From the NCBI GenBank assembly GCA_017458335.1, contig JAFTFT010000004.1:1-64000 (forward strand): a DNA stretch of 64,000 nt. The letters run 5' to 3'. Below the pieces are notes generated by a model. That model was not told where the DNA came from, did no database searches, and saw only the letters and a program-made list of their open reading frames with translations. Within the stretch, counting starts at the first letter, position 1. Each line of letters starts with the position of its first letter. Made by a program: the position numbers and the translations under genes. Shown here one piece after another: positions 1-64,000 of this stretch. This DNA is from Oscillospiraceae bacterium. Its GTDB lineage: Bacteria > Bacillota > Clostridia > Oscillospirales > Oscillospiraceae.

Positions 1-30
1 GAGGCCCAGGTGGTCTATGACGGCAGCTGA
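1..30 (+). CDS. C-terminal tail of an upstream gene (partial)
   Basis: Frame 1 from the first base reads E-A-Q-V-V-Y-D-G-S and then TGA at 28-30. This is the only sign of an upstream gene, so its function cannot be named. The 83 bases that follow are non-coding and lead into the mrp promoter. Confidence 0.3.
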   Translation, partial: EAQVVYDGS

Positions 31-113
31 ACGGAACAGAATCAAACAGGAACCGATTCCCCGTCCGGGTCCGGCCCGGCCGGGGAATCTGCGTACGGGG
101 ATCAAGCGGGTGA

Positions 114-141
114 TTGACGAAAACGGGAATTCTGTTATAAT
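114..141 (+). promoter_or_regulatory. sigma-A promoter for the mrp operon
   Basis: TTGACG (114-119) and a perfect TATAAT (136-141) are separated by 16 bases. The mrp start codon lies 43 bases further on, so the untranslated leader is short. Confidence 0.75.
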
Positions 142-184
142 AGCAAAGTTAGAACAATAAGCCTGAAAGGATGATTTTATAAAA

Positions 185-1027
185 ATGGCAGAATGCAATC
201 ACGATTGTTCCAGCTGCAGTTCCAACTGTTCCGAGCGCAAGCCGGAGAGCTTTCTCAAAGAACTGAATCCCTACTCCAGCGTCAAGAAGGTCATCGCCGT
301 GGTGAGCGGCAAGGGCGGCGTCGGCAAGAGTCTCGTCACGAGCCTTCTCGCCTCCGAGATGCAGCGCCGCGGCCACAGCTGCGCCGTGCTGGACGCGGAC
401 ATCACCGGCCCCTCCATCCCGAAGTCTTTCGGAATCCATGAGCATGCGACCGGCACCGAGCAGTATCTGATCCCGGTGACCACACAGACGGGGCTGCAGC
501 TCATGTCCATCAATCTGATCCTCGAGAACGAGACGGAGCCGGTCGTCTGGCGCGGACCGGTCATCGCCGGCGCGGTGACACAGTTCTGGACCGACGTGCT
601 CTGGAGAGATGTGGACTATATGTTTGTGGATATGCCCCCCGGAACCGGCGATGTGCCCCTGACGGTCTTTCAGTCTCTTCCCATCGACGGAATCGTCATC
701 GTAACGACGCCCCAGGATCTGGTCGGCATGATTGTGGCGAAGGCCGTGAAGATGGCGGAGATGATGAACGTGCCGGTGCTTGGCCTTGTGGAGAACATGA
801 GCTACTTCACTTGTCCGGACTGCGGAAAGAAGCATGAGATCTTCGGCGCCAGCCAGGCGGACAGCGTGGCGAAGGAATTCGACATCGCCCATGTGGCCCG
901 CCTGCCCATCGACCCCAAAATCACCGCCATGGTGGACGCCGGCCAGGTCGAGCAGGTGAGCGGCGACTATGTTTCCGCGCTGGTCGACAGCCTGGAGCAG
1001 GACCTGCCCCTGGAGGGAGAAGCCTGA
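185..1027 (+). CDS. mrp: Mrp/NBP35-family Fe-S cluster carrier ATPase
   Basis: Deviant-Walker P-loop ATPase of the Mrp/NBP35 group, which binds and passes on iron-sulfur clusters in the cytosol. The 280-residue protein has the P-loop GKGGVGKS at 42-49, DADITGPSIP from 70, DMPPGTGD at 149-156 and the cluster-binding CPDC at 210-213. An N-terminal Cys-rich patch (CNHDCSSCSSNC) resembles the extra ferredoxin-like cluster site of NBP35-type proteins. The ATG at 185 sits behind a weak AAAGGATG site and a strong promoter. The stop codon is one base from the ATG of the NifX-like gene, so the two are co-transcribed. Confidence 0.92.
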   Translation: MAECNHDCSSCSSNCSERKPESFLKELNPYSSVKKVIAVVSGKGGVGKSLVTSLLASEMQRRGHSCAVLDADITGPSIPKSFGIHEHATGTEQYLIPVTTQTGLQLMSINLILENETEPVVWRGPVIAGAVTQFWTDVLWRDVDYMFVDMPPGTGDVPLTVFQSLPIDGIVIVTTPQDLVGMIVAKAVKMAEMMNVPVLGLVENMSYFTCPDCGKKHEIFGASQADSVAKEFDIAHVARLPIDPKITAMVDAGQVEQVSGDYVSALVDSLEQDLPLEGEA

Positions 1028-1028
1028 G

Positions 1029-1451
1029 ATGAGAGTTGCGGTTGCCTATCAGGACGGAGAAATCTACGGCCACTTCGGCCACTGCCCGATGTTTGCGGTG
1101 TATGAGTACGGCGAATACGTCAGCGACTGTACCAAGAAGCTGGTGGACAGCTCCGACCGCGCCGGCCATCAGCAGATGGCGGATCTCATGAAGGAGCTGA
1201 ACGTGGACGCGGTGATCGTCGGCAACATGGGCGGCGAAGGGAAAGCGGCTCTGCTCAGCTACGGAATCGTTCCCATCGTCGGTTACAGCGGAGACGCGGA
1301 CACGGCGTCGGATCTGCTGGTCACAGGACAGCTCCCGACGAGCCCGGCCGACGGCGGCTGCGGCGGCTGCAGCGGAAGCTGCGGCTGTGCCGGGCACGAG
1401 GAAGGCTGCGGCTGCGGCGGAGCTGAGGGCGGCTGTTCCTGCGGCTGCTGA
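1029..1451 (+). CDS. NifX/NifB-type dinitrogenase iron-molybdenum cofactor family protein with Cys/Gly-rich tail
   Basis: The first ~105 residues match the small alpha/beta fold of the NifX/NafY/VnfX cofactor-binding family: start MRVAVAYQDG, then GHFGHCPMFAVYEY, with VIVGNMGGEG in the middle. The last ~30 residues are almost only Cys and Gly with a few charged residues, ending CSCGC, and look like a metal or cluster-binding tail. The ATG at 1029 is preferred over an in-frame start at 969 that would overlap mrp. No nitrogenase gene is in view, and in anaerobes this family is commonly found beside Mrp. A role in Fe-S or metallocofactor handling with the upstream ATPase is inference. Confidence 0.85.
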   Translation: MRVAVAYQDGEIYGHFGHCPMFAVYEYGEYVSDCTKKLVDSSDRAGHQQMADLMKELNVDAVIVGNMGGEGKAALLSYGIVPIVGYSGDADTASDLLVTGQLPTSPADGGCGGCSGSCGCAGHEEGCGCGGAEGGCSCGC

Positions 1452-1544
1452 CAGGCGGGCGACAGAAACCGGGATCAGACAAGGCAGAAAACAAAGCAAC
1501 AATTACAGGACCGCACGGCGGTTCAGAAATCAGGAGGAACTATC

Positions 1545-2231
1545 ATGCTGGAAGAATTGAAACAACAGGTTCTGGAAGCGAATCTCCTGCTTCCGAAGTA
1601 CGGTCTTGTGACCTTCACCTGGGGCAATGTCTCGGGAATCGACCGCGCAAGCGGACTGGCAGTGATCAAACCCTCCGGTGTCCCCTATGACGGGATGAGC
1701 GTGGAGGACATGGTCGTGGTTGACCTGGACGGCAAGGTCGTCGAGGGAAAGTGGAAGCCGAGCAGCGACACCCCCACCCATGTGGAACTGTACAAGGCCT
1801 TCCCGGACTGCGGAGGGATTGTCCATACCCACTCCCGCTGGGCAACCACCTTTGCGCAGGCGGGGAAAGAGATCCCGGCCATGGGCACGACCCAGGGGGA
1901 TTACTTTTACGGCGCGGTGCCCTGCACCCGTCCCATGACGGAGGAGGAAATCAAAGGCGAGTATGAAAAGGAGACCGGAAAGGTCATCATCGAGACCTTC
2001 GAAGGGAAAGACCCCGCGGCGGTCCCGGCCGTGCTTGTCTATTCCCACGGCCCCTTTGCCTGGGGCAAGGACGCCATGAACGCGGTCCACAACGCGGTGG
2101 TTCTCGAAGAGGTCGCCTTTATGGACTGGCACGCCATGATCCTCAATCCCGCGCTCGGCCCCATGCAGCAGACACTGCTCGACAAGCACTATCTGCGCAA
2201 GCACGGGAAGAACGCCTATTACGGACAGTAA
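1545..2231 (+). CDS. araD: L-ribulose-5-phosphate 4-epimerase
   Basis: Class II aldolase-fold zinc enzyme that turns L-ribulose 5-phosphate into D-xylulose 5-phosphate. The 228-residue length is normal for AraD/UlaF/SgbE. Visible sites: TFTWGNVS (23-30) and KPSG (42-45) for phosphate binding, H94 and H96 in [10 protein letters not shown], and H168 in YSHGP as the third zinc ligand. An AATCAGGAGG site lies just upstream. It is not joined to the L-xylulose genes at 13.5-16 kb, but it supplies the last step of that route. A hairpin follows and then the LacI gene. Confidence 0.92.
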
Positions 2232-2253
2232 GGCGGGAATCGGTCAGAAATGA

Positions 2254-2284
2254 GTTCTCTCCCAGCCGACGGCGGGGAGAGAAC
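2254..2284 (+). terminator. hairpin after araD
   Basis: GTTCTCTCCC (2254-2263) pairs perfectly with GGGAGAGAAC (2275-2284), and CCG/CGG pair inside the loop. There is no U-tract on the 3' side, so it may be a weak terminator, a processing or stability hairpin, or an attenuator ahead of the regulator gene. Confidence 0.5.
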
Positions 2285-2305
2285 AGCTGAAAGGACGGGT
2301 TCGTC

Positions 2306-3346
2306 ATGGGCAGCAAGGTAACCATCGATCAGGTCGCGGCGATCTGCGGCGTGTCAAAAACGACGATCTCCCGCTATCTGAACCACAAATATGAGAATAT
2401 CTCCGCGGAAACCCGCGGGCGTATCGAGCAGGTGATCGCGGAGCTTGACTACCGTCCGAATCGGACCGCACAGCGCCTCAAGGCCAGCCGCAGCATGCTG
2501 ATCGGCTGCTGCATCGGCGACATTGCGAGCCCCTTTGCAGGGCTGCTGCTCAAGGGCATCACCGAGACCTGCGAGAGCGCCGGATATCAGGTCCTGTTTG
2601 CCGACAGCAAGGAAAACGCCCTGCGGGAGCAGCGGGCCATCGAGGGCTTCCTTGAAAACCGTGTGGACGGCCTGATTGTCAATACCACCGGCGGGAATGA
2701 CGAATTCCTGATCCGGGTGCAGAATGAACGAGGCGTTCCGGTGGTGCTGGCAGACAGAAGTCTGCAGCTTGAGGGGAAACTGGACACCGTCATCAGTGAG
2801 TACCGGCACAGCACCATCGACTGCGTCGAGCTGATGCTGCGCTACGGCTATCGGAAGATTGCCTTCTTCACGGAGCGCGTCCAGAGCGTCATGCCGCGTA
2901 TCCAGCGCAGAGAGAGCTTCTTTGCGGCCTTTTCGGGAAGGCGGGATGAGGCGGAGCCGTTTTTGTATGAGTTTTCCAGAGAGACGGAGGGAGACTGTCT
3001 GCGCTGTGTCAGGGATTTCCGTCAGCGCTTCCCCGAGGAGCGGATCGCGGCCCTGTCCGTCAACGGCGTCACGGCGATGGATGTCCTGCGCGCCATGCAG
3101 CTGGCGGGGATTTCACCGGGCTATGACTTCGGTTTTTGTACCTTTGACGACTGGAGCTGGTTCTCCCTGATCTCACCCGGCATCACCGCTGTCCGGCTGG
3201 AGACAAAACAGCTGGGGGCGAGAGCGGCGGAGCTTCTTCTGGAGCGCCTCCGCGGCGAGCGGGAGGAGAATGCCCCGGCCGTGAGGGTGGAACTTCCCAC
3301 TGCCTTTATCGAACGCGGTTCCCTGGTGCCGCAGCGCTCGACCTGA
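2306..3346 (+). CDS. LacI/GalR-family transcriptional regulator (KdgR-like by context)
   Basis: Residues ~4-25 form the LacI helix-turn-helix (TIDQVAAICGVSKTTISRYL), followed by the hinge helix region (YRPNRTAQRLKASRS) and a periplasmic-binding-protein-like sensor domain starting at MLIGCCIGD. At 346 residues it is full length. It lies directly upstream of the TRAP transporter and kduI genes, whose leader carries a CG-centred palindrome of the kind LacI proteins bind. Local control of the uronate genes is therefore likely, with a ligand such as KDG as inference. Start ATG 2306 follows GAAAGGACGG. Confidence 0.9.
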   Translation: MGSKVTIDQVAAICGVSKTTISRYLNHKYENISAETRGRIEQVIAELDYRPNRTAQRLKASRSMLIGCCIGDIASPFAGLLLKGITETCESAGYQVLFADSKENALREQRAIEGFLENRVDGLIVNTTGGNDEFLIRVQNERGVPVVLADRSLQLEGKLDTVISEYRHSTIDCVELMLRYGYRKIAFFTERVQSVMPRIQRRESFFAAFSGRRDEAEPFLYEFSRETEGDCLRCVRDFRQRFPEERIAALSVNGVTAMDVLRAMQLAGISPGYDFGFCTFDDWSWFSLISPGITAVRLETKQLGARAAELLLERLRGEREENAPAVRVELPTAFIERGSLVPQRST

Positions 3347-3386
3347 CAGAGGAATGATCTCCGACATACAAGAAAGAGACAATACG

Positions 3387-3419
3387 GCAGGCACTTCGGC
3401 TCCGGATCGGAGCGCCTGC
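3387..3419 (+). terminator. hairpin after the LacI gene
   Basis: GCAGGC (3387-3392) pairs with GCCTGC (3414-3419), and GCTCCG-GAT-CGGAGC (3399-3413) forms the inner stem, leaving a six-base bulge. It is followed by an A-run, not a U-run, so termination is uncertain. Confidence 0.4.
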
Positions 3420-3470
3420 AAAAAAATTGCAAAAATCTGACAAAACAGGAAATTTCGTCTGGTCGGTCTC

Positions 3471-3499
3471 TTGACAAAGGGATGACAAGATGGTAAGAT
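3471..3499 (+). promoter_or_regulatory. sigma-A promoter of the first TRAP/kdu operon
   Basis: Perfect TTGACA (3471-3476), a 17-base spacer, then TAAGAT (3494-3499). The start codon of dctP is about 190 bases downstream, leaving a long leader that contains the operator. Apart from the LacI-gene hairpin, this promoter and the operator, nothing else was recognised in the 346-base gap 3347-3692. Confidence 0.8.
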
Positions 3500-3536
3500 A
3501 TTTTCAGTTCAGTGCAAGACTGACTTTTTGTTTACA

Positions 3537-3554
3537 GGTTTAGTAAACCGGTTT
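3537..3554. promoter_or_regulatory. composite palindromic operator, probable LacI-family site
   Basis: Two overlapping perfect palindromes: GGTTTAGTAAACC (3537-3549, one-base centre) and AAACCGGTTT (3545-3554, CG centre). The second has the form of LacI/KdgR-type operators. It lies about 35-50 bases past the predicted transcription start, so a repressor here would act as a roadblock. The adjacent LacI gene is the obvious candidate regulator. Confidence 0.6.
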
Positions 3555-3692
3555 CCGAAACTGATTCCCTGACAAATACGTGTTTTTCCGTCGAATTATA
3601 TAAAAAGCAAGAGCCTTTTTTAGTAAAATTCACCAAGAGAATGTCCTGCAGCAATGCTTGACATATAAAAATTACTCTTAGGAGGAACAAAC

Positions 3693-4703
3693 ATGAAGAA
3701 ACTCATCGCAATGCTCCTGGTTCTCGTCATGGTCGTTGCCCTCGGCACCACCGCGTTCGCGGATGATGCCAAGGTCGGCGAAACGGTTCTGAAGTGCGCC
3801 TTCAACCAGACCATCACCAACCCCGAAGCACAGACCCTGCTGAAGATCAGCGACGACCTCTATGATGCGACCGAAGGCCGCTACTCTCTGGAAGTCTACC
3901 CCGATGCTTCTCTCGGCGACCAGGCCCAGACTCTGGAGAACGTCATGATCGGCGCCCTTGACATGTCTCTTGTCGGCAACGCCATCATCGAGCCCTACAG
4001 CTCCGACTTCTCCATCATCGCGACCCCGTATATCTATGACTCCATCGAGCATCAGCAGAAGGTCTTCGAATCCGATGCTGACGCCCTGAAGGCCCTTTAT
4101 GCCACCACCGAAGAGCACGGCTTCACCGTCCTGTGCACCTACTCCCTCGGCGCCCGCAACCTCTACACCCGTGACGGCCCGGTCACCAATCCTGACGAAC
4201 TGAAGGGACTCAAGATCCGCGTTATGGGTTCTGACACCTGCCTGAACATGATGAACGCCATGGGCGGTGTCGGTGTTGCCATGGCTCAGGGCGATGTGTA
4301 CTCCGCCATCCAGACCAAGACCCTTGACGGCGCCGAGAACAACATCATCACCTATGTCGACCTGGTTCAGTACGAAGTTGCTCCTTACTACAACTATTCC
4401 GGCCACCTGCTGCTCCCCGATGAGCTGGTCATCTCCAACGAAGTGCTCGAGAGCATGAGCGAAGAGGACCAGGCTGCCCTGCGCAAGGTCTGCCAGGAGT
4501 CCATCCCCTACTGCTTCAACCTCTGCGATGAGCTGCGCAGCGATTATCAGGCCAAGGCTGAGGAAAAGGGCGTCACCTTCTCCGAGTGCGACATCCCTGC
4601 TTTCCAGGCTCTCTGCCAGGATCTCATTCAGGAAAATGCCGCGAAGAGCGATGTTACCCAGGGCATGTATGATCTGATCATGTCTCTGCGTGAGACCGAG
4701 TAA
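3693..4703 (+). CDS. dctP: TRAP transporter solute-binding protein DctP
   Basis: Extracytoplasmic substrate-binding subunit of a tripartite ATP-independent periplasmic-type transporter. The 336-residue protein starts with a signal peptide (MKK, hydrophobic run to ~residue 20, then TAFA-DD), but no lipobox Cys is present. The DctP family pattern is clear: ARNLYTRDGPVTNPDELKGL, then KIRVMGS with the carboxylate-binding Arg, and the helical C-terminus. The start follows TTAGGAGG. The genes for uptake, KduI and KDG metabolism downstream suggest a hexuronate or unsaturated uronate substrate, but the sequence alone does not fix the ligand. Confidence 0.93.
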   Translation: MKKLIAMLLVLVMVVALGTTAFADDAKVGETVLKCAFNQTITNPEAQTLLKISDDLYDATEGRYSLEVYPDASLGDQAQTLENVMIGALDMSLVGNAIIEPYSSDFSIIATPYIYDSIEHQQKVFESDADALKALYATTEEHGFTVLCTYSLGARNLYTRDGPVTNPDELKGLKIRVMGSDTCLNMMNAMGGVGVAMAQGDVYSAIQTKTLDGAENNIITYVDLVQYEVAPYYNYSGHLLLPDELVISNEVLESMSEEDQAALRKVCQESIPYCFNLCDELRSDYQAKAEEKGVTFSECDIPAFQALCQDLIQENAAKSDVTQGMYDLIMSLRETE

Positions 4704-4743
4704 TTCATAAGCGAATATCTACTTTTGAAGTAAAGCAGGATAG

Positions 4744-4767
4744 CGGCCCACAGCATGCTGTGGGCCG
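4744..4767 (+). terminator. perfect 24-base palindrome between dctP and dctQ (attenuating hairpin)
   Basis: CGGCCCACAGCA is followed at once by its reverse complement TGCTGTGGGCCG, then TTGTT. Placed 40 bases after the dctP stop and just before dctQ, it is suited to protecting or ending the abundant binding-protein mRNA while letting a fraction read on into the membrane genes. Confidence 0.65.
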
Positions 4768-4790
4768 TTGTTCATCAAATGGAGGTTCCC

Positions 4791-5312
4791 ATGAAGGCTC
4801 TTGAAGGCATCAAGAAAGTTTTTGATAAAATCCTCGAGATCCTCGGAACGATCACGCTGGGCATCATGACGATCCTGGTCGTCTATCAGGTTGTCACCCG
4901 TTATGTATTTAATGCTCCCAGTGCGTTTTCCGAGGCTCTCGCCCAGTATCTTTTCGTCTGGATGATCATGTTCGGCAGCGCCTATGTCTACGGCTCCAAA
5001 GAGCATCTGACCATTGATCTGCTGAAGGACAAGTTTCCTCCGAAGATGAACATGGTAGTCGAGATCATCACAAACATCTGCCTGTTTGCGTTTATTCTGC
5101 TGGTCTGTGTGAAGGGCGGTTATGACTATACCATGTCCCAGGTCAAGCGTATTGATCCGTCCCTGCACATTTCCATGGCAACGCTGTACTTCTCTGTCCC
5201 GTTCACGGGCGTCATTACGCTCTATTACGCGATTTACAACATTGTGCGTACGGTTCAGGACTATAAAGAAGGCAAGCGCAAGCTGAGCGACCCGCTTGGC
5301 GGAACCGCATGA
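4791..5312 (+). CDS. dctQ: TRAP transporter small membrane subunit DctQ
   Basis: Small four-helix membrane subunit of the TRAP transporter, 173 residues from ATG 4791. That start follows GGAGG at a good distance, and an in-frame ATG at 4755 lies inside the palindrome and is rejected. Hydrophobic segments lie near residues 17-38, 50-66, 88-108 and 130-150. YVFNAPSAFSEALAQYLFVW is the typical DctQ motif region. Its stop is 17 bases before dctM. Confidence 0.9.
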   Translation: MKALEGIKKVFDKILEILGTITLGIMTILVVYQVVTRYVFNAPSAFSEALAQYLFVWMIMFGSAYVYGSKEHLTIDLLKDKFPPKMNMVVEIITNICLFAFILLVCVKGGYDYTMSQVKRIDPSLHISMATLYFSVPFTGVITLYYAIYNIVRTVQDYKEGKRKLSDPLGGTA

Positions 5313-5328
5313 GAGGGGGCAGAACGAT

Positions 5329-6633
5329 ATGACAACAACCGCATTAGCCGGAACCGTAATGATCGTACTCATCTTTGTGACACTGGCCTTTGGCTTCCCC
5401 ATCGGCCTGAGCATCGGGATGGGTTCTGCCGCCGCGCTCTACATCATTATGCCCAACGCCAAGGCGCTGATCATCGCCGGACAGAAGATGTTCCAGAGCG
5501 TCAACTCCTTCTCTCTGCTGGCAATTCCGTTCTTTGTCCTCGCCGGTAACCTGATGAACTCCGGCGGCATCGCCCGAAGACTTGTCGGCTGCGCCAAGCT
5601 GGTGGCACATCGTCTGCCGGGCGCCCTGGCCCAGACCAACATCGTCGCGAACATGCTCTTCGGCGCCATGTCCGGCTCCGGCGTTGCCGCGGCCGTCGCC
5701 ATGGGCGGCATTCTCGGACCCCTCGAGAAGGAAGAGGGCTACTCCGACGAGTATACCGCGGTCTGCAACATCGCCTCCGGTCCGACCGGCATGATGATCC
5801 CGCCGAGCAACATCATGATCGTCTACTCCACGGTCGCAGGCAGCGTCTCCATCGCCGCTCTGTTCATGGCGGGCTATATCCCCGGCATTCTCTGGGGCTT
5901 GGGCTGCATGATCGTGGCCGGCATCATGGCCAAGAAACGCGGCTATACCAACACCGAGCACTATAACGCCAAGTTCGTTTTCAAGACGCTCTGGGAGGGC
6001 ATCCCGAGCCTGCTGATGATCGTCATCGTCATCGGCGGTATTCTGGGTGGCGTCTTCACCGCCACGGAAGGCTCCGCCATCGCGGTGGCCTATTCCCTGA
6101 TCCTGAGCTTCATCTATCGCAACATCAGCGTGAAAGATCTGCCGGGCATCATCTGGTCCAGCGTCAAGACAACGGCCGTTATCGAATATCTGGTTTGCGT
6201 CTCCGGTATTATGGGATACGTCATGACCTATACACACATCCCGGCCCAGGTCGCATCCGCACTCCTTGGCCTGACCAGCAACAAGTACATCATTCTGCTG
6301 ATCATGAACATCATTCTGCTCATTATCGGCTGCTTCATGGATCCGACACCGGCGGTTCTGATCTTTACCCCGATCTTCCTGCCCATCGTGCAGACCTGGG
6401 GCATGAGCCCGGTTCACTTCGGTCTGATGATGATTATGAACCTCTGCGTCGGCACCCTGACCCCGCCGGTCGGCGCCATCCTCTTCGCCGGCTGCCGCAC
6501 GCACCAGGTGAAGATCGAGCAGATTATCGGCATGCTGATGCCGTTCTTCATCGTGATTCTGGTATGCCTCCTGCTTGTGACCTATGTACCGTGGTTCACC
6601 ATGGTGATCCCCAACGCACTCCATCTTGCCTGA
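5329..6633 (+). CDS. dctM: TRAP transporter large permease DctM
   Basis: Large channel-forming subunit of the TRAP transporter, 434 residues with about 12 hydrophobic helices. Family landmarks are FFVLAGNLMNSGGIARRLV, the GAMSGSGVAAAVAMGG loop, ASGPTGMMIPPSNIMIVYS and the C-terminal MNLCVGTLTPPVGAILF. ATG 5329 (MTTTALAG) is chosen over an in-frame ATG at 5296 that would overlap dctQ. The gene completes a dctPQM set upstream of kduI. Confidence 0.94.
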   Translation: MTTTALAGTVMIVLIFVTLAFGFPIGLSIGMGSAAALYIIMPNAKALIIAGQKMFQSVNSFSLLAIPFFVLAGNLMNSGGIARRLVGCAKLVAHRLPGALAQTNIVANMLFGAMSGSGVAAAVAMGGILGPLEKEEGYSDEYTAVCNIASGPTGMMIPPSNIMIVYSTVAGSVSIAALFMAGYIPGILWGLGCMIVAGIMAKKRGYTNTEHYNAKFVFKTLWEGIPSLLMIVIVIGGILGGVFTATEGSAIAVAYSLILSFIYRNISVKDLPGIIWSSVKTTAVIEYLVCVSGIMGYVMTYTHIPAQVASALLGLTSNKYIILLIMNIILLIIGCFMDPTPAVLIFTPIFLPIVQTWGMSPVHFGLMMIMNLCVGTLTPPVGAILFAGCRTHQVKIEQIIGMLMPFFIVILVCLLLVTYVPWFTMVIPNALHLA

Positions 6634-6656
6634 TTGATATCCATCTGTCTCACTGC

Positions 6657-6691
6657 AACGGACGGGGCGGGTTACCCCGTTCCCGTCCGTT
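6657..6691 (+). terminator. hairpin between dctM and kduI
   Basis: AACGGACGGG (6657-6666) pairs with CCCGTCCGTT (6682-6691), with a small inner CGGG/CCCG stem. It ends in TTTACTTT. It lies 40 bases before kduI and may partly end transcription. Confidence 0.55.
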
Positions 6692-6730
6692 TACTTTCCG
6701 CGTTTGCGAACCAAAAGGAGAAAGCATATT

Positions 6731-7573
6731 ATGGACATCCGTTATTCCACCGGTCCCAATGATGTCAAGCGCTATACCACCGAGGAACTTCGGAAGGAGT
6801 TCCTGATCACCGGCCTCTATCAGCCGGATACCGTCCAGGCCACCTACTCCCATGTCGACCGCATGGTCGTCCTCGGGATCATGCCGGTCCATGAAGTCCT
6901 CCCGATCGACAAGGGCATCGACGTCTGGGCCAACTTCGGCACCGAATACTTCCTGGAGCGCCGGGAAGCCGGTGTTTTCAACCTGGGCGGCCCGGGCTTC
7001 ATCCAGACGGATGAGGAGCGCTTCGAGCTTGGCTTCGAAGACTGCCTCTACATCACCAAGGGAACCAAAAAAGTCTGCTTCGGCAGCAAGGATCCGGAGA
7101 ATCCGGCCCGCTTCTACCTCGTTTCCGCCCCTGCCCACAAGGCCTGCAAGACGACCTTCCTGTCCTTCGCCGACGCCAACAAGCGCCCCTGCGGAGACGC
7201 CAAAACCTGCAACAAGCGTGTCATCAACCAGTTCATCCACCCGGACGTGCTGGAGACCTGCCAGCTCAGCATGGGCCTGACCCAGCTTGCTGAAGGAAGC
7301 ATCTGGAACACCATGCCCGCTCACACTCATGAGCGCAGGATGGAAGTCTATACCTACTTCAATATTCCGGAAGGCAACGTGGTCTTCCATATGATGGGCC
7401 AGCCGCAGGAAACCCGCCACATCGTGATGCAGAACTACGACGCGGTGATCTCGCCCTCCTGGTCAATCCATGCCGGCGCCGGCACCGCCGCCTATACCTT
7501 TATCTGGGCCATGGGCGGAGAGAATCAGGCCTTTGACGACATGGACAACATCGACATCCCCGACATGAGATAA
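6731..7573 (+). CDS. kduI: 5-keto-4-deoxyuronate isomerase
   Basis: 4-deoxy-L-threo-5-hexosulose-uronate ketol-isomerase, the first step in breakdown of the unsaturated uronates released from pectin or glycosaminoglycans. The 280-residue length fits the family. The cupin zinc site is intact: H198 and H200 in PAHTHERRMEVY, E205 and H247, the numbering known for the E. coli enzyme. ATG 6731 follows AAAAGGAG. The last 33 bases reappear as a diverged copy just past the downstream hairpin. The product feeds KduD, KdgK and Eda in the next 4 kb. Confidence 0.96.
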   Translation: MDIRYSTGPNDVKRYTTEELRKEFLITGLYQPDTVQATYSHVDRMVVLGIMPVHEVLPIDKGIDVWANFGTEYFLERREAGVFNLGGPGFIQTDEERFELGFEDCLYITKGTKKVCFGSKDPENPARFYLVSAPAHKACKTTFLSFADANKRPCGDAKTCNKRVINQFIHPDVLETCQLSMGLTQLAEGSIWNTMPAHTHERRMEVYTYFNIPEGNVVFHMMGQPQETRHIVMQNYDAVISPSWSIHAGAGTAAYTFIWAMGGENQAFDDMDNIDIPDMR

Positions 7574-7587
7574 ACGTTCCCGAAAAG

Positions 7588-7617
7588 CACAACCACCCGC
7601 TGACGCGGGTGGCTGTG
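7588..7617. terminator. strong hairpin between kduI and the convergent gene
   Basis: CACAACCACCCGC (7588-7600) and GCGGGTGGCTGTG (7605-7617) pair, with one A/C mismatch, around a TGAC loop. On the minus strand the stem is followed by CTTTTC, so it best serves the gene at 7664-8344. On the plus strand no U-tract follows. Confidence 0.6.
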
Positions 7618-7624
7618 AGAGGGA

Positions 7625-7656
7625 ATGAACAACATCGATATCCCGGTATGAGATAA
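7625..7656 (+). repeat. diverged duplicate of the kduI 3' end
   Basis: These 32 bases align with the last 33 bases of kduI (7541-7573, offset 84): 28 identities, one deleted C, all four substitutions transitions. The stop-codon end (ATGAGATAA) is kept. The hairpin at 7588-7617 separates gene end and copy. Three other genes in the window show the same arrangement. Confidence 0.8.
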
Positions 7657-7663
7657 GCCCGGG

Positions 7664-8344
7664 TCAGATCAGTCCCTTGATTTTCAGCATCGGCGAGGGC
7701 CGGAAGATGTGAAGATAGTTTTGCAGGTCCTCATCCTTTACCTTCTGATAATCCTCCTTGATGATGCAGTAGTCCATCAGATAAAGATAGAGACAGACCT
7801 CGAAAGGGGAAGCGAGAAAGGCGGGGACAAAGTCCGTCTGAATCAGAAAGAGGGGAAGGGAACTCTGCAGCAGCGGGGAGAGACGCTTCTCAATCCACTT
7901 GTTGCCATAGACGATGTGAAGCTCCGGCGGAAGACCGGGCATGGCGCAGGCCATGATGTTCCGGTCCGATTCCGGCAGCGCGGTTTCGGGAAACTCCGGA
8001 TGGCTGTGGCAGACGGACTCATGAAAACTGAGCCGGCCGCTGCGGCTGCGTTTGAAGCGCTTCGGCACGAAGACGACGCGTTTGCCGCGCTTGACCTCCT
8101 GGTAATACCAGTCGGCCATCTTCGCCTGATCCAGGTGAAAATCAAAATCCAGACCGCCGTAGTCACAGTGAATTACCACGACGGAGTCAGAATCGAGAGG
8201 GAAGTATTCCTCCTCGCTTACACTCGCGGGCTCCAGCAGCGCGTTCCAGCCGCGGCGGAAATCCGGATAATACTTCCGGTCACGGATGGCATTGTCCTGA
8301 TAAAGCGCTTCGAGCTTCTGAAAGGCTTCCTGGTTTCGGGTCAT
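7664..8344 (-). CDS. hypothetical protein, 226 residues
   Basis: I do not recognise the family. The protein is soluble, with no signal peptide, rich in aromatic and basic residues (KRGKRVVFVPKRFKRSRSGR) with an HSHPE segment in the middle and a hydrophobic stretch at LASPFEVCLYLYLMDY. The start at 8344 follows GGGAGG at a good distance and is preferred to an ATG seven codons upstream. It is transcribed against the surrounding sugar-acid genes from its own strong promoter and ends at the hairpin it shares with kduI. It is therefore an independent unit inserted between kduI and eda. Confidence 0.75.
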   Translation of the reverse strand: MTRNQEAFQKLEALYQDNAIRDRKYYPDFRRGWNALLEPASVSEEEYFPLDSDSVVVIHCDYGGLDFDFHLDQAKMADWYYQEVKRGKRVVFVPKRFKRSRSGRLSFHESVCHSHPEFPETALPESDRNIMACAMPGLPPELHIVYGNKWIEKRLSPLLQSSLPLFLIQTDFVPAFLASPFEVCLYLYLMDYCIIKEDYQKVKDEDLQNYLHIFRPSPMLKIKGLI

Positions 8345-8404
8345 CGGTTTTCCTCCCTGCGTCAATCAGTCGGGAATCATGGCAGAGCCAATGCTTCCGA
8401 CAGA

Positions 8405-8433
8405 ATTATAGCGAATCATTTCATAAAGTGCAA
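8405..8433 (-). promoter_or_regulatory. sigma-A promoter of the minus-strand hypothetical gene
   Basis: On the minus strand, TTGCAC (8433-8428), a 17-base spacer and TATAAT (8410-8405). It lies 60 bases ahead of the start codon at 8344. No equally good plus-strand promoter was seen for eda in this gap. Confidence 0.75.
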
Positions 8434-8466
8434 GTTTATAAAAGTTTTGAAAAGGAGTGTTCTAAC

Positions 8467-9423
8467 ATGGATGTATTAAGCAGACTGGCGGCCGCGGGCA
8501 TCGTTCCCGTCGTCGTTCTGGACAAGGCCGAGGACGCGGTCCCGACCGCGCGCGCAATGCTCGCCGGCGGGATCGATGTCATGGAGATCACCTTCCGCAC
8601 CGCGGCCGCGGCGGATTCGATCCGTGCGGTATCGAAGGAAGTTCCCGAGATGCTGGTCGGTGCCGGTACCGTCATCAACCTCGAGCAGTGCAAGCTGGCG
8701 GTTGACTGCGGCGCCAAGTTCATCGTCTCCCCCGGCTATGACGAGGAGACCGTGGCCTGGTGCGTGGACAACGGCGTTGCCGTGACGCCCGGCTGTGTCA
8801 CCCCCACCGAGATCATGATGGCCAAGAAGCACGACCTCAAGGTTCTGAAGTTCTTCCCGGCCAACGTCTACGGCGGCCTGAAAGCCCTGAAGAGTCTCTC
8901 CGGCCCCTTCCCCGGAACCAAGTTCATCCCGACCGGCGGCGTCAGCAATGAAAACATCGCCGAGTTCATCTCCTCCCCGATCATCCATGCGGTCGGCGGC
9001 AGCTGGACCGTTCCCAAGAAGGACATCTCTGAAGGCAACTTTGAGAAAGTCACCCAGCTCTGCGCAGAGGCCCGCAAGGCCGCGATGGGCTTTGAAGTCG
9101 TGCACGTCGGCATCAACAGCGCCGACGCCGACACCGCCATGGACATCGCCGAAGCGTTCCAGAACGCCTTTGACTTTACGGTGAAGCCGGGCAATTCCTC
9201 CAACTTTGCCGGAACCGGCGTCGAAGTGATGAAGAGCCAGTACCTCGGCACAAACGGCCACATTGCCGTCCGCACCAACAGCATGGCTGTTGCCATCGGT
9301 GAGCTCGAGAAGCGCGGCTTTGAAGTCGACATGAGCACGGCCAAGTACAAGGGCGACCGTCTGAATGCCGTCTACCTGAAGAACGAGATCGGCGGATTTG
9401 CCGTCCATCTTCTTCAGAAATAA
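8467..9423 (+). CDS. eda: KDPG/KHG aldolase with C-terminal VOC-like domain
   Basis: 2-keto-3-deoxy-6-phosphogluconate aldolase, splitting KDPG into pyruvate and glyceraldehyde 3-phosphate. Residues 1-205 form the class I aldolase barrel: general base E40 in VMEITFRT, Schiff-base lysine K128 in LKFFPAN, phosphate site PTGGV near 156-160. Residues ~207-318 are an added domain ([15 protein letters not shown], then FAGTGVEVM and GHIAVRTNS) with the look of a glyoxalase/bleomycin-resistance (VOC) fold. Standard Eda is about 205-215 residues. ATG 8467 follows AAAAGGAG. A triloop hairpin separates it from kdgK. Confidence 0.93.
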
Positions 9424-9438
9424 GAAACGTAACTACGG

Positions 9439-9465
9439 CCCGCTCCCGCCGGCGGCGGGAGCGGG
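9439..9465 (+). terminator. U-less triloop hairpin after eda
   Basis: CCCGCTCCCGCC (9439-9450), loop GGC, GGCGGGAGCGGG (9454-9465), a perfect 12-base stem with no U-tract. Its CCCGCC/GGCGGG core is shared with hairpins at 11.4, 22.7, 22.8 and 54.6 kb. The region after it was examined for a copy of the eda end, and only an unconvincing A-rich match was found. Confidence 0.6.
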
Positions 9466-9497
9466 GGACATTCAAAATGAAAATGGAGGAAACTGTT

Positions 9498-10526
9498 ATG
9501 AAATTCCTGACCTTCGGCGAAATCATGCTCCGTCTTAAATCCCCCGGTTTGGAGAGATTCTTTCAGAGCCCGATGCTTGAGGCCACCTTCGGCGGCGGCG
9601 AGGCGAACGTAGCGGTCTCTCTGGCCAACTATGACCAGGATGTGGCCTTTCTGACCGTCCTGCCGAAGAACGTCATCGCGGACGAGTGCGTGAAAGAACT
9701 GCGCAGGTTCGGCGTGGATACCAGCCGCATTGTCCGTTCAGACAAGGGCCGTCTCGGCATCTATTATCTCGAGACCGGAGCCAACGCCCGCCCGAGCAAG
9801 GTCGTCTACGACCGCGCCGGATCCTCCATCGCCGTTGCCGCACCCGGCGACATCGACTGGGACAAGGCTTTTGAAGGCGTCGAGTGGTTCCACATCACCG
9901 GCATCACCCCGGCCATCTCCGAGAGCGCGAAGGAGCTCAGCCTTGAGTCCGTGAAGGAAGCCAAGAAGCGCGGCATCACGGTCTCCTGCGACCTGAACTT
10001 CCGCAAGAACCTCTGGAAATACGGCGTGCGTGCAGCCGAGGTCATGAGAGAGCTGGCCAATTACGTGGATGTGGCCATCGCCAACGAGGAAGATGTGCAA
10101 AAGTCCCTGGAGATCACCACCGATGTGATCGTGGAATCCGGCGAGCTGGACCGTGCCAAGTACAAAGCCCTCGGCGACAAGGTCCTGGCCGCCTATCCCA
10201 ATATGAAGATGATCGCCATCACGCTGCGCGAGAGCAAGAGCGCCGACTGGAACGGCTGGGCAGCCTGCCTGAACGACCGCGAGCACTTCTATGAGTCCAA
10301 GCGCTATGAGATCCGCGACATCGTGGATCGCGTGGGCGGCGGCGACAGCTTCGGCGGCGGCCTGCTCTACGGTCTGACCCACTATGAGGATCACCAGAAG
10401 GCTCTGGAGTTCGCGGTTGCGGCCTCCTGCTTGAAGCACAGCATCCCCGGCGACTTCAACCGCGTGACCGTCGATGAGGTCGAGAAACTCATGGGCGGCG
10501 ACGGCAGCGGCCGCGTGCAGAGATAA
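9498..10526 (+). CDS. kdgK: 2-keto-3-deoxygluconate kinase
   Basis: PfkB-family sugar kinase that phosphorylates KDG to KDPG, the substrate of the preceding aldolase. The 342-residue protein opens with [13 protein letters not shown] and the [12 protein letters not shown] substrate-binding segment. The anion-hole/catalytic motif is [13 protein letters not shown] with D283 as base. ATG 9498 follows AATGGAGG, and an in-frame ATG at 9477 precedes the ribosome site and is rejected. The eda-kdgK-kduD order gives three consecutive steps of uronate breakdown. Confidence 0.94.
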
Positions 10527-10573
10527 AAACAACTAACACAAATATAAGAATCTGATTCGGAGGAATATGCATC

Positions 10574-11371
10574 ATGGACATGAAAGCCTTTTCCCTGGAG
10601 GGTAAAGTCGCACTGATTACCGGCGCCGCCTACGGCATCGGTTTCGCCATCGCCGAGGCCTTTGCGGCCGCCGGCGCAAAGATCTGCTTCAACTGCCGCG
10701 GCGAGCATCACATGGAAGCCGCCATGAAGGCCTATGCCGAAAAGGGCATTGACGCCCACGGCTACTTCTGCGACGTGACGAAGGAAGACGAAGTCAAGGA
10801 AATGGTCGCGAAGATCGAGGAAGAAGTCGGCGTCATCGACATCCTCGTGAACAACGCGGGCATCATCAAGCGCATCCCGATGATCGAGATGAGCGCGGAG
10901 GACTTCCGCCAGGTCGTCGACATTGACCTGAACGCCCCCTTCATCGTTTCCAAGGCCGTCATCCCCGGCATGATCAAGAAGGGCCACGGCAAGATCATCA
11001 ACATCTGCTCCATGATGTCCGAGCTCGGCCGTGAGACCGTCTCCGCCTATGCGGCGGCCAAGGGCGGCCTGAAGATGCTGACCCGCAACATCTGCTCCGA
11101 GTACGGCGAGTACAACATCCAGTGCAACGGCATCGGACCCGGCTACATTGCCACGCCGCAGACCGCTCCGTTGCGTGAGCGCCAGCCGGACGGCAGCCGC
11201 CATCCCTTTGATCAGTTCATCGTCGCGAAGACGCCTGCAGCCCGCTGGGGTACCCCGGAAGACCTGATGGGACCGGCCGTGTTCCTGGCCTCCGACGCCT
11301 CCAACTTCGTCAACGGCCACATTCTCTATGTGGACGGCGGCATCCTGGCCTACATCGGCAAGCAGCCGTAA
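10574..11371 (+). CDS. kduD: short-chain dehydrogenase, KduD/gluconate 5-dehydrogenase type
   Basis: NAD(P)-dependent SDR of 265 residues, predicted to reduce 2,5-diketo-3-deoxygluconate to KDG or to act as a gluconate 5-dehydrogenase. Cofactor motif TGAAYGIG is at 16-23, NNAG at 93-96, and the catalytic triad is S146, Y159, K163 (YAAAKGG). The family-typical ATPQTAPLRERQPDG segment points to the KduD/Ga5DH branch. Context with kduI, kdgK and eda favours KduD. The ribosome site is CGGAGG. Its 3' end has a diverged copy after the next hairpin. Confidence 0.9.
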   Translation: MDMKAFSLEGKVALITGAAYGIGFAIAEAFAAAGAKICFNCRGEHHMEAAMKAYAEKGIDAHGYFCDVTKEDEVKEMVAKIEEEVGVIDILVNNAGIIKRIPMIEMSAEDFRQVVDIDLNAPFIVSKAVIPGMIKKGHGKIINICSMMSELGRETVSAYAAAKGGLKMLTRNICSEYGEYNIQCNGIGPGYIATPQTAPLRERQPDGSRHPFDQFIVAKTPAARWGTPEDLMGPAVFLASDASNFVNGHILYVDGGILAYIGKQP

Positions 11372-11376
11372 AGAAA

Positions 11377-11407
11377 CCGTACTCCCCGCCGGAGGCGGGG
11401 AGTACGG
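11377..11407 (+). terminator. U-less triloop hairpin after kduD
   Basis: Perfect 14-base stem CCGTACTCCCCGCC (11377-11390) and GGCGGGGAGTACGG (11394-11407) around a GGA triloop. It begins five bases after the stop codon. No U-tract follows, and instead the copied kduD tail starts 16 bases later. Confidence 0.65.
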
Positions 11408-11423
11408 GGCCAACCCTGCATCT

Positions 11424-11462
11424 GACGGCAGTATCCTGGCCTGTAACGGCAGGCAACCGCAA
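11424..11462 (+). repeat. diverged duplicate of the kduD 3' end
   Basis: The 39 bases align without gaps to 11333-11371 (offset 91) with 31 identities; seven of eight differences are transitions. The original TAA has become CAA, so the copy is not a usable gene end. It lies between the hairpin and the alcohol dehydrogenase gene. Confidence 0.78.
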
Positions 11463-11503
11463 TCCTATTCCACTACCTTGAACAGAAAGAAGGCACAAAC
11501 CTG

Positions 11504-12535
11504 ATGAAAGCAGCTGTATTGAAAGACTGGTTCCAGCTTGAGCTCACCGACGTTCCGATGCCGGTGCCGGGTCCGGATGAGGCACTGATCAAAGTCCGCT
11601 ACGGCGGCGTCTGCGGCTCGGACATGGTCGTCTACCGGCACAAGCACATGACCGCCACGATTCCCCGCGTGCTCTGCCATGAAATTCTCGGCACGATTGA
11701 GACTCTGCCGGAAGGCTATGACGGACCCTTCCATCTGGGCCAGCGGGTTCTGATGAACCCGGTTGTCTCCTGCGGTCACTGCTCCGCCTGCAAGCGCGGT
11801 CTCGGCCATGTGTGTGAGAACCTGGAACTGCTCGGCATCCACCGGGACGGCGGCTTCGCCGAATACACCAAGGTCGGCGTGGAGAAGCTCGTCGCCATTC
11901 CAGACGACTTCCCCGATGAGGTCGCCATTCTGGGCGAACCCTTCGCCGTCGGCTATCATGTCATGGTCCGCAGCCAGCTTCAGAAGGGCGACACCGTGTT
12001 CATTTCGGGCGGTGCGGCGGTCGGCCTGTATATCGCCATCTTCGCGAAGGCTTACGGCGCCGGCCGGGTCATCATTTCCGAGGTGAATGAGCCGCGCCGC
12101 CAGTTCGTCGAATCCATGGGGATCGAGACCATCAACCCCACCAAGACCGACCCCATGGATCTCATGCGCGAAGTCACCGGCGGCGGTGGATTTGACATGG
12201 TCTACGATACCTCCGGAGCCAAATCCGCGACCCTGCAGATGCCCGATCTTACCCGCTGCGGCGGAAAGATGATGAGCCTGAACCTCTCCGGTGACATCTA
12301 TGAATTCATCATCGGCAAGGTTTCCTTCAAGGAAATCACGCTCATCGGCAACCGCCTGTATTCTCAGGAGGACTTCGAAGGCGGCGTCCGTTTCGTCGAA
12401 GAGAACTGGCGCAAGCTGCATCTGGACCGCATGGTCAGCGATATTCTCCCGCTCAGCGACATCGACAAGGCCATCAACATGATGATCAACGGCGACAACC
12501 TCTGCAAGATCATCATTGACTGCCAGAAGGTCTGA
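11504..12535 (+). CDS. zinc-dependent alcohol dehydrogenase (polyol/sugar-acid dehydrogenase type)
   Basis: Medium-chain dehydrogenase of 343 residues. Catalytic zinc ligands C37 and H59-E60 (CHE) and the structural zinc cluster C90, C93, C96, C104 are complete. A Rossmann domain starts near 165 (FISGGAAVGLYIA), where the usual GxGxxG is relaxed to GGAAVG. Members of this group oxidise L-idonate, L-threonine, sorbitol or L-galactonate. A hexonate or polyol substrate fits the neighbours but cannot be chosen by sequence. The ribosome site is AGAAAGAAGG, and a terminator-like hairpin follows. Confidence 0.85.
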   Translation: MKAAVLKDWFQLELTDVPMPVPGPDEALIKVRYGGVCGSDMVVYRHKHMTATIPRVLCHEILGTIETLPEGYDGPFHLGQRVLMNPVVSCGHCSACKRGLGHVCENLELLGIHRDGGFAEYTKVGVEKLVAIPDDFPDEVAILGEPFAVGYHVMVRSQLQKGDTVFISGGAAVGLYIAIFAKAYGAGRVIISEVNEPRRQFVESMGIETINPTKTDPMDLMREVTGGGGFDMVYDTSGAKSATLQMPDLTRCGGKMMSLNLSGDIYEFIIGKVSFKEITLIGNRLYSQEDFEGGVRFVEENWRKLHLDRMVSDILPLSDIDKAINMMINGDNLCKIIIDCQKV

Positions 12536-12553
12536 GCGAATCCCGGAAAAAGG

Positions 12554-12581
12554 GGAGCTGTGCTCCGCACAGCTCCTCTTT
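12554..12581 (+). terminator. terminator-like hairpin after the alcohol dehydrogenase
   Basis: GGAGCTGTGC, triloop TCC, GCACAGCTCC (12554-12576), then TCTTT. A short U-rich tail makes it a better terminator than most hairpins in this block. Confidence 0.6.
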
Positions 12582-12615
12582 GCGCATTCTGAAACAACAG
12601 GAGGAACAAACACCC

Positions 12616-13545
12616 ATGTCACAGAAACTTTATCCCTCGGCCCATATTCTGGAGATGTTCATGCCCTATCTGCATGATGAAAAACGGCTGATTGAGGTTC
12701 TGAACAGGATTGTGGAGAAGGACTTCTACCGGAACGTAGAGCTGCCTTCCTTCCCGACGAAGGAGCACCGGGATACCGTACGGAAGATCCTGAAGGACAA
12801 CGATCTGACCGCCATCACCTTTGTCGCGCCTTTTTTAAATGAGCAGAAGATGTCTCTCTGCGACCTGGATGACAGACGGCGGGAAGAAGTCCTGGATTTC
12901 CTGAAGATGCACGCGGACTTCGCTGCGGAGAGCGGATACACGACCTTCGGCGTCCCCAGCGGACCCTATCCAGGAGACGAATATCACGATGAGGCCATGG
13001 CGGCTCAGGCGGATACCCTTGCCCGGATCGCAGATTACGCGGCCGCTCTCGGCATGAACTGCAGCATCGAGCCGCTGGACCGCTATGCCCACAAGAAAGC
13101 CCTCATCGGACCGATGGATGAGGTGGTGGAATGGTTCCGGCCGCTGCACGAGGCGCATCCGAACCTCTTTCTGCACTGGGACAGCGCGCACGAACGCCTG
13201 GGCGGCCTCGGCATCTTCAACACCCTGGAGATGGCGGCGCCGTTTCTGAGCCAGATCCACCTCTGCGACTGCATCGACGATCCGACGCACCCCTGCTTCG
13301 GCGATCTTCACATGGATCCGGCTGAAGCGCCCGACTGGAAGACAGAAGGCTTCCTGACACCGGAGATCGGGGCCGAGATCATCCGCCGCGCGGCGTCGTT
13401 TGACAAACCGGAAGGAGTGAAACGCTTCTGGGTGTCCATCGAAGTGCTCGGTCACAAGGGAGACAACCTCTGGCGCAAGGAGCGGATCGCGAGAGAGTTT
13501 CTGACCCGCTGCTGGGAGCTCTCCGGCGTGGAAATCAGCCGCTGA
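12616..13545 (+). CDS. sugar phosphate isomerase/epimerase-like TIM-barrel protein
   Basis: A 309-residue protein of the xylose isomerase-like/AP endonuclease 2 superfamily. Likely metal-site residues are in SIEPLDRYAHKKA, LHWDSAHERLGG and SQIHLCDC, spaced as in sugar epimerases. ATG 12616 follows ACAGGAGG. It stands between the alcohol dehydrogenase and the pentulose kinase, so isomerisation of a sugar or sugar acid intermediate is likely. The exact reaction is not recognisable. Confidence 0.8.
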   Translation: MSQKLYPSAHILEMFMPYLHDEKRLIEVLNRIVEKDFYRNVELPSFPTKEHRDTVRKILKDNDLTAITFVAPFLNEQKMSLCDLDDRRREEVLDFLKMHADFAAESGYTTFGVPSGPYPGDEYHDEAMAAQADTLARIADYAAALGMNCSIEPLDRYAHKKALIGPMDEVVEWFRPLHEAHPNLFLHWDSAHERLGGLGIFNTLEMAAPFLSQIHLCDCIDDPTHPCFGDLHMDPAEAPDWKTEGFLTPEIGAEIIRRAASFDKPEGVKRFWVSIEVLGHKGDNLWRKERIAREFLTRCWELSGVEISR

Positions 13546-13564
13546 GCCGGGACGGAGAGACGAG

Positions 13565-15103
13565 ATGCATTATTTTATCGGTCTGGATAACGGCGGGACG
13601 GCGACCAAAGCCGCGCTCTTTGACAGAAACGGAAAAGAGATCGGCAAGGCGGTTGTCGCGACGGCTTCCATCACCCCGAGGCCCGGCTTTGTGGAGCGGG
13701 ATATGGAGGAGATGTGGGAGGCCAACTGCAGCGTGATCTCCCGGGTTCTCCGTGAAACAGGCGTCGACGCGAAGGAGGTGGCGGGAATCGGAATCGCCGG
13801 ACACGGGAAGGGCCTGTATCTCTGGGGCAAAGACGGAAAACCCGCCCGCAACGGCATCATCTCCACCGACAACCGCGCATGGGCTTATCCGAAGCATTGG
13901 GCGGAGGACGGAACCGAAGAAAAGGCCTTTGCCCGTACCGCACAGCATATTCTGGCCTGCCAGCCGGTTTCGCTGCTGGCCTGGCTGCGGGATAACGAGC
14001 CGGAGAGCTACCGGAATATCCGCTGGGTTTTTGAGTGCAAGGATTATGTCCGCTTCCGCCTGACGGGGGAAGCAAAGGCGGAGATCACGGACTACTCGGG
14101 AGCCAGCCTTATGAACCTCCATACCCGGGACTATGACGGGGAACTGCTGAAACTCTTCGGCCTGGAAGAGATTGCCCAGGCGCTTCCGCCGCTCTGCAGG
14201 GCGACGGAGATCTGCGGCCGGGTGACGGAAGAGGCGGCGGAGCGCTGCGGCCTGCTCCCGGGAACCCCGGTGGTGGGCGGCATGTTCGATATCAACGCCT
14301 GCGCCCTGGCAGCCGGCGTGACCGATCCGGAGCGGCTCTGCATGATCGCGGGAACCTGGAGCATCAACGAATACGTGCGCAGGGAGCCGGTCACAGACGG
14401 AAGCGTCCTGATGAATTCCCTCTTCTGCCTGCCGGAATACTATCTCATCGAAGAATCGAGCCCGACCTCGGCGGGCAACAACGAGTGGTTCGTGCGGGAG
14501 CTGCTTCCGGAGCTCGGCGCGGAATGCAAAGTCCGGGGCGAGAGCGTATACGAAGTACTGAACCGCTGGGTGGATGAGATTTCACCCAAAGAATTTGTGC
14601 CGGTGTTTCTGCCGTTTCTGATGGCGTCGAACGTCCATCCGAACGCGAAAGGAAGCTTTGTCGGCATGTCGCTGAACCACAGCAGGAAACACCTGGCACG
14701 GAGTGTATATGAGGGCATCGCCTTCTGCCACCGCATGCATCTGGAGCGGCTGCTGAAAAGCCGGAGCGAACTGCCGGTGTGCATCCGTCTGGCCGGCGGT
14801 GCTGCACGCTCAGCCGTCTGGGCGCAGATGTTTGCCGATGTGATGAAGCTTCCGGTGGAGACCGTCGAAGCGAACGAGACCGGCGCGCTGGGCTGCGCCA
14901 TCGCGGCCGCCGTGGCGACCGGGGAGTATCCGGATCTGGAGAGCGCCGTAGAGAATATGACCAGTGTCTCCAGACGCTTTGTGCCGAATGCGGCATACAC
15001 GGAACTCTACGACAGAAAATACAGGCTGTACTGCAGAACCATTGACTGCCTGGACGGACTCTGGTCGGAGATGCAGGCGATGATCGAGGAGGAAGCGAGA
15101 TGA
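13565..15103 (+). CDS. FGGY-family carbohydrate kinase, L-xylulose kinase type
   Basis: The 512-residue protein has the FGGY N-terminal domain (FIGLDNGGTATKAALFD, with the catalytic Asp region DNRAW) and the C-terminal ATP site (VRLAGGAARSAVWAQMFAD-like segment, here IRLAGGAARSAVW). Overall pattern resembles LyxK/YiaP L-xylulose kinases. Its stop overlaps the start of the 3-epimerase by four bases (ATGA), so the two are translationally coupled, which fits phosphorylation of L-xylulose and then 3-epimerisation. L-fuculose or rhamnulose kinase activity is less likely with these neighbours. Confidence 0.87.
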   Translation: MHYFIGLDNGGTATKAALFDRNGKEIGKAVVATASITPRPGFVERDMEEMWEANCSVISRVLRETGVDAKEVAGIGIAGHGKGLYLWGKDGKPARNGIISTDNRAWAYPKHWAEDGTEEKAFARTAQHILACQPVSLLAWLRDNEPESYRNIRWVFECKDYVRFRLTGEAKAEITDYSGASLMNLHTRDYDGELLKLFGLEEIAQALPPLCRATEICGRVTEEAAERCGLLPGTPVVGGMFDINACALAAGVTDPERLCMIAGTWSINEYVRREPVTDGSVLMNSLFCLPEYYLIEESSPTSAGNNEWFVRELLPELGAECKVRGESVYEVLNRWVDEISPKEFVPVFLPFLMASNVHPNAKGSFVGMSLNHSRKHLARSVYEGIAFCHRMHLERLLKSRSELPVCIRLAGGAARSAVWAQMFADVMKLPVETVEANETGALGCAIAAAVATGEYPDLESAVENMTSVSRRFVPNAAYTELYDRKYRLYCRTIDCLDGLWSEMQAMIEEEAR

Positions 15104-15933
15104 AAAAGGCCTATTCTCTCGGCCTGTATGAGAAGGCCATGCCGGATGTCTCCTGGAAGGAAAAGCTGCAGATTGCAAAAGAAGCCGGCTACGACTTTGT
15201 GGAGATCAGCATCGATGCCACGGAGGCGCGGATCTCCCGCGTTTACAGTTCAAAGCAGGAGCGGCGGGACCTGGTGAACCTGTGCTATGATCTGGACATG
15301 CCGATCCGCACGCTCAATGCCAGCGCCCTGACCAAATACTCCCTCGGTAATCCCGATCCGGCGGTCTGCGCCAGAGGGATGGAGATCGCGGAGCGGTGCA
15401 TCGACCTGGCGGCGGATCTGGGCGTCCGGATCGTGATGATCCCGGGCTACGACGTGTATTACGAACCGCATACCGAAGAAACGGAACAGCGCTTCGTGAA
15501 GAATATCCGCGCGCTTACGCAGAGCGCGGCCTGCGCCGGTGTTCAGCTCGGCTTTGAGACCATGGAAAACGAGTTCATGAATACGGTGGAAAAAGGACTG
15601 CACTATATCGGACTTGTCAACTCCAATTACCTGAAGCTCTATCCCGACATCGGCAACACCACCAATGCCGCCGTACTGTACGGCACGGACCCCATTGAGG
15701 ACCTGAAAAAAGGCCGGGGACAGCTGCTGGCCCTGCACCTGAAGGAAACCTGCCCGGGGCATTACCGGGAAATCCCTTACGGGACGGGACACGTGGACTT
15801 TGAAGCCGCGGTGAAAACGGCCTGGGAGCTGGGCGTGCGCCGATATGTGACGGAATTCTGGTACAAGGACGGCGGAGAGACGCCGAAGGAGGTCTGCGCC
15901 CGATTCACGGAGCTGCTGGACCGGCAGGCATGA
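15100..15933 (+). CDS. L-ribulose/L-xylulose-5-phosphate 3-epimerase (UlaE/SgbU type)
   Basis: A 277-residue TIM-barrel epimerase converting L-xylulose 5-phosphate to L-ribulose 5-phosphate. Typical UlaE/SgbU strings are YSLGLYEKAMP at the start, FVEISIDATEARISR, GFETMENEFMNTV (metal Glu), LYPDIGN (metal Asp) and ALHLKETCPG (His). Together with the preceding kinase and araD at 1.5 kb it completes a path to D-xylulose 5-phosphate and the pentose phosphate pathway. Confidence 0.93.
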   Translation: MKKAYSLGLYEKAMPDVSWKEKLQIAKEAGYDFVEISIDATEARISRVYSSKQERRDLVNLCYDLDMPIRTLNASALTKYSLGNPDPAVCARGMEIAERCIDLAADLGVRIVMIPGYDVYYEPHTEETEQRFVKNIRALTQSAACAGVQLGFETMENEFMNTVEKGLHYIGLVNSNYLKLYPDIGNTTNAAVLYGTDPIEDLKKGRGQLLALHLKETCPGHYREIPYGTGHVDFEAAVKTAWELGVRRYVTEFWYKDGGETPKEVCARFTELLDRQA

Positions 15934-15963
15934 GCGACAGGACGCGAAAGGGAAAAAAAGATT

Positions 15964-17019
15964 ATGAAAATCAAGAAAAAAGTTCTGGCACATCTGAACA
16001 AGTGCTATGCCATCGCACCGCTTTTCTACCAGGGAAAGAGACAGTTTCTCGTGGCGGCGGAGAAGGCGGATCCCTGCTATCTCTTCGACCAGGACGGAAC
16101 GCTGCAGGATACGCTCTGGACCGAACCGGGCGGCGTCATGACCATGGTTCAGGTTCCGGGCACGGACGGACAGCTCCTGTCCACGGCCAGGTTCTATTCG
16201 CCGGACGAGTCGCTGGAGGCGAAGCTTGTGGTGGTAACGCCGAAGGGAAAGGGCGACTGGGAGATGCACACCCTGACCAACATCCCGCATGTCCACCGCT
16301 TCGACATCCTCTCCCGGGGCGGTGTGAACTGGCTCATCGTGTGCACGGTCAAGTCTGGACAGGACCATCCGGAGGGCGACTGGAGCTATCCGGGAAAGGT
16401 CTATACGGCGATTCTTCCGGAGAACCTGAGCGTCTTTGACGAAGAGCATCCATTGGAGCTTCATGTTCTGAAGGAAGGCCTGCACCGCAACCACGGCTAT
16501 ACCCGCTGTGACCGGAACGGAATCCCCGCAAGCCTGATCGCGGCGGACGAGGGGGTCTGGCGCCTGACACCGCCGGAGACGCCGGAGGGGAGCTGGAAGG
16601 AAGAACAGCTGCTGGACTGCCCGGTCAGCGACGCGGTGCTGGTAGACCTGGACGGGGACGGAGAGGACGAGCTCTGCACGCTCTCGCCCTTTCACGGAGA
16701 GAAAATCTCGGTCTGGCACCGGAAAGACGGAGCATATATCCCGGTGTGGCATTTTGAGGAAGACGCACCCTTTACCCATGCGATCTGCGGCGGTATCATC
16801 GCCGGGAAGCCGACCTTCGTCGTCGGACACCGCGCCGGGAAAAAGAACCTGATGGCGGTCCGTTATGACCGGGAAAAAGCCGACTATACCGTGACGCTGA
16901 TCGACGAGGGAAGAGGCCCGGCAAACGTGATGCACTATCTTAACGACGCGGGCGTGGATATCCTGATCGCGGCGAACCGCGAAACCGACGAAGTCGCCAT
17001 GTACGAAATCACAGAATAA
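15964..17019 (+). CDS. cytoplasmic FG-GAP/VCBS-like beta-propeller protein, function unknown
   Basis: A 351-residue protein with no signal peptide or membrane helix. It contains at least one calcium-binding FG-GAP/VCBS motif, VLVDLDGDGEDELCTLSP (~222-239), and repeated blade-like stretches such as IPHVHRFDIL, RCDRNGIPASLIAADEGVW and MHYLNDAGVDILIAANRET. FG-GAP propellers are usually exported. Its place between an epimerase and a YiaL-family protein suggests a role with the sugar-acid pathway, perhaps mutarotation or lactone handling, but that is inference. A frame-shifted alternative reading is not supported. Confidence 0.75.
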   Translation: MKIKKKVLAHLNKCYAIAPLFYQGKRQFLVAAEKADPCYLFDQDGTLQDTLWTEPGGVMTMVQVPGTDGQLLSTARFYSPDESLEAKLVVVTPKGKGDWEMHTLTNIPHVHRFDILSRGGVNWLIVCTVKSGQDHPEGDWSYPGKVYTAILPENLSVFDEEHPLELHVLKEGLHRNHGYTRCDRNGIPASLIAADEGVWRLTPPETPEGSWKEEQLLDCPVSDAVLVDLDGDGEDELCTLSPFHGEKISVWHRKDGAYIPVWHFEEDAPFTHAICGGIIAGKPTFVVGHRAGKKNLMAVRYDREKADYTVTLIDEGRGPANVMHYLNDAGVDILIAANRETDEVAMYEITE

Positions 17020-17034
17020 CGGAGGAAAGAAACC

Positions 17035-17499
17035 ATGATTGTTGCGAAACTGAAAGACGCCGCGGACTACCGCGGGATTCACCCCATGCTGGACAAGGCG
17101 CTGACGTATCTGAATGACGAGTTCATGAACACGGTGGGAACCGAGGCCACCCACATGGAAGGGAACGACCTCTATGCCACGCTGAACCTGTTTGAGACAC
17201 AGCCGGATGAGAAGGGCTTCTTCGAAGCGCATCAGAAGTATCTGGACATCCATGCGGTCCTCTCGGGTGAGGAGCGGATGGATATTGCCGAGACTTCGAC
17301 GCTGACGCCGGACGACGCGGCAAGCAAGCCGGAAAACGACTTCTACGCCTTTACGGATAAAGCCCCGGCTCATCAGAGCATCGTCCTGAGACACGGGGAC
17401 TTTCTGGTGGCCTTCCCGCAGGACGCCCACCGCGTCAAGGGACAGGTGAGCGGCCCCTGCGACGTGCGGAAAGTCGTCTTCAAAATCCGGATCGCTTAA
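17035..17499 (+). CDS. YhcH/YjgK/YiaL family protein
   Basis: A 154-residue cupin-like protein of the DUF386 family (YhcH, YiaL, EbgC). Motifs include LDIHAVLSGEERMDIA and FLVAFPQDAHRVKGQV, with conserved metal-binding His/Glu residues near the barrel centre. Members act as sugar anomerases or accessory hydrolases; YiaL is encoded with the E. coli 2,3-diketo-L-gulonate/L-xylulose genes, as seen here. ATG 17035 follows CGGAGG. Confidence 0.9.
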   Translation: MIVAKLKDAADYRGIHPMLDKALTYLNDEFMNTVGTEATHMEGNDLYATLNLFETQPDEKGFFEAHQKYLDIHAVLSGEERMDIAETSTLTPDDAASKPENDFYAFTDKAPAHQSIVLRHGDFLVAFPQDAHRVKGQVSGPCDVRKVVFKIRIA

Positions 17500-17515
17500 T
17501 GCAAGGAGAGAAGCC

Positions 17516-18472
17516 ATGAAAAACGTTCTGGTTCTGATGCCCGTCGAGGCACGGCACAAGGAAAAAATTGAAGCGGCCGGGAAGGGCTGCAGCATTGTCT
17601 ACAGCAGCCCGGATCAGGTGACGGAAGAGATGATCCGCAGTGCGAATGTCATTTTCGGCAACCCGAAAGCGGAGATGATCGGCGCTTCCGAGAATCTGGA
17701 ATGGCTGCAGCTGGAATCCGCGGGAACCGACGCCTATATTGTCCCCGGCGTCCTGAACGCGAAAACCGTCCTGACCAACGCCACGGGAGCCTATACCAAG
17801 GCAGTTTCCGAGCATGCATTCGCCCTGACGCTGATGCTGCAGAAAAAGCTCTATCTCTACCGCGACGAGCAGAAAAAAGCCTTCTGGAGCGACCACGGAA
17901 CGGTCGGATCCCTGTCCGACTGTACGGTCGCGGTCGTGGGTCTGGGAGACATCGGACAGGCCTATGCCAGACTGGTCAAGGCCATGGGCGCCTATGTGAT
18001 CGGCGTCAAACGCCGGGCCACCAATCCGCCGGAGTGCGTGGATGAGCTGGTTATGACACAGGATCTCGACACGGTTCTGCCGAGAGCGGACGTCATCATG
18101 TCCGTCCTGCCAAACACCGCAGCGACCCGCTATATCTATACCGCGGAGAGCTTTGAGAAAATGAAGGACAGCGCCCTGTTCATCAACTGCGGACGCGGCA
18201 ACGCGGTCTCCTCGGAAGTGCTGTATCAGGCACTGAGCGAGCACAAGATCGCCGCGGCGGCAATGGATGTGGCAGAAGTGGAACCGCTGCCCGCCGACAG
18301 CCCGCTCTGGGGTCTGGAAAATTTGGTCATCACCCCGCATATTTCGGGCGGCTTCCACCTTCCGGAGACCTTCGAGCGCATCGTCGATATCGCGGCCGGA
18401 AATCTCGCCGCTTTCCTCGAGGGAAAAGGACTGCGCAACGTAGTGGACTTTGCGACGGGATATAAGAAATAA
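17516..18472 (+). CDS. D-isomer-specific 2-hydroxyacid dehydrogenase
   Basis: NAD(P)-dependent dehydrogenase of 318 residues, related to glyoxylate/hydroxypyruvate reductases. Nucleotide site GLGDIGQ is at 142-148, R227 in NCGRGNAV binds the carboxylate, a Glu in DVAEVEPLP (254/256) assists, and the catalytic acid is H275 in ITPHISGG. It is the last gene of the sugar-acid block, 16 bases after the YiaL gene with AAGGAGAG as ribosome site, and is followed by a good terminator. A keto-acid intermediate of the pathway is the likely substrate. Confidence 0.9.
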   Translation: MKNVLVLMPVEARHKEKIEAAGKGCSIVYSSPDQVTEEMIRSANVIFGNPKAEMIGASENLEWLQLESAGTDAYIVPGVLNAKTVLTNATGAYTKAVSEHAFALTLMLQKKLYLYRDEQKKAFWSDHGTVGSLSDCTVAVVGLGDIGQAYARLVKAMGAYVIGVKRRATNPPECVDELVMTQDLDTVLPRADVIMSVLPNTAATRYIYTAESFEKMKDSALFINCGRGNAVSSEVLYQALSEHKIAAAAMDVAEVEPLPADSPLWGLENLVITPHISGGFHLPETFERIVDIAAGNLAAFLEGKGLRNVVDFATGYKK

Positions 18473-18511
18473 CAGAACCGGTCGCAGATGTCCATCCATG
18501 CAGGAAAACAG

Positions 18512-18552
18512 GCCCGCGCCCCGGAACCCGAAAGGGCTCCGGCGCGGGCTTT
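18512..18552 (+). terminator. intrinsic terminator ending the sugar-acid block
   Basis: GCCCGCGCC...GGCGCGGGC with inner CGGA/TCCG and CCC/GGG pairs around GAAA (18512-18549), followed by TTT. Confidence 0.75.
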
Positions 18553-18588
18553 GAAGATTTTGAAAGAACAGAGCCAAGAGTGGGAGAC

Positions 18589-19170
18589 ATGAAGAAGCTG
18601 ATCCATACCGCGGCACAGGTGATTCTTGCGCTGCTCATCATTCCGTTTGTGCTGGAAAAACCGGTGCACAGCCTGCTGGAAGGAGCCGGTATGACAGGGG
18701 AATACAGCTATGAAATCCTGCTGGGGTTCACGGCGCTCGCCGCCTTCCTGATCATTGACCGGAGGCGGATCCGGGCCCGCCGGCGTCGCCGGAGAGAGGC
18801 GCGGGCGCAGTGGCGGGAACGGGAGAAACTGCGAAACAGCTACGTCCTGAATCTCAGCCCCTATGAATATGAGGAGTATGTGGCCGAGAAGCTGAGGCGG
18901 GAAGGCTTTACCGATGTGGATACCACCCCGAAGAGCGGAGATTTCGGCGCGGACGTGCTGGCGATGGACGGCGAGCGGCGTGTCTGTGTGCAGTGCAAGC
19001 GCTATGCGCCGGGACACCCGGTGGGCGTGAAGGCGGTGCAGGAGATTTACAGTGCGAAGGACTATTACGGCTGTGACGATGCGTATATCTACACGACGAG
19101 CGACTATACGAAGGCTGCGGTGGACATGGCGGGGGAGTTGGGCGTCATCCTGGTGAGGACGGAAATCTGA
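18589..19170 (+). CDS. membrane-anchored Mrr-like restriction endonuclease family protein
   Basis: The 193-residue protein has two predicted membrane helices (about 4-22 and 43-56), a very basic linker (60-73) and a C-terminal Mrr-cat domain. The PD-(D/E)xK-type core is visible as D122 in GDFGADVLA and Q135-x-K137 in VCVQCKRY, with the early Glu near 96 in YEYEEYVAEKL. Such TM-Mrr proteins are common in Firmicutes; a DNA-degrading defence or uptake role is likely but unproven. The ATG at 18589 is chosen over a GTG at 18580. Confidence 0.85.
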   Translation: MKKLIHTAAQVILALLIIPFVLEKPVHSLLEGAGMTGEYSYEILLGFTALAAFLIIDRRRIRARRRRRREARAQWREREKLRNSYVLNLSPYEYEEYVAEKLRREGFTDVDTTPKSGDFGADVLAMDGERRVCVQCKRYAPGHPVGVKAVQEIYSAKDYYGCDDAYIYTTSDYTKAAVDMAGELGVILVRTEI

Positions 19171-19224
19171 GGAAATCCCGCTCCGCCCGGAGGATCATCC
19201 TTTGATTCCGGCAGAAAAAGGGAA

Positions 19225-19253
19225 TTGAATCAGACGGTGGATTCTGCTATACT
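19225..19253 (+). promoter_or_regulatory. sigma-A promoter of the SpoIIE-phosphatase gene
   Basis: TTGAAT (19225-19230), a 17-base spacer, TATACT (19248-19253). The gene starts 81 bases further on. Confidence 0.7.
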
Positions 19254-19334
19254 ATAAAAACACAGGCCGATTCCGTACCATGCAAACACGGGAAACAGGA
19301 AGTCAGGCGATACCGGCGCTGAGAAGGAGTCCTT

Positions 19335-21506
19335 ATGAAGAAATACAAGAATCTGGTAATCGGAGGCATTCAGCAGAAAGTCTTCAATCTTGTCCTGGTT
19401 ACCATCCTTTTGCTGGTTGCAGCTTATACCGCGGTGATACTCTATCAGACTTCCAGCCTGAAAACGCTCACCGGGGAGACAAATCTGCGGCAGAAGGAAG
19501 CCATTACCAAGATCTCGGGGACTACGATGGACGCGGTTGTGGCCGATTCGCTCACCTCCAAGACCGAGATGGCGGCAATGCTGGCCGATGATCTGTTCAC
19601 GAAGCTGTCCTCTACGGTGCAGATTCTGGCAGACAGTGCGGAAACTATGCTTCAGGCCCCCGAGCTCTACCCGGCGCGTCCCTTTGCCCTTCCGGATGCC
19701 TCGATGGACGGGACGATCACCCTGCAGCTTGTGGGTGAGACGGGCAGCATGCCTGAAGATCCGGCAACCATGGAGAAGCTCGGCCTGCTGGCGAATCTGT
19801 CCGATCTGATGACGGCCCTGTACCGAAACGCAGGCACCAGCTCCGTCTACATTGCCGTGCCGGAGGGCTATATGCTGTGCGTCGATGACAAGTCCGGCGC
19901 CAGGGTAGATGAGCAGGGAAATATCCTTACGATCCCCATCCGGGAGCGGCCGTGGTATGTGGGGGCGGCACAAAGCAATTCGATCTTCTTCACGGATGTG
20001 CTGCAGGATGTATTCACCGGTGAAATCGGCATCACCTGCACCATTCCCATCCGGCAGAACGGTCGCCTTGTCGCTGTGGCCGCGGCGGACATGTTCCTGG
20101 ATCAGATGGCCACGGCGGTTTCCGGCTCCGGCGATGTTGTGCATTACACCTGCATCATCAACAATCAGGGACATGTGGTGTTCTCCCCTCAGAATCAGGG
20201 CACGCTCCGCGCCCGCAATGCTGAGGACGCGGAAGACCTGAGGTTCTCTGAGCAGGAGAATCTGGCGGCCTTTGTCCGCGATGCTCTGAACGGCACCACG
20301 GGAGTCCGGGAGCTGGATATGGACGGCGACCGTGTTTACCTCGCCGGTGCGCCGGTGGAGACGCTGGGCTGGGCGGTGGTGTCACTGGTGGACAAGGCGG
20401 CGACCGAGCGCCCTGCCGTCATGATGCAGGAGCAGTTTGACAGCGCACTGGACGAAGCGGCGGCCGTTTTCAACCGGGGCTTTGCCCGTTCGAAGCAGAT
20501 CATCGTTATTTCGGTTCTTGCAATCCTGGTCATGGGCAGCGCAGCGGCGCTCACGGTCTCCAAACGGATCGTGAAACCGCTGGAGACCATGACCCAAAAG
20601 GTGCGCTCACTGGGCGGGAATAACCTGCAGTTTATGATGGAGGATGATTACCGCACCGGGGATGAGATCGAAATCCTGGCGGAGTCCTTTGCGACACTCT
20701 CGGCGAGGACCCTGCAGTATGTGGATCAGGTGCAGCGAGTTACGGCAGAGAAAGAGCGGATCGGGGCCGAGCTTACCATGGCAAACGCGATCCAGCGCAG
20801 CCAGCTGCCCAGACTTTTCCCACCCTTCCCCAACCGGCATGAGTTTAACCTCTTTGCCACCATGAAACCGGCCAAGGAGGTTGGCGGAGACTTCTATGAC
20901 TTCTTCATGGTGGACAACGACCACGTCGCCCTGGTGATGGCCGACGTTTCCGGAAAAGGAGTCCCGGCAGCGCTGTTCATGATGGTCACGCGCATGCTCA
21001 TCAAGTCCCGCATCCAGAGCGGCGAGAGCCCTTCGGAGGCGCTTACCAACGTCAACCGGCAGCTCTGTGAGAGCAATGAGCTGGGCTTCTTTGTGACGGC
21101 GTGGCTGGCGGTGTTGGAGATCTCCACCGGAAAGGGCGTGGCTGTGAACGCCGGACACGAGCATCCGGTTCTGCGCCGGAGCGGCGAGAAGTATGAGCTG
21201 ATCCTGTACCGCCATTCTCTTGCCCTGGCGGCCCTGGACGGCGTACAGTTCAGGCAGCATGAGTTCCAGCTCTGCCCCGGCGACAGCATCTTCGTCTACA
21301 CGGACGGCGTGACGGAAGCGACGAGCAGCGAGAAGGAGCTGTTCGGAACAGACCGCATGCTGGAGGCACTGAACAAGGCGCCGGACGCGGAGCCGGATGA
21401 GATTCTGGCAACGGTCATGGGCGAGATCAACCGCTTTATGGACGGAGAGGAGCAGTTCGACGACATCACCATGCTGTGCCTGAAGTATAATGGCCCGGTC
21501 CAATAA
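19335..21506 (+). CDS. membrane sensor PP2C/SpoIIE-type serine phosphatase (Cache-HAMP-SpoIIE)
   Basis: A 723-residue receptor. A helix at ~14-36 anchors it, residues ~40-395 form a large extracellular dCache-like sensor (IPIRERPWYVGAAQS is a typical Cache string), a second helix lies at ~399-420, and a HAMP domain (SKRIVKPLETMTQKVRSL) and a short coiled coil follow. The SpoIIE/RsbU phosphatase spans ~490-718, with metal-binding Asp in VGGDFYD (516-522), VMADVSGKG and FDDITMLCL. It should dephosphorylate a partner such as an anti-sigma antagonist in response to a small external ligand. No such partner gene is adjacent. Confidence 0.92.
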   Translation: MKKYKNLVIGGIQQKVFNLVLVTILLLVAAYTAVILYQTSSLKTLTGETNLRQKEAITKISGTTMDAVVADSLTSKTEMAAMLADDLFTKLSSTVQILADSAETMLQAPELYPARPFALPDASMDGTITLQLVGETGSMPEDPATMEKLGLLANLSDLMTALYRNAGTSSVYIAVPEGYMLCVDDKSGARVDEQGNILTIPIRERPWYVGAAQSNSIFFTDVLQDVFTGEIGITCTIPIRQNGRLVAVAAADMFLDQMATAVSGSGDVVHYTCIINNQGHVVFSPQNQGTLRARNAEDAEDLRFSEQENLAAFVRDALNGTTGVRELDMDGDRVYLAGAPVETLGWAVVSLVDKAATERPAVMMQEQFDSALDEAAAVFNRGFARSKQIIVISVLAILVMGSAAALTVSKRIVKPLETMTQKVRSLGGNNLQFMMEDDYRTGDEIEILAESFATLSARTLQYVDQVQRVTAEKERIGAELTMANAIQRSQLPRLFPPFPNRHEFNLFATMKPAKEVGGDFYDFFMVDNDHVALVMADVSGKGVPAALFMMVTRMLIKSRIQSGESPSEALTNVNRQLCESNELGFFVTAWLAVLEISTGKGVAVNAGHEHPVLRRSGEKYELILYRHSLALAALDGVQFRQHEFQLCPGDSIFVYTDGVTEATSSEKELFGTDRMLEALNKAPDAEPDEILATVMGEINRFMDGEEQFDDITMLCLKYNGPVQ

Positions 21507-21576
21507 ACTGTTTGCGGTGAACATACGGTGCACCGTTTCAGAAATGATATATCATAATCCATGGAGGTAGAGAGAC

Positions 21577-21831
21577 ATGAAAGTGCTCAAACTGGTAAAG
21601 AGAGCCGCCCTCGGGGTCTTCGGCGCCGGCGCCGTCAAAAAGAAGGCGGAGAAAAAGGCAAAAAAAGCCGCGAAGCGGACAAAGGTAACGTTTACGCTGA
21701 TGACGCTGTCGTTCTGCGCGGGCGCGGTGCTGACCGGATATCTGGCCTATCAGAACCGTCAGAAGCTGGCGGTTATGACGCTGGGCAGGCGTAACATCAG
21801 ATGGGGAAGACTGAAGAAACTCAAACGCTGA
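21577..21831 (+). CDS. small basic single-span membrane protein
   Basis: 84 residues: a Lys/Ala-rich amphipathic N-terminus (KKKAEKKAKKAAKR), one hydrophobic segment at ~37-56 (TFTLMTLSFCAGAVLTGYLA) and a basic C-terminal tail. The ATG has the ribosome site ATGGAGG nine bases upstream. Family unknown to me. It lies 70 bases after the phosphatase gene and could be co-transcribed. A terminator follows. Confidence 0.7.
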   Translation: MKVLKLVKRAALGVFGAGAVKKKAEKKAKKAAKRTKVTFTLMTLSFCAGAVLTGYLAYQNRQKLAVMTLGRRNIRWGRLKKLKR

Positions 21832-21868
21832 ATGCGGCGAACACATTGTCAGTATCGTACGGATCCAG

Positions 21869-21909
21869 CAGCCCGGAACGAGGAATAAGAATCCCGTTCC
21901 GGGCTGTTT
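21869..21909 (+). terminator. intrinsic terminator
   Basis: CAGCCCGGAACG (21869-21880) pairs with CGTTCCGGGCTG (21895-21906), then TTT. It closes the phosphatase/small-protein unit. Confidence 0.75.
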
Positions 21910-22018
21910 CCATATTGATTATGATACAGCGGTTGATCCAAACCTCGGAATCTTCACAAAAAAGCCGTGAATACTGACAGAGAATCAGGTAAAATAGAAA
22001 CAGAAAAGAGGGATGAAC

Positions 22019-22702
22019 ATGTACTACTCCGATATCTTCTATCTTCTGACGATAATTCTGTTCTTCGTGAGTATGATTTGCTCCGGAATTGTGAGGAGCC
22101 GCTTCAACCGGTATTCGAAAGACCGGACTTATAACGGCATGACCGGGGCCATGGCGGCGGAGCGCATCCTGCGGGCGAATGGTATTACAGATGTGACGAT
22201 CGTGCAGACACAGGGAACACTTACCGATAACTATAACCCCGCCAATCACACGCTGAACCTGTCACAGCCCGTATACGGTGGACAGAACGTCTCTGCGGTG
22301 GCCGTGGCGGCGCATGAATGCGGCCATGCGATCCAGCATGCCCAGGCCTATCCGCTGCTGATGCTGCGCAAGGCGCTTGTCCCGATCTGCAACATCGGGT
22401 CCATCGGCTCATATATCGCGATCCTGTTGGGGATCTTCTTCTCCCGGAGCGGACTGATTACCCTGGGAGCGGTTCTGTTCTCGGGCATCGTGCTCTTCAA
22501 CCTGGTGACGCTGCCGGTGGAGGTGGACGCATCCCGGAGGGCGATGGCGGAAGTGGACCGGCTCGGCCTGCTCACCGATGAAGAGAGAATCGGCGGACGC
22601 AAGGTCCTGTTCGCAGCCGGGATGACCTACTTCATCTCGCTGATGACCTCCATCGTCCAACTGCTGCGCCTGCTGAGCATTGCAAACAGCCGGAGAAGAT
22701 AA
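22019..22702 (+). CDS. yugP: YugP-family zinc metallopeptidase
   Basis: Neutral zinc peptidase with membrane helices (Zn_peptidase_2, YugP), 227 residues. H99-E100-C-G-H103 binds zinc and E168 in LPVEVDASRRA is the probable third ligand. Helices lie at ~5-24, ~125-143 and ~147-168, and near the C-terminus. ATG 22019 (MYYSD) is chosen because AGAGGG ends six bases before it; the ATG at 22013 would touch the ribosome site. Its last 44 bases occur again as a diverged copy 98 bases downstream. Confidence 0.9.
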   Translation: MYYSDIFYLLTIILFFVSMICSGIVRSRFNRYSKDRTYNGMTGAMAAERILRANGITDVTIVQTQGTLTDNYNPANHTLNLSQPVYGGQNVSAVAVAAHECGHAIQHAQAYPLLMLRKALVPICNIGSIGSYIAILLGIFFSRSGLITLGAVLFSGIVLFNLVTLPVEVDASRRAMAEVDRLGLLTDEERIGGRKVLFAAGMTYFISLMTSIVQLLRLLSIANSRRR

Positions 22703-22713
22703 CAGATAAGCGT

Positions 22714-22740
22714 CAGCACCCCGCCTCCGGCGGGGTGCTG
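22714..22740 (+). terminator. U-less triloop hairpin after yugP
   Basis: CAGCACCCCGCC (22714-22725), loop TCC, GGCGGGGTGCTG (22729-22740): a perfect 12-base stem. No U-tract follows, and the copied yugP tail starts 18 bases later. Confidence 0.65.
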
Positions 22741-22758
22741 AGAAGTCTATAGGACCGG

Positions 22759-22802
22759 CTGCTGCGCCTGTTGAGCATTGCAGACTGCAGGAGAAGATAA
22801 CA
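22759..22802 (+). repeat. diverged duplicate of the yugP 3' end
   Basis: The 44 bases match 22661-22704 (offset 98) at 40 positions without gaps, including the TAA stop and the three bases after it. A second, related hairpin follows this copy, so here the whole unit of gene end plus hairpin seems to have been duplicated in tandem. Confidence 0.88.
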
Positions 22803-22821
22803 AACAGGATAAAAGACAAGA

Positions 22822-22850
22822 ATCAGCCCCCCGCCGAAGGCGGGGGCTGA
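22822..22850. terminator. hairpin between yugP and the convergent oxidoreductase gene
   Basis: TCAGCCCCCCGCC, loop GAA, GGCGGGGGCTGA, with one extra C on the left arm. Same CCCGCC/GGCGGG core as the hairpin at 22714. It lies 31 bases past the end of the minus-strand gene and may serve both directions. Confidence 0.55.
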
Positions 22851-22881
22851 AAATTCAGCAGGTTTCCGTGCTGAGTATGAA

Positions 22882-25584
22882 TTATTTCTTGCGGATGATA
22901 TTGATGCTCTTCTTCGCGACGTTCTTGAGGAGCGGACCGACCTTGTCTTCGCAGCGGATCATGGTCGAGGCCTCCGGAACATCACGCTCCAGGTGGATGG
23001 CGTCGAACATGCAGCGGGTGGTGCACAGACCGCAGCCGATGCAGCGGTTCGGATCGACAACGCTCACACCGCAGCCCAGGCAGCGGCTGGCTTCCGTTTT
23101 GACCTGCTCTTCGGTGAAGGTGAGGCGGTCATGCTCGAAGGAGCGGGCCTTCTTCGCGTCGTGCAGAATCGGCTGGCGGGCGGGACGGTCAAAGCTGTCG
23201 ATGCCGAAGACCAGTTCGTCCTTGTTGAGTTCGTAGAACTCACGGAGGTTGCGGCCGACCGTCAGGCTCTGGCCGTCATTGACGAAGCGGTGCAGGGACT
23301 CGGCGCCCTCACGGCCCGCGGCAATCGCGTCGATGGCAAACTTCGGTCCGGTGTAGACATCACCGCCGACGAAGATGTCGCTCTGCGCGGTCTGATAGGT
23401 GACGGCATCGGCAACGGCGTTGCCTTTCTTGCCGGTCACGAGCGCGCCGACATCGAGCGTACCCCAGTCGATGGCCTGGCCGACAGCGGCGATGACCGAA
23501 TCGACCTCGATGGTCTCATACTTTCCGGTGCCTACCGGGGCGCGGCGGCCCTTTTCATCCGGCTCGCCGAGCTCCATAAGCTCGACCTTGAGGCCGCAGA
23601 CCTTGCCGTCCGCACCAAGAACCTCGACCGGTGCGTTGAGGAAGCAGAACTTCACGCCCTCTTCTTTTGCCTCGGCGACTTCCTCCTTGTCGGCGGGCAT
23701 CTCATCCTCGCCGCGGCGGTAGACCACATAGGTCTCGGCGCCAAGGCGGAGAGCCGTGCGGCAGACATCCATGGCCACATTGCCGCCGCCGATGACGGCG
23801 CACTTTTTGCCGACTTCGGGCTTGTTGCCCAGATTGACCTCACGCAGGAAGTCCACACCGCCGAATACACCCTGAAGCTCTTCGCCCGGAATGTTCAGCT
23901 TGGAGCTCTTCTGTGCGCCGATGGCCACATAGAAGCCCTTATAGCCCTGGGTGCGGAGCTCTTCGATGGTGACGTCCTTGCCGACCTCGGTGTTCATACG
24001 GAAGTGAACGCCCATCTTCTCCAGAACCTCGATTTCGCCCTTCAGAGCAGTACGGTCCAGACGGTAGCTGGGGATGCCCATGACGAGCATGCCGCCCGGC
24101 TGCGGGTTGCGGTCGAAGACCGTGACGTTTTCATATCCCATGCGGGCCAGATAGTAAGCGCAGCTCAGACCCGCGGGGCCGGCGCCGATGATGGCGACCT
24201 TCTGCTCATAGGGCTTGTCGATGGGCCGGCGGTACAGACGCTCGGGAATGTAGCGCTCTTCGCTCTTGAGATCCTGCTCGGCGATGAACTTCTTGATCTC
24301 GTCGATGGCGAGGGCTTTGTCCAGCGCACCGCGGGTGCAGGCGTCCTCGCAGCGGCGGTTGCAGACATAGCCGCAGACGGAGGGGAAGGGGTTGTCCTGC
24401 TTGATGAGCTTGAGGGCGTCAAGATAGCGGCCTTCTTTGGCGAGCTTGATATAGCCCTGGATGGCGATGTGGGCCGGGCAGGCGGTCTTGCAGGGGGCTG
24501 TGCCGGACTCGTGGCAGTTCTTGCGGTTGTCGACCACATAGTTCGGGTTCCACTTGTCCTTGCCCCATTTGAGGCCGGGCAGTTCCTGCTTCGGATACTG
24601 AACGTCACCGTTTTTGGTGCAGAGCTTCTGGCCGAGCTTCACGGCGCCGGCCGGGCAGACCTCGACGCACTTGCCGCAGGCGACGCAGTTCTCTTTGTTG
24701 ACGTGGGCGCGGAAGGAGGATGCGGACATGTTCGGGGTGTTAAAGTACTGGCTGGTGCGCAGCGCGAAGCAGACACCCAGATCACAGTTGCACAGACCGA
24801 AGATCTTGTCCTGGCCGTCGATGTTGGTGACCTGGTGGACATAGCCGTTGTCTTCCGCTCTCTGGCAGATTTCCAGCGCTTCCTGCTTGGTGATGGGACG
24901 GCCCTTTCCGGTCTCGACCAGATAGGTGGCGAAATCGCCCAGACCGATGCAGCAGTCATCCTGAATCTCGCCGGAGCCTTCGCCGTAAAGACGGCGGGCA
25001 TTGCGGCAGGAACAGTAGCCGACGGAGAGACTGCCCTCGTATTTGTCCAGCCAGTGGGAGATGTGCTCGATGGAGATGGAGGTGTTGGTGGCGTTGATGG
25101 CCTTTTCCACCGGGATCACGTGCATCCCGATGCCGTTGCCGCCGGGAGGCATGAGGTGGGTCTTGCCCTCCAGCGGGAGGAAGGTCATCTTGTTGAAGCT
25201 CTCGGCGAGCTCGGGGTACTTTTCAACCTGATCCAGAACCATGTTCGTCATCTCGGCGATACCGGGGACGAACAGCTGAACGTACCACTGCTTCTCATGC
25301 TGGGGATTCTCCCAGTTGTATTCCACGATGCCGTGCATGGCGGCGTCGGTGAGCAGCTCGACAATACGCTCTTCGGATTTGCCGGTGAGTTTCGCGATTT
25401 CGGCCGTGGTCTTCGGCTTGCGCAGGCCCATCTTCAGCATGACTTCCGCGATTTCGTCATTGGAACATGCGCGGTCAAGAATGATGTATTCCGGGTCTTC
25501 CTCCGTCAGCCTCTTAACGCCGAACTTATAGGGAAGGCGGTCGGTAATCATTTTACCGAGATCGAACAGGATTTCTCTAGCCAT
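22882..25584 (-). CDS. large Fe-S/FAD NAD(P)H oxidoreductase (GltD-like core with ferredoxin domains)
   Basis: A 900-residue fusion. Residues 1-290 are an N-terminal domain with a winged-helix-like start (TTAEIAKLTGKSEERIVELL) and Cys clusters (YCSCRNARR, DDCC, LCNCDLGVC). Then comes a 4Fe-4S site CVACGKCVEVCP (300-311) and a GltD-type Fe-S helical domain (C357, C365, C369, then CGYVCNRRCEDAC). The FAD site is IIGAGPAGLSC (465-475), the NAD(P) site is IGGGNVAMD, and a C-terminal ferredoxin has CIGCGLCTTRC. Known relatives are GltB small-subunit and NfnB/SudA-like proteins. Electron transfer between NAD(P)H and ferredoxin or an Fe-S partner is likely, but the substrate is unknown. Confidence 0.88.
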   Translation of the reverse strand: MAREILFDLGKMITDRLPYKFGVKRLTEEDPEYIILDRACSNDEIAEVMLKMGLRKPKTTAEIAKLTGKSEERIVELLTDAAMHGIVEYNWENPQHEKQWYVQLFVPGIAEMTNMVLDQVEKYPELAESFNKMTFLPLEGKTHLMPPGGNGIGMHVIPVEKAINATNTSISIEHISHWLDKYEGSLSVGYCSCRNARRLYGEGSGEIQDDCCIGLGDFATYLVETGKGRPITKQEALEICQRAEDNGYVHQVTNIDGQDKIFGLCNCDLGVCFALRTSQYFNTPNMSASSFRAHVNKENCVACGKCVEVCPAGAVKLGQKLCTKNGDVQYPKQELPGLKWGKDKWNPNYVVDNRKNCHESGTAPCKTACPAHIAIQGYIKLAKEGRYLDALKLIKQDNPFPSVCGYVCNRRCEDACTRGALDKALAIDEIKKFIAEQDLKSEERYIPERLYRRPIDKPYEQKVAIIGAGPAGLSCAYYLARMGYENVTVFDRNPQPGGMLVMGIPSYRLDRTALKGEIEVLEKMGVHFRMNTEVGKDVTIEELRTQGYKGFYVAIGAQKSSKLNIPGEELQGVFGGVDFLREVNLGNKPEVGKKCAVIGGGNVAMDVCRTALRLGAETYVVYRRGEDEMPADKEEVAEAKEEGVKFCFLNAPVEVLGADGKVCGLKVELMELGEPDEKGRRAPVGTGKYETIEVDSVIAAVGQAIDWGTLDVGALVTGKKGNAVADAVTYQTAQSDIFVGGDVYTGPKFAIDAIAAGREGAESLHRFVNDGQSLTVGRNLREFYELNKDELVFGIDSFDRPARQPILHDAKKARSFEHDRLTFTEEQVKTEASRCLGCGVSVVDPNRCIGCGLCTTRCMFDAIHLERDVPEASTMIRCEDKVGPLLKNVAKKSINIIRKK

Positions 25585-25781
25585 GGTTTTCCCCTCTCTG
25601 TGTTAATCATGGTATTTTAATATGTATTTTTGCATGCTCGTCATGAGTTTATCATAAGAACAGGAAAAAGTCACTATACAAAACGGGCATTTCTGACATG
25701 TTTTTGTGCGGTTTGACAGAGTTAACCGTGAAAAGAACTCCGGCTGTGGGAAAATAAAGAGCAAAAAGCCCGGAAAAGAAA

Positions 25782-25810
25782 TTGACAATTCGCTCCTTCC
25801 TGTGTATAAT
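25782..25810 (+). promoter_or_regulatory. perfect-consensus sigma-A promoter of the second TRAP operon
   Basis: TTGACA (25782-25787), 17 bases, TATAAT (25805-25810). dctP begins 29 bases later behind TAGGAGGG, so the leader is very short and transcription should be strong. No operator palindrome was seen in the 255-base gap 25585-25839. Confidence 0.9.
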
Positions 25811-25839
25811 CATCCAAATTTCTTTTTTAGGAGGGAATT

Positions 25840-26826
25840 ATGAAAAAAGCAAGTAAAATGATCATGATGGTTCTGGTTGTGATGATGTTCCTTTGCATCA
25901 GCGTCAGCGCCAGCGCCGAAACCGTCCTGCAGTTCGGTACGACCGTCAACGAGCAGGATTCTTTCCAGGTCGCCGCAGAGAAGTTTGCGGAATTGGTCAA
26001 TGAGCGGACCGACGGCGCTTATGTCATTGAGATTTATCCCAACGGCACCCTCGGCGGCGAAGCTGACATGCTGGAAAGCATGAGCATGGGGATGCTCGAT
26101 ATGGGTATCATTACTGCCGGCCCGTTCGTCAACTACTCTTCCATGATGGGCGTGCTGGATATGCCCTTCCTTTTTGCCAACAATGAAGAAGCCTATAAGA
26201 TTCTCGACGGTGAAGTCGGACATGAGCTGCTCGACACCCTGGAGGACGCCGGTCTGAAGGGCCTTGCCTATGCAGAGCGCGGCTTCCGCAACATCACCAA
26301 CTCCGTGAAGCCGGTCGCCAGCGCGGCGGACGTTGCCGGTCTGAAGCTCCGCGTGATGGAGAACGAAGTTTACACGGCCACCTTCAAGGCGTTGGATGTC
26401 AATGCCGTTCCGATGAACTGGCAGGATACCCTCACCGCTCTGCAGCAGGGCACGGTCGAAGGCCAGGAGAACCCGATCAACGTTATCTGGTCCTACAAGA
26501 TGTGGGAGTACAACCAGAAGTTCTGTGTGCTTGACCGCCACTCCTACTCCACCGCGATCATCACCATGAGCCTCGATCTCTTCAACAGCCTCGATGCCGA
26601 GACCCAGCAGATCTTCATCGATGCTGCACAGGAAGCGGCCGAGTATGAGCGCGCCTGGGTTGCCGAGCAGGAAGCCGGCCAGCTCCAGGAGATCAAGGAC
26701 AACGGTATCGAAGTCGTTGAGGATCCGGATGTTGACTCCTTCCGTGAGGCCGTTCAGGTCGTCTACGACGCCTATCCCCAGTACGCGGATTATATTGCCC
26801 GTATTCAGGCTGAACTGGCGAAGTAA
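25840..26826 (+). CDS. dctP: TRAP transporter solute-binding protein DctP (second system)
   Basis: 328 residues with a signal peptide (to about SASA at 24-27). DctP-family features: FGTTVNEQDSFQVAAEKFAE, EIYPNGTLGGEADMLESM, the carboxylate-binding Arg in LKLRVMENEVY, and GQENPINVIW. It differs clearly from the protein at 3.7 kb, so a different ligand is expected. The downstream dehydratase suggests a hydroxylated or branched carboxylic acid, which is inference. Confidence 0.93.
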   Translation: MKKASKMIMMVLVVMMFLCISVSASAETVLQFGTTVNEQDSFQVAAEKFAELVNERTDGAYVIEIYPNGTLGGEADMLESMSMGMLDMGIITAGPFVNYSSMMGVLDMPFLFANNEEAYKILDGEVGHELLDTLEDAGLKGLAYAERGFRNITNSVKPVASAADVAGLKLRVMENEVYTATFKALDVNAVPMNWQDTLTALQQGTVEGQENPINVIWSYKMWEYNQKFCVLDRHSYSTAIITMSLDLFNSLDAETQQIFIDAAQEAAEYERAWVAEQEAGQLQEIKDNGIEVVEDPDVDSFREAVQVVYDAYPQYADYIARIQAELAK

Positions 26827-26858
26827 TCTTCCGACGGTTTCCGGCCAATAGGATTGCA

Positions 26859-26906
26859 CAGGACATTGAAGTCCGCCTTGATCGGCATCTTCGATGTCCT
26901 GTCTTT
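26859..26906 (+). terminator. hairpin between dctP and dctQ of the second TRAP operon
   Basis: CAGGACATTGAAG (26859-26871) pairs with CTTCGATGTCCTG (26889-26901) with one G-U pair, followed by TCTTTT. It lies 36 bases before dctQ, the same position as the palindrome in the first TRAP operon, and probably attenuates read-through into the membrane genes. Confidence 0.7.
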
Positions 26907-26936
26907 TCACTTTCAGTAGGGTAGGAGTAAGAGAGT

Positions 26937-27416
26937 ATGAAAGTACTTCAAAAAATCAGTTCTGTTCTGGACAGCATCTTTGGGTTCCTCGTGGTGATCA
27001 TGATCGGGGCAATGGTGATCATCACCACGGCCCAGATCATCTGCCGTGTCTGGTTCACGGCCTTGTCCTGGTCGGAGGAGGTTACGCGATTCCTCCTGAT
27101 CTGGGCGACGTTCCTCGGAGCAACCTGCGTCTATCGCCGCAGCGGCAACATCGCGATTACGGCGGTGCAGACAATGTTCCCGGAAAATGTACAGAAGCTC
27201 CTGCGTGTTCTTGTGCACCTGATCTGCTTCTGCCTGTTTGCGGCGCTGCTCTATTATGGTGTTAAGTATTGCAACAAACAGGTTCGCACGGCGGCGGCGC
27301 TGCCGATCAAGATGAAGTATATCTATATGTGTCTTCCCATCGGACTGGGTGTGTGTATGTATCACGCCTTCGTGATGATGCTGGAGGAGATTACCGGGAA
27401 AGGAGGGAAAGACTGA
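26937..27416 (+). CDS. dctQ: TRAP transporter small membrane subunit DctQ (second system)
   Basis: 159 residues, four hydrophobic segments (about 14-36, 48-64, 86-106, 124-146). Family string WFTALSWSEEVTRFLLIWATFLGA is recognisable in part (WSEEVTRFLLIW). ATG 26937 follows GGTAGGAG. The stop TGA shares its last base with the ATG of dctM. Confidence 0.9.
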   Translation: MKVLQKISSVLDSIFGFLVVIMIGAMVIITTAQIICRVWFTALSWSEEVTRFLLIWATFLGATCVYRRSGNIAITAVQTMFPENVQKLLRVLVHLICFCLFAALLYYGVKYCNKQVRTAAALPIKMKYIYMCLPIGLGVCMYHAFVMMLEEITGKGGKD

Positions 27417-28681
27417 TGGGCGGAATTCTGTTCGGCGTCTTTATCGCCTTGCTGATCATCGGTGTTCCCGTTGCGTTTTCCATCTGCACGGCCGCCGGCG
27501 TCACGGTGCTCTCCGGTCTCGGATCGGGCAAGCTCCTGATCCTGATTCAGAGAATGTTCGAGGCCTGCAACTCCTTTTCGCTGATTGCGGTGCCCTTCTT
27601 TATTCTGGCGGGGGATCTGCTTTCCAAGGGAAAGATTTCAAAACTGCTGGTGGAGTTCTGTGAGTCATTCCTCGGGGTGATCCGAGGCGGCCTGTCTGTG
27701 GTTTCGGTTTTTGCCGGCATGTTCTTTGCCGCCATCTCGGGATCCGGCGCGGCCACGACGGCGGCGGTGGGCGGCACGCTGGTGCCGGAACTGCGCCAGA
27801 GGGGTTATCCGCCCGCACAGGCGGCGGCGCTCATCGCGGCGGCCGGCACCATCGGCGTTGTGATTCCGCCTTCGGTACCGATGGTCCTGTACGCGGTCAT
27901 CGCCGAAGAGAGCGTCAACAAGCTGTTTAAAGCGGGGTTCATTCCCGGCATTCTCATGGGCATCGCGCTGATTGCGATTGCGCTTGTACAGGCGTATCGG
28001 GACAACTATCCGAAAGGCTCTGGCTTCTCACTGAAGAATGTTGGGAAGACCTTCCTGAAGGCCATCCCGGGCATCCTGATGCCGCTGATCATCCTCGGCG
28101 GAATCTTCTCCGGCTACTTTACGCCGTCTGAGGCCGCCGCCGTGGCGGTGGTGTACGCGGTCCTGGTCTCGGCGTTCATCTATCGGGACCTCACGCTGAA
28201 AGGCCTTTATGAGATCATGAAGGGTTCCGCCCGCACCAGTGCGGTCATCATGATCATCATCGCCTGCTCAGGACCCTTCGGCTGGGTGCTTGCAAACTGG
28301 AAAATCCCGGAGACCATTGCAAGTTCGGTCCTCTCCATTTCGCAGAGCAAGTACGTCATTATGATGCTGATCTCAGTGATCATCCTGATCGCCGGCGTGT
28401 TCATGGAGACTTCTTCCGCGATTATCATCCTGACGCCGGTCTTTCTGCCGCTTATCAAGGCGCTTGGCGTTTCCACGCTGCACTTCGGCATCCTGTTTGT
28501 CGTCGGCATTGCCATCGGCATGATCACCCCGCCCGTTGCCATCAACCTGTTCGTGGCCACCGGCATCTCCGGCCTGCCGATTGAAAAAATCGCGAAGGCG
28601 GTGGTCCCGTATCTGATCGGCCTGATCGTCGTCTTCCTGATGATCGTCTTTGTGCCGCTGCTGATTCCGGGGCTGCTGTAA
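27416..28681 (+). CDS. dctM: TRAP transporter large permease DctM (second system)
   Basis: 421 residues, about 12 membrane helices. Motifs: [19 protein letters not shown], the [16 protein letters not shown] loop, [17 protein letters not shown] and the C-terminal [14 protein letters not shown]. The ATG at 27416 overlaps the dctQ stop (TGATG), with AAAGGAGGGA just upstream, so the pair is coupled. An in-frame start 147 bases earlier inside dctQ is rejected. Confidence 0.94.
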
Positions 28682-28722
28682 GCGCCGGAGGATTCAATAA
28701 AGAGAAGAAAGGAAAAATGAAT

Positions 28723-30384
28723 ATGCAGTCTGATCTGATCAAGAAGGGCGTCGAACGCGCGCCCAACCGCAGCTTGCTCTATGCCCTGGGCCTCACGGAT
28801 GAGGAGATCCAGCGCCCGATCATCGGCATTGTCAGTTCCTACAACGAAATCATCCCCGGTCACATGAACATCGACAAGATTGCCGAAGCCGTCAAGGCGG
28901 GGGTCCGCGCCGCGGGCGGCACGCCGGTAATGTTCCCGGCCATCGCCGTGTGCGACGGGATCGCCATGGGGCATATCGGGATGAAGTATTCCCTTGTAAC
29001 GCGCGACCTGATCGCCGACTCCACCGAGGCCATGGTGATTGCCCACCAGTTTGACGGCCTCGTGATGATCCCGAACTGTGACAAAAACGTCCCCGGCCTC
29101 CTGATGGCGGCGGCACGTCTGAACCTTCCCACGATCTTTGTCTCCGGCGGCCCGATGCTGGCCGGCCACCTGAAGGACGGAAGAAGAACCTGTCTCAGCC
29201 ATATGTTCGAAGCCGTCGGCGCCTATCACGCGGGAACGCTGGACGAAGCGGGCGTCCGGGACTATGAAGAGAACGCCTGCCCCTCCTGCGGTTCCTGCTC
29301 CGGCATGTATACGGCCAATTCCATGAACTGCCTCACCGAGGCCATCGGCATGGCGCTGCCCGGCAATGGCACGATCCCCGCGCCCTATTCCGCCCGCCTG
29401 CGGCTGGCCAAGCACGCCGGCATGCAGGTCATGGAGCTGGTGAAGAGGGATCTGCGTCCGCGGGACATCATGACCGCCGCGGCGATCCACAATGCCGAGA
29501 CGGTGGACATGGCGCTCGGTTGCAGCACCAACACCATGCTGCATCTGCCCGCCATCGCGCACGAAGCCGGTGTGGAGATCGACCTGAACACGGCAAATGA
29601 AATCTCGGCCGCGACGCCGAACCTCTGCCATCTGGCACCGGCGGGGGACACTTTCATCGAGGACCTGGAGCAGGCCGGCGGTGTATATGCCGTGATGAAG
29701 GAGCTCACGAAGAAAAACCTGCTGGATCTCTCCGTGATGACAGTCACCGGAAAGACCATGGAAGAGAACCTGGCGGAGGTCAGGAACCTCGATCCGGAGG
29801 TCATCCGGCCCATCGACAATCCCTATTCCCAGACCGGCGGCATCGCGGTGCTCCGTGGAAATCTGGCGGAAGACGGCTGCGTCGTGAAGCAGTCCGCCGT
29901 TGCGGCGGAAATGATGGTCCATGAAGGACCGGCGCGCGTGTTCAACTCCGAAGAGGAGGCCATCGCGGCCATCTACGGCAAGCAGATCAAGCCCGGCGAC
30001 GTGGTGGTCATCCGCTATGAAGGGCCCAAGGGAGGCCCGGGCATGCGCGAGATGCTGAACCCGACCTCGGCGATCGTCGGGATGGGTCTCGGTTCCAGCG
30101 TGGCGCTGATTACGGACGGACGTTTCTCCGGCGCAACGCGCGGCGCGTCCATCGGCCATGTCAGTCCGGAAGCGGCTGCCGGCGGGACGATCGCCCTTGT
30201 GGAAGAAGGGGATCTGATCGCCATCGACATCCCGAACCGCAGCATCAAGCTCCAGGTCTCCGACGAGGAGCTCGCCGCACGGCGCGCCAAATGGGTCTGC
30301 CCGGAACCGAAAATCAAGACGGGATACCTCGCACGCTATGCAAAGCTGGTCAGCTCCGCGGATAAGGGCGCCATTCTGCAGTAA
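28723..30384 (+). CDS. ilvD: dihydroxy-acid dehydratase (IlvD/EDD family)
   Basis: 553 residues of the IlvD/phosphogluconate dehydratase family. Cluster-region residues are C119 in PNCDKN and the [10 protein letters not shown] run (C186, C189, C192). The early segment reads NEIIPGH, as in the E. coli-type [4Fe-4S] enzyme, rather than the Cys-containing form of [2Fe-2S] enzymes. It is the last gene of the TRAP operon, with no other branched-chain amino acid gene nearby. It may be the biosynthetic enzyme or may dehydrate an imported sugar acid. A start two codons earlier at 28717 is also possible. Confidence 0.88.
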
Positions 30385-30429
30385 AAGCATGTCAAATAGA
30401 AAAACAGAAAAGGAGCAACTGCCGACAGA

Positions 30430-31560
30430 ATGAATCAGAAAGAACTCGGCGAGATCCGCCGCCGCATCCGGCCGGAGCACAATGCCATCCATCATTTTTA
30501 CGGATGCTATGTCAATACAAACAAAGAGATTGTCTCCTCATTTGATGAGTCTCTCGGTCTGCTGACCCAGGAAGAGACGGAGAAGTATTTCAGTCTGCTG
30601 AAAAAGACGCTGTCCGGCGCACTGGGGAAGAACCTGCTGGACATCTCGTTTGCCACGAAGCAGGTCATGGACAGCGAGGAACACCGCCTGCTTACCGCCC
30701 TGCGCAAGAGCGAGCTGTCGGACGTGGCCCTGCGGGAAGAATTCTACCGCTGCATCATTGACCACATCGACATGGAGGATCAGAACTACCTGATCCTGAT
30801 GGCCTATGACGTCTATGACGTGCCGCACTACGGCAAGGACGGGCAGGAGGACGACCGCGGCGACGTGTACAAGTACATGCTCTGCTGTGTGTGCCCGGTG
30901 AAACCGGGAAAGCCGGAGCTCGGCTACGTGGCGGACGAGAAGCGCTTCCGCAGCTCCATCATCGGCCAGGTTGTGGCCGCGCCGGAACTGGGCTTCCTGT
31001 TCCCGGCCTTCGACGGGCGTGCGACGAACATCTACAACGCTCTGTTCTATTCCAAAAACATCAACGCCAGCCACCAGGACTTCGTGGACGCGGTCTTCCG
31101 CACGCCGGTGCCGATGTCGGCCGGACGGCAGAAGGAGAGCTTCAACGAGGCGCTGACCGGAGCACTCGACAAGGACTGCAGCTTTGATGTGATTCAGGCC
31201 ATGCACGAACAGCTCAACGAGCGCATCGCGGTCTACAAGGAGACCAAGGACCCTGAACCTATGACGGTGTCTCTGGAGGAGATGGGAGAGATCCTGGAAA
31301 ACAGCGGCGCCACCCCCGAGGAAGCCGAAGCTTTCTGCGCCGGCTGCACCGAAGCGATGGGGGAGAACGCGGTGCTGCGTCCTGGAAACCTCACCAACAC
31401 CAGCCGGATGGAGATCGCCACGCCCGAGGTGAAGATCAGCGTGAACCCGAAGTTCAGCTATCTGGTGGAAGCCCGGGTGATCGACGGAAAGAAGTACATC
31501 CTTGTCTCCGCGGACGCGGGCGTCGAACTCAACGGCGTCGCGGTGGACATCCGCGACTGA
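30430..31560 (+). CDS. DUF4317 family protein
   Basis: 376 residues matching the DUF4317 pattern found in Clostridia: MNQKELGEIRRRIRPE at the start, YGCYVN, a conserved YLILMAYDVYDVP segment, and GFLFPAFDGRATNIYNAL in the middle. No signal peptide or membrane helix. Function unknown. Gene lies 45 bases after ilvD with AAAGGAG far upstream of the ATG, so the start is fairly but not fully certain. Confidence 0.85.
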   Translation: MNQKELGEIRRRIRPEHNAIHHFYGCYVNTNKEIVSSFDESLGLLTQEETEKYFSLLKKTLSGALGKNLLDISFATKQVMDSEEHRLLTALRKSELSDVALREEFYRCIIDHIDMEDQNYLILMAYDVYDVPHYGKDGQEDDRGDVYKYMLCCVCPVKPGKPELGYVADEKRFRSSIIGQVVAAPELGFLFPAFDGRATNIYNALFYSKNINASHQDFVDAVFRTPVPMSAGRQKESFNEALTGALDKDCSFDVIQAMHEQLNERIAVYKETKDPEPMTVSLEEMGEILENSGATPEEAEAFCAGCTEAMGENAVLRPGNLTNTSRMEIATPEVKISVNPKFSYLVEARVIDGKKYILVSADAGVELNGVAVDIRD

Positions 31561-31603
31561 AAAATCGCTGACGCCTGTTTTCGTCAAATCCGTCACTTTT
31601 TGT

Positions 31604-31632
31604 TTTACACCGGGCGAATGGTGTGGTAGAAT
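31604..31632 (+). promoter_or_regulatory. sigma-A promoter of the phosphoribosyltransferase-like gene
   Basis: TTTACA (31604-31609), 17-base spacer, TAGAAT (31627-31632), 72 bases ahead of the start codon. Confidence 0.65.
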
Positions 31633-31704
31633 CAAAGCACGGAAGGCTCCGGACCCGATCCGGAGGACAAACACGGAGATGACAAAAAGGAAGGAGCTGC
31701 AGCC

Positions 31705-32343
31705 ATGGGTATTTCAACGTCACATCTGCGGGAACAAACGCACAGCATTCCGCTTCGGATTGCCAAGGGGCATTTCGCCACCAACAAATGCCATGTAAAC
31801 TATTATGTTGACATGACCTATACCAAACACCGTCTGGCCGAGGCGCATGAAGCCGCAAAGGAACTGGTGCAGAAGCTGGATAAGACCTCTCCGATCGACA
31901 GCATTCTGTGCCTGGAGGGGACAGAGGTTCTCGGAACCTGCATCGCGGAGGAACTGATCCAGGCCGGCATCCGCATCACGAACGAGCACGGGACGATCTA
32001 TGTCGTGACGCCGGAGCTGACCAGCTCGAACCAGATCATTTTCCGCAGCAATACCGCGCACCTGATCCGCAACCGCCACGTCCTGATTCTCGCGGCGAGC
32101 GTCGCCACCGGCGCCATGGTGCTGGACGCGGTCAACGCGGTGAAATATTACGGCGGCATGCCGGAGGGCATCTGCGCCATCTTCTCCGCCGGACAGAAGT
32201 GCGCGGGGCTGCCGATCACGACCATCTTCGGCTCGGACCTGCTGGGTGACTTTATGTGCGCGCCGGCAACGGACTGCCCGCTCTGCAAGGCAGGAGTAAA
32301 GCTGGACGCGCTGGTCAACAGCTACGGCATTTCCAGCCTCTGA
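31705..32343 (+). CDS. phosphoribosyltransferase-fold protein (orotate PRTase-like)
   Basis: 212 residues. Length, N-terminal YVDMTYTKHRLAEAHEAA and the ILCLEGTEVLGTCIAEEL segment fit the type I PRTase fold of orotate phosphoribosyltransferase-like proteins. At the PRPP loop it reads VLILAASVATGAMVLDAV, so the usual two acidic residues (as in LVDDVxTTG) are replaced by Ala-Ser. It also has two C-terminal Cys (CPLCKAG) that could bind metal. A regulatory or altered catalytic role is possible. Has its own promoter and GAAGGAGC ribosome site. Confidence 0.78.
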   Translation: MGISTSHLREQTHSIPLRIAKGHFATNKCHVNYYVDMTYTKHRLAEAHEAAKELVQKLDKTSPIDSILCLEGTEVLGTCIAEELIQAGIRITNEHGTIYVVTPELTSSNQIIFRSNTAHLIRNRHVLILAASVATGAMVLDAVNAVKYYGGMPEGICAIFSAGQKCAGLPITTIFGSDLLGDFMCAPATDCPLCKAGVKLDALVNSYGISSL

Positions 32344-32502
32344 GATCCGGAGCCTGCCGCAGCGGCACAGCCGGCCGGAGACCCGGCGGAAGAATGAAAC
32401 CTGTCCGGAAAGGGCAGAGCGATGAGCAGAAAGCGTAATTTTAATAGAAAGCGCACAAGAAAAACGCGCAGTTCTGTGCATAAATTTGTATAAGTTAAGA
32501 TA

Positions 32503-32531
32503 TTGTAAACGAAAAAATCCTTTGCTATAAT
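32503..32531 (+). promoter_or_regulatory. promoter of the lysine-riboswitch leader
   Basis: TTGTAA (32503-32508), 17 bases, perfect TATAAT (32526-32531). The riboswitch P1 stem begins 8 bases downstream, as expected if transcription starts at its 5' edge. Confidence 0.8.
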
Positions 32532-32538
32532 ACGGGAC

Positions 32539-32713
32539 GTAATAAAAGTAGAGGCGCGTATTGCCAAGAGTAGCACAGCTTAAGACGGAGACCGGCAATC
32601 TCTGAGCTGTGAGAAAGGGGCATACGCCGAAGGGGGACGCAGCCTGAGTCCAGCCTGGGCATATGCAGAAGATGCATATGACTGTCGCATCATTGCGGAG
32701 AGCTAATTATTAC
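32539..32713 (+). promoter_or_regulatory. lysine riboswitch (L box)
   Basis: Senses lysine in the nascent leader of the transporter gene. Conserved L-box blocks are present in order: GTAGAGGCGCG (32548-32558), AAGAGTA, AAAGGGGCATACGCCGAAGG, GCAGCC...TGGGC, a CATATGC/GCATATG hairpin, ACTGTCGC and GCGGAGAGCTA (32695-32705). P1 is closed by GTAATAA (32539-32545) with TTATTAC (32707-32713). A strong terminator follows at 32786, giving lysine-induced transcription termination. Confidence 0.93.
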
Positions 32714-32785
32714 AGAACATCGGAATCGTCACGCCGGAGCAGGACGGTGGACGGGCGGTTTCCATGATTATGTGTGATTATCCAC

Positions 32786-32823
32786 AAAGCAGTTGGTGTG
32801 ACATGACACCAACTGCTTTTCAC
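32786..32823 (+). terminator. riboswitch-controlled intrinsic terminator
   Basis: Perfect 14-base stem AAAGCAGTTGGTGT (32786-32799) and ACACCAACTGCTTT (32806-32819) around GACATG, ending in TTTT. It lies 29 bases before the ATG of the transporter and is the expression platform of the lysine riboswitch. Confidence 0.9.
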
Positions 32824-32848
32824 TTTATTCAGTAAAGGAGTAAAAAGT

Positions 32849-34393
32849 ATGGAATCCGTTTATGTTGGTGCATGGTCGCTTGTCCCGCCCGTTGTGGCGA
32901 TCGTACTGGCGCTGATTACCAAGGAGGTTGTGTTCTCCCTGGTGGCCGGCGTACTGTCCGGGACGCTGATCTATGCTTTTGCCGGCGGGATGAACCCGCT
33001 GGTAGCCCCCGTGAATGTGATGTTCGAGCTGATCATCAACCGCGCAGACATGTATATCATGCTGTTCTGCTTCCTGCTGGGTTCTCTGGTCTATCTGATC
33101 AACGCCTCCGGCGGTGCCAAGGCCTACGGGCGCTGGGCTTCCGGTGTGATCCGCTCCAAGCGCCAGTCCACCCTGCTCACGGCGTTTCTGGGCTGCCTGA
33201 TCTTTATCGACGACTATTTTAACGCCCTTACCGTCGGCTCCGTCATGAAGCCGGTCACGGACCGCTATCAGGTGAGCCGCCCGAAGCTGGCCTACCTGAT
33301 CGACTCAACCTCCGCCCCGATCTGCATCCTGGTTCCGATTTCCACCTGGGGCGCGGCCGTCGGCGGCTACATGGTCGACACAGGCGTGTTCAAGTCGGGT
33401 ATTGCCGGCTTCATGGCCATGGTTCCGTATAACCTCTATGCGCTCCTCTGCCTGCTGATGGTGGTGCTGATCTGCGTCTTCTCTTGGGACTTCGGCCTGA
33501 TGCACCGCTTTGAGAAGAAGGCCGCGCGCGGCAACCTCTCCGCCACGGCGGATCAGGACTATGAGAAGATGGAGACCGCCGGCAACGCGACGCTCTGGGA
33601 CATGATCCTGCCGATTCTGGTGCTGGTTGTTGTCTCGATCCTCGCCATGATGTACATCGGCGGCTTCTGGAGCGACGATCCCGCCGTCGCCGGTCAGTTC
33701 GGCCCATCCCTCGGCAACAGCGTCTCCGGCCAGGCCCTGACCTGGGGCTCCTTTGCGGCCCTGCTCTTCACACTGCTGCTCTATGTCCCCCGCAAGATCA
33801 TGAGCTTCCACGAATTTTTCGACGGCATGGTGAAGGGCATGGAGCCGATGATCACCGCCGGCGTCATCCTGCTTCTGGCCTGGGCCATCGGCGGCGTCTG
33901 CCGTGAGCTTCTCGGCACGCCCGAGTATGTCAGCAACCTTTTCCAGACCCTGGGCGTTCCGGGGGCCGTTCTTCCGATGATCGTCTTCATTTTCGCGTCC
34001 TTCCTGAGCTTCTCCACCGGCACCTCCTGGGGCACCTTCGGCATCCTGCTGCCGATCGTCGCGCCTGTCGCCCAGGCCATCGCACCCGAGCTGACCGTCG
34101 CCTCCCTCGCCGCCACGCTGGCCGGCAGCATCTTCGGCGACCACTGCTCTCCCATCTCCGACACGACGATCCTCTCCAGCACCGGCGCAAGCTGCAACCA
34201 CTTGGATCACGTGAACTCCCAGATGCCCTATGCCCTCACGATTGCCGGCTGCAGCCTGGCGGGCTATATCCTCATCGGCATCACCGGTAACGGAACGCTC
34301 GGCCTGATCGTCTCGGCCGTCCTGCTGGTCGCGGTGGTCTACGTGCTGCACCGCGCGGCGGAAAAGAGCTACGTCGAGCCTGCCGAAGCGTAA
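32849..34393 (+). CDS. lysW: NhaC-family Na+/H+ antiporter-like transporter, probable lysine transporter
   Basis: 514 residues with about 12 membrane helices, of the NhaC/ArgW-type superfamily. Landmarks: FLGCLIFIDDYFNALTVGSV, IDSTSAPICILVPISTWGA, FLSFSTGTSWGTFGILLP and IFGDHCSPISDTTILSSTGA. The upstream lysine riboswitch marks it as a lysine (or lysine/H+ or Na+) transporter of the LysW kind, since such riboswitches lower expression when lysine is plentiful. ATG follows AAAGGAG. Confidence 0.9.
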   Translation: MESVYVGAWSLVPPVVAIVLALITKEVVFSLVAGVLSGTLIYAFAGGMNPLVAPVNVMFELIINRADMYIMLFCFLLGSLVYLINASGGAKAYGRWASGVIRSKRQSTLLTAFLGCLIFIDDYFNALTVGSVMKPVTDRYQVSRPKLAYLIDSTSAPICILVPISTWGAAVGGYMVDTGVFKSGIAGFMAMVPYNLYALLCLLMVVLICVFSWDFGLMHRFEKKAARGNLSATADQDYEKMETAGNATLWDMILPILVLVVVSILAMMYIGGFWSDDPAVAGQFGPSLGNSVSGQALTWGSFAALLFTLLLYVPRKIMSFHEFFDGMVKGMEPMITAGVILLLAWAIGGVCRELLGTPEYVSNLFQTLGVPGAVLPMIVFIFASFLSFSTGTSWGTFGILLPIVAPVAQAIAPELTVASLAATLAGSIFGDHCSPISDTTILSSTGASCNHLDHVNSQMPYALTIAGCSLAGYILIGITGNGTLGLIVSAVLLVAVVYVLHRAAEKSYVEPAEA

Positions 34394-34403
34394 CTATTCC
34401 ACG

Positions 34404-35282
34404 ATGTTCAAAGAAACGCTTCTTCTGCCGGACGGTTCCCTCATGCCCCGCCTGGGGCAGGGAACCTGGCAGATGGCAGAAGACGACACGAAAGTGGAAC
34501 GCGAGATCGCCGGGCTGCGGCACGGCTTTGATCTCGGCTTCCGCCTGATCGACTCGGCGGAGATGTACGCCGACGGCAAGTCCGAACTGCTTGTGGGAAA
34601 GGCCCTGAAGGGTTACCGCAGGGAGGACTTCTTCCTCGTCACGAAGGTCCTGCCGGAAAACGCCAACCGGAAACGCATTTATTCCAGCCTTGACCGCTCG
34701 CTCACGCTGATGGGGACGGACTATGCCGACCTCTATCTGCTGCACTGGCGGGGAGATGCGGACCTCGGCGAGGTCGTGGCCTGCATGGAGGACCTGAAAC
34801 AGAAGGGAAAGATCCGCCGTTGGGGCGTATCCAACTTCGACGTACAGGACATGGAAGATCTCTGGCGCGTTCCGGACGGTCGGAACTGCTGTGTCAATCA
34901 GATCCTTTACAACCTCGGAAGCCGGGGAATAGAATATGACCTGATCCCCTGGCAGCGGGAGCGCGGCGTTCCCTTCATGGCCTACTGCCCGGTGGGGCAG
35001 GCCGGCGCGCTGGTGACCCAGGACCGTGTCTCCAAGGAGATGATGGTCCGGGATGAGAATGTCAGGGCTGTCGCAGCGCGGCACGGCGCGTCCATTGTTC
35101 AGATTCTGCTGGCTTTCGTTCTGCGGCTGGAGGACTTCGCCGCGATGCCGAAGGCGGTCGGCTTTGATCACATTGAAGAGAATTACGCCGTGAAGGGAAT
35201 CTCTCTGACGGAGGAGGACATCGAGCAGCTTTCACGCTCGTTCCCCGCACCGACAGAGAAGACCCCGATGGAAAAATACTGA
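34404..35282 (+). CDS. aldo/keto reductase
   Basis: 292 residues with the (beta/alpha)8 AKR fold. Motifs: LPDGSLMPRLGQGTWQM, catalytic D/Y in LIDSAEMYADGKSE, K in FLVTKVLPEN, H in DLYLLHWRG, and the NADPH-binding C-terminal MPKAVGFDHIEENYAV. No clear ribosome site precedes the ATG, which lies ten bases after the transporter stop, so translation may depend on coupling. Substrate unknown. Confidence 0.9.
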   Translation: MFKETLLLPDGSLMPRLGQGTWQMAEDDTKVEREIAGLRHGFDLGFRLIDSAEMYADGKSELLVGKALKGYRREDFFLVTKVLPENANRKRIYSSLDRSLTLMGTDYADLYLLHWRGDADLGEVVACMEDLKQKGKIRRWGVSNFDVQDMEDLWRVPDGRNCCVNQILYNLGSRGIEYDLIPWQRERGVPFMAYCPVGQAGALVTQDRVSKEMMVRDENVRAVAARHGASIVQILLAFVLRLEDFAAMPKAVGFDHIEENYAVKGISLTEEDIEQLSRSFPAPTEKTPMEKY

Positions 35283-35332
35283 GAGCCCCAGCACGTTTGA
35301 GCCGGAACGGATTCCGGAAAGGAGATTAAGCG

Positions 35333-37711
35333 ATGACAGACAGAATTCAGCGCATGAGAGAAAAGTACTTCAGCTCCAGACCCTGCATCACGGCAGAGCG
35401 CCTGGTCCTTCAGACGGAGGCCTATCAGCGCTTTGCAGGGGACGCGGCGCCGGTCTTCCGCGCAGAGGTCGTCAACTACATCATGGAGCATATGACGACC
35501 CTGATCATGGAAGACGAACTGATCGTCGGCACGCCGACCAACAGATACCGCGGCGCCAACCTCCATCCTGAATTCCAGTCTGCGGAAAAGTTCTATCTCC
35601 AGGACATCGACGAGTTCCCGGTGAGAAAGTGCGACCCCTATGACGTGGCGCCGGAGGACCGCGAAGTCATCGTGCGCACCCTGAAGGATTACTGGATCGG
35701 ACGCTCCATGGAGGACGAGGCCGGCCGCGTGCTGCCGCCGGAGATCGAGAAGGCGAGACGCGAGGACCTGATCTCCGTCGGCCTGCGAAACGGCGTCTCC
35801 GGCGAGACCACCTGCGACCATGAAAAGCTCCTGCGGGTCGGGCTTCGCGGCTATATGGAAGAGTGCCGTGCGAAGATCGCCGAAACCCGGAGCCAGAGCA
35901 CCGGAGACCAGGCGAAGATCGATTTCTGGAACGCCTGCATCATCCAGTGCCGGGGCCTCATCACCTATGCCCGCCGCATGGCCGAGGAGGCGGAGCGCCA
36001 GGCCGCTGAGTGCGCCGACCCCGAACGCCGGGCGGAGCTGCTCCAGATCGCGGAAAACTGCCGCGTTGTCCCGGAAAACCCGCCTCAGACCTTCTGGCAG
36101 GCGCTGCAGATGGTGTGGTTTGCGCATGTGTATTTCCACATCGAGGTTTGCACCACCGCCTGCGGCTTCGGCCGCTTTGACCAGTATATGTGGCCGTTTT
36201 ATGAGAAGGATGTCATCGTCGAAAAGAACATCAGCGCCGGACGGGCGCTGGAACTGCTGGAGTGCCTGTATCTGAAGGCCTGTGAAGTGTATGAGGTCCG
36301 GGACCGCTGGTACGCCTCTTCCTTTGCCGGATACCCGATGTGGCAGATTCTGGTGGTCGGCGGCCAGACCCCGGACGGACGGGACGCGTCCAATGATCTG
36401 AGCTATCTATGCCTGGACGCCGCGGCCGAGATGCAGACCACGCAGCCGGTGCTGGCCCTGCGCGTATGGAAGAACACGCCGGAAGCGCTGATCCGGAAAG
36501 GCTGCAGGATGGTACAGGCCGGTATGGCAAACCCCGGCTTCTTCAACGACGAGGCAGCCATGAAGATGTCCCTCGGGAAGGGCTGCTCGGAAGAAGAGGC
36601 CAGAGACTGGACCATTGTCGGCTGCATCCAGCCGGGCCCGGGCGGCGGAACCACCGACGGCTCCCCGGACGCGGGCTATGTCAACGCCCCGAAGGTGCTG
36701 GAGCTGGTGCTGCACAACGGCGTGGATCCCGCGACGGGAGACCTGATGGGACTGCAGACCGGCGACCCGAGGGAGTTCAGGAACATCGAGGAGCTGAAGG
36801 ATGCGGTCAAGAAGCAGCTTTTGTACTTCTATGACAAGATCCGCATCGGCTACAACATGATGCAGCCGTATCACGCGATGCGCTACCCGGTGATCTTTGC
36901 CTCCATGGTGACGAAGGGCTGCGTGGAGAGCGGACGCTCGGTTCAGCAGGGCGGAGCAAAATACTCCACGGCAGGCATGTTCGTGACCGGCGCAGCAAAC
37001 CTCGCCGACTCGCTCGTCGCCATCGAGAAGTGTGTTTTCGAAGATCACGACCTCAGCATGGATGAACTCATCCGCGTGCTGGACCGGAACTTCGAGGGAG
37101 AGGAGAGAATCCGCCAGCTGCTCATCAACAAGCCGGCCAAGTTCGGGAATGACGACGAGCATGTGGACGCGGTCTATAAGGAGATGCTTCAGTTCATCGC
37201 GAACAACGTCCAGTCCTGGCGTGATTCCCGCGGCGGGTATTACTCCTTCTCCAACCTGTCCCAGACGGTGAACATCTCCCACGGCGCGGTCTGCGGCGCG
37301 ACCCCGGACGGCAGACTTGCCGGAGAGGCCTTCTGCGACAACGCGTCCCCGATGATGGGCCGCGATCTCAAGGGCCCCACCGCCACGGTCAAGTCCGTCG
37401 CCTCCACCGGGATGGAGAACTTCCACGACGGCGCGCTGTTCAACATCCGCTTTGATCCCCAGGGGGTCAGCGGGGAGAAGGGCCTGCAGAGCATCGAGGG
37501 CATCATCCGGACCTTCTTCCAGTACGGCGGAGAGCATATTCAGATCAACGTGGTGGACGACGAGACCCTGCGCGCGGCACAGGAGCATCCGGAGAACTAC
37601 CGCGGGCTCATGGTCCGGGTCGCCGGGTACATGGCCTACTTCACCGAACTGGACCGGGAGGCACAGAACTCCATCATCTACCGCACCACCCACTTCCGGG
37701 AGGCCGGCTGA
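35333..37711 (+). CDS. glycyl radical enzyme (PFL/dehydratase-like), uncharacterised subtype
   Basis: 792 residues, the size of the dehydratase/lyase class. The C-terminal glycyl radical motif is VRVAGYMAYF with radical G765. The thiyl loop reads TIVGCIQPGPGGGTTDG with C431. At 433, where diol dehydratases, choline lyase, isethionate lyase and hydroxyproline dehydratase carry a catalytic Glu (C-x-E), this protein has Gln. Hence it is not assignable to those activities. ATG follows AAAGGAG. It forms an operon with its activase and an HExxH protein, all within 10 bases of each other. Oxygen-sensitive anaerobic chemistry is certain; the substrate is not. Confidence 0.9.
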   Translation: MTDRIQRMREKYFSSRPCITAERLVLQTEAYQRFAGDAAPVFRAEVVNYIMEHMTTLIMEDELIVGTPTNRYRGANLHPEFQSAEKFYLQDIDEFPVRKCDPYDVAPEDREVIVRTLKDYWIGRSMEDEAGRVLPPEIEKARREDLISVGLRNGVSGETTCDHEKLLRVGLRGYMEECRAKIAETRSQSTGDQAKIDFWNACIIQCRGLITYARRMAEEAERQAAECADPERRAELLQIAENCRVVPENPPQTFWQALQMVWFAHVYFHIEVCTTACGFGRFDQYMWPFYEKDVIVEKNISAGRALELLECLYLKACEVYEVRDRWYASSFAGYPMWQILVVGGQTPDGRDASNDLSYLCLDAAAEMQTTQPVLALRVWKNTPEALIRKGCRMVQAGMANPGFFNDEAAMKMSLGKGCSEEEARDWTIVGCIQPGPGGGTTDGSPDAGYVNAPKVLELVLHNGVDPATGDLMGLQTGDPREFRNIEELKDAVKKQLLYFYDKIRIGYNMMQPYHAMRYPVIFASMVTKGCVESGRSVQQGGAKYSTAGMFVTGAANLADSLVAIEKCVFEDHDLSMDELIRVLDRNFEGEERIRQLLINKPAKFGNDDEHVDAVYKEMLQFIANNVQSWRDSRGGYYSFSNLSQTVNISHGAVCGATPDGRLAGEAFCDNASPMMGRDLKGPTATVKSVASTGMENFHDGALFNIRFDPQGVSGEKGLQSIEGIIRTFFQYGGEHIQINVVDDETLRAAQEHPENYRGLMVRVAGYMAYFTELDREAQNSIIYRTTHFREAG

Positions 37712-37717
37712 GTCATC

Positions 37718-38659
37718 ATGAGCGAACAGGAGACGCTGCGTGCGCTGGTCGGGGGGATCCAGAAGTTCTCCACCGACGACGGCCCCGGGATCCGGACGAC
37801 GGTTTTCCTGAAGGGCTGCCCGCTGCGCTGCCGCTGGTGCCACAATCCGGAACTGATCTCTCCGATGCAGCAGATCATCCGCATGCCCAACAGCTGTATC
37901 CGCTGCGGCTACTGCCTGGAGCACTGCCCGCAGAAGGCGGTCTTTGTGAATGCGGAAAAGGAGATCGACATCGACCGCTCCCGCTGTGACGGCTGTATGA
38001 GCTGCGTGAAGAACTGTTTTGCGGAGGGCCTGCGCGCGGTCGGGAAAGAAATGACCCCGGCCGAGGTGATGGCCGAGGTCGTGAAGGACAGACAGTTTTA
38101 TGAGAATACGGGCGGAGGACTCACCATCAGCGGCGGCGAGCTGCTGAGTCACCGGGAATTCGCCGCGGAGTTGGTCCGCCTCGCCGCGGAGGAAGGAATC
38201 CGGGTCTGTCTGGATACCTCCGGCTGCGGAGACGGGGAGGCACTGATGCAGCTGGCATCACAGGAGAACGTGACAGAGATCCTCTACGATATGAAGTGCA
38301 TCGACCGGGAGCACCATCGGGAACTCACGGGCCTGGACAATGACCGGATTCTCCGGAATCTCGTGATGCTGGCGGAAAACGACGACACCCGAGCGAAGCT
38401 CCACATGCGTATGCCCCTGATTCGCGGCCTCAACGACGACCGCGGTCTGATCGAGCGGACGGCGGACTTTTACCGGGCGCATCGGATCGGGAGAGTGACG
38501 CTGCTGCCGTACCACAGCCTCGGCGTGAGCAAGGCCAGGCACATCGGCAGCGGGCAGGAGAAATTTGAGGCTCCGCCGGAAGAGCTGACGGAGGAATACC
38601 GCGCGATGTTCGAGACGGCCGGCATGCGGGCAGAGATCTCGGGCATCGGAAGAAAATGA
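37718..38659 (+). CDS. glycyl-radical enzyme activating enzyme (radical SAM)
   Basis: 313 residues. The radical SAM motif CPLRCRWC gives C34, C38, C41. Two inserted ferredoxin-type clusters follow: C60, C63, C66, C70 and C90, C93, C96, C100, as in activases of the dehydratase/decarboxylase class (not PflA, which lacks them). GGGLTISGGELL is the SAM-binding GGE motif. Starts seven bases after the glycyl radical enzyme gene, so it is the dedicated activator. The stop overlaps the next start by four bases. Confidence 0.94.
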   Translation: MSEQETLRALVGGIQKFSTDDGPGIRTTVFLKGCPLRCRWCHNPELISPMQQIIRMPNSCIRCGYCLEHCPQKAVFVNAEKEIDIDRSRCDGCMSCVKNCFAEGLRAVGKEMTPAEVMAEVVKDRQFYENTGGGLTISGGELLSHREFAAELVRLAAEEGIRVCLDTSGCGDGEALMQLASQENVTEILYDMKCIDREHHRELTGLDNDRILRNLVMLAENDDTRAKLHMRMPLIRGLNDDRGLIERTADFYRAHRIGRVTLLPYHSLGVSKARHIGSGQEKFEAPPEELTEEYRAMFETAGMRAEISGIGRK

Positions 38660-39564
38660 ACGAAACAGGAAAAGAGAACGAAATGAACGAAGGCATGGCG
38701 ATTGAGACCCTGGCGGAGGTCTACCCACAGCTTTATCTTGACCCCGGGCGGGAAGAGAAGGAAGCATACAGAAGAGTTGTGCTGCAGGGGGAGACGCCCG
38801 GGAGCAGAGACCTTTCCCATTTCCTGGGGGATCCGCAGGACCGGAGTGAGACCGTGGAGACGCCCGCGGGACCGGTCGTGGTGGTCTCGCTCCGGAACCG
38901 GGCGGATTATGAGATCTTTGTCCGCTGCATGATGGCGGCGAAGGAGGGGCCGAAAGCGCAGATCCCGGCCAGTCAGGGCGCCTCGACGCTGGTCGCGTTC
39001 AACTGGCCGCGGATCTACGCGCACAAGAGGCAGTTCATGGAAGAACAGCACGCGGCGGGTGTCACGGAGCCGGACTGGTCCGCGGAGTTCAGCCGCTTTA
39101 TCTCCGTCCCGGCAAACTATCAGGACCTGCTGGTGGTGCTCTCCCGGGGGCCGTACAGCAATGTCAGCGCGGCAGAGGCAGGGCAGACAGCGGACACCTG
39201 GCTGGAGACCTCCTATGCGATCCGGAAGTACCATGAGCTCACGCATGTGATCTGCCGCAGACTGTACCCGGACCGCATCGAGGCCGTATGGGATGAACTG
39301 GTGGCGGATGCCGTCGGAATTTACGCGGCCCTGGGTCACTATGACGCGGCGCTGGAAAAACGCTGTCTGGGTATCACGGGAGACCGATATACCGGCGGGC
39401 GGCTGGAGAACTACTGCGGCAACGCCGCACAGCTGGCAGGACCGGTGAGCGAGATGCTCGGACGCTTTTGCGGAATCATCGGCGAACACCCCGATGCCGC
39501 GCCCTTTGACCTCATCCCGGTTCTTCAGGAATACCAGGAGTGCTTCCATACCATGCTGCCGTAA
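38656..39564 (+). CDS. hypothetical protein with HExxH zinc-type motif, in glycyl radical enzyme operon
   Basis: 302 residues, family unknown to me. It carries H193-E-L-T-H197 in IRKYHELTHVICRR, followed 17 residues later by E214 in VWDELVADAVG, a spacing that resembles a gluzincin-type metal site. No signal peptide or membrane helix is visible, so it would act in the cytosol. It is coupled to the activase (ATGA overlap). A second in-frame ATG at 38683 is an alternative start. Possible jobs are processing or repair of the radical enzyme, or a hydrolytic step on its substrate; both are inference. Confidence 0.78.
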   Translation: MNETGKENEMNEGMAIETLAEVYPQLYLDPGREEKEAYRRVVLQGETPGSRDLSHFLGDPQDRSETVETPAGPVVVVSLRNRADYEIFVRCMMAAKEGPKAQIPASQGASTLVAFNWPRIYAHKRQFMEEQHAAGVTEPDWSAEFSRFISVPANYQDLLVVLSRGPYSNVSAAEAGQTADTWLETSYAIRKYHELTHVICRRLYPDRIEAVWDELVADAVGIYAALGHYDAALEKRCLGITGDRYTGGRLENYCGNAAQLAGPVSEMLGRFCGIIGEHPDAAPFDLIPVLQEYQECFHTMLP

Positions 39565-39584
39565 GCCGGCAGGATTCAGAAAAC

Positions 39585-39645
39585 AAAACCATCAGCCCCG
39601 CACCCGGCCGTTTCCGAATCGGTCTGTCAGGGGCTGATGGTTTTT
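39585..39645. terminator. bidirectional terminator
   Basis: AAAACCATCAGCCCC (39585-39599) pairs with GGGGCTGATGGTTTT (39630-39644), T-run at the end on the plus strand and TTTTGTTT on the minus strand. Serves the radical-enzyme operon and the convergent glgB. Confidence 0.85.
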
Positions 39646-39717
39646 AATTTGCCGTGTCATCGACCATGGCGGAAGCGGAGAGCGGAGCGTGGCCGCCGGG
39701 GATGGATTCCCGGGCCG

Positions 39718-41703
39718 TTATCCCGACACCTCGGCGATGGGCCTGAGCACCATGGCGGTGCGGGGGGGAAGACAGAGCCGGAGCGCCGGGCCGCTGTATC
39801 CGGGGACAAAGGCGGAACACAGTTCATGTCCGATGTTTCCGAAACCGCCGAATTCCTCATCATCCGTGGTGAAGAGTACCTCGTGATCGCGGCCGGTGCT
39901 CACGGGGATGATATAGTCCATGTGTGTGTTCTGCGGGTCAAAGTTGAAGACAAAGACCAGACCGCCGCGCTCATAGGCCAGCATATGGTCGTTCTGGCGG
40001 AGCAGCTTCAGCTGCGGGGCCCATTCGCGGAGAAGGCCGGAATCCCGGATTGTGTGGATCATGCGCCGGTCGAAGGCATTCAGCTGGCCGTACTTGAGAT
40101 AGCCGTTTTCCACCAGACTCCACTGGCGGCGGCAGTACTGGTAGCTCCAGCCGTTGCCCTCGCGGGGGAAATCGATCCACTCGGGATGGCCGAACTCGTT
40201 GCCCATGAAGTTGAGGTAGGCGGTGCCGCCGGCGGAGGCGGTGAGCAGACGCAGCATCTTATGCAAAGCCATGGCGCGGTCGATGACCTGGGTATGACAA
40301 ATCCTGTCCATGTCGGTATACATGCTGGCACCGGCCAGACGGAACATCACGGTCTGGTCGCCCACCAGGGCCTGGTCGTGGCTCTCCACATAGGCCACCG
40401 TCGGCGCCATGCGGACCGTGAGTTCATGCCAGATGGCATCGAGGTTCCAGGCCTCGTCCTTCTGCTCCTTGATCAGGCGGATCCACATGTCCGGCAGCCC
40501 CATGGCCAGGCGGTAGTCAAAGCCGATGCCGCCGCCCTCGATGGGGACGCACATGCCAGGCATGCCGGACATGTCCTCGGCAATGGTGACGGCGTTGGGG
40601 CGGACCTCGCGGATCAGGGCGTTGGCCAGCTGCAGATAGGTGATGGCCTCGGTGTCGGTGTTCATGGAGAAATACATCCGGAGATTGGTAAAGGCGGCGC
40701 CCAAACCGTGGTTGTGATAGAGCATGCTGGTGACGCCGTCAAAACGGAAGCCGTCGAGGTGATACTCCTCCAGCCAGAACTTCAGGTTCGAGAGCAGGAA
40801 ATGGAGCACCTGGGGCTTTCCATAATCGAAGCACTTGGTCCCCCAGGCGGGGTGTTCGCCCTCCGGCCCGGCGTGGAAGAACTGATACTCCGTGCCGTCA
40901 AACATGTTGATGCCCTCGACGGTGTTCTTGACGGCGTGGGAGTGTACCAGATCCAGCAGGACGGAGATGCCGAGTTCATGGGCGCGGTTGACCAGGTACT
41001 TGAGATCCTCGGGATAGCCGAAGCGGCTGGAAGCGGCGAAAAAGCTGGAGACCTGATAGCCGAAGGAACCGTAATAGGGATGCTCCATGACCGCCATGAG
41101 CTGTACGGTGTTATAGCCGAGATCTTTCACGCGGGGCAGAACATTGTCCGCAAACTCACGGTAAGTGCCCGGACGGTATTCCTCGGTCGCCATACCGACG
41201 TGCGATTCATAGATCAGTGGAATCGCGTCCGGGTGAAAGTCCCCGTCGGTCCAGGGGTAGGCTTCGACAGGATCCCACACCTCACAGAGCCAGTCGAAGC
41301 TGACCGGATCCTGTACCACACGCCTGGCGTAGAGCGGGATATGAGCGGTGAGGGCGTCGCCGTTTCGTACCACCGTCCGGACCCGGCTGCCGTCGTGCAG
41401 GGCTTCTTCCGGCAGGCGCAGCTCCCAGTTGCCGTTTTCCAGGCGCGTCAGGGGATGAGAGGTCTGATTCCAGCCGTTGAAGTCGCCCATGAGATAGAGC
41501 GCGTCGGCGGCCGGCGCCCACTCGCGGTAGACCCAGCCGTCCAGCGTGTGGTGGAAGCCATAGTATGTATGGGCGTTGGCGAAATCGCTCAGATTCCCGT
41601 TCTGAACCAGCGTATGACGCATGCGCCGGTAGTTGTCCATACGCAGTTCGATGTCCCTTCTGAACGGAATCAGCGCCCGATCCTGCTCAAAAATCTGAAG
41701 CAT
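39718..41703 (-). CDS. glgB: 1,4-alpha-glucan branching enzyme
   Basis: 661-residue GH13 enzyme that adds alpha-1,6 branches to glycogen. Domain order: N-terminal CBM48-like segment (YREWAPAADALYLMGDFNGW, 59-78), catalytic barrel with nucleophile D322 (DGFRFDGVTS), acid E376 (TIAEDMSG) and H442-D443 (VESHDQ), then a beta C-terminal domain ending LPPRTAMVL. Length is normal. Start has AAGGAGA ribosome site. It follows the CYTH gene by 41 bases on the same strand; no other glycogen gene is in the window. Confidence 0.94.
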   Translation of the reverse strand: MLQIFEQDRALIPFRRDIELRMDNYRRMRHTLVQNGNLSDFANAHTYYGFHHTLDGWVYREWAPAADALYLMGDFNGWNQTSHPLTRLENGNWELRLPEEALHDGSRVRTVVRNGDALTAHIPLYARRVVQDPVSFDWLCEVWDPVEAYPWTDGDFHPDAIPLIYESHVGMATEEYRPGTYREFADNVLPRVKDLGYNTVQLMAVMEHPYYGSFGYQVSSFFAASSRFGYPEDLKYLVNRAHELGISVLLDLVHSHAVKNTVEGINMFDGTEYQFFHAGPEGEHPAWGTKCFDYGKPQVLHFLLSNLKFWLEEYHLDGFRFDGVTSMLYHNHGLGAAFTNLRMYFSMNTDTEAITYLQLANALIREVRPNAVTIAEDMSGMPGMCVPIEGGGIGFDYRLAMGLPDMWIRLIKEQKDEAWNLDAIWHELTVRMAPTVAYVESHDQALVGDQTVMFRLAGASMYTDMDRICHTQVIDRAMALHKMLRLLTASAGGTAYLNFMGNEFGHPEWIDFPREGNGWSYQYCRRQWSLVENGYLKYGQLNAFDRRMIHTIRDSGLLREWAPQLKLLRQNDHMLAYERGGLVFVFNFDPQNTHMDYIIPVSTGRDHEVLFTTDDEEFGGFGNIGHELCSAFVPGYSGPALRLCLPPRTAMVLRPIAEVSG

Positions 41704-41744
41704 GAAACGAAATCTCCTTCTATGTTAAGGTCTGCCGGAGAAGC

Positions 41745-42266
41745 TCAGGGAAGCTCGTGCGCGAGGGAAGAGTTGAGATAGCGGGGGTCGCCCGTGACCT
41801 CGCGGATTACGCGGATCTCCGGCGGAAGAAGGAATTCCTCCTCCTCGCTCTGCAGCTCCACCTCCAGCACCGCCTGATCGCTCCAGAAGGGATAGAGGTC
41901 AATCTCCAGAACATGAGAGCCGCAGGGAACGCACCAGCGGGTTTTCTCCAGTGGATGCCGGGCGGGATCGGCCTCTTTGAGAAGGGCGAGATAGTCGGCT
42001 TCCGAGAGCTCATCCTCGACCTCGACGCGGGTGCGGTCGGAGACGGCCCGCTTGCAGGTGCGGATATAGGCGGTGCGCCCGGCCTCCGTCCAGGAGCGGA
42101 CACGCCGCGTGCTGCTGCCGTCGGAGAGCAGGTAAGTCTGGACAATCTCCACCCGGCGGCTGCCGGGCTGCTGCCGAAGCCAGGAGAGGTCCGGGTATTC
42201 GATCAGGAATTTCCGCTCGATCTCCAGAGGCTCCTGCCCGGAGAGCGGAGAGACGGGATGGCTCAT
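41745..42266 (-). CDS. CYTH domain protein
   Basis: 173 residues beginning after a short lead with the signature EIERKFLI (15-22), then YLLSDGSSTRRVRSW and alternating charged strands (RTRVEVEDELSE, EIDLYPFW, EVELQSEEEEF) that form the triphosphate tunnel. Family members hydrolyse inorganic or organic triphosphates, or bind metal-phosphates. ATG 42266 follows AAAGGAGA; the longer upstream reading would cross the promoter and is rejected. First gene of a unit with glgB. Confidence 0.88.
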   Translation of the reverse strand: MSHPVSPLSGQEPLEIERKFLIEYPDLSWLRQQPGSRRVEIVQTYLLSDGSSTRRVRSWTEAGRTAYIRTCKRAVSDRTRVEVEDELSEADYLALLKEADPARHPLEKTRWCVPCGSHVLEIDLYPFWSDQAVLEVELQSEEEEFLLPPEIRVIREVTGDPRYLNSSLAHELP

Positions 42267-42347
42267 GGCGGTCTCCTTTCGTGACGAACCGGCGGATGCG
42301 CTTCCACGCAGAAGGGGGGAATGCGGCTTCCCGCCGGGTTCCTTCGG

Positions 42348-42377
42348 ATTATACCATATGGAAAAGCGCCGCGGCAA
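42348..42377 (-). promoter_or_regulatory. sigma-A promoter of the CYTH-glgB unit
   Basis: On the minus strand TTGCCG (42377-42372), 18-base spacer, TATAAT (42353-42348), 82 bases ahead of the start. Confidence 0.65.
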
Positions 42378-42447
42378 TATACAGAAAAGCAAAAAAGACA
42401 GGAAACTGGGGCATGATTTCCATTCGTCAGAAGACCGTGATTCCCGC

Positions 42448-42476
42448 TTGTGTGCCGGCCGCCGGCGTGATAGAAT
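42448..42476 (+). promoter_or_regulatory. promoter of the traX-like gene
   Basis: TTGTGT (42448-42453), 17 bases, TAGAAT (42471-42476), 29 bases before the ATG. Confidence 0.55.
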
Positions 42477-42504
42477 AGACCATCCCATGATCAAGGAGTG
42501 CTTC

Positions 42505-43230
42505 ATGAAGGCGGAATCCGTCATCATCCCGGAAAAACTGAAGATTCTGAGCGGCAGTGCCCTCAAATGCATCGCGCTCTTTACGATGATCGTTGACCAT
42601 GTTGGCCTGCATCTGCTGCGAAACAGCGGGATTGTGCTGCTGCATACGGGCCTGGGAACGCTGACGCTTTTTACGCTGATGCGGAAGGTGGGGAGACTGG
42701 CGTTTCCGATCTACTGCTTCCTGCTGGTGGAGGGATTTCTGCACACCCGTGACCGGAAAAAGTACGGGCTGAACCTGCTGGCCTTTGCGCTGATTTCGGA
42801 GATCCCCTGGGATCTCGAACATAACGGAAACCTGCAGTACCCGGTTCAGAACGTGTTCTTTACCCTGTTCCTGGGCTATGCGGGGCTGTGCTGCATCGAG
42901 GAACTGAGAGACAAACCGTGGGAACAGCTGATTTCGCTCGTCGCCGTGGCACTGGCGGCGATGAACCTGAACGCGGACTACGGGCTCGGCGGTTTCGCGT
43001 TTATCCTGGTGATGTACCTGCTGCGGGAGGAGAAAATCCTGCAGGCCGTCGTGGGCACCTGCATCGAATCCGGAGGCTGGGCCGCCGGTCTCGCCTTTAT
43101 TCCGATCAATCTCTACAACGGAAAACGCGGCTTTATCAAGGGAAAAGTCATGAAATATGCGTTTTACGCCGCGTATCCGGTGCATATTCTGATCATCTAC
43201 CTGATCCGGAAAAAGACGGTGGGGTTCTGA
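42505..43230 (+). CDS. TraX family membrane protein
   Basis: 241 residues with about 7-8 hydrophobic helices. TraX features: LKCIALFTMIVDHVG at the start, GRLAFPIYCFLLVEGF, and the C-terminal FYAAYPVHILIIYLIRK. F-plasmid TraX acetylates pilin; chromosomal Firmicute members are acyltransferase-like membrane proteins of unknown target. ATG follows AAGGAG. Stands alone between divergent and convergent units. Confidence 0.9.
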   Translation: MKAESVIIPEKLKILSGSALKCIALFTMIVDHVGLHLLRNSGIVLLHTGLGTLTLFTLMRKVGRLAFPIYCFLLVEGFLHTRDRKKYGLNLLAFALISEIPWDLEHNGNLQYPVQNVFFTLFLGYAGLCCIEELRDKPWEQLISLVAVALAAMNLNADYGLGGFAFILVMYLLREEKILQAVVGTCIESGGWAAGLAFIPINLYNGKRGFIKGKVMKYAFYAAYPVHILIIYLIRKKTVGF

Positions 43231-43319
43231 GCGCAGCCGCGCGACAGAAGGGGCGGGCAGAGACTTTCTGCGAACGAGGACGGCCCTCCCGCCTCGAAAC
43301 AGCGAGAGAACCAACCGAT

Positions 43320-43366
43320 CAAAAACAGGCAGCCCCGGAGCATTTTGTTTGCTTCGGGGCTGCCTG
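43320..43366 (-). terminator. intrinsic terminator of the Asp23/DAK2 operon
   Basis: CAGGCAGCCCCG and CGGGGCTGCCTG (43326-43366) with an inner AGC/GCT pair; on the minus strand it ends in TTTTT. It may also stop the plus-strand traX-like transcript. Confidence 0.75.
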
Positions 43367-43401
43367 CTGCAGCAGATGAGAAACTGCCTTCCGGCCGGGA
43401 C

Positions 43402-45114
43402 TCACTCGGCGGAGATCATGTAATAGTAGACCGGCTGGCCGCCGTTGACGACGCTGACCTCGGCGTCGGGGAAGTTCCCGATGATCGTTTCGGCAGCGGT
43501 GTTGGCTTCCTCCTCGCGGACATCCTCGCCGTAATACACGGTGATAAACTCCGGATGGAAGTCGTCGATGGCCCAGCTGAGCTCCTTGAAGAGCGTTTTG
43601 GTGTTGGTATAGCTTCCGATAAGGCTGCCGTCCAGCAGGGCAAGATATTCGCCCGCATGGATGGTGTGTCCGTCAAAATCCGAGTCGCGCGCAGCGTAGG
43701 TCACCATGGCGGTGTGGACGGTGCCCATGGCTTCGCCCATGGCGCCCACCAAGCTTTCTTCGCTTTCATTTGGGTCAAAGTTCAGCAGCGCGCTGATCCC
43801 CTGGGGAACGGTGCGGGAGGGCATGACGATGACCTTCTTTTCAGTGAGGCCGATGCACTGTTCCGCGGCCATGATGATGTTCTTGTTATTCGGGAAGACA
43901 AAAACGGTGGAGGCAGGGGTGTGCTGCACTGCCTTGAGAATGTCGTCGGTGGATGGGTTCATGGTCTGACCGCCGGTGACGATGTTGTCGACACCGAGCT
44001 CGCGGAACAGGTCCGCCATCCCCTGACCGGCGCAGACCGCGACGATGCCGTAGTCCTTCTCGGCACCGGCCACATAGTCTTCCTCCTCACCGGTGAGGGC
44101 CGAAGCGGACTCCATCGCGGTGAGTTCTTTGTCGATCTCATCCAGATCGTCGGTGGTCTGGGCCTTTTTGCCGGCTTTGAGCTGCTCGGCCTGGGTGACC
44201 ATGTTCTCAATCTTGGCAAGCTCCAGTGTGCCGTATTTCTGGCTTTCGTTCAGGGCGTTGCCGGGCATGTCGGTATGAACGTGAACCTTGAAGATTTCAT
44301 CATCATCGCTGATGACGAGGGAGTCGCCGATGCTGGAGAGGTATCTGCGCAGCGGATCGAGGTCGACGTCAGGGCTGCTCTTGCGCACCACATAGACGGT
44401 GTCAAAAGCAAAGGTGATGGACTCCATCAGCACATCGCCGGAACTGGAGAAGAGATCGGATTCGGAATAATCCCGCTCACCCTCTTCGCCGGACATCACT
44501 TCCCCGCGCAGGGAGGCCAGAATGGCATCGAGGATGACCATGTATCCCTTGCCGCCGGCGTCGATGACGCCCGCCTTTTTCAGAACGGGGTTCTGGTTGA
44601 CGGTGTCTTCCAGGGCGAGGTTGCCGGCCTTGATTCCGGCGACAAGCGCGTCTTCCAGAGAAGCGCCCTTGTCCGCGGCTTTGGATGCGGCCTTGGCCGC
44701 AAGGCGCGAGACGGTGAGGATGGTACCCTCGGCGGGCTTCATGACGGCCTTGTACGCAGCGGCGACGCCGTCGGACATGGCGCCGGTGAACTCCGCGGCG
44801 CCCGCGGTGTCAAGACCCTTGAGCCGCTTGGAGATCCCGCGGAACAGCAGGGACAGGATAACGCCGGAGTTGCCGCGCGCACCGCGCAGCATGGCACCGG
44901 CTACACAGTCGGCCGCGGAGGAGACGGTATCGAAATCTTTCTTGCGCAGTTCCGCAGCGGCGTTGTTGATGGTGAGACCCATGTTGGTGCCGGTGTCGCC
45001 GTCCGGTACCGGGAATACGTTCAGGTCGTTGATGGCCTGAATATTTTTATGCAGTGCCGCATCCGCACAGAGAATCATCTCTTTGAAGGCTGCGGCATCA
45101 ATATAGTCTTTCAA
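43402..45114 (-). CDS. yloV: DAK2-domain/DegV fusion kinase, YloV/FakA type
   Basis: 570 residues. An N-terminal DhaL-like ATP domain has VPDGDTGTNMG (D38, D40) and RGARGNSGVI, a middle domain has the glycine-rich AGVIDAGGKGYMVILD, and a C-terminal domain completes the FakA/YloV architecture. FakA phosphorylates fatty acids held by FakB/DegV proteins; no FakB gene is in view. The start is a TTG at 45112-45114 behind GGAGG. Operon partner is the Asp23 protein 35 bases upstream, the usual Firmicute pairing. Confidence 0.92.
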   Translation of the reverse strand: MKDYIDAAAFKEMILCADAALHKNIQAINDLNVFPVPDGDTGTNMGLTINNAAAELRKKDFDTVSSAADCVAGAMLRGARGNSGVILSLLFRGISKRLKGLDTAGAAEFTGAMSDGVAAAYKAVMKPAEGTILTVSRLAAKAASKAADKGASLEDALVAGIKAGNLALEDTVNQNPVLKKAGVIDAGGKGYMVILDAILASLRGEVMSGEEGERDYSESDLFSSSGDVLMESITFAFDTVYVVRKSSPDVDLDPLRRYLSSIGDSLVISDDDEIFKVHVHTDMPGNALNESQKYGTLELAKIENMVTQAEQLKAGKKAQTTDDLDEIDKELTAMESASALTGEEEDYVAGAEKDYGIVAVCAGQGMADLFRELGVDNIVTGGQTMNPSTDDILKAVQHTPASTVFVFPNNKNIIMAAEQCIGLTEKKVIVMPSRTVPQGISALLNFDPNESEESLVGAMGEAMGTVHTAMVTYAARDSDFDGHTIHAGEYLALLDGSLIGSYTNTKTLFKELSWAIDDFHPEFITVYYGEDVREEEANTAAETIIGNFPDAEVSVVNGGQPVYYYMISAE

Positions 45115-45149
45115 GATATACCTCCGGGGGAGGGATAAACCGGAAGGGC

Positions 45150-45500
45150 TTATCCGATGATTGTATCAATATATACATCCACGGCCTTCACGGGAACGCC
45201 GGTGTTTTTCTTCAATTTATAGCTGACCTCTTTGATGATGCTGCGGGAGACGGCGGCAATGTTGACGCCCTGGTCCACGCCGATGTGAAGCTCGAGGGAA
45301 ATGCTCTCATCGTCGTTGTAGTGAACGACGACGCCTTTGGACATCGACTCCCTGCGCAGCAGCTGCAGCGGACCGCCGTCCTTGCTGCGGCCGGCCATGC
45401 CCTTCACGCCGAAACAGCTGGTCGCCGCGTCGCCGGCAAGAAGAGTAAACACGTCATCGGTAATACGGATGCTTCCGCTGTCGTTGGTGATGTTGATCAT
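45150..45500 (-). CDS. Asp23/Gls24 family envelope stress protein
   Basis: 116 residues with the Asp23 core: ISIRITDDVF-like start, VKGMAGRSKDGG, then VVHYNDDESISLELHIGVDQGVN and the C-terminal VDVYIDTIIG. Family members are abundant membrane-associated stress proteins. Paired with the YloV-type kinase as in many Firmicutes. ATG 45500 follows AAAGGAG; a longer in-frame start is rejected because it overlaps the leader. Confidence 0.92.
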   Translation of the reverse strand: MINITNDSGSIRITDDVFTLLAGDAATSCFGVKGMAGRSKDGGPLQLLRRESMSKGVVVHYNDDESISLELHIGVDQGVNIAAVSRSIIKEVSYKLKKNTGVPVKAVDVYIDTIIG

Positions 45501-45555
45501 GGTGCAAACTCCTTTCTGCAAAACTGACTGACTTCGGGCAGAAACCAATCAGCAT

Positions 45556-45584
45556 ATTATAATACGGAAAGGGGAAAAGCACAA
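45556..45584 (-). promoter_or_regulatory. sigma-A promoter of the Asp23-yloV operon
   Basis: Minus strand: TTGTGC (45584-45579), 17-base spacer, TATAAT (45561-45556), about 55 bases before the ATG. Confidence 0.75.
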
Positions 45585-45628
45585 GGGCTATTTTCTGCCG
45601 GAGGGACAGGAAACGCTGACTGAAAACA

Positions 45629-45665
45629 AAAATCGCGCCCCGGCCGGAAAACGGCCGGGGACGCG
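45629..45665 (-). terminator. intrinsic terminator of the kinase/beta-helix operon
   Basis: CGCGCCCCGGCCG and CGGCCGGGGACGCG (45634-45665) around GAAAA; read on the minus strand it ends in TTTTTGTTTTC. Confidence 0.75.
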
Positions 45666-45715
45666 GACGATACAGCTGCGGAGAAAGGGGAGAACAACCC
45701 TTCCCGCAGAGAGAA

Positions 45716-46963
45716 TCATCGAAACTCGGCCCCGGAGGTGTCAAGCTTCACACCTGCCCGGTTCTCGATATCGACGGTGTTTCCGGAAAAGACACAGCCT
45801 TGAAAATCAAGCGGAAACTGATCCGGAACGCGCAGAAGCAGGAGCGCGGTGTCGTTGCCCAGAAAGCTGCAGCCGGGAAAAGCCGGGTGGGACATGGAGG
45901 AAGAGCCGGAGTCAGACTCAAAGCCGACCCGGTTATTTTCAAACCGGCAGCCGTTCGCCGCAATCCATGAACCCTCCAGCGCGCAGGCACCGATATCCCA
46001 TCCGGAGAAGGTGCAGTCCTGAAGAAAAACCGCTTCATGTGCGGTGATCCCCACCCCGCCGTCGCCCAGAAAGGCGATGTTGTGAAATTCGGCAACCTGC
46101 GGAGCGCGGACATCAACCGTGAAAGCACCCGTGAATGTCGTCTGACGCTCTCCGGCTGCGGAGCCGATCAGCTGAACACTGCGGCGGTGCAGATGGAGAC
46201 CGCCCTCATAGGTCCTGGGCGGAAGATAGATGGTCACGCTGCTGGAAGTGCCGTCTGTTTCATAGATACGATCCAGCAGAGCCTGCAGATCCGCCAGCGT
46301 GTCCATCGGCGCGTCCTCATCGGTGAAGGTCAGGGTCGGGCGCCGGCCGATCTGAAAACGCTGGGACAGCCGGATCCGATCTCCGTTTTTCATGTTCAGC
46401 TCCCAGACGATCTCATTCTCGCCGGTCTCTGCGGAGTAAAGAACCGTGGCGGCAACAGCGGAACCCGGGAAGCTTTCGTTATGCTCCGGGTCGAGAATAC
46501 CGGCGGCAAGCGCCTCGGACCCGGGAACGGCACGAACCCGGACGCCGGAGAGCCGCTCCAGAAAAGCGTCCTGGAGATCGGCGCCGGTCTTGGGATCCCG
46601 GACATACAGACAGCTGACGCGGGCGGCCTGATCGGATTCGGAGAGCACGGTGCTGAACACATCGGTGGGAACGGGTTCGCCGTATTTGTTCGGCATGACG
46701 GAAAGGAACAGACGATAGGTCATTTTGCCGTCGGAATAGAGAAGCTCCGGCCCGTCGGCAGAGAAGCTGCGGGAAGAACGAAACAGGGACATACCGAGTA
46801 CAAGCAGCAGGCAAACCGCGGCGAAACACGCAGAGAAAAGCGCTTTCCGTCTCCAGAGCCTGGGCGCGGGAGAGAGGGGAGGCTCCTCCTGACGCCGGCC
46901 GCAGGTAAAGCAGAACCCGGAGTTGTCCGGTATCCGGTGGCCACAGTGTACGCAGGTTTTCAT
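45716..46963 (-). CDS. zinc-ribbon membrane protein with extracellular beta-helix domain
   Basis: 415 residues: zinc ribbon at the N-terminus (CVHCGHRIPDNSGFCFTCG), one membrane helix at ~41-60, then an outside region. The last ~170 residues show right-handed parallel beta-helix spacing (VTIYLPPRTYEGGL, FHNIAFLGDGGVGITAH, CTFSGWDIGACALEG, CRFENNRVGFES, CSFLGNDTALLL, CVFSGNTVDIEN). The topology, a cytosolic zinc ribbon with an external adhesin-like domain, is typical of kinase-linked Firmicute surface proteins. It follows the kinase gene by 33 bases and is likely its partner or substrate. Confidence 0.8.
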   Translation of the reverse strand: MKTCVHCGHRIPDNSGFCFTCGRRQEEPPLSPAPRLWRRKALFSACFAAVCLLLVLGMSLFRSSRSFSADGPELLYSDGKMTYRLFLSVMPNKYGEPVPTDVFSTVLSESDQAARVSCLYVRDPKTGADLQDAFLERLSGVRVRAVPGSEALAAGILDPEHNESFPGSAVAATVLYSAETGENEIVWELNMKNGDRIRLSQRFQIGRRPTLTFTDEDAPMDTLADLQALLDRIYETDGTSSSVTIYLPPRTYEGGLHLHRRSVQLIGSAAGERQTTFTGAFTVDVRAPQVAEFHNIAFLGDGGVGITAHEAVFLQDCTFSGWDIGACALEGSWIAANGCRFENNRVGFESDSGSSSMSHPAFPGCSFLGNDTALLLLRVPDQFPLDFQGCVFSGNTVDIENRAGVKLDTSGAEFR

Positions 46964-46996
46964 AAGCGGAATTCTCCCTTCAGATACCGAAACGGG

Positions 46997-47746
46997 CTAC
47001 AACGCTTCCATCAGATGGACGACGTCAGAATAACGTTTTTTCGGGTTGGTCATGGTACAGCGGCTGATTACCCGGCCGAGGCGGCCGCCGGCGAGCTTGC
47101 GGCTGGGATGGTTGCCGGTGACCATGACGTTCAGCATCACACCCAGGGAATAGAGGTCGGCGCGGCCGTCGGTCCGGGAGAGACCGTGCTGCTCCGGGGC
47201 GGCATAGCCCGGCGAGCCGAGAATGACCGTGTCATGTCCCTCCCCGGAAGCTTCATCAGGAGAGACCTTCATAAACCTGGAGGCGCTGAAATCGATGAGT
47301 ACCGCCCGGTCCCCGTGTATCAGTACGTTTGAGGGTTTGACATCGCGGTGGACAAGACCCAGACCATGCATTACATACAGTGCCTGACAGATCTGAAGGG
47401 CGATTTCCCGGGCCTTTTTCTCCGGAAGCAGTGAACAGTCCACAAGATCCTGCAATGTGTCGCCCGGAATGAACTCCTCCAGTACGAGAAGACGGCCGTC
47501 TTCCTCCGCAAGTTCATAGATTTCCGGCAGATGTGCACAGCGTACCGACATCAGACTGCGATAGACCGCGGCATCACCCGGCAGATCCAGCAGAACAAAG
47601 CGCTGCCCGCTCCCGTTGTGGCGCAGGAGCGAGATGCGGGAATCGGCTTTCTCTTCAAAGCGGCTGGCTTCCGTGAACTCCCCGGAAAGCATGCGCCGGA
47701 AATAGGCATAATAGGACTCACCCGGAATGAGTTCTTCGTCCGCCAT
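46997..47746 (-). CDS. Ser/Thr protein kinase-like protein lacking the beta3 lysine
   Basis: 249 residues, soluble. Catalytic loop HRDVKPSN (133-140), metal site D152 in IDFSASR (DFS in place of DFG) and APE (183-185) are present. At the N-lobe, however, the stretch that normally reads VAxK is FVLLDLPG (50-57) and has no lysine, and no glycine-rich loop is apparent. It may be an atypical kinase using another lysine, or a signalling pseudokinase. ATG follows GGAGG. First gene of a unit with the beta-helix protein and divergent from an HTH gene. Confidence 0.85.
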   Translation of the reverse strand: MADEELIPGESYYAYFRRMLSGEFTEASRFEEKADSRISLLRHNGSGQRFVLLDLPGDAAVYRSLMSVRCAHLPEIYELAEEDGRLLVLEEFIPGDTLQDLVDCSLLPEKKAREIALQICQALYVMHGLGLVHRDVKPSNVLIHGDRAVLIDFSASRFMKVSPDEASGEGHDTVILGSPGYAAPEQHGLSRTDGRADLYSLGVMLNVMVTGNHPSRKLAGGRLGRVISRCTMTNPKKRYSDVVHLMEAL

Positions 47747-47818
47747 GGTTTTGGTACCTCCTCCCGAAAGTGAGCTCTGCCTGTTTCTGCCCAGGGGCTT
47801 TCACGATCAAACTTCGAG

Positions 47819-47832
47819 GATCGAAACCGATC
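47819..47832. promoter_or_regulatory. inverted repeat in the kinase/HTH divergent region, possible operator
   Basis: GATCG-AAAC-CGATC (47819-47832), with further GATCGAAA-like copies just around it (CGATCAAAC at 47803, GATCGAAAA at 47830). It lies in the 222-base space between the divergent starts, so the HTH protein could bind here. A TATAAT for the plus-strand gene is at 47874-47879, but its -35 is weak. Confidence 0.4.
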
Positions 47833-47968
47833 GAAAATAAAAAACAACAGGTGTAATCTGTTCGTTTTCGTGCTATAATCTCATCGGCAGCATTATAACA
47901 ACAGAAACCTCATCGACGCAAGAGGTTTTCATGTTTTTGAACCCCGATCGGAAACAGAGGATAAGAAA

Positions 47969-48409
47969 ATGGTTTCATCTATAGGAAAAAAGAGTACTAC
48001 GGAGCTGCTCCGGGACCTCAGAAAATACAAGGAGTTTGACAGCTATCTCAAGCATGACGCGGATTACCTGCGGCAGACCGTATTCACAGAGAAACTCAAG
48101 GAACTGCTCAAGAGAGATGACAGAACCCGCATCGAGATAGCCCAGGAGGCCTGTATCAGTGAAATCTATCTCTATCAGATCTGTACGGGGAAGCGGGTAC
48201 CGAGCAGGGAACGGGTGCTGTGCCTGTGCCTCGTCCTGCATCCGAAACTGGAAGAGGTACAGGAGCTGCTGCGCAGCTGCGGCCATGCACCGCTGCATCC
48301 GCGGGACCGCAGGGACGCACAGATTATTCACGCGCTGCTGCACAACGGCACACTGTATCAGACAGACGACGCGCTGATTGAAATGGGGGAAAAATCCCTG
48401 CTGAAATAG
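47969..48409 (+). CDS. helix-turn-helix protein
   Basis: 146 residues. A helix-turn-helix of the XRE/Cro kind is visible at ~53-78 (TRIEIAQEACISEIYLYQIC), with KRVPSRERVLCLCLVLH after it, where XRE proteins have the stabilising helices. Both flanks are charged helices. It is divergent from the kinase gene and probably functions with it, a pairing I believe recurs in Clostridia (from memory). No clear AGGAGG; the start is set by the long open frame and the GAGGATAAG upstream. Confidence 0.78.
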   Translation: MVSSIGKKSTTELLRDLRKYKEFDSYLKHDADYLRQTVFTEKLKELLKRDDRTRIEIAQEACISEIYLYQICTGKRVPSRERVLCLCLVLHPKLEEVQELLRSCGHAPLHPRDRRDAQIIHALLHNGTLYQTDDALIEMGEKSLLK

Positions 48410-48611
48410 TATGCCGGAGGAGATCTCCAGGCGGGAAGAATTGAACGATCTGAATTCGGCCCCGATTTATTCTGCATATATGCTTAACCCATAGGGATGC
48501 CTTTCTTTTCGGAATGGAAAGACTGTGATTGACGGCAACGAAATATAAGAAAACGCCGATTATTTCTGAAATCCAACGGCAAAAATTGTTTAATTTTTAC
48601 ATCTCAAACTG

Positions 48612-48640
48612 TTTACAATTTGCGAAATAAATGATAAACT
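48612..48640 (+). promoter_or_regulatory. probable promoter of the PFOR gene
   Basis: TTTACA (48612-48617), 17 bases, TAAACT (48635-48640), about 68 bases before the ATG. The rest of the 298-base gap 48410-48707 is AT-rich, and no gene, RNA or clear terminator was recognised there. Confidence 0.5.
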
Positions 48641-48707
48641 ATAAACTGTCTCTTGGCGGGCATTTGCCGGCCGGAAAAGAATTTTATTGACTGGAGTGAA
48701 AGTTAGA

Positions 48708-52364
<3,657 letters not shown>

Positions 52365-52409
52365 TCCCCGTACCGCTGCCGGAAGGCGCATCAGACAGCA
52401 TAAAACCCC

Positions 52410-52443
52410 ACAGGAGCTGCGAGAAATCGCAGCTCCTGTTTTA
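52410..52443 (+). terminator. intrinsic terminator of nifJ
   Basis: ACAGGAGCTGCGA, GAAA tetraloop, TCGCAGCTCCTGT (52410-52439), then TTTT. Confidence 0.92.
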
Positions 52444-52485
52444 CTCCGGCATGCTGTCCAGATCTCAGGATTCAGAAAAAAGACC

Positions 52486-52514
52486 TTGCAATTTATGGGA
52501 GGCGGTTGTATAAT
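52486..52514 (+). promoter_or_regulatory. sigma-A promoter of the pyrR-uraA operon
   Basis: TTGCAA (52486-52491), 17-base spacer, perfect TATAAT (52509-52514). Confidence 0.82.
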
Positions 52515-52553
52515 GCCGCCGAAAAGAGATTTTTAAGCAGCGGTACCGAGATG

Positions 52554-52638
52554 CCGGCAAAATCTTTGATATCGAAAGGCGCATGCGGTGCGCCCGGTTC
52601 GGAATGCAGGATCTTGCCGGAAACGGCAGGATTTTTTT
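52554..52638 (+). promoter_or_regulatory. pyr attenuator leader (antiterminator/terminator switch)
   Basis: The terminator is ATCTTGCCG-GAAA-CGGCAGGAT (52611-52632) with T7. The upstream segment CCGGCAAAATC (52554-52564) can pair with GATCTTGCCGG (52610-52620), with one mismatch, so it can form an antiterminator that breaks the terminator. The spacer holds a possible PyrR-binding hairpin near 52580-52605. Uracil-nucleotide-loaded PyrR made by the next gene is expected to favour termination. The canonical PyrR loop was not confirmed. Confidence 0.75.
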
Positions 52639-52657
52639 GTTGAGAGGGATCAAAAGC

Positions 52658-53200
52658 ATGCATCAGAAAGCCCAGATCATGGATGAAAACGCAATGAAGC
52701 GTGCGCTGATGCGCCTTTCTCATGAGATCGTGGAAAAGAACAAGGGTGCGGCCAACCTCGTTTTCGTCGGAATCCGCCGTCGCGGCGAACCGATTGCCGA
52801 GCTCGTGCGTGAAAACGTGGCGGTCATCGAGGGGATCCGTGTCCCCTGCGGCAGCATCGATATCAAGTTCTACCGGGATGATCTCTCGACGGTGTCGGAG
52901 AGCCCGGAGATCCGGAAAGCTTCCCTTCCGTTTGATGTGAACGGCAGGGATGTTGTTTTGTTTGACGATGTGCTCTATACCGGCAGAACGGCGCGGGCGG
53001 CCATCGAGGCCGTGTTCAGCTGCGGCCGGCCGAAGACCATCCAGCTTGCGATTTTGGTGGACCGCGGGCATCGGGAGCTCCCGATCCGGGCGGATTTCGT
53101 CGGAAAAAACCTGCCTACTTCGCGCAGCGAGCTGGTGGAGGTCCGCCTCCCGGAATACGACGGTGAGACCGGCGTATACCTGATGGACCTCGAATCCTAG
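52658..53200 (+). CDS. pyrR: bifunctional pyr operon regulator/uracil phosphoribosyltransferase
   Basis: 180 residues, standard PyrR length. PRPP-binding loop VLFDDVLYTGRT (100-111), IVEKNKGAANLVFVGIRRRG in the N-terminal part, and the PyrR-type VDRGHRELPIRADFVGKN. It binds UMP/UTP and pyr mRNA. ATG 52658 follows GAGAGGG; an earlier in-frame start would lie within the attenuator and is rejected. Next gene is a uracil permease, so this operon handles uracil uptake and salvage. Confidence 0.95.
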   Translation: MHQKAQIMDENAMKRALMRLSHEIVEKNKGAANLVFVGIRRRGEPIAELVRENVAVIEGIRVPCGSIDIKFYRDDLSTVSESPEIRKASLPFDVNGRDVVLFDDVLYTGRTARAAIEAVFSCGRPKTIQLAILVDRGHRELPIRADFVGKNLPTSRSELVEVRLPEYDGETGVYLMDLES

Positions 53201-53289
53201 CGGTAGCAAACGGCAGAGAGCGGTATCCCGCGGAAGGCCGTTTTCTATAGAAAATGCAAGCATACAGAAAAGAGAAGGAGAGAAAAAGT

Positions 53290-54606
53290 ATGAATCTTGT
53301 CTACGGTATCAAAGACAGGCCGAAGTTTGGACAGGTTGTCCTCTTTGCTCTGCAGCAGCTGCTCGCCATCATGGCGGCGACCATCGCGGTTCCGGCGGTC
53401 GTCGGCAACGGAATGAGCGCTTCGGCAGCCCTGTTCGGCGCCGGCGTCGGCACCATCGTGTATCTGCTCTTCACCAGAAGCTCCAGCCCGGTGTTTCTCG
53501 GCTCTTCCTTCGCCTTCATCGGTTCCATGTTCTCCGCCTTCGGCGGCGCGGCTTCCGTCTCCATCGGCTACGCCGGCCTGATCCTCGGCGCCCTGATCGC
53601 AGGCCTGGTGTATGTCGTCATCGCCCTGATCGTAAAGTTCTGCGGCGTCAAGTGGATCGACAAGCTGATGCCCCCGGTCATCATCGGACCCACTGTTGCC
53701 ATCATCGGCCTGAGCCTCGCGGGCAACGCCATCGGTGATCTGATGCGCAGCAACGTGGAAGGGGGCTCCGTCTATGTCGCGCTGATCTGCGGCCTGGTGA
53801 CGCTGGCGGTGACCATGCTCTGCTCCACCTACGGCAAGCACATGATCAAGCTGATCCCCTTCATCATCGGTATCCTGGCAGGCTATCTTGTCGCTTCCAT
53901 CTTTGCCCTGATCGGCGAGAACACCGGAAACGACGCGCTCGTCGTCATCAACTATGAAGCGCTGCACCGTGTCGGCTCCTTCGTCTCGCTGCCGGAGTTC
54001 TCCTTTACCAAGGCGGACTGGAGCGGCGTGACCAGCTCCTATCTGCTGACCGTTTTCGTGGCCTATGCGCCGGTGGCCTTTGTCGTCTTCGCCGAGCATC
54101 TGGCCGACCACAAGAACCTCAGCTCCATCGTCGGCGTAGACCTTCTGGAGAATCCCGGCCTGACCAACACTCTGCTGGGCGACGGCATCGGCTCCTTTGT
54201 CGGCGCTTTCTTCGGCGGCTGCCCCAACACCACCTACGGCGAGTCCATCGCCACCGTCGCTATCACCCGCAACGCCTCCTCTATCAGCATCTGGGGCGCG
54301 GCCATCGCCTGCATCATTTTCTCTCTGCTGACCCCGCTTGTGGCCTTCCTCGAGACCATTCCCAGCTGTGTCATGGGCGGCGTCTGCGTGGCTCTTTACG
54401 GCTTCATCTCCGCCAGCGGCCTGAAGATGCTGCAGCCGGTTGACCTCAACAAGAACCGCAACCTCTTCGTCGCCTCCGTCATCTTCATCGTCGGCGTCGG
54501 CGGCATGGTCGTATCTTTCGGCGCGGTGGAGATCCGCACGGTTGCCTGTGCGCTGATCCTCGGTATACTGACCAACCTCATGCTCTCCGGGGAAAAGGAC
54601 GAGTAA
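53290..54606 (+). CDS. uraA: uracil/xanthine permease, UraA family
   Basis: 438 residues with about 12-14 membrane helices of the nucleobase:cation symporter-2 fold. Motifs: QQLLAIMAATIAVPAVVG, SSPVFLGSSFAFIG (substrate region), and the NCS2 signature GGCPNTTYGESIATVA. Cotranscription with pyrR points to uracil. ATG 53290 follows AAGGAGAG; an in-frame ATG at 53254 is rejected. The last 27 bases are duplicated after a hairpin. Confidence 0.94.
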   Translation: MNLVYGIKDRPKFGQVVLFALQQLLAIMAATIAVPAVVGNGMSASAALFGAGVGTIVYLLFTRSSSPVFLGSSFAFIGSMFSAFGGAASVSIGYAGLILGALIAGLVYVVIALIVKFCGVKWIDKLMPPVIIGPTVAIIGLSLAGNAIGDLMRSNVEGGSVYVALICGLVTLAVTMLCSTYGKHMIKLIPFIIGILAGYLVASIFALIGENTGNDALVVINYEALHRVGSFVSLPEFSFTKADWSGVTSSYLLTVFVAYAPVAFVVFAEHLADHKNLSSIVGVDLLENPGLTNTLLGDGIGSFVGAFFGGCPNTTYGESIATVAITRNASSISIWGAAIACIIFSLLTPLVAFLETIPSCVMGGVCVALYGFISASGLKMLQPVDLNKNRNLFVASVIFIVGVGGMVVSFGAVEIRTVACALILGILTNLMLSGEKDE

Positions 54607-54616
54607 AAACTGAAAG

Positions 54617-54651
54617 CAGTACCGTCCCCGCCTCCGGCGGGGGCAGTACTG
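54617..54651 (+). terminator. triloop hairpin after uraA
   Basis: CAGTAC/GTACTG outer pairs and a CCCCGCC-TCC-GGCGGGG inner stem. It is followed by an A-run, not a U-run. Same core as the hairpins at 9.4, 11.4 and 22.7 kb. Confidence 0.6.
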
Positions 54652-54661
54652 AAAAAAACCA

Positions 54662-54688
54662 ATGCTCTCCGGAGAGAAGGACGAGTAA
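54662..54688 (+). repeat. diverged duplicate of the uraA 3' end
   Basis: 27 bases identical at 25 positions to 54580-54606 (offset 82), both differences being transitions, and the TAA stop kept. The copy reads as a tiny MLSGEKDE frame just before the MATE gene. Confidence 0.85.
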
Positions 54689-54705
54689 CCCCCAAAGGCG
54701 GTTCG

Positions 54706-56091
54706 ATGCTGAGACACACAAAGAAAACCGAATCCACAGCCATCGACATGACCAGCGGCCCGATTCTTGGGCAGCTGGTCGCCTTTGCTCTGCCGCTCAT
54801 GCTCGGGAATGTCTTCCAGATGCTGTACAACACGGTGGACTCGGTCATTGTGGGGAACTTCGTGAGCAAGCAGGCCCTGGCGGCCATCGGTTCCACGACG
54901 ATGATCGTCAACATGCTGGTCTTTTTCTTCAACGGCTTTTCCACCGGCGCGATGGTCACCATCGGCCAGTACTACGGCGCTCAGAAGATGGATAAGCTCC
55001 ACCGGGCCGTGGAGACCACCATGGCCGCGACCTTTCTCCTGAGCCTGCTGTTCACCGTTGCCGGTGTCCTGAGCGTAAAGCCGCTGCTGCGGATGATGAG
55101 CACACCGGAGGACGTGTTCGCCGACGCGACCGTGTATCTGAGAATCTATATCGGAGGAATCTCAGGCCTCCTGGTCTACAACATCGGCAGCGGCATTCTC
55201 CGCGCGGTGGGAGATTCCAAACGGCCGCTGTACTTTCTGATCCTCACGAGTCTCCTCAATATTGTGCTGGACCTGCTGTTCGTGGTGGTGCTGAAAACCG
55301 GGATCGCCGGCGCGGCCGTCGCCACGATCCTGTCGCAATTTCTCTCCGGCGCGCTGATCCTGCTGCTTCTGACGAAGACGAAGGACATCTATCGCCTGGA
55401 CTGGAAGGAACTGAAGCTGGACGGCCTGATCCTGGGAAAGATTTTCGCCATCGGGATGCCCGCGGGGATTCAGTCGGTGCTGACGGCCTTCTCCAACATT
55501 TTCGTCCAGAGCTACATCAACTCCTTCGGCTCGGACTGCATGGCGGGCTGGAGCAGCTACAACAAGCTGGACCAGTTCATCATGCTGCCGATGCAGAGTA
55601 TGGCCATCGCCTCCACTACCTTTGTCAGCCAGAACGTCGGCGCCGGCAACGACCGGCGGGCGGACCGGGGAACGGTGGCGTCCCTTCTGCTGACCTGCGG
55701 AATCACGGGGGGCATCATCGCCCTGCTGGTCGGCTTCGCCCCGGCGTCTGTGCGGCTGTTCTCCCCGGACGAAGCGGTAATCGCTTACGGCGTGCTCTTC
55801 ATCCGCACCAACGTCGTCTTCCTGCTGTTTAACTGCATCAACCACGTCCTGGCGGGCGCGCTGCGCGGACGGGGGGACTCCAGGGCCCCAATGATCATCA
55901 TGCTTTCTACCTTTGTCGGCCTGCGCCAGGTTTATCTTTACGTCGTAACACATTATATTGCCAACACGCCGAAGCTGGTCGGACTGGGGTATCCGGTCGG
56001 ATGGGTGTCCTGCTGCGCGGTCGAGATCATCTATTATGTGATCCGCAGGAGGAAAAGAGAACAGGAACGGATTCAGAACGCATTGTCCTGA
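54706..56091 (+). CDS. MATE family efflux transporter
   Basis: 461 residues, about 12 helices, of the MATE fold (DinF/NorM-like branch). Typical pieces: IDMTSGPILGQLVAFALPLM, NTVDSVIVGNFVSKQALAAIGS, GAMVTIGQYYGA and, in the second half, GMPAGIQSVLTAFSNIFVQ and MQSMAIASTTFVSQNVGAG. Drug or metabolite export by Na+ or H+ exchange. The ATG has no good ribosome site (GGCGG). The end of the coding sequence forms one arm of its own terminator. Confidence 0.93.
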   Translation: MLRHTKKTESTAIDMTSGPILGQLVAFALPLMLGNVFQMLYNTVDSVIVGNFVSKQALAAIGSTTMIVNMLVFFFNGFSTGAMVTIGQYYGAQKMDKLHRAVETTMAATFLLSLLFTVAGVLSVKPLLRMMSTPEDVFADATVYLRIYIGGISGLLVYNIGSGILRAVGDSKRPLYFLILTSLLNIVLDLLFVVVLKTGIAGAAVATILSQFLSGALILLLLTKTKDIYRLDWKELKLDGLILGKIFAIGMPAGIQSVLTAFSNIFVQSYINSFGSDCMAGWSSYNKLDQFIMLPMQSMAIASTTFVSQNVGAGNDRRADRGTVASLLLTCGITGGIIALLVGFAPASVRLFSPDEAVIAYGVLFIRTNVVFLLFNCINHVLAGALRGRGDSRAPMIIMLSTFVGLRQVYLYVVTHYIANTPKLVGLGYPVGWVSCCAVEIIYYVIRRRKREQERIQNALS

Positions 56092-56123
56092 CCGCGGCAG
56101 AGCGGGCGGGCAATGCGTTTTCT
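56077..56123 (+). terminator. intrinsic terminator overlapping the end of the MATE gene
   Basis: AACGCATTG (56077-56085, still coding) pairs with CAATGCGTT (56111-56119), then TTTTCT. The stop codon TGA (56089-56091) lies in the loop side. Confidence 0.7.
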
Positions 56124-56155
56124 GCAGCCTGATGATGCAACTGCCGACAAAACAG

Positions 56156-56184
56156 TTGACGCCATGACGGAAACCCTGTACAAT
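56156..56184 (+). promoter_or_regulatory. sigma-A promoter of the D-aminoacylase gene
   Basis: TTGACG (56156-56161), 17-base spacer, TACAAT (56179-56184), 39 bases before the GTG start. Confidence 0.75.
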
Positions 56185-56222
56185 AAGCGTAATATTTCAA
56201 ATACTTGAAGGAGTTGACGAAT

Positions 56223-57809
56223 GTGAAAACCCTGTTCAAAAACGGAACCATTTTCGACGGAAGCGGGGAAAAGCCCTTTGTCGGGGATGTCTTGATCGAA
56301 GACGACCGGATTCTGGAGGTCGGCGGAAGCATCCACGCGGAGGCGGACAAGGTCGTGAATCTGGAAGGCCTGCAGATCTGCCCGGGCCTGATCGACGCGC
56401 ATTCGCACAACGACTTTTTCTATGACCGGGAGGATGCCGAGAAGTTCTACAGGCCCTTCATCGAACAGGGGATCACCACCCAGATTACCGGCAACTGCAG
56501 CTTCTCGGCCTTCGGTATGGACGAGAACACCCCCTACCGGGACAAGCTCGGCGGAGGTCTCTTTCAGGCGGAGCATCCCGGCAGCTTCTCGGCCTTCAAG
56601 GCGCGGGCAAAGGGAAACCTGTTTGTGAACCTGGTCCCGCTGATCGGCCAGGGCTCGGTGCGCGCCGGCATCGCGGGTTACGACCCGACGCCCCTGACAA
56701 AGGAACAGATTGACGAGGAGCTTAAGTGGGTGCGCGAGGCCATGGAAGGCGGCGCCTTCGGCGGATCCTTCGGTTTCATGTACGAACCGGACCGCTATGC
56801 CAAAGAGGAAGAGATCCTGGCCTTTGCCAGAGAGATCGCGAAGTATGACGGCATCATCACGATCCATCCGCGGGCAAACTCCGTCGTCAGCGCCGACTAT
56901 CCGCTGCTGACCAAAAAGTCCCACCTGGAGATGGGCCTCGATGAAGCGGTGGAGATCATGGAAAAGTCCGGCTGCAGACTGGAATACAGCCATCTGATCT
57001 TTGTCGGGCAGCGGAGCTGGAAGGTCGTGGACAAGATGCTGGATACCTTCTACCGCGAGCGGAAGAAGGGCTGTCAGATCGCCTACGACAACTATGCCTT
57101 CCACTACGGCGCCTCGGTGATCACGGTGGTGTTCCCGGGCTGGTACGCCGCGCTCTCCAAGGAGGAGGCTGCGAAACCCATCAACCGCTTCAAACTCTCC
57201 CTCACGATCCTGATGTACCGCAAGGTTCTGGGCATCGACTGGGAGGACATGGTCGTGGCGTATATCTCGGACGAGCATCCGGAGTATGAGGGGAAGACCA
57301 TCCCGCAGCTGGCCGCGGAAGAGGGAATTTCGGAGCTGGACATGTACCTGAAGCTGGTGGAGCTCTCCAACCGCGAGGGCAGCATCTACCTCGGCAAGTA
57401 CTATAACGACGAGATCGTGCGCCGCCTGATGGAGGACGAGCTGTCGATCTTTATGACGGACGCCTGGGTGGAGGAGAAGGGCCTGCAGAACATCGCGGCC
57501 TTCCAGACCTTCCCGCAGTTCTTTGAACTCTCCAAGCGCTACCGCATTCCGACGGAGAAGATCGTACGGAAGATGACCGGCGCGACGGTCGACCGTTTCG
57601 GAATCAAAGACCGCGGCTATCTGAAGCCGGGGTATAAGGCGGACATCACCGTCATCGACCTGAAGAACATCTCCGTCGATGAGACGAAGCCGGACGCAAA
57701 GCCGGGCGGAATCGTCCATGTCTATGTCAACGGCAAACCGGTTCTGGAAAACGGCGAATACCTCGGCGGTCAGAACGGCGAAGTGATTTTGAAGGAAAGA
57801 AAAAGCTAA
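56223..57809 (+). CDS. N-acyl-D-amino-acid deacylase (D-aminoacylase) family amidohydrolase
   Basis: 528 residues of the metal-dependent amidohydrolase superfamily. D58-A-H60-S-H62 in LIDAHSHND is the metal motif, ITGNCSFSAFG is the D-aminoacylase/D-glutamate deacylase-type Cys/Ser segment, and EYSHLIF and the C-terminal DRGYLKPGYKADITVID are typical. It would release free D-amino acids or N-acyl acids from cell-wall-like material. The start is taken as GTG 56223, nine bases after AAGGAG; a TTG at 56205 overlaps that site. Single-gene unit with its own promoter. Confidence 0.85.
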   Translation: MKTLFKNGTIFDGSGEKPFVGDVLIEDDRILEVGGSIHAEADKVVNLEGLQICPGLIDAHSHNDFFYDREDAEKFYRPFIEQGITTQITGNCSFSAFGMDENTPYRDKLGGGLFQAEHPGSFSAFKARAKGNLFVNLVPLIGQGSVRAGIAGYDPTPLTKEQIDEELKWVREAMEGGAFGGSFGFMYEPDRYAKEEEILAFAREIAKYDGIITIHPRANSVVSADYPLLTKKSHLEMGLDEAVEIMEKSGCRLEYSHLIFVGQRSWKVVDKMLDTFYRERKKGCQIAYDNYAFHYGASVITVVFPGWYAALSKEEAAKPINRFKLSLTILMYRKVLGIDWEDMVVAYISDEHPEYEGKTIPQLAAEEGISELDMYLKLVELSNREGSIYLGKYYNDEIVRRLMEDELSIFMTDAWVEEKGLQNIAAFQTFPQFFELSKRYRIPTEKIVRKMTGATVDRFGIKDRGYLKPGYKADITVIDLKNISVDETKPDAKPGGIVHVYVNGKPVLENGEYLGGQNGEVILKERKS

Positions 57810-57828
57810 ACAGGCAGAAAGAAAACAG

Positions 57829-57877
57829 AAAAGAGCAGGAAGAAGGATATAATACCTGACTTTCTGCTCTTTTTCCT
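57829..57877. terminator. bidirectional terminator
   Basis: AAAAGAGCAGGAAG (57829-57842) pairs with CTTTCTGCTCTTTT (57860-57873) with one G-U pair. T-run on the plus strand, and TTTT on the minus strand at the far side. Separates the aminoacylase from the restriction operon. Confidence 0.75.
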
Positions 57878-57879
57878 TT

Positions 57880-60800
57880 TTATTTCATCACTTTTTCCAG
57901 AAGGGATTTGTAGCTGTCCACAACATCATAGACAACATTACCTTTGGAAATGGCTTTGAAGTGTTCCCGTGCACAGTGAATCTTGGATTCTTCAATCAGC
58001 CGCAGCTGCATGGAATTCATGGACCCCTTGGTCTCTGCAACAAAGTAGATGTGTTTGACCGTCCCTTCGTAAAAGGCGATCGCCCAGTCTGGATTGTAGT
58101 GCCCCACCGGTGTCGAGATGTAGAATCCATCCGGCAGCTTCACATACACCGCTACATCCACGTTCGTATCCAGATCCGCGGCAAAGTCGCGCTCATTGCT
58201 GGAATCATAGACAATATGATCGTAGAGATGCTTTTGGGCCTTCATTGCGTTGACGCCGAGCCTGCCTTTGATTGTCGGATCCGTGAACACATCCATGCCG
58301 TAATGCTCATCCAGGAGATCGTAGGTGATGTGCTCAATGATTGCGGTGGCTTTCTGATCATTGATCAGAGCGGCGGCCTTCAGGATAAACTCTTCGGGAT
58401 TATCCTTGAACTGATTGAATACAACAGGCTGGATCCCCTGCAGAATTGCAATAATTGCCTTCCGGGTCAGTCCGGTCTCGTCCACCAATTTCCCGACCAA
58501 ATCATATTTCACGTTGGAACTTGCCGCGGCGGTCAAATCATAGCTGAACGGTTTATCATGCACCGTAGAAAACGCCTTGCCGGAAAGAAGTTCCTCTTTG
58601 GACTTTATGCTGTTTAACTCACCGGTTTTTACGTTGACAAATATTTTTGAGACACGGAGCTTGCTGTCCAGAGAGGTGATTGATTTCTGTATCAGTTCAT
58701 CGGTATCAAAGTCGACCACATAGACGGACTTGGCATTGATCTGGGACCAGAGTGCCTTGAATTCCGGCATGGCCAGCTTCTCATCAACAACCTGCAGTTC
58801 TACATTGTTGCTGCGGGCATTCTCAGGCTGCATACTCCTGGAATCATAGACAGAATCAATGATTTGAATGATTGATGCGGCAGAGTCCGCCACTTCTTCA
58901 GCGACCTTGATCTCGCCGTTTGCCTTGTCCTCGTAGTATTTATCTGTCAGTGTACCGGCCTTGTCAATATAGCCGTTCATACGCATATTCAGCCAGATTT
59001 CCCGCGCCGTATCGGCCGTGATGATATCGCTATCGCCGTTGCGGTCTGTAATTGTCCTGCCCTCAAAGAGTTCAGGCGTAACGGCGCGCGGTCGGTCCGC
59101 CACAGCATCCGCCATCTCAGTCTGCAGCCCTTTGGCAAAAGAATCATAGCTCTCACTGGCAATGACCGTAAGAACATTGATGTTGTGAACATCATTCCCC
59201 AGCGCATTGGTATCCATGCGCTCACCATCCTGGTTGACGCACAGCCGCAGGCCACGGCCGACTTCCTGACGTTTGCGAACATCGCTGCTGCTCTGCTTCA
59301 AGGTGCAGATCTGGAACACATTCGGGTTATCCCAGCCTTCGCGCAGCGCCGAGTGAGAGAAGATGAAACGGACAGGCGACTTCTTCGGTTCCCGTTCCAG
59401 CAGGAGCTCCTTGTTCTTCATGATCAGCTCATAGGCGCTGACATCATCGGAAGTCGTTTCCTTCCGGCCGAGCTTGCTGTTGATCATTTTTCCCTTACCG
59501 TCTACGGAAAAATAACCGGCATGCGTTTTGGACGCGGGGATACTGCTCAGGTACTTGATATAGTCCTCTTCTCCAATTCCAATCTGAAGATTGCCAATGA
59601 TATCTTCATATTCTTCTTCAAACATCATGGCATATTTCCCGTTTACTGGCTGACCGGCGGCATCATATTCCCGGTAATTTGCCACTTCATCGATGAAGAA
59701 CAGGCTCAGAACCTTGATCCCCTTATAGAACAGCTGCCGCTCCCTCCGGATATGGGAAAGGATCGTCTCGCGGATCTGAATGCGGCGCAGCTGGTCCTCA
59801 TCTACCTTGCCGAGCACATCCCCGGCATAGATTTTGATTCCGTTCAGGAATTCCACGGAGTCGTCGCGGCCGTCAATGGCCTTTACGACGTATCCGTTTC
59901 GGTATTCTTCCAGACCGTTGGAATAGTCATACAGATTGTCGCCGATCTTGACAACTCTGCTTTTTACCTTTGTGCCGGCTGCCTGCTTTACATCGAACTG
60001 CAGGGTTGCGGTGGGATCACTCTTGGAAAGGTTAATGCTCTCCAAATACAGGTAGCTGTTGGTTGCCGTGGTACCGGATTCGGTAATTCCCTTTACGGCG
60101 ATCTTCTTGACCAGGCGTTTGTTGTAGGCCTCCATGGCATCCAGCCGGTAGACCATGTTATAGATGCTGTCGGATCTGTGGGTGGCGGAATAGCGAAGTG
60201 TCAGAAGGGGATGGAACTCCTTCAGGCGTTCTTTGGTCTGTTTGCCTTCCACAGACTGCGGTTCGTCGATGATCAGGATCGGGTTCGTCTTCGCAATGAT
60301 ATCAATCGGCCTGCGGGAGCGGAATTCGTCCAGTTTCATGTAAATACGTCTGGCATCCTTTCCCTTGGCATTGAACGCCTGGGAGTTGATGATCATGACG
60401 TTGATGGAGCTGTCGGAGGCAAAGCGGTCGATCTCTGTCAGCTGAGAGGAGTTGTAGATGAAGAAGCGGATCTTCTTTCCGTATTCCTCGGCAAAATGTT
60501 CCTGCGTCATCTCGAAGGACTTATAGACGCCCTCACGGATGGCAATGCTGGGGACCACGACAATGAACTTGCTCCAGCCATAGGCACGGTTCAGCTCATA
60601 CATGGTCTTGATGTAGGTATATGTCTTGCCGACGCCGGTCTCCATCTCAATGGTCAGGTTGTATCCATCGGCGCGACCTTCCAGTTTGGCAGAAGGGGCG
60701 ATCTGGTTTGATCGCTGGATTTTTTGCAGATGCTCCAGGATCAGCTGATCGTTCAGTTCGGGAATAATACGCTGGTTGCTCCAGCCTGTGAAATCACGCT

Positions 60801-60936
60801 CTTCATCCACGCTGATCTGCCCATAGCCGCGGTCCATCATATAAGAAGGAGTCAAGTACGGCTGGCCGGCAAAGACATCTACCACAGCTTTCGCAGCATC
60901 TGCCTGAAATTTCTGATGCTTGTACTGTATTCTCAT
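57880..60936 (-). CDS. Type III restriction endonuclease Res subunit
   Basis: 1018 residues. Superfamily 2 helicase core with Walker A METGVGKT (98-105), a DEPQ box (224-227), SATHR (motif III) and later QVGRGLRL (motif VI). The C-terminal PD-(D/E)xK nuclease shows D950 in NPDWAIAF and E968-T-K970 in FVAETKG. It cuts DNA when the Mod-bound site is unmethylated. Starts 15 bases after mod, last gene of the operon. No frameshift or truncation is seen. Confidence 0.93.
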   Translation of the reverse strand: MRIQYKHQKFQADAAKAVVDVFAGQPYLTPSYMMDRGYGQISVDEERDFTGWSNQRIIPELNDQLILEHLQKIQRSNQIAPSAKLEGRADGYNLTIEMETGVGKTYTYIKTMYELNRAYGWSKFIVVVPSIAIREGVYKSFEMTQEHFAEEYGKKIRFFIYNSSQLTEIDRFASDSSINVMIINSQAFNAKGKDARRIYMKLDEFRSRRPIDIIAKTNPILIIDEPQSVEGKQTKERLKEFHPLLTLRYSATHRSDSIYNMVYRLDAMEAYNKRLVKKIAVKGITESGTTATNSYLYLESINLSKSDPTATLQFDVKQAAGTKVKSRVVKIGDNLYDYSNGLEEYRNGYVVKAIDGRDDSVEFLNGIKIYAGDVLGKVDEDQLRRIQIRETILSHIRRERQLFYKGIKVLSLFFIDEVANYREYDAAGQPVNGKYAMMFEEEYEDIIGNLQIGIGEEDYIKYLSSIPASKTHAGYFSVDGKGKMINSKLGRKETTSDDVSAYELIMKNKELLLEREPKKSPVRFIFSHSALREGWDNPNVFQICTLKQSSSDVRKRQEVGRGLRLCVNQDGERMDTNALGNDVHNINVLTVIASESYDSFAKGLQTEMADAVADRPRAVTPELFEGRTITDRNGDSDIITADTAREIWLNMRMNGYIDKAGTLTDKYYEDKANGEIKVAEEVADSAASIIQIIDSVYDSRSMQPENARSNNVELQVVDEKLAMPEFKALWSQINAKSVYVVDFDTDELIQKSITSLDSKLRVSKIFVNVKTGELNSIKSKEELLSGKAFSTVHDKPFSYDLTAAASSNVKYDLVGKLVDETGLTRKAIIAILQGIQPVVFNQFKDNPEEFILKAAALINDQKATAIIEHITYDLLDEHYGMDVFTDPTIKGRLGVNAMKAQKHLYDHIVYDSSNERDFAADLDTNVDVAVYVKLPDGFYISTPVGHYNPDWAIAFYEGTVKHIYFVAETKGSMNSMQLRLIEESKIHCAREHFKAISKGNVVYDVVDSYKSLLEKVMK

Positions 60937-60951
60937 GGCAAATGCCTCCTT

Positions 60952-62835
60952 TTAGATTACCTTTACCCTTGTGTCCGGAGCAAGCATCTTAAAAATTTCA
61001 CCGACATTGATTTTTGCAGGGCTGCCGTTGAAGCTGCTGTCACGGAAGACGGCACGGAGCGGCTGCCGATGAGCGATTTCTTTGATAACCGCATCAGGGA
61101 TATTCTCGTCGAAGCAGGCAATCAGGTCACCGTTGTTATACGTATGAACGGTGCAGCCTTCGATTTTTTCAGATTTATATGGCATGGAAAGGGGAAGGCC
61201 CCATTCCAACAGGCAGCCAAAGAGAAGATCCAGATCCGAGCGATCGGGTTTTACATTGGACTCAAGCAGGGTCAAAAGGTCTTGTGTGTATTCGCCTGCG
61301 GAGTAATACACATCGTTCATGTTGCTGTCATCCAGCTTAAAAACACGGAATCCGATATCAAGTTTTTGTGTAGTTAATGGACTGTCTTCTTTAAGCTTCG
61401 CTCCTGCACGGCGAATGCGTTCTTTAGCTATCTCAGGAATTGTTGAAAAGCCTGTTTTTTGTGCCGTACTACCTTCAGGGCATTTTTCGGGGACCTGAAC
61501 CATAATGAATTTTCTTCTTCCATTGTCTTCTGCATTGATTTTCAGCGTTGCATGAGCAGTAGTTGCCGAACCCGAAAAGAAATCAAGAACAATAAACTCA
61601 TTATCATCTTGCTCATTAATTCTCAAGGAAAGAAAATATTTGATTAATTCTGTTGGCTTAGGGAAATCAAAAACGCCCCGCCCTAACAAATCTTCCATTT
61701 CTTTTGTTCCATCTTGATTGAAGCAAAATGTAAGCAGAGAAAGAGGTTTTCCTTTTCTCACGACCCCATTTTCATCCCTTAAGTACTGCTTAAACCTTAC
61801 ACTGTATTGCCCATTTTTTTCGTTAACCACTACCTCGCCCTTGTTATATGCATCATACAAACGGCTTTTTTCCCATATCCATTGCTTATTAGGCCAGATT
61901 TCTTTTCCTTCATGAATCAGGGGATATACAAGATTTGGCCTATCATCTTTACTCCTAGTTGCCAAAGGTTGAGTAATATAGCCTCCCCTTACAGCAACTT
62001 TTTCATCCGTCATTTTGTACTTCTTCATCTCGTCATCCGACAAGGTAGCTTCAACATTTGACGGATAATTTTTTGCATAACAAAGAATAAACTCATGAAG
62101 AGATGCAACACCTTTAGTAAATGCACCAGGGCCGTATTTGTTTTTCCATACGAACGTAGATACGTGATTTGATGCTCCAAAAACCTCATTACATATCTTT
62201 TCTAAATTTGCTTGTTCAATTTCATTTATACTAATGAAAATGAGTCCGTCGGACGATAGTAATGTCCTCGCGAGCATGAGGCGTGAGTACATCATTGAGC
62301 ACCAATCAGAATGGTACTTTCCAGATGTTGGGTTGTTTTCCCTTGAATAATTAATGTTGCCTTCTTCATCAAGATAGCCTGTGCCATCATCATAATCTTC
62401 ATCATTCATTTTAAATGAATCAGGATATACAAAATCATGCCCGGTATTATAGGGAGGATCTATGTAGATTATCTTTATTTTCTCCAAATAGCTTTCTTGA
62501 AGCAATTTAAGAACTTCGAGATTGTCCCCTTCAATATAAAGATTCTCCGTGTTATCCCAATCCACGCTTTCCTCAGGGCAGGGACGAAGTGTTTTTCGGA
62601 TAGGCTTGTTGGCTTCAACGATAGCGGCCTTCTTGCCCACCCAGGTAAACTCGTAGGCTTCATCGCCTTCCACCACGTCACCAGACAGCATCTGACGAAG
62701 CAGGTCAAAGTTGACTGCCTTTTTCAGCTTGCCGTTCTCGTCAGCCATCTCGGTAATGCAATTCGGGAACAGTGCGCCGATTTTTTCCACATTTGCCGCC
62801 GTCAGATCAGGTGTTTCCAGTCTCATTTTCTCCAT
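60952..62835 (-). CDS. Type III restriction-modification DNA methyltransferase (Mod)
   Basis: 627 residues, beta-class amino methyltransferase. The catalytic motif DPPYNTG is at 126-132 and the AdoMet motif FFSGSATTAHA lies well downstream (~430), the order of N6-adenine Type III Mod enzymes. The region between (roughly residues 190-415, about 61.5-62.4 kb) is the target-recognition domain. It is visibly more AT-rich than both sides, as if swapped in from another source. The start is ATG 62835 (MEKMRL) with an in-frame ATG at 62826 as alternative. Confidence 0.93.
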   Translation of the reverse strand: MEKMRLETPDLTAANVEKIGALFPNCITEMADENGKLKKAVNFDLLRQMLSGDVVEGDEAYEFTWVGKKAAIVEANKPIRKTLRPCPEESVDWDNTENLYIEGDNLEVLKLLQESYLEKIKIIYIDPPYNTGHDFVYPDSFKMNDEDYDDGTGYLDEEGNINYSRENNPTSGKYHSDWCSMMYSRLMLARTLLSSDGLIFISINEIEQANLEKICNEVFGASNHVSTFVWKNKYGPGAFTKGVASLHEFILCYAKNYPSNVEATLSDDEMKKYKMTDEKVAVRGGYITQPLATRSKDDRPNLVYPLIHEGKEIWPNKQWIWEKSRLYDAYNKGEVVVNEKNGQYSVRFKQYLRDENGVVRKGKPLSLLTFCFNQDGTKEMEDLLGRGVFDFPKPTELIKYFLSLRINEQDDNEFIVLDFFSGSATTAHATLKINAEDNGRRKFIMVQVPEKCPEGSTAQKTGFSTIPEIAKERIRRAGAKLKEDSPLTTQKLDIGFRVFKLDDSNMNDVYYSAGEYTQDLLTLLESNVKPDRSDLDLLFGCLLEWGLPLSMPYKSEKIEGCTVHTYNNGDLIACFDENIPDAVIKEIAHRQPLRAVFRDSSFNGSPAKINVGEIFKMLAPDTRVKVI

Positions 62836-62836
62836 A

Positions 62837-63487
62837 TCAAAGAGCCTCCAAGTCTTTCTTCAACTTTTTCAATTCCGTATTCAGCTGAACCTGCTTGTTC
62901 AGCTGCTTTTCTTTTCGCACCTTTGCTTGCAGCGCTGTGATTTGCTTCTGCAATTCCTGCCTGCGGGCATCACGTTCCACGGACTCTTTCAGTGATTCCG
63001 CACGGTCTGCCTGCAGGGCGTCTCCAGCAATCTGCCTCACGAAGTTTTCATATACGGCGTCAGTATTCAGGCCGTCCACCTTCAAAGGCAGATCCTGTTC
63101 TGGAAGCCAGTCGGTATGATAATAGGTTCCGACCTTGAAGGCACCGCTTCCCGATGCGGCCATTTCCTTATATGCGGTCCACGCTTGGAACTTGCCGTCA
63201 TACTCCAGAAGAAACAGGATATGATACGGAATCTCCTTATCGATCTGCTTCAGGACCGACGCATCCAGCTGCGGAGCTGCCAGCCGAACCTCAAAGACTT
63301 CGATCTCCGTTACGGTTTCACCGGCTGCAAGGTTCATGGTCGCGGCGGCAATCTTGTTGCGCCAGTAGATCACTTTGATCTGGTCAACAAAAATACGCTT
63401 CAGCGCCGGTGTCACCGACAGGTTTTCATAGAATTTCTGCTTGGGAATCCGTCGGTTGAATTCTGTGCTTTTAGGTAAACCCAGCAT
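62837..63487 (-). CDS. DUF4391 domain protein
   Basis: 216 residues: start MLGLPKSTEFNRRIPKQKFYE, a central beta-rich part (EIEVFEVRLAAPQLDASVLKQ, HILFLLEYDGKFQAW) and a long charged coiled coil at ~150-216. DUF4391 proteins sit between helicase and Mod genes in Type III-like operons. ATG 63487 follows GGAGG; its stop touches the mod start. Function unknown, probably an assembly or specificity factor of the system. Confidence 0.85.
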   Translation of the reverse strand: MLGLPKSTEFNRRIPKQKFYENLSVTPALKRIFVDQIKVIYWRNKIAAATMNLAAGETVTEIEVFEVRLAAPQLDASVLKQIDKEIPYHILFLLEYDGKFQAWTAYKEMAASGSGAFKVGTYYHTDWLPEQDLPLKVDGLNTDAVYENFVRQIAGDALQADRAESLKESVERDARRQELQKQITALQAKVRKEKQLNKQVQLNTELKKLKKDLEAL

Positions 63488-63500
63488 GGGCAGCACCTCC

Positions 63501-64000
63501 TTACCTAACCACAAGGAAGCAAATCAATTCAAAGTCATCCAGCCCATTGATCTCCGACATCAGGGCAGAGGTTCCGCCGGCAGAGAAGAGGCTGTCGATA
63601 TCGCTTTCTTCCTTCACGTCGATGATGGAATTAATTGCGTCGTTGAGCAGTTCGGATACTTCCTGCATATTCCTTCCGTCATCCGTTTCCTCGTTGAATT
63701 TACGACACAGCGACAGGACAGGCTCCTTTTTCCCGCGGCACAGCAGGCGTACCGTATCCAGCAGTTTCTTTGGGTTCAGGTAATCGCAGACAATGTCTCC
63801 ATCTACGCCGATATAAACCATATAGAACGGGTGGATCCTGTTCTGATTATCAATATTGATGCTGTTATTGATGTTTCGCAGTACGAAGATAACACCTTCG
63901 GGATTCTCCGCGTCAGCAGGAACAACCGCATGCAGGCCCTTCGGCTTCTTATCCAGGTCATCGTGGGTTTTGATGTATTCCAACAGATCCAGCCGGAACT
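63501..64000 (-). CDS. C-terminal part of a helicase-like protein of the restriction operon (partial)
   Basis: The frame is open to the window edge: F-R-L-D-L-L-E-Y-I-K at the start of what is visible, then a C-terminal domain with GLHAVVPADAENPEGVIFVL, IHPFYMVYIGVDGDIVCDYL and NPKKLLDTVRLLCRGK. This tail is usual for the SNF2-type helicase that comes before DUF4391 in such operons, although no helicase motif is inside the window. Gap to DUF4391 is 13 bases. The apparent Met in a shorter reading is a TTG and not the true start. Confidence 0.7.
   Translation of the reverse strand, partial: FRLDLLEYIKTHDDLDKKPKGLHAVVPADAENPEGVIFVLRNINNSINIDNQNRIHPFYMVYIGVDGDIVCDYLNPKKLLDTVRLLCRGKKEPVLSLCRKFNEETDDGRNMQEVSELLNDAINSIIDVKEESDIDSLFSAGGTSALMSEINGLDDFELICFLVVR

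Follow-up and report, generated by a model that had tools for sequence, protein, structure and literature searches.

CRISPR-type integration, which goes with cas1 and a single shared repeat, doubles one repeat per insertion, and n inserts lie within n+1 direct repeats. Other systems involve palindromes. REP elements of the GTAG and CGTC superfamilies are marked, according to one report, by one of these two tetranucleotides at a single foot of the palindrome (PMC3733652), and a paper on TnpA-REP states that the mechanism of REP spread remains to be elucidated (PMC8266576). In yeast mitochondria, an account of GC clusters describes GC-rich palindromes, the 42-base GC42 among them, that are mobile, are present or absent among relatives, are flanked by direct repeats of 2 to 3 bases (AG or ACT), and undergo rapid substitution, merger, and shuffling, with a lowered substitution rate in the GC42 stems (PMC4478555). 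Double-hairpin elements of Allomyces are mentioned as mobile in a further paper (PMC7218506). Among the matches listed from titles and abstract openings of the open-licence literature, none described bacterial hairpins that are followed by a copy of the gene tail. Here, we describe doubled flanks beside hairpins in a few related gut bacteria, which point to an undescribed insertion or copying of DNA.

The window, the whole 64,000-nucleotide stretch analyzed here, belongs to a genome designated G000 (44 contigs, 83.7% complete). A first-pass annotation had claimed that four of its genes, kduI, kduD, yugP, and uraA, are each followed by a hairpin and a copy of their own 3′ end. All four cases are present, all on the forward strand, and in each of them the tail is set apart from its copy by a GC-rich hairpin. 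An unguided repeat search recovered yugP (44 nt, 91% identity, offset 98), kduD (39 nt, 79%, offset 91), and uraA (27 nt, 93%, offset 82), and gapped alignment found the kduI pair (offset 84, one gap). The recomputed identities agree with those first given: 28/33 columns including the gap for kduI, 31/39 for kduD, 40/44 for yugP, and 25/27 for uraA.

At kduI, the last 33 coding bases including the stop (7541..7573) are followed by a spacer (7574..7624) containing the hairpin ACCACCCG-CTGA-CGCGGGTGG with weaker outer arms CGTTCCC/GGGAATG, and then by the diverged copy (7625..7656); hairpin and copy are both also found in the related genome G093. At kduD, the last 39 coding bases including the stop (11333..11371) precede a perfect 14-bp hairpin, CCGTACTCCCCGCC-GGA-GGCGGGGAGTACGG (11377..11407), and a diverged copy (11424..11462). 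The yugP tail, with its stop and 2 further bases (22661..22704), precedes a first hairpin, TCAGCACCCCGCC-TCC-GGCGGGGTGCTGA (22713..22741), and the copy (22759..22802). A second hairpin with another loop, TCAGCCCCCCGCC-GAA-GGCGGGGGCTGA, lies 3′ of that copy, as had been noted (22823..22850, counted from the sequence rows). At uraA, the tail including the stop (54580..54606), an imperfect hairpin, CAGTACCGTCCCCGCC-TCC-GGCGGGGGCAGTACTG (54617..54651), and the copy (54662..54688) follow one another. An Rfam search of the window returned a lysine riboswitch and nothing else. A search for yugP orthologs in the first 61 genomes of the genus gave 26 matches, too distant for comparison; a motif filter left eight loci, the window's own among them.

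The first-pass annotation had suspected a genome-wide process and proposed a scan of gene ends with controls. In an 858-kb sample of G000, 11 of 708 gene ends, among them the four window loci, are followed by a strong copy of their own tail, compared with 0.0 for swapped tails. At a score of at least 38, tails matched their own downstream sequence at 8 of 332 gene ends, again against 0.0. A GC-rich hairpin separates tail and copy in all 11 strong cases; the pattern script flagged 10 of them, and the uvrB (L175) hairpin, CCACCCCCTCCGGGGGGGG, which it missed, was read by eye. By comparison, a hairpin with a perfect stem of at least 7 bp and a loop of 3 to 5 lies within 60 nt of the stop at 59 of the 708 ends. 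The arrangement is, as had been stated, not usual for terminators: across 80 loci of other Clostridia, a tail copy occurred at 1 of 1,080 gene ends, without a hairpin of this family. Unbiased samples of two relatives contained none (0/79 ends in G072, 0/125 in G093), and the loci outside G000 discussed below therefore come from a targeted search. The transition excess of the four window loci (15 transitions, 3 transversions) became milder over 21 loci (66 and 31).

The hairpins form a family with the usual core CCCGCC-loop-GGCGGG and stems of 8 to 19 bp. G000 contains 99 exact cores, and the reversed pattern matches 3 times; of 101 other genomes of the genus, 96 have 18 cores or fewer. Of 64 sampled family hairpins, 58 are intergenic, and the left and right flanks of 15 of these are alike (score of at least 34), with 0.27 expected. 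In 65 hairpins, the outer stems are poorly conserved from about 7 bases outside the core onward, and they differ at most loci; this lack of consensus makes a fixed mobile element improbable. One subgroup, with the arm TATATCTC, has at least 8 bases in common. At least 8 outer-stem bases are common to 14 hairpin pairs, 2 of them inside one array; the shuffle expectation of 0.46 pairs refers to one arm and the count to both, so that a fair expectation is up to about 2. These shared stems suggest that some hairpins may have dispersed. With their T-runs, the eno and rny hairpins of G000 resemble ordinary terminators.

Comparison with relatives, which had also been proposed, revealed copy-free and hairpin-free alleles. 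Among G093 orthologs of 17 G000 copy loci, 3 have the copy and 14 do not. Of these 17, 12 are strong (score of at least 43), with a G093 copy at 2, and 5 are weak (L151, cdsA, argJ, hydA, and L155; score 20 to 32, by eye). The ortholog tallies were read by eye, and L147b and L177 are weak in that of G072. G093 lacks both hairpin and copy at kduD, uvrB, and L147a, which are strong, and at argJ, which is weak (28); its next gene begins 4 to 23 bases past the stop at these four loci, 21 bases at kduD. At kduD, uvrB, and L147a, hairpin and copy thus arrived together. The argJ site is empty in both relatives and agrees with joint arrival, the copy being weaker. An empty site by itself could reflect loss from G093 as well as acquisition by G000, and argJ together with a fresh event in a third species, G015, favors gain. 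The left arm of the hairpin is absent (by eye) from the empty kduD, uvrB, and L147a alleles, except for AGAAA at kduD, and copying of the hairpin from local sequence was rejected.

Two further loci bear on the order of events. At L150, G072 has the pre-insertion allele, and G000 has a 29-base palindrome and a doubling of about 47 bases. In the recent event, at a permease gene of G015, the tail copies are identical at 54 of 55 positions and the new hairpin, AACTCCCCCGCC-GTA, is unlike the local terminator, AAATCCCCGCC-GACC. Near-identical tails with unlike hairpins indicate that duplication of the tail did not include the hairpin. The order can also be the reverse. G072 and G093 have a hairpin after the uraA stop and no copy, and the hairpin between the rny tail and its copy in G000 matches the G093 terminator; these are counter-cases to joint arrival in which a hairpin can precede the copy. 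The events are of differing ages and involve at least three species.

We consider it moderately probable that a small palindrome inserts with an unusually long target duplication and that tandem growth follows later. Under this reading, short GC-rich palindromes would insert beside genes in the G000 lineage, each insertion adding about 90 bases: a palindrome piece of 30 to 55 bases and a duplicate of the 30 to 60 bases next to it. Widely staggered nicks might be filled in once the palindrome is joined, in the style of a target site duplication, or a replication fork might copy the hairpin in trans and restart about 90 bases back. Arrays do extend later in tandem, one hairpin per gap. Insertions would survive where one copy leaves the gene intact, which would explain why gene tails dominate the visible cases. 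Of the three ideas in the first-pass annotation, whose interpretation is partly supported, a small element that copies its flank fits best, given the empty sites, the joint arrival, and the new hairpin unlike the old terminator. Several observations count against insertion. We identified no transposase, integrase, or source element; the variation of the outer stems across most loci speaks against a fixed mobile sequence; and the right flank of kduD has about 20 extra bases that could not be placed.

The spacing of the repeats bears on this reading as well. The period is 88.9 (SD 7.5) at 21 loci hand-picked from earlier results, a set that leaves out nagB (L004), whose hairpin the pattern missed (21/22), and does not list L129 (period 68) or L203 of G072 (73). 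At single-hairpin loci the repeated stretch varies from 27 to 59 bases; in multi-unit arrays the measured repeat takes in some of the spacer. The lengths of repeat and spacer are anticorrelated (−0.87), in part because decay shifts bases between them, which leaves the period as the one robust measure. A fixed element whose duplication varies in length would not predict a near-constant period, and this too counts against insertion.

The arrays mostly consist of n hairpins within n+1 flank copies. A rival reading is that slippage or unequal exchange at a stalled fork duplicates tail and terminator in tandem and that the second hairpin is later lost or diverges, palindromes being unstable. Full tandem units including the hairpin do occur at L210 of G072 (period 97, three units), at tsf in G000, and at L173 and L347; by eye, L151, hydA, and uraA may have a related or decayed hairpin beyond the copy, the rny copy seems to reach into the hairpin's left half, and the uraA relatives supply a hairpin without a copy. 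However, the recent arrays L347, L173, L202, L207, and uvrB of G072 terminate in a flank copy rather than in the unit's hairpin, and the empty kduD, uvrB, argJ, and L147a sites offered no terminator to duplicate. Two identical full units at birth are not seen at the G015 permease, the freshest event, although L210 and L203 of G072, where hairpins and tails are equal in number, fit. Tandem duplication, which the first-pass annotation had also proposed, accounts for later array growth but fails for the origin of most pairs because most arrays lack the duplicated hairpin beyond their last copy; as a general explanation we regard it as unlikely.

An RNA-mediated route appears less probable still, and we think it doubtful. 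A reverse transcriptase would copy a terminator-bearing RNA end, the cDNA would be joined by the gene, and target-primed synthesis would leave flank duplications of variable length. G000 does have a reverse transcriptase frame of the group II intron type (458 amino acids, type assigned by eye) and a second reverse transcriptase frame, and the inserted hairpins resemble terminators; the 12-bp stem of the G015 insert is found once more in that genome, in a hairpin adjoining a gene that we take to be tuf. But reverse transcriptases are also found in relatives poor in core hairpins (three matches in G093, two in G053), and no extended transcript sequence accompanies the hairpins.

Selection for doubled 3′ structures that stabilize mRNA or stop transcription, another idea of the first-pass annotation, found no support and is very improbable. 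Although 42 of the 58 intergenic hairpins of the family are no more than 200 bases from a stop and several copies have kept a stop of their own, a terminator has no need of a coding-tail copy, and copies also occur between genes (L155, L167, L202, and L207) and at gene starts, which makes the original 3′-end framing too narrow. None of 683 G000 gene starts scores 38 or more for a copied 5′ head; the two gene-start copies, at leuS (L131) and tsf (L174; 17/18 bases, score 32), carry a hairpin, and the 3′ bias may therefore be an effect of survival and detection. Chance similarity or a metagenome assembly artifact has almost no probability: the fragmented, incomplete assembly of G000 would allow the latter, but the copies are mostly diverged rather than identical, the swapped-tail controls gave 0.0, and the hairpin and copy at kduI are found again in a separate genome, G093.

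If the insertion reading is true, a gene can have its 3′ untranslated region rebuilt from a copy of its own end. The doubled gene tail is a readable scar that marks an event and its age, near-identical copies exist in three species, and empty alleles are known at several loci, which together make the insertion reaction testable. More tentatively, and with the chances somewhat against it, we propose an undescribed bacterial reaction in which short palindromes, possibly derived from terminators, would be joined to the chromosome with doubling of 30 to 60 target bases and a net gain fixed near 90, turning ordinary gene ends into CRISPR-like arrays.

Several described systems can be set beside these loci. 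In diversity-generating retroelements, copy differences are confined to template adenines; here, the copy base at 60 mismatches (14 loci) is A 21, C 14, G 15, and T 10 times, and this candidate was rejected. A MITE or an element derived from an insertion sequence would have a fixed short target duplication; the repeat length at the single-hairpin loci is variable. G000 resembles genomes with REP/BIME and TnpA-REP (RAYT) in its high-copy extragenic palindromes, about 100 of them, short, GC-rich, often by gene ends, and sometimes in tandem, but its insertions double 30 to 60 flank bases. Within 8 nt of the foot of 65 hairpins, the tags GTAG, CGTC, and GGAG occur 0, 1, and 1 times (1, 2, and 1 in control stretches). 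G000 has no intact Y1 (RAYT) transposase, only a partial match (120-amino-acid frame, one internal stop), in an assembly whose 83.7% completeness could let such a gene be missed, and G072 has one intact match. REP/RAYT was rejected for G000 on the lack of a foot tag and of an intact Y1 transposase. Intrinsic terminators likewise place a GC stem 3′ of the stop, but ordinary ones lack the coding-tail copy, as the other Clostridia illustrate. With yeast GC clusters, as described above, the hairpins share mobility of GC-rich palindromes and presence or absence between relatives; the repeats are 2 to 3 bases there and 30 to 60 in the G000 lineage, whose outer stems vary between orthologs, whereas GC42 stems are slow to change. 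With CRISPR, finally, the G000 arrays share the layout of n inserts in n+1 repeats, but their repeat is locus-specific and variable in length, and their inserts are palindromes.

The first-pass annotation had described gene tail, GC-rich hairpin and a diverged second copy of the tail, in that order, behind kduI, kduD, yugP and uraA (gene names throughout are those of the earlier reader or our own reading of translations). Repeat search, gapped alignment and sequence reading confirmed this order at all four loci, which are open frames on translation. The repeats at yugP, kduD and uraA were recovered by unguided repeat search and that at kduI needs gapped alignment; the hairpins are plainly visible, and the identity counts and the share of transitions (15 of 18 substitutions) were reproduced. 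The sole Rfam match above the gathering score in the window is a lysine riboswitch at 32541-32713 (RF00168, 92.7 bits).

That the four cases reflect a genome-wide process was borne out by a larger sample. Genes were called by our own script, and their last 60 bases plus 8 were aligned against the next 192 bases, with tails swapped between genes as a control. An alignment score of 38 was reached at 8 of 332 gene ends in the window and 20 stretches and at 11 of 708 in the window and 43 stretches (858,208 bases), versus 0.0 with swapped tails in each case; in the larger sample, score 34 was reached at 12 gene ends versus 0.6 expected. In each of these 11, a GC hairpin separates the tail from its copy (the script detected ten, and the one at uvrB was read by eye), although just 59 of the 708 gene ends carry a hairpin at most 60 bases from the stop. 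None of the 683 gene starts in this sample reached score 38 (0.1 expected) and two reached 34 (0.3 expected), both without a hairpin. In other Clostridia (80 loci kept out of 593 candidates), one of 1,080 gene ends scored at least 34, within a GC-rich tandem stretch lacking the family hairpin. Unbiased samples from two genomes of the same genus gave 0 of 79 gene ends in G072 and 0 of 125 in G093. Case density is greatest in G000, the genome holding the window, and near-identical copies occur in three species (G000, G072 and the congeneric G015). By Rny, the closest genomes that bear a name are MAGs of Oscillospiraceae and Clostridiales. The original finding stands and broadens to a lineage-specific process.

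Duplication of 3' ends, as first proposed, holds at gene tails but not as the sole site. At leuS (L131) the copied piece is the gene start; at tsf (L174) the start is copied upstream (17 of 18 bases) together with a hairpin, and the tail is copied downstream together with hairpins; and L155, L167, L202 and L207 are intergenic cases. Weaker copies were seen by eye at L144 (argJ), L147, L151, L155 and L002 (hydA). Around the start of the window gene at 56223 lies a 27-base direct repeat (56171-56253; 74% alike, 56 bases apart) with a hairpin-free interval.

Several loci are arrays, counted by eye: four tails and three hairpins at tsf and at L206 and L209 of G072, and three tails and two hairpins at L146, L006, L173 and L347 and at G072 uvrB, L147a and L202. 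One hairpin lies between each two successive copies, and the last copy is not followed by another hairpin of the unit in the recent arrays (L347, L173, L202, L207 and G072 uvrB); G072 L210 and L203 are exceptions, with as many hairpins as tails. The period is 88.9 bases (SD 7.5, range 80 to 110) at 21 hand-picked loci; an unguided scan admitting 45 to 160 also showed 68 (L129) and 73 (L203). At L347:1200-1480 four changes, clustered within 12 bases and silent by our reading, set the tail of the gene itself apart from both copies, as if the gene end had later been replaced from another strain. The orthologous intergenic arrays L167:16049-16330 (G000) and L207:1487-1670 (G072) appear by eye homogenised within each genome.

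Comparison with relatives, which the first-pass annotation had suggested, supported the link between hairpin and copy in part. At kduD, uvrB, L147a and argJ, G093 lacks both, and the next gene begins 4 to 23 bases past the stop; uraA has a hairpin without a copy in both G072 and G093, which counts against simple insertion, as does the rny hairpin between tail and copy, which matches the G093 terminator. The rny copy was missing in 24 relatives compared (a 25th, L055, has no homologous end) and in a further comparison of 12. Among 17 G000 copy loci with a G093 ortholog (twelve strong in G000; L151, cdsA, argJ, hydA and L155, scoring 20 to 32, judged by eye), G093 has a copy at kduI, tsf and hydA and none at 14. 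Among 18 with a G072 ortholog, G072 has a copy at yugP (degenerate, by eye), asd, nagB, L147a and uvrB and none at 13; its argJ and L150 alleles are uninterrupted. The events therefore differ in age. In G093, two short, close tsf-tail copies lie behind one hairpin, with no hairpin between them (L301).

Palindrome and flank copy form one block, which at several loci is either complete or missing entirely, with tandem growth afterwards. How the block arises we infer: insertion of the palindrome at a staggered nick would account for the rule of n hairpins to n+1 copies and for the empty sites. Alternatively, a replication fork might copy a hairpin in trans and restart about 90 bases back, which would better explain the steady period. 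Tandem duplication of gene end and hairpin together, an earlier proposal, fits later array growth but fails at the most recent event, a G015 permease, where the order is tail, hairpin AACTCCCCCGCC-GTA-GGCGGGGGAGTT, tail copy (54 of 55) and terminator AAAATCCCCGCC-GACC-GGCGGGGATTTT. Joint duplication predicts like hairpins; these are unlike, so the first hairpin is new. At this site G000 and G093 have only a terminator, whereas in G072 a hairpin is accompanied by an older copy (27 of 33). A diversity-generating retroelement was ruled out by the mismatch spectrum. G000 carries a 458-aa frame of a group II intron-type reverse transcriptase and a second, 377-aa frame with phage- or DGR-type likeness (L333, L337; types by eye).

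The 12-bp stem of the new permease hairpin (L219:1340-1600) recurs once in G015, without mismatch, in a hairpin beside an apparent tuf, a possible source. G000 has 99 instances of the family core, CCCGCC-N3-5-GGCGGG, versus 3 of the reversed pattern, and its core count is the highest among 102 genus genomes; G072 (51), G101 (37), G078 (29), G015 (27) and G018 (21) follow, with control counts of 13 in G101 and 27 in G018, and the remaining 96 have at most 18 each. Among about half of the G000 cores, at least 8 pairs are spaced 68 to 110 bases. Flanks are alike at score 34 in 15 of 58 intergenic hairpins (0.27 expected). Hairpins with other innermost six bases have like flanks in 7 of 43 cases from unbiased stretches; one of these, L014, was rejected as a pair of tRNA genes. 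A family hairpin at window 9439-9465 (CCCGCTCCCGCC-GGC-GGCGGGAGCGGG), behind a gene ending at 9423, has no visible tail copy. Fourteen hairpin pairs, two inside one array, share outer stems of at least 8 bases, where shuffling predicts 0.46 for one arm and perhaps 2 with both arms compared; this exceeds chance and suggests that some hairpins do spread. Most outer stems are unlike between loci and between orthologs, so stems seem to change fast. A subgroup with the arm TATATCTC (L008:4552, L145:1512, L154:1532, L157:1583, L169:11211), some members far from any stop and with GAAATGCA on one side, looks like a longer dispersed element.

None of the matches listed from an open-licence literature library describes a gene-tail copy behind a hairpin. 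The insertion reaction itself may be new. We file the phenomenon among small palindromic mobile sequences, as a new variant. The nearest kind in bacteria is the REP element, which has a foot tag and a Y1 transposase, whereas G000 shows neither the tag nor an intact Y1 transposase. The GC clusters of yeast mitochondria are similar in size and mobility, with duplications of 2 to 3 bases (PMC4478555).
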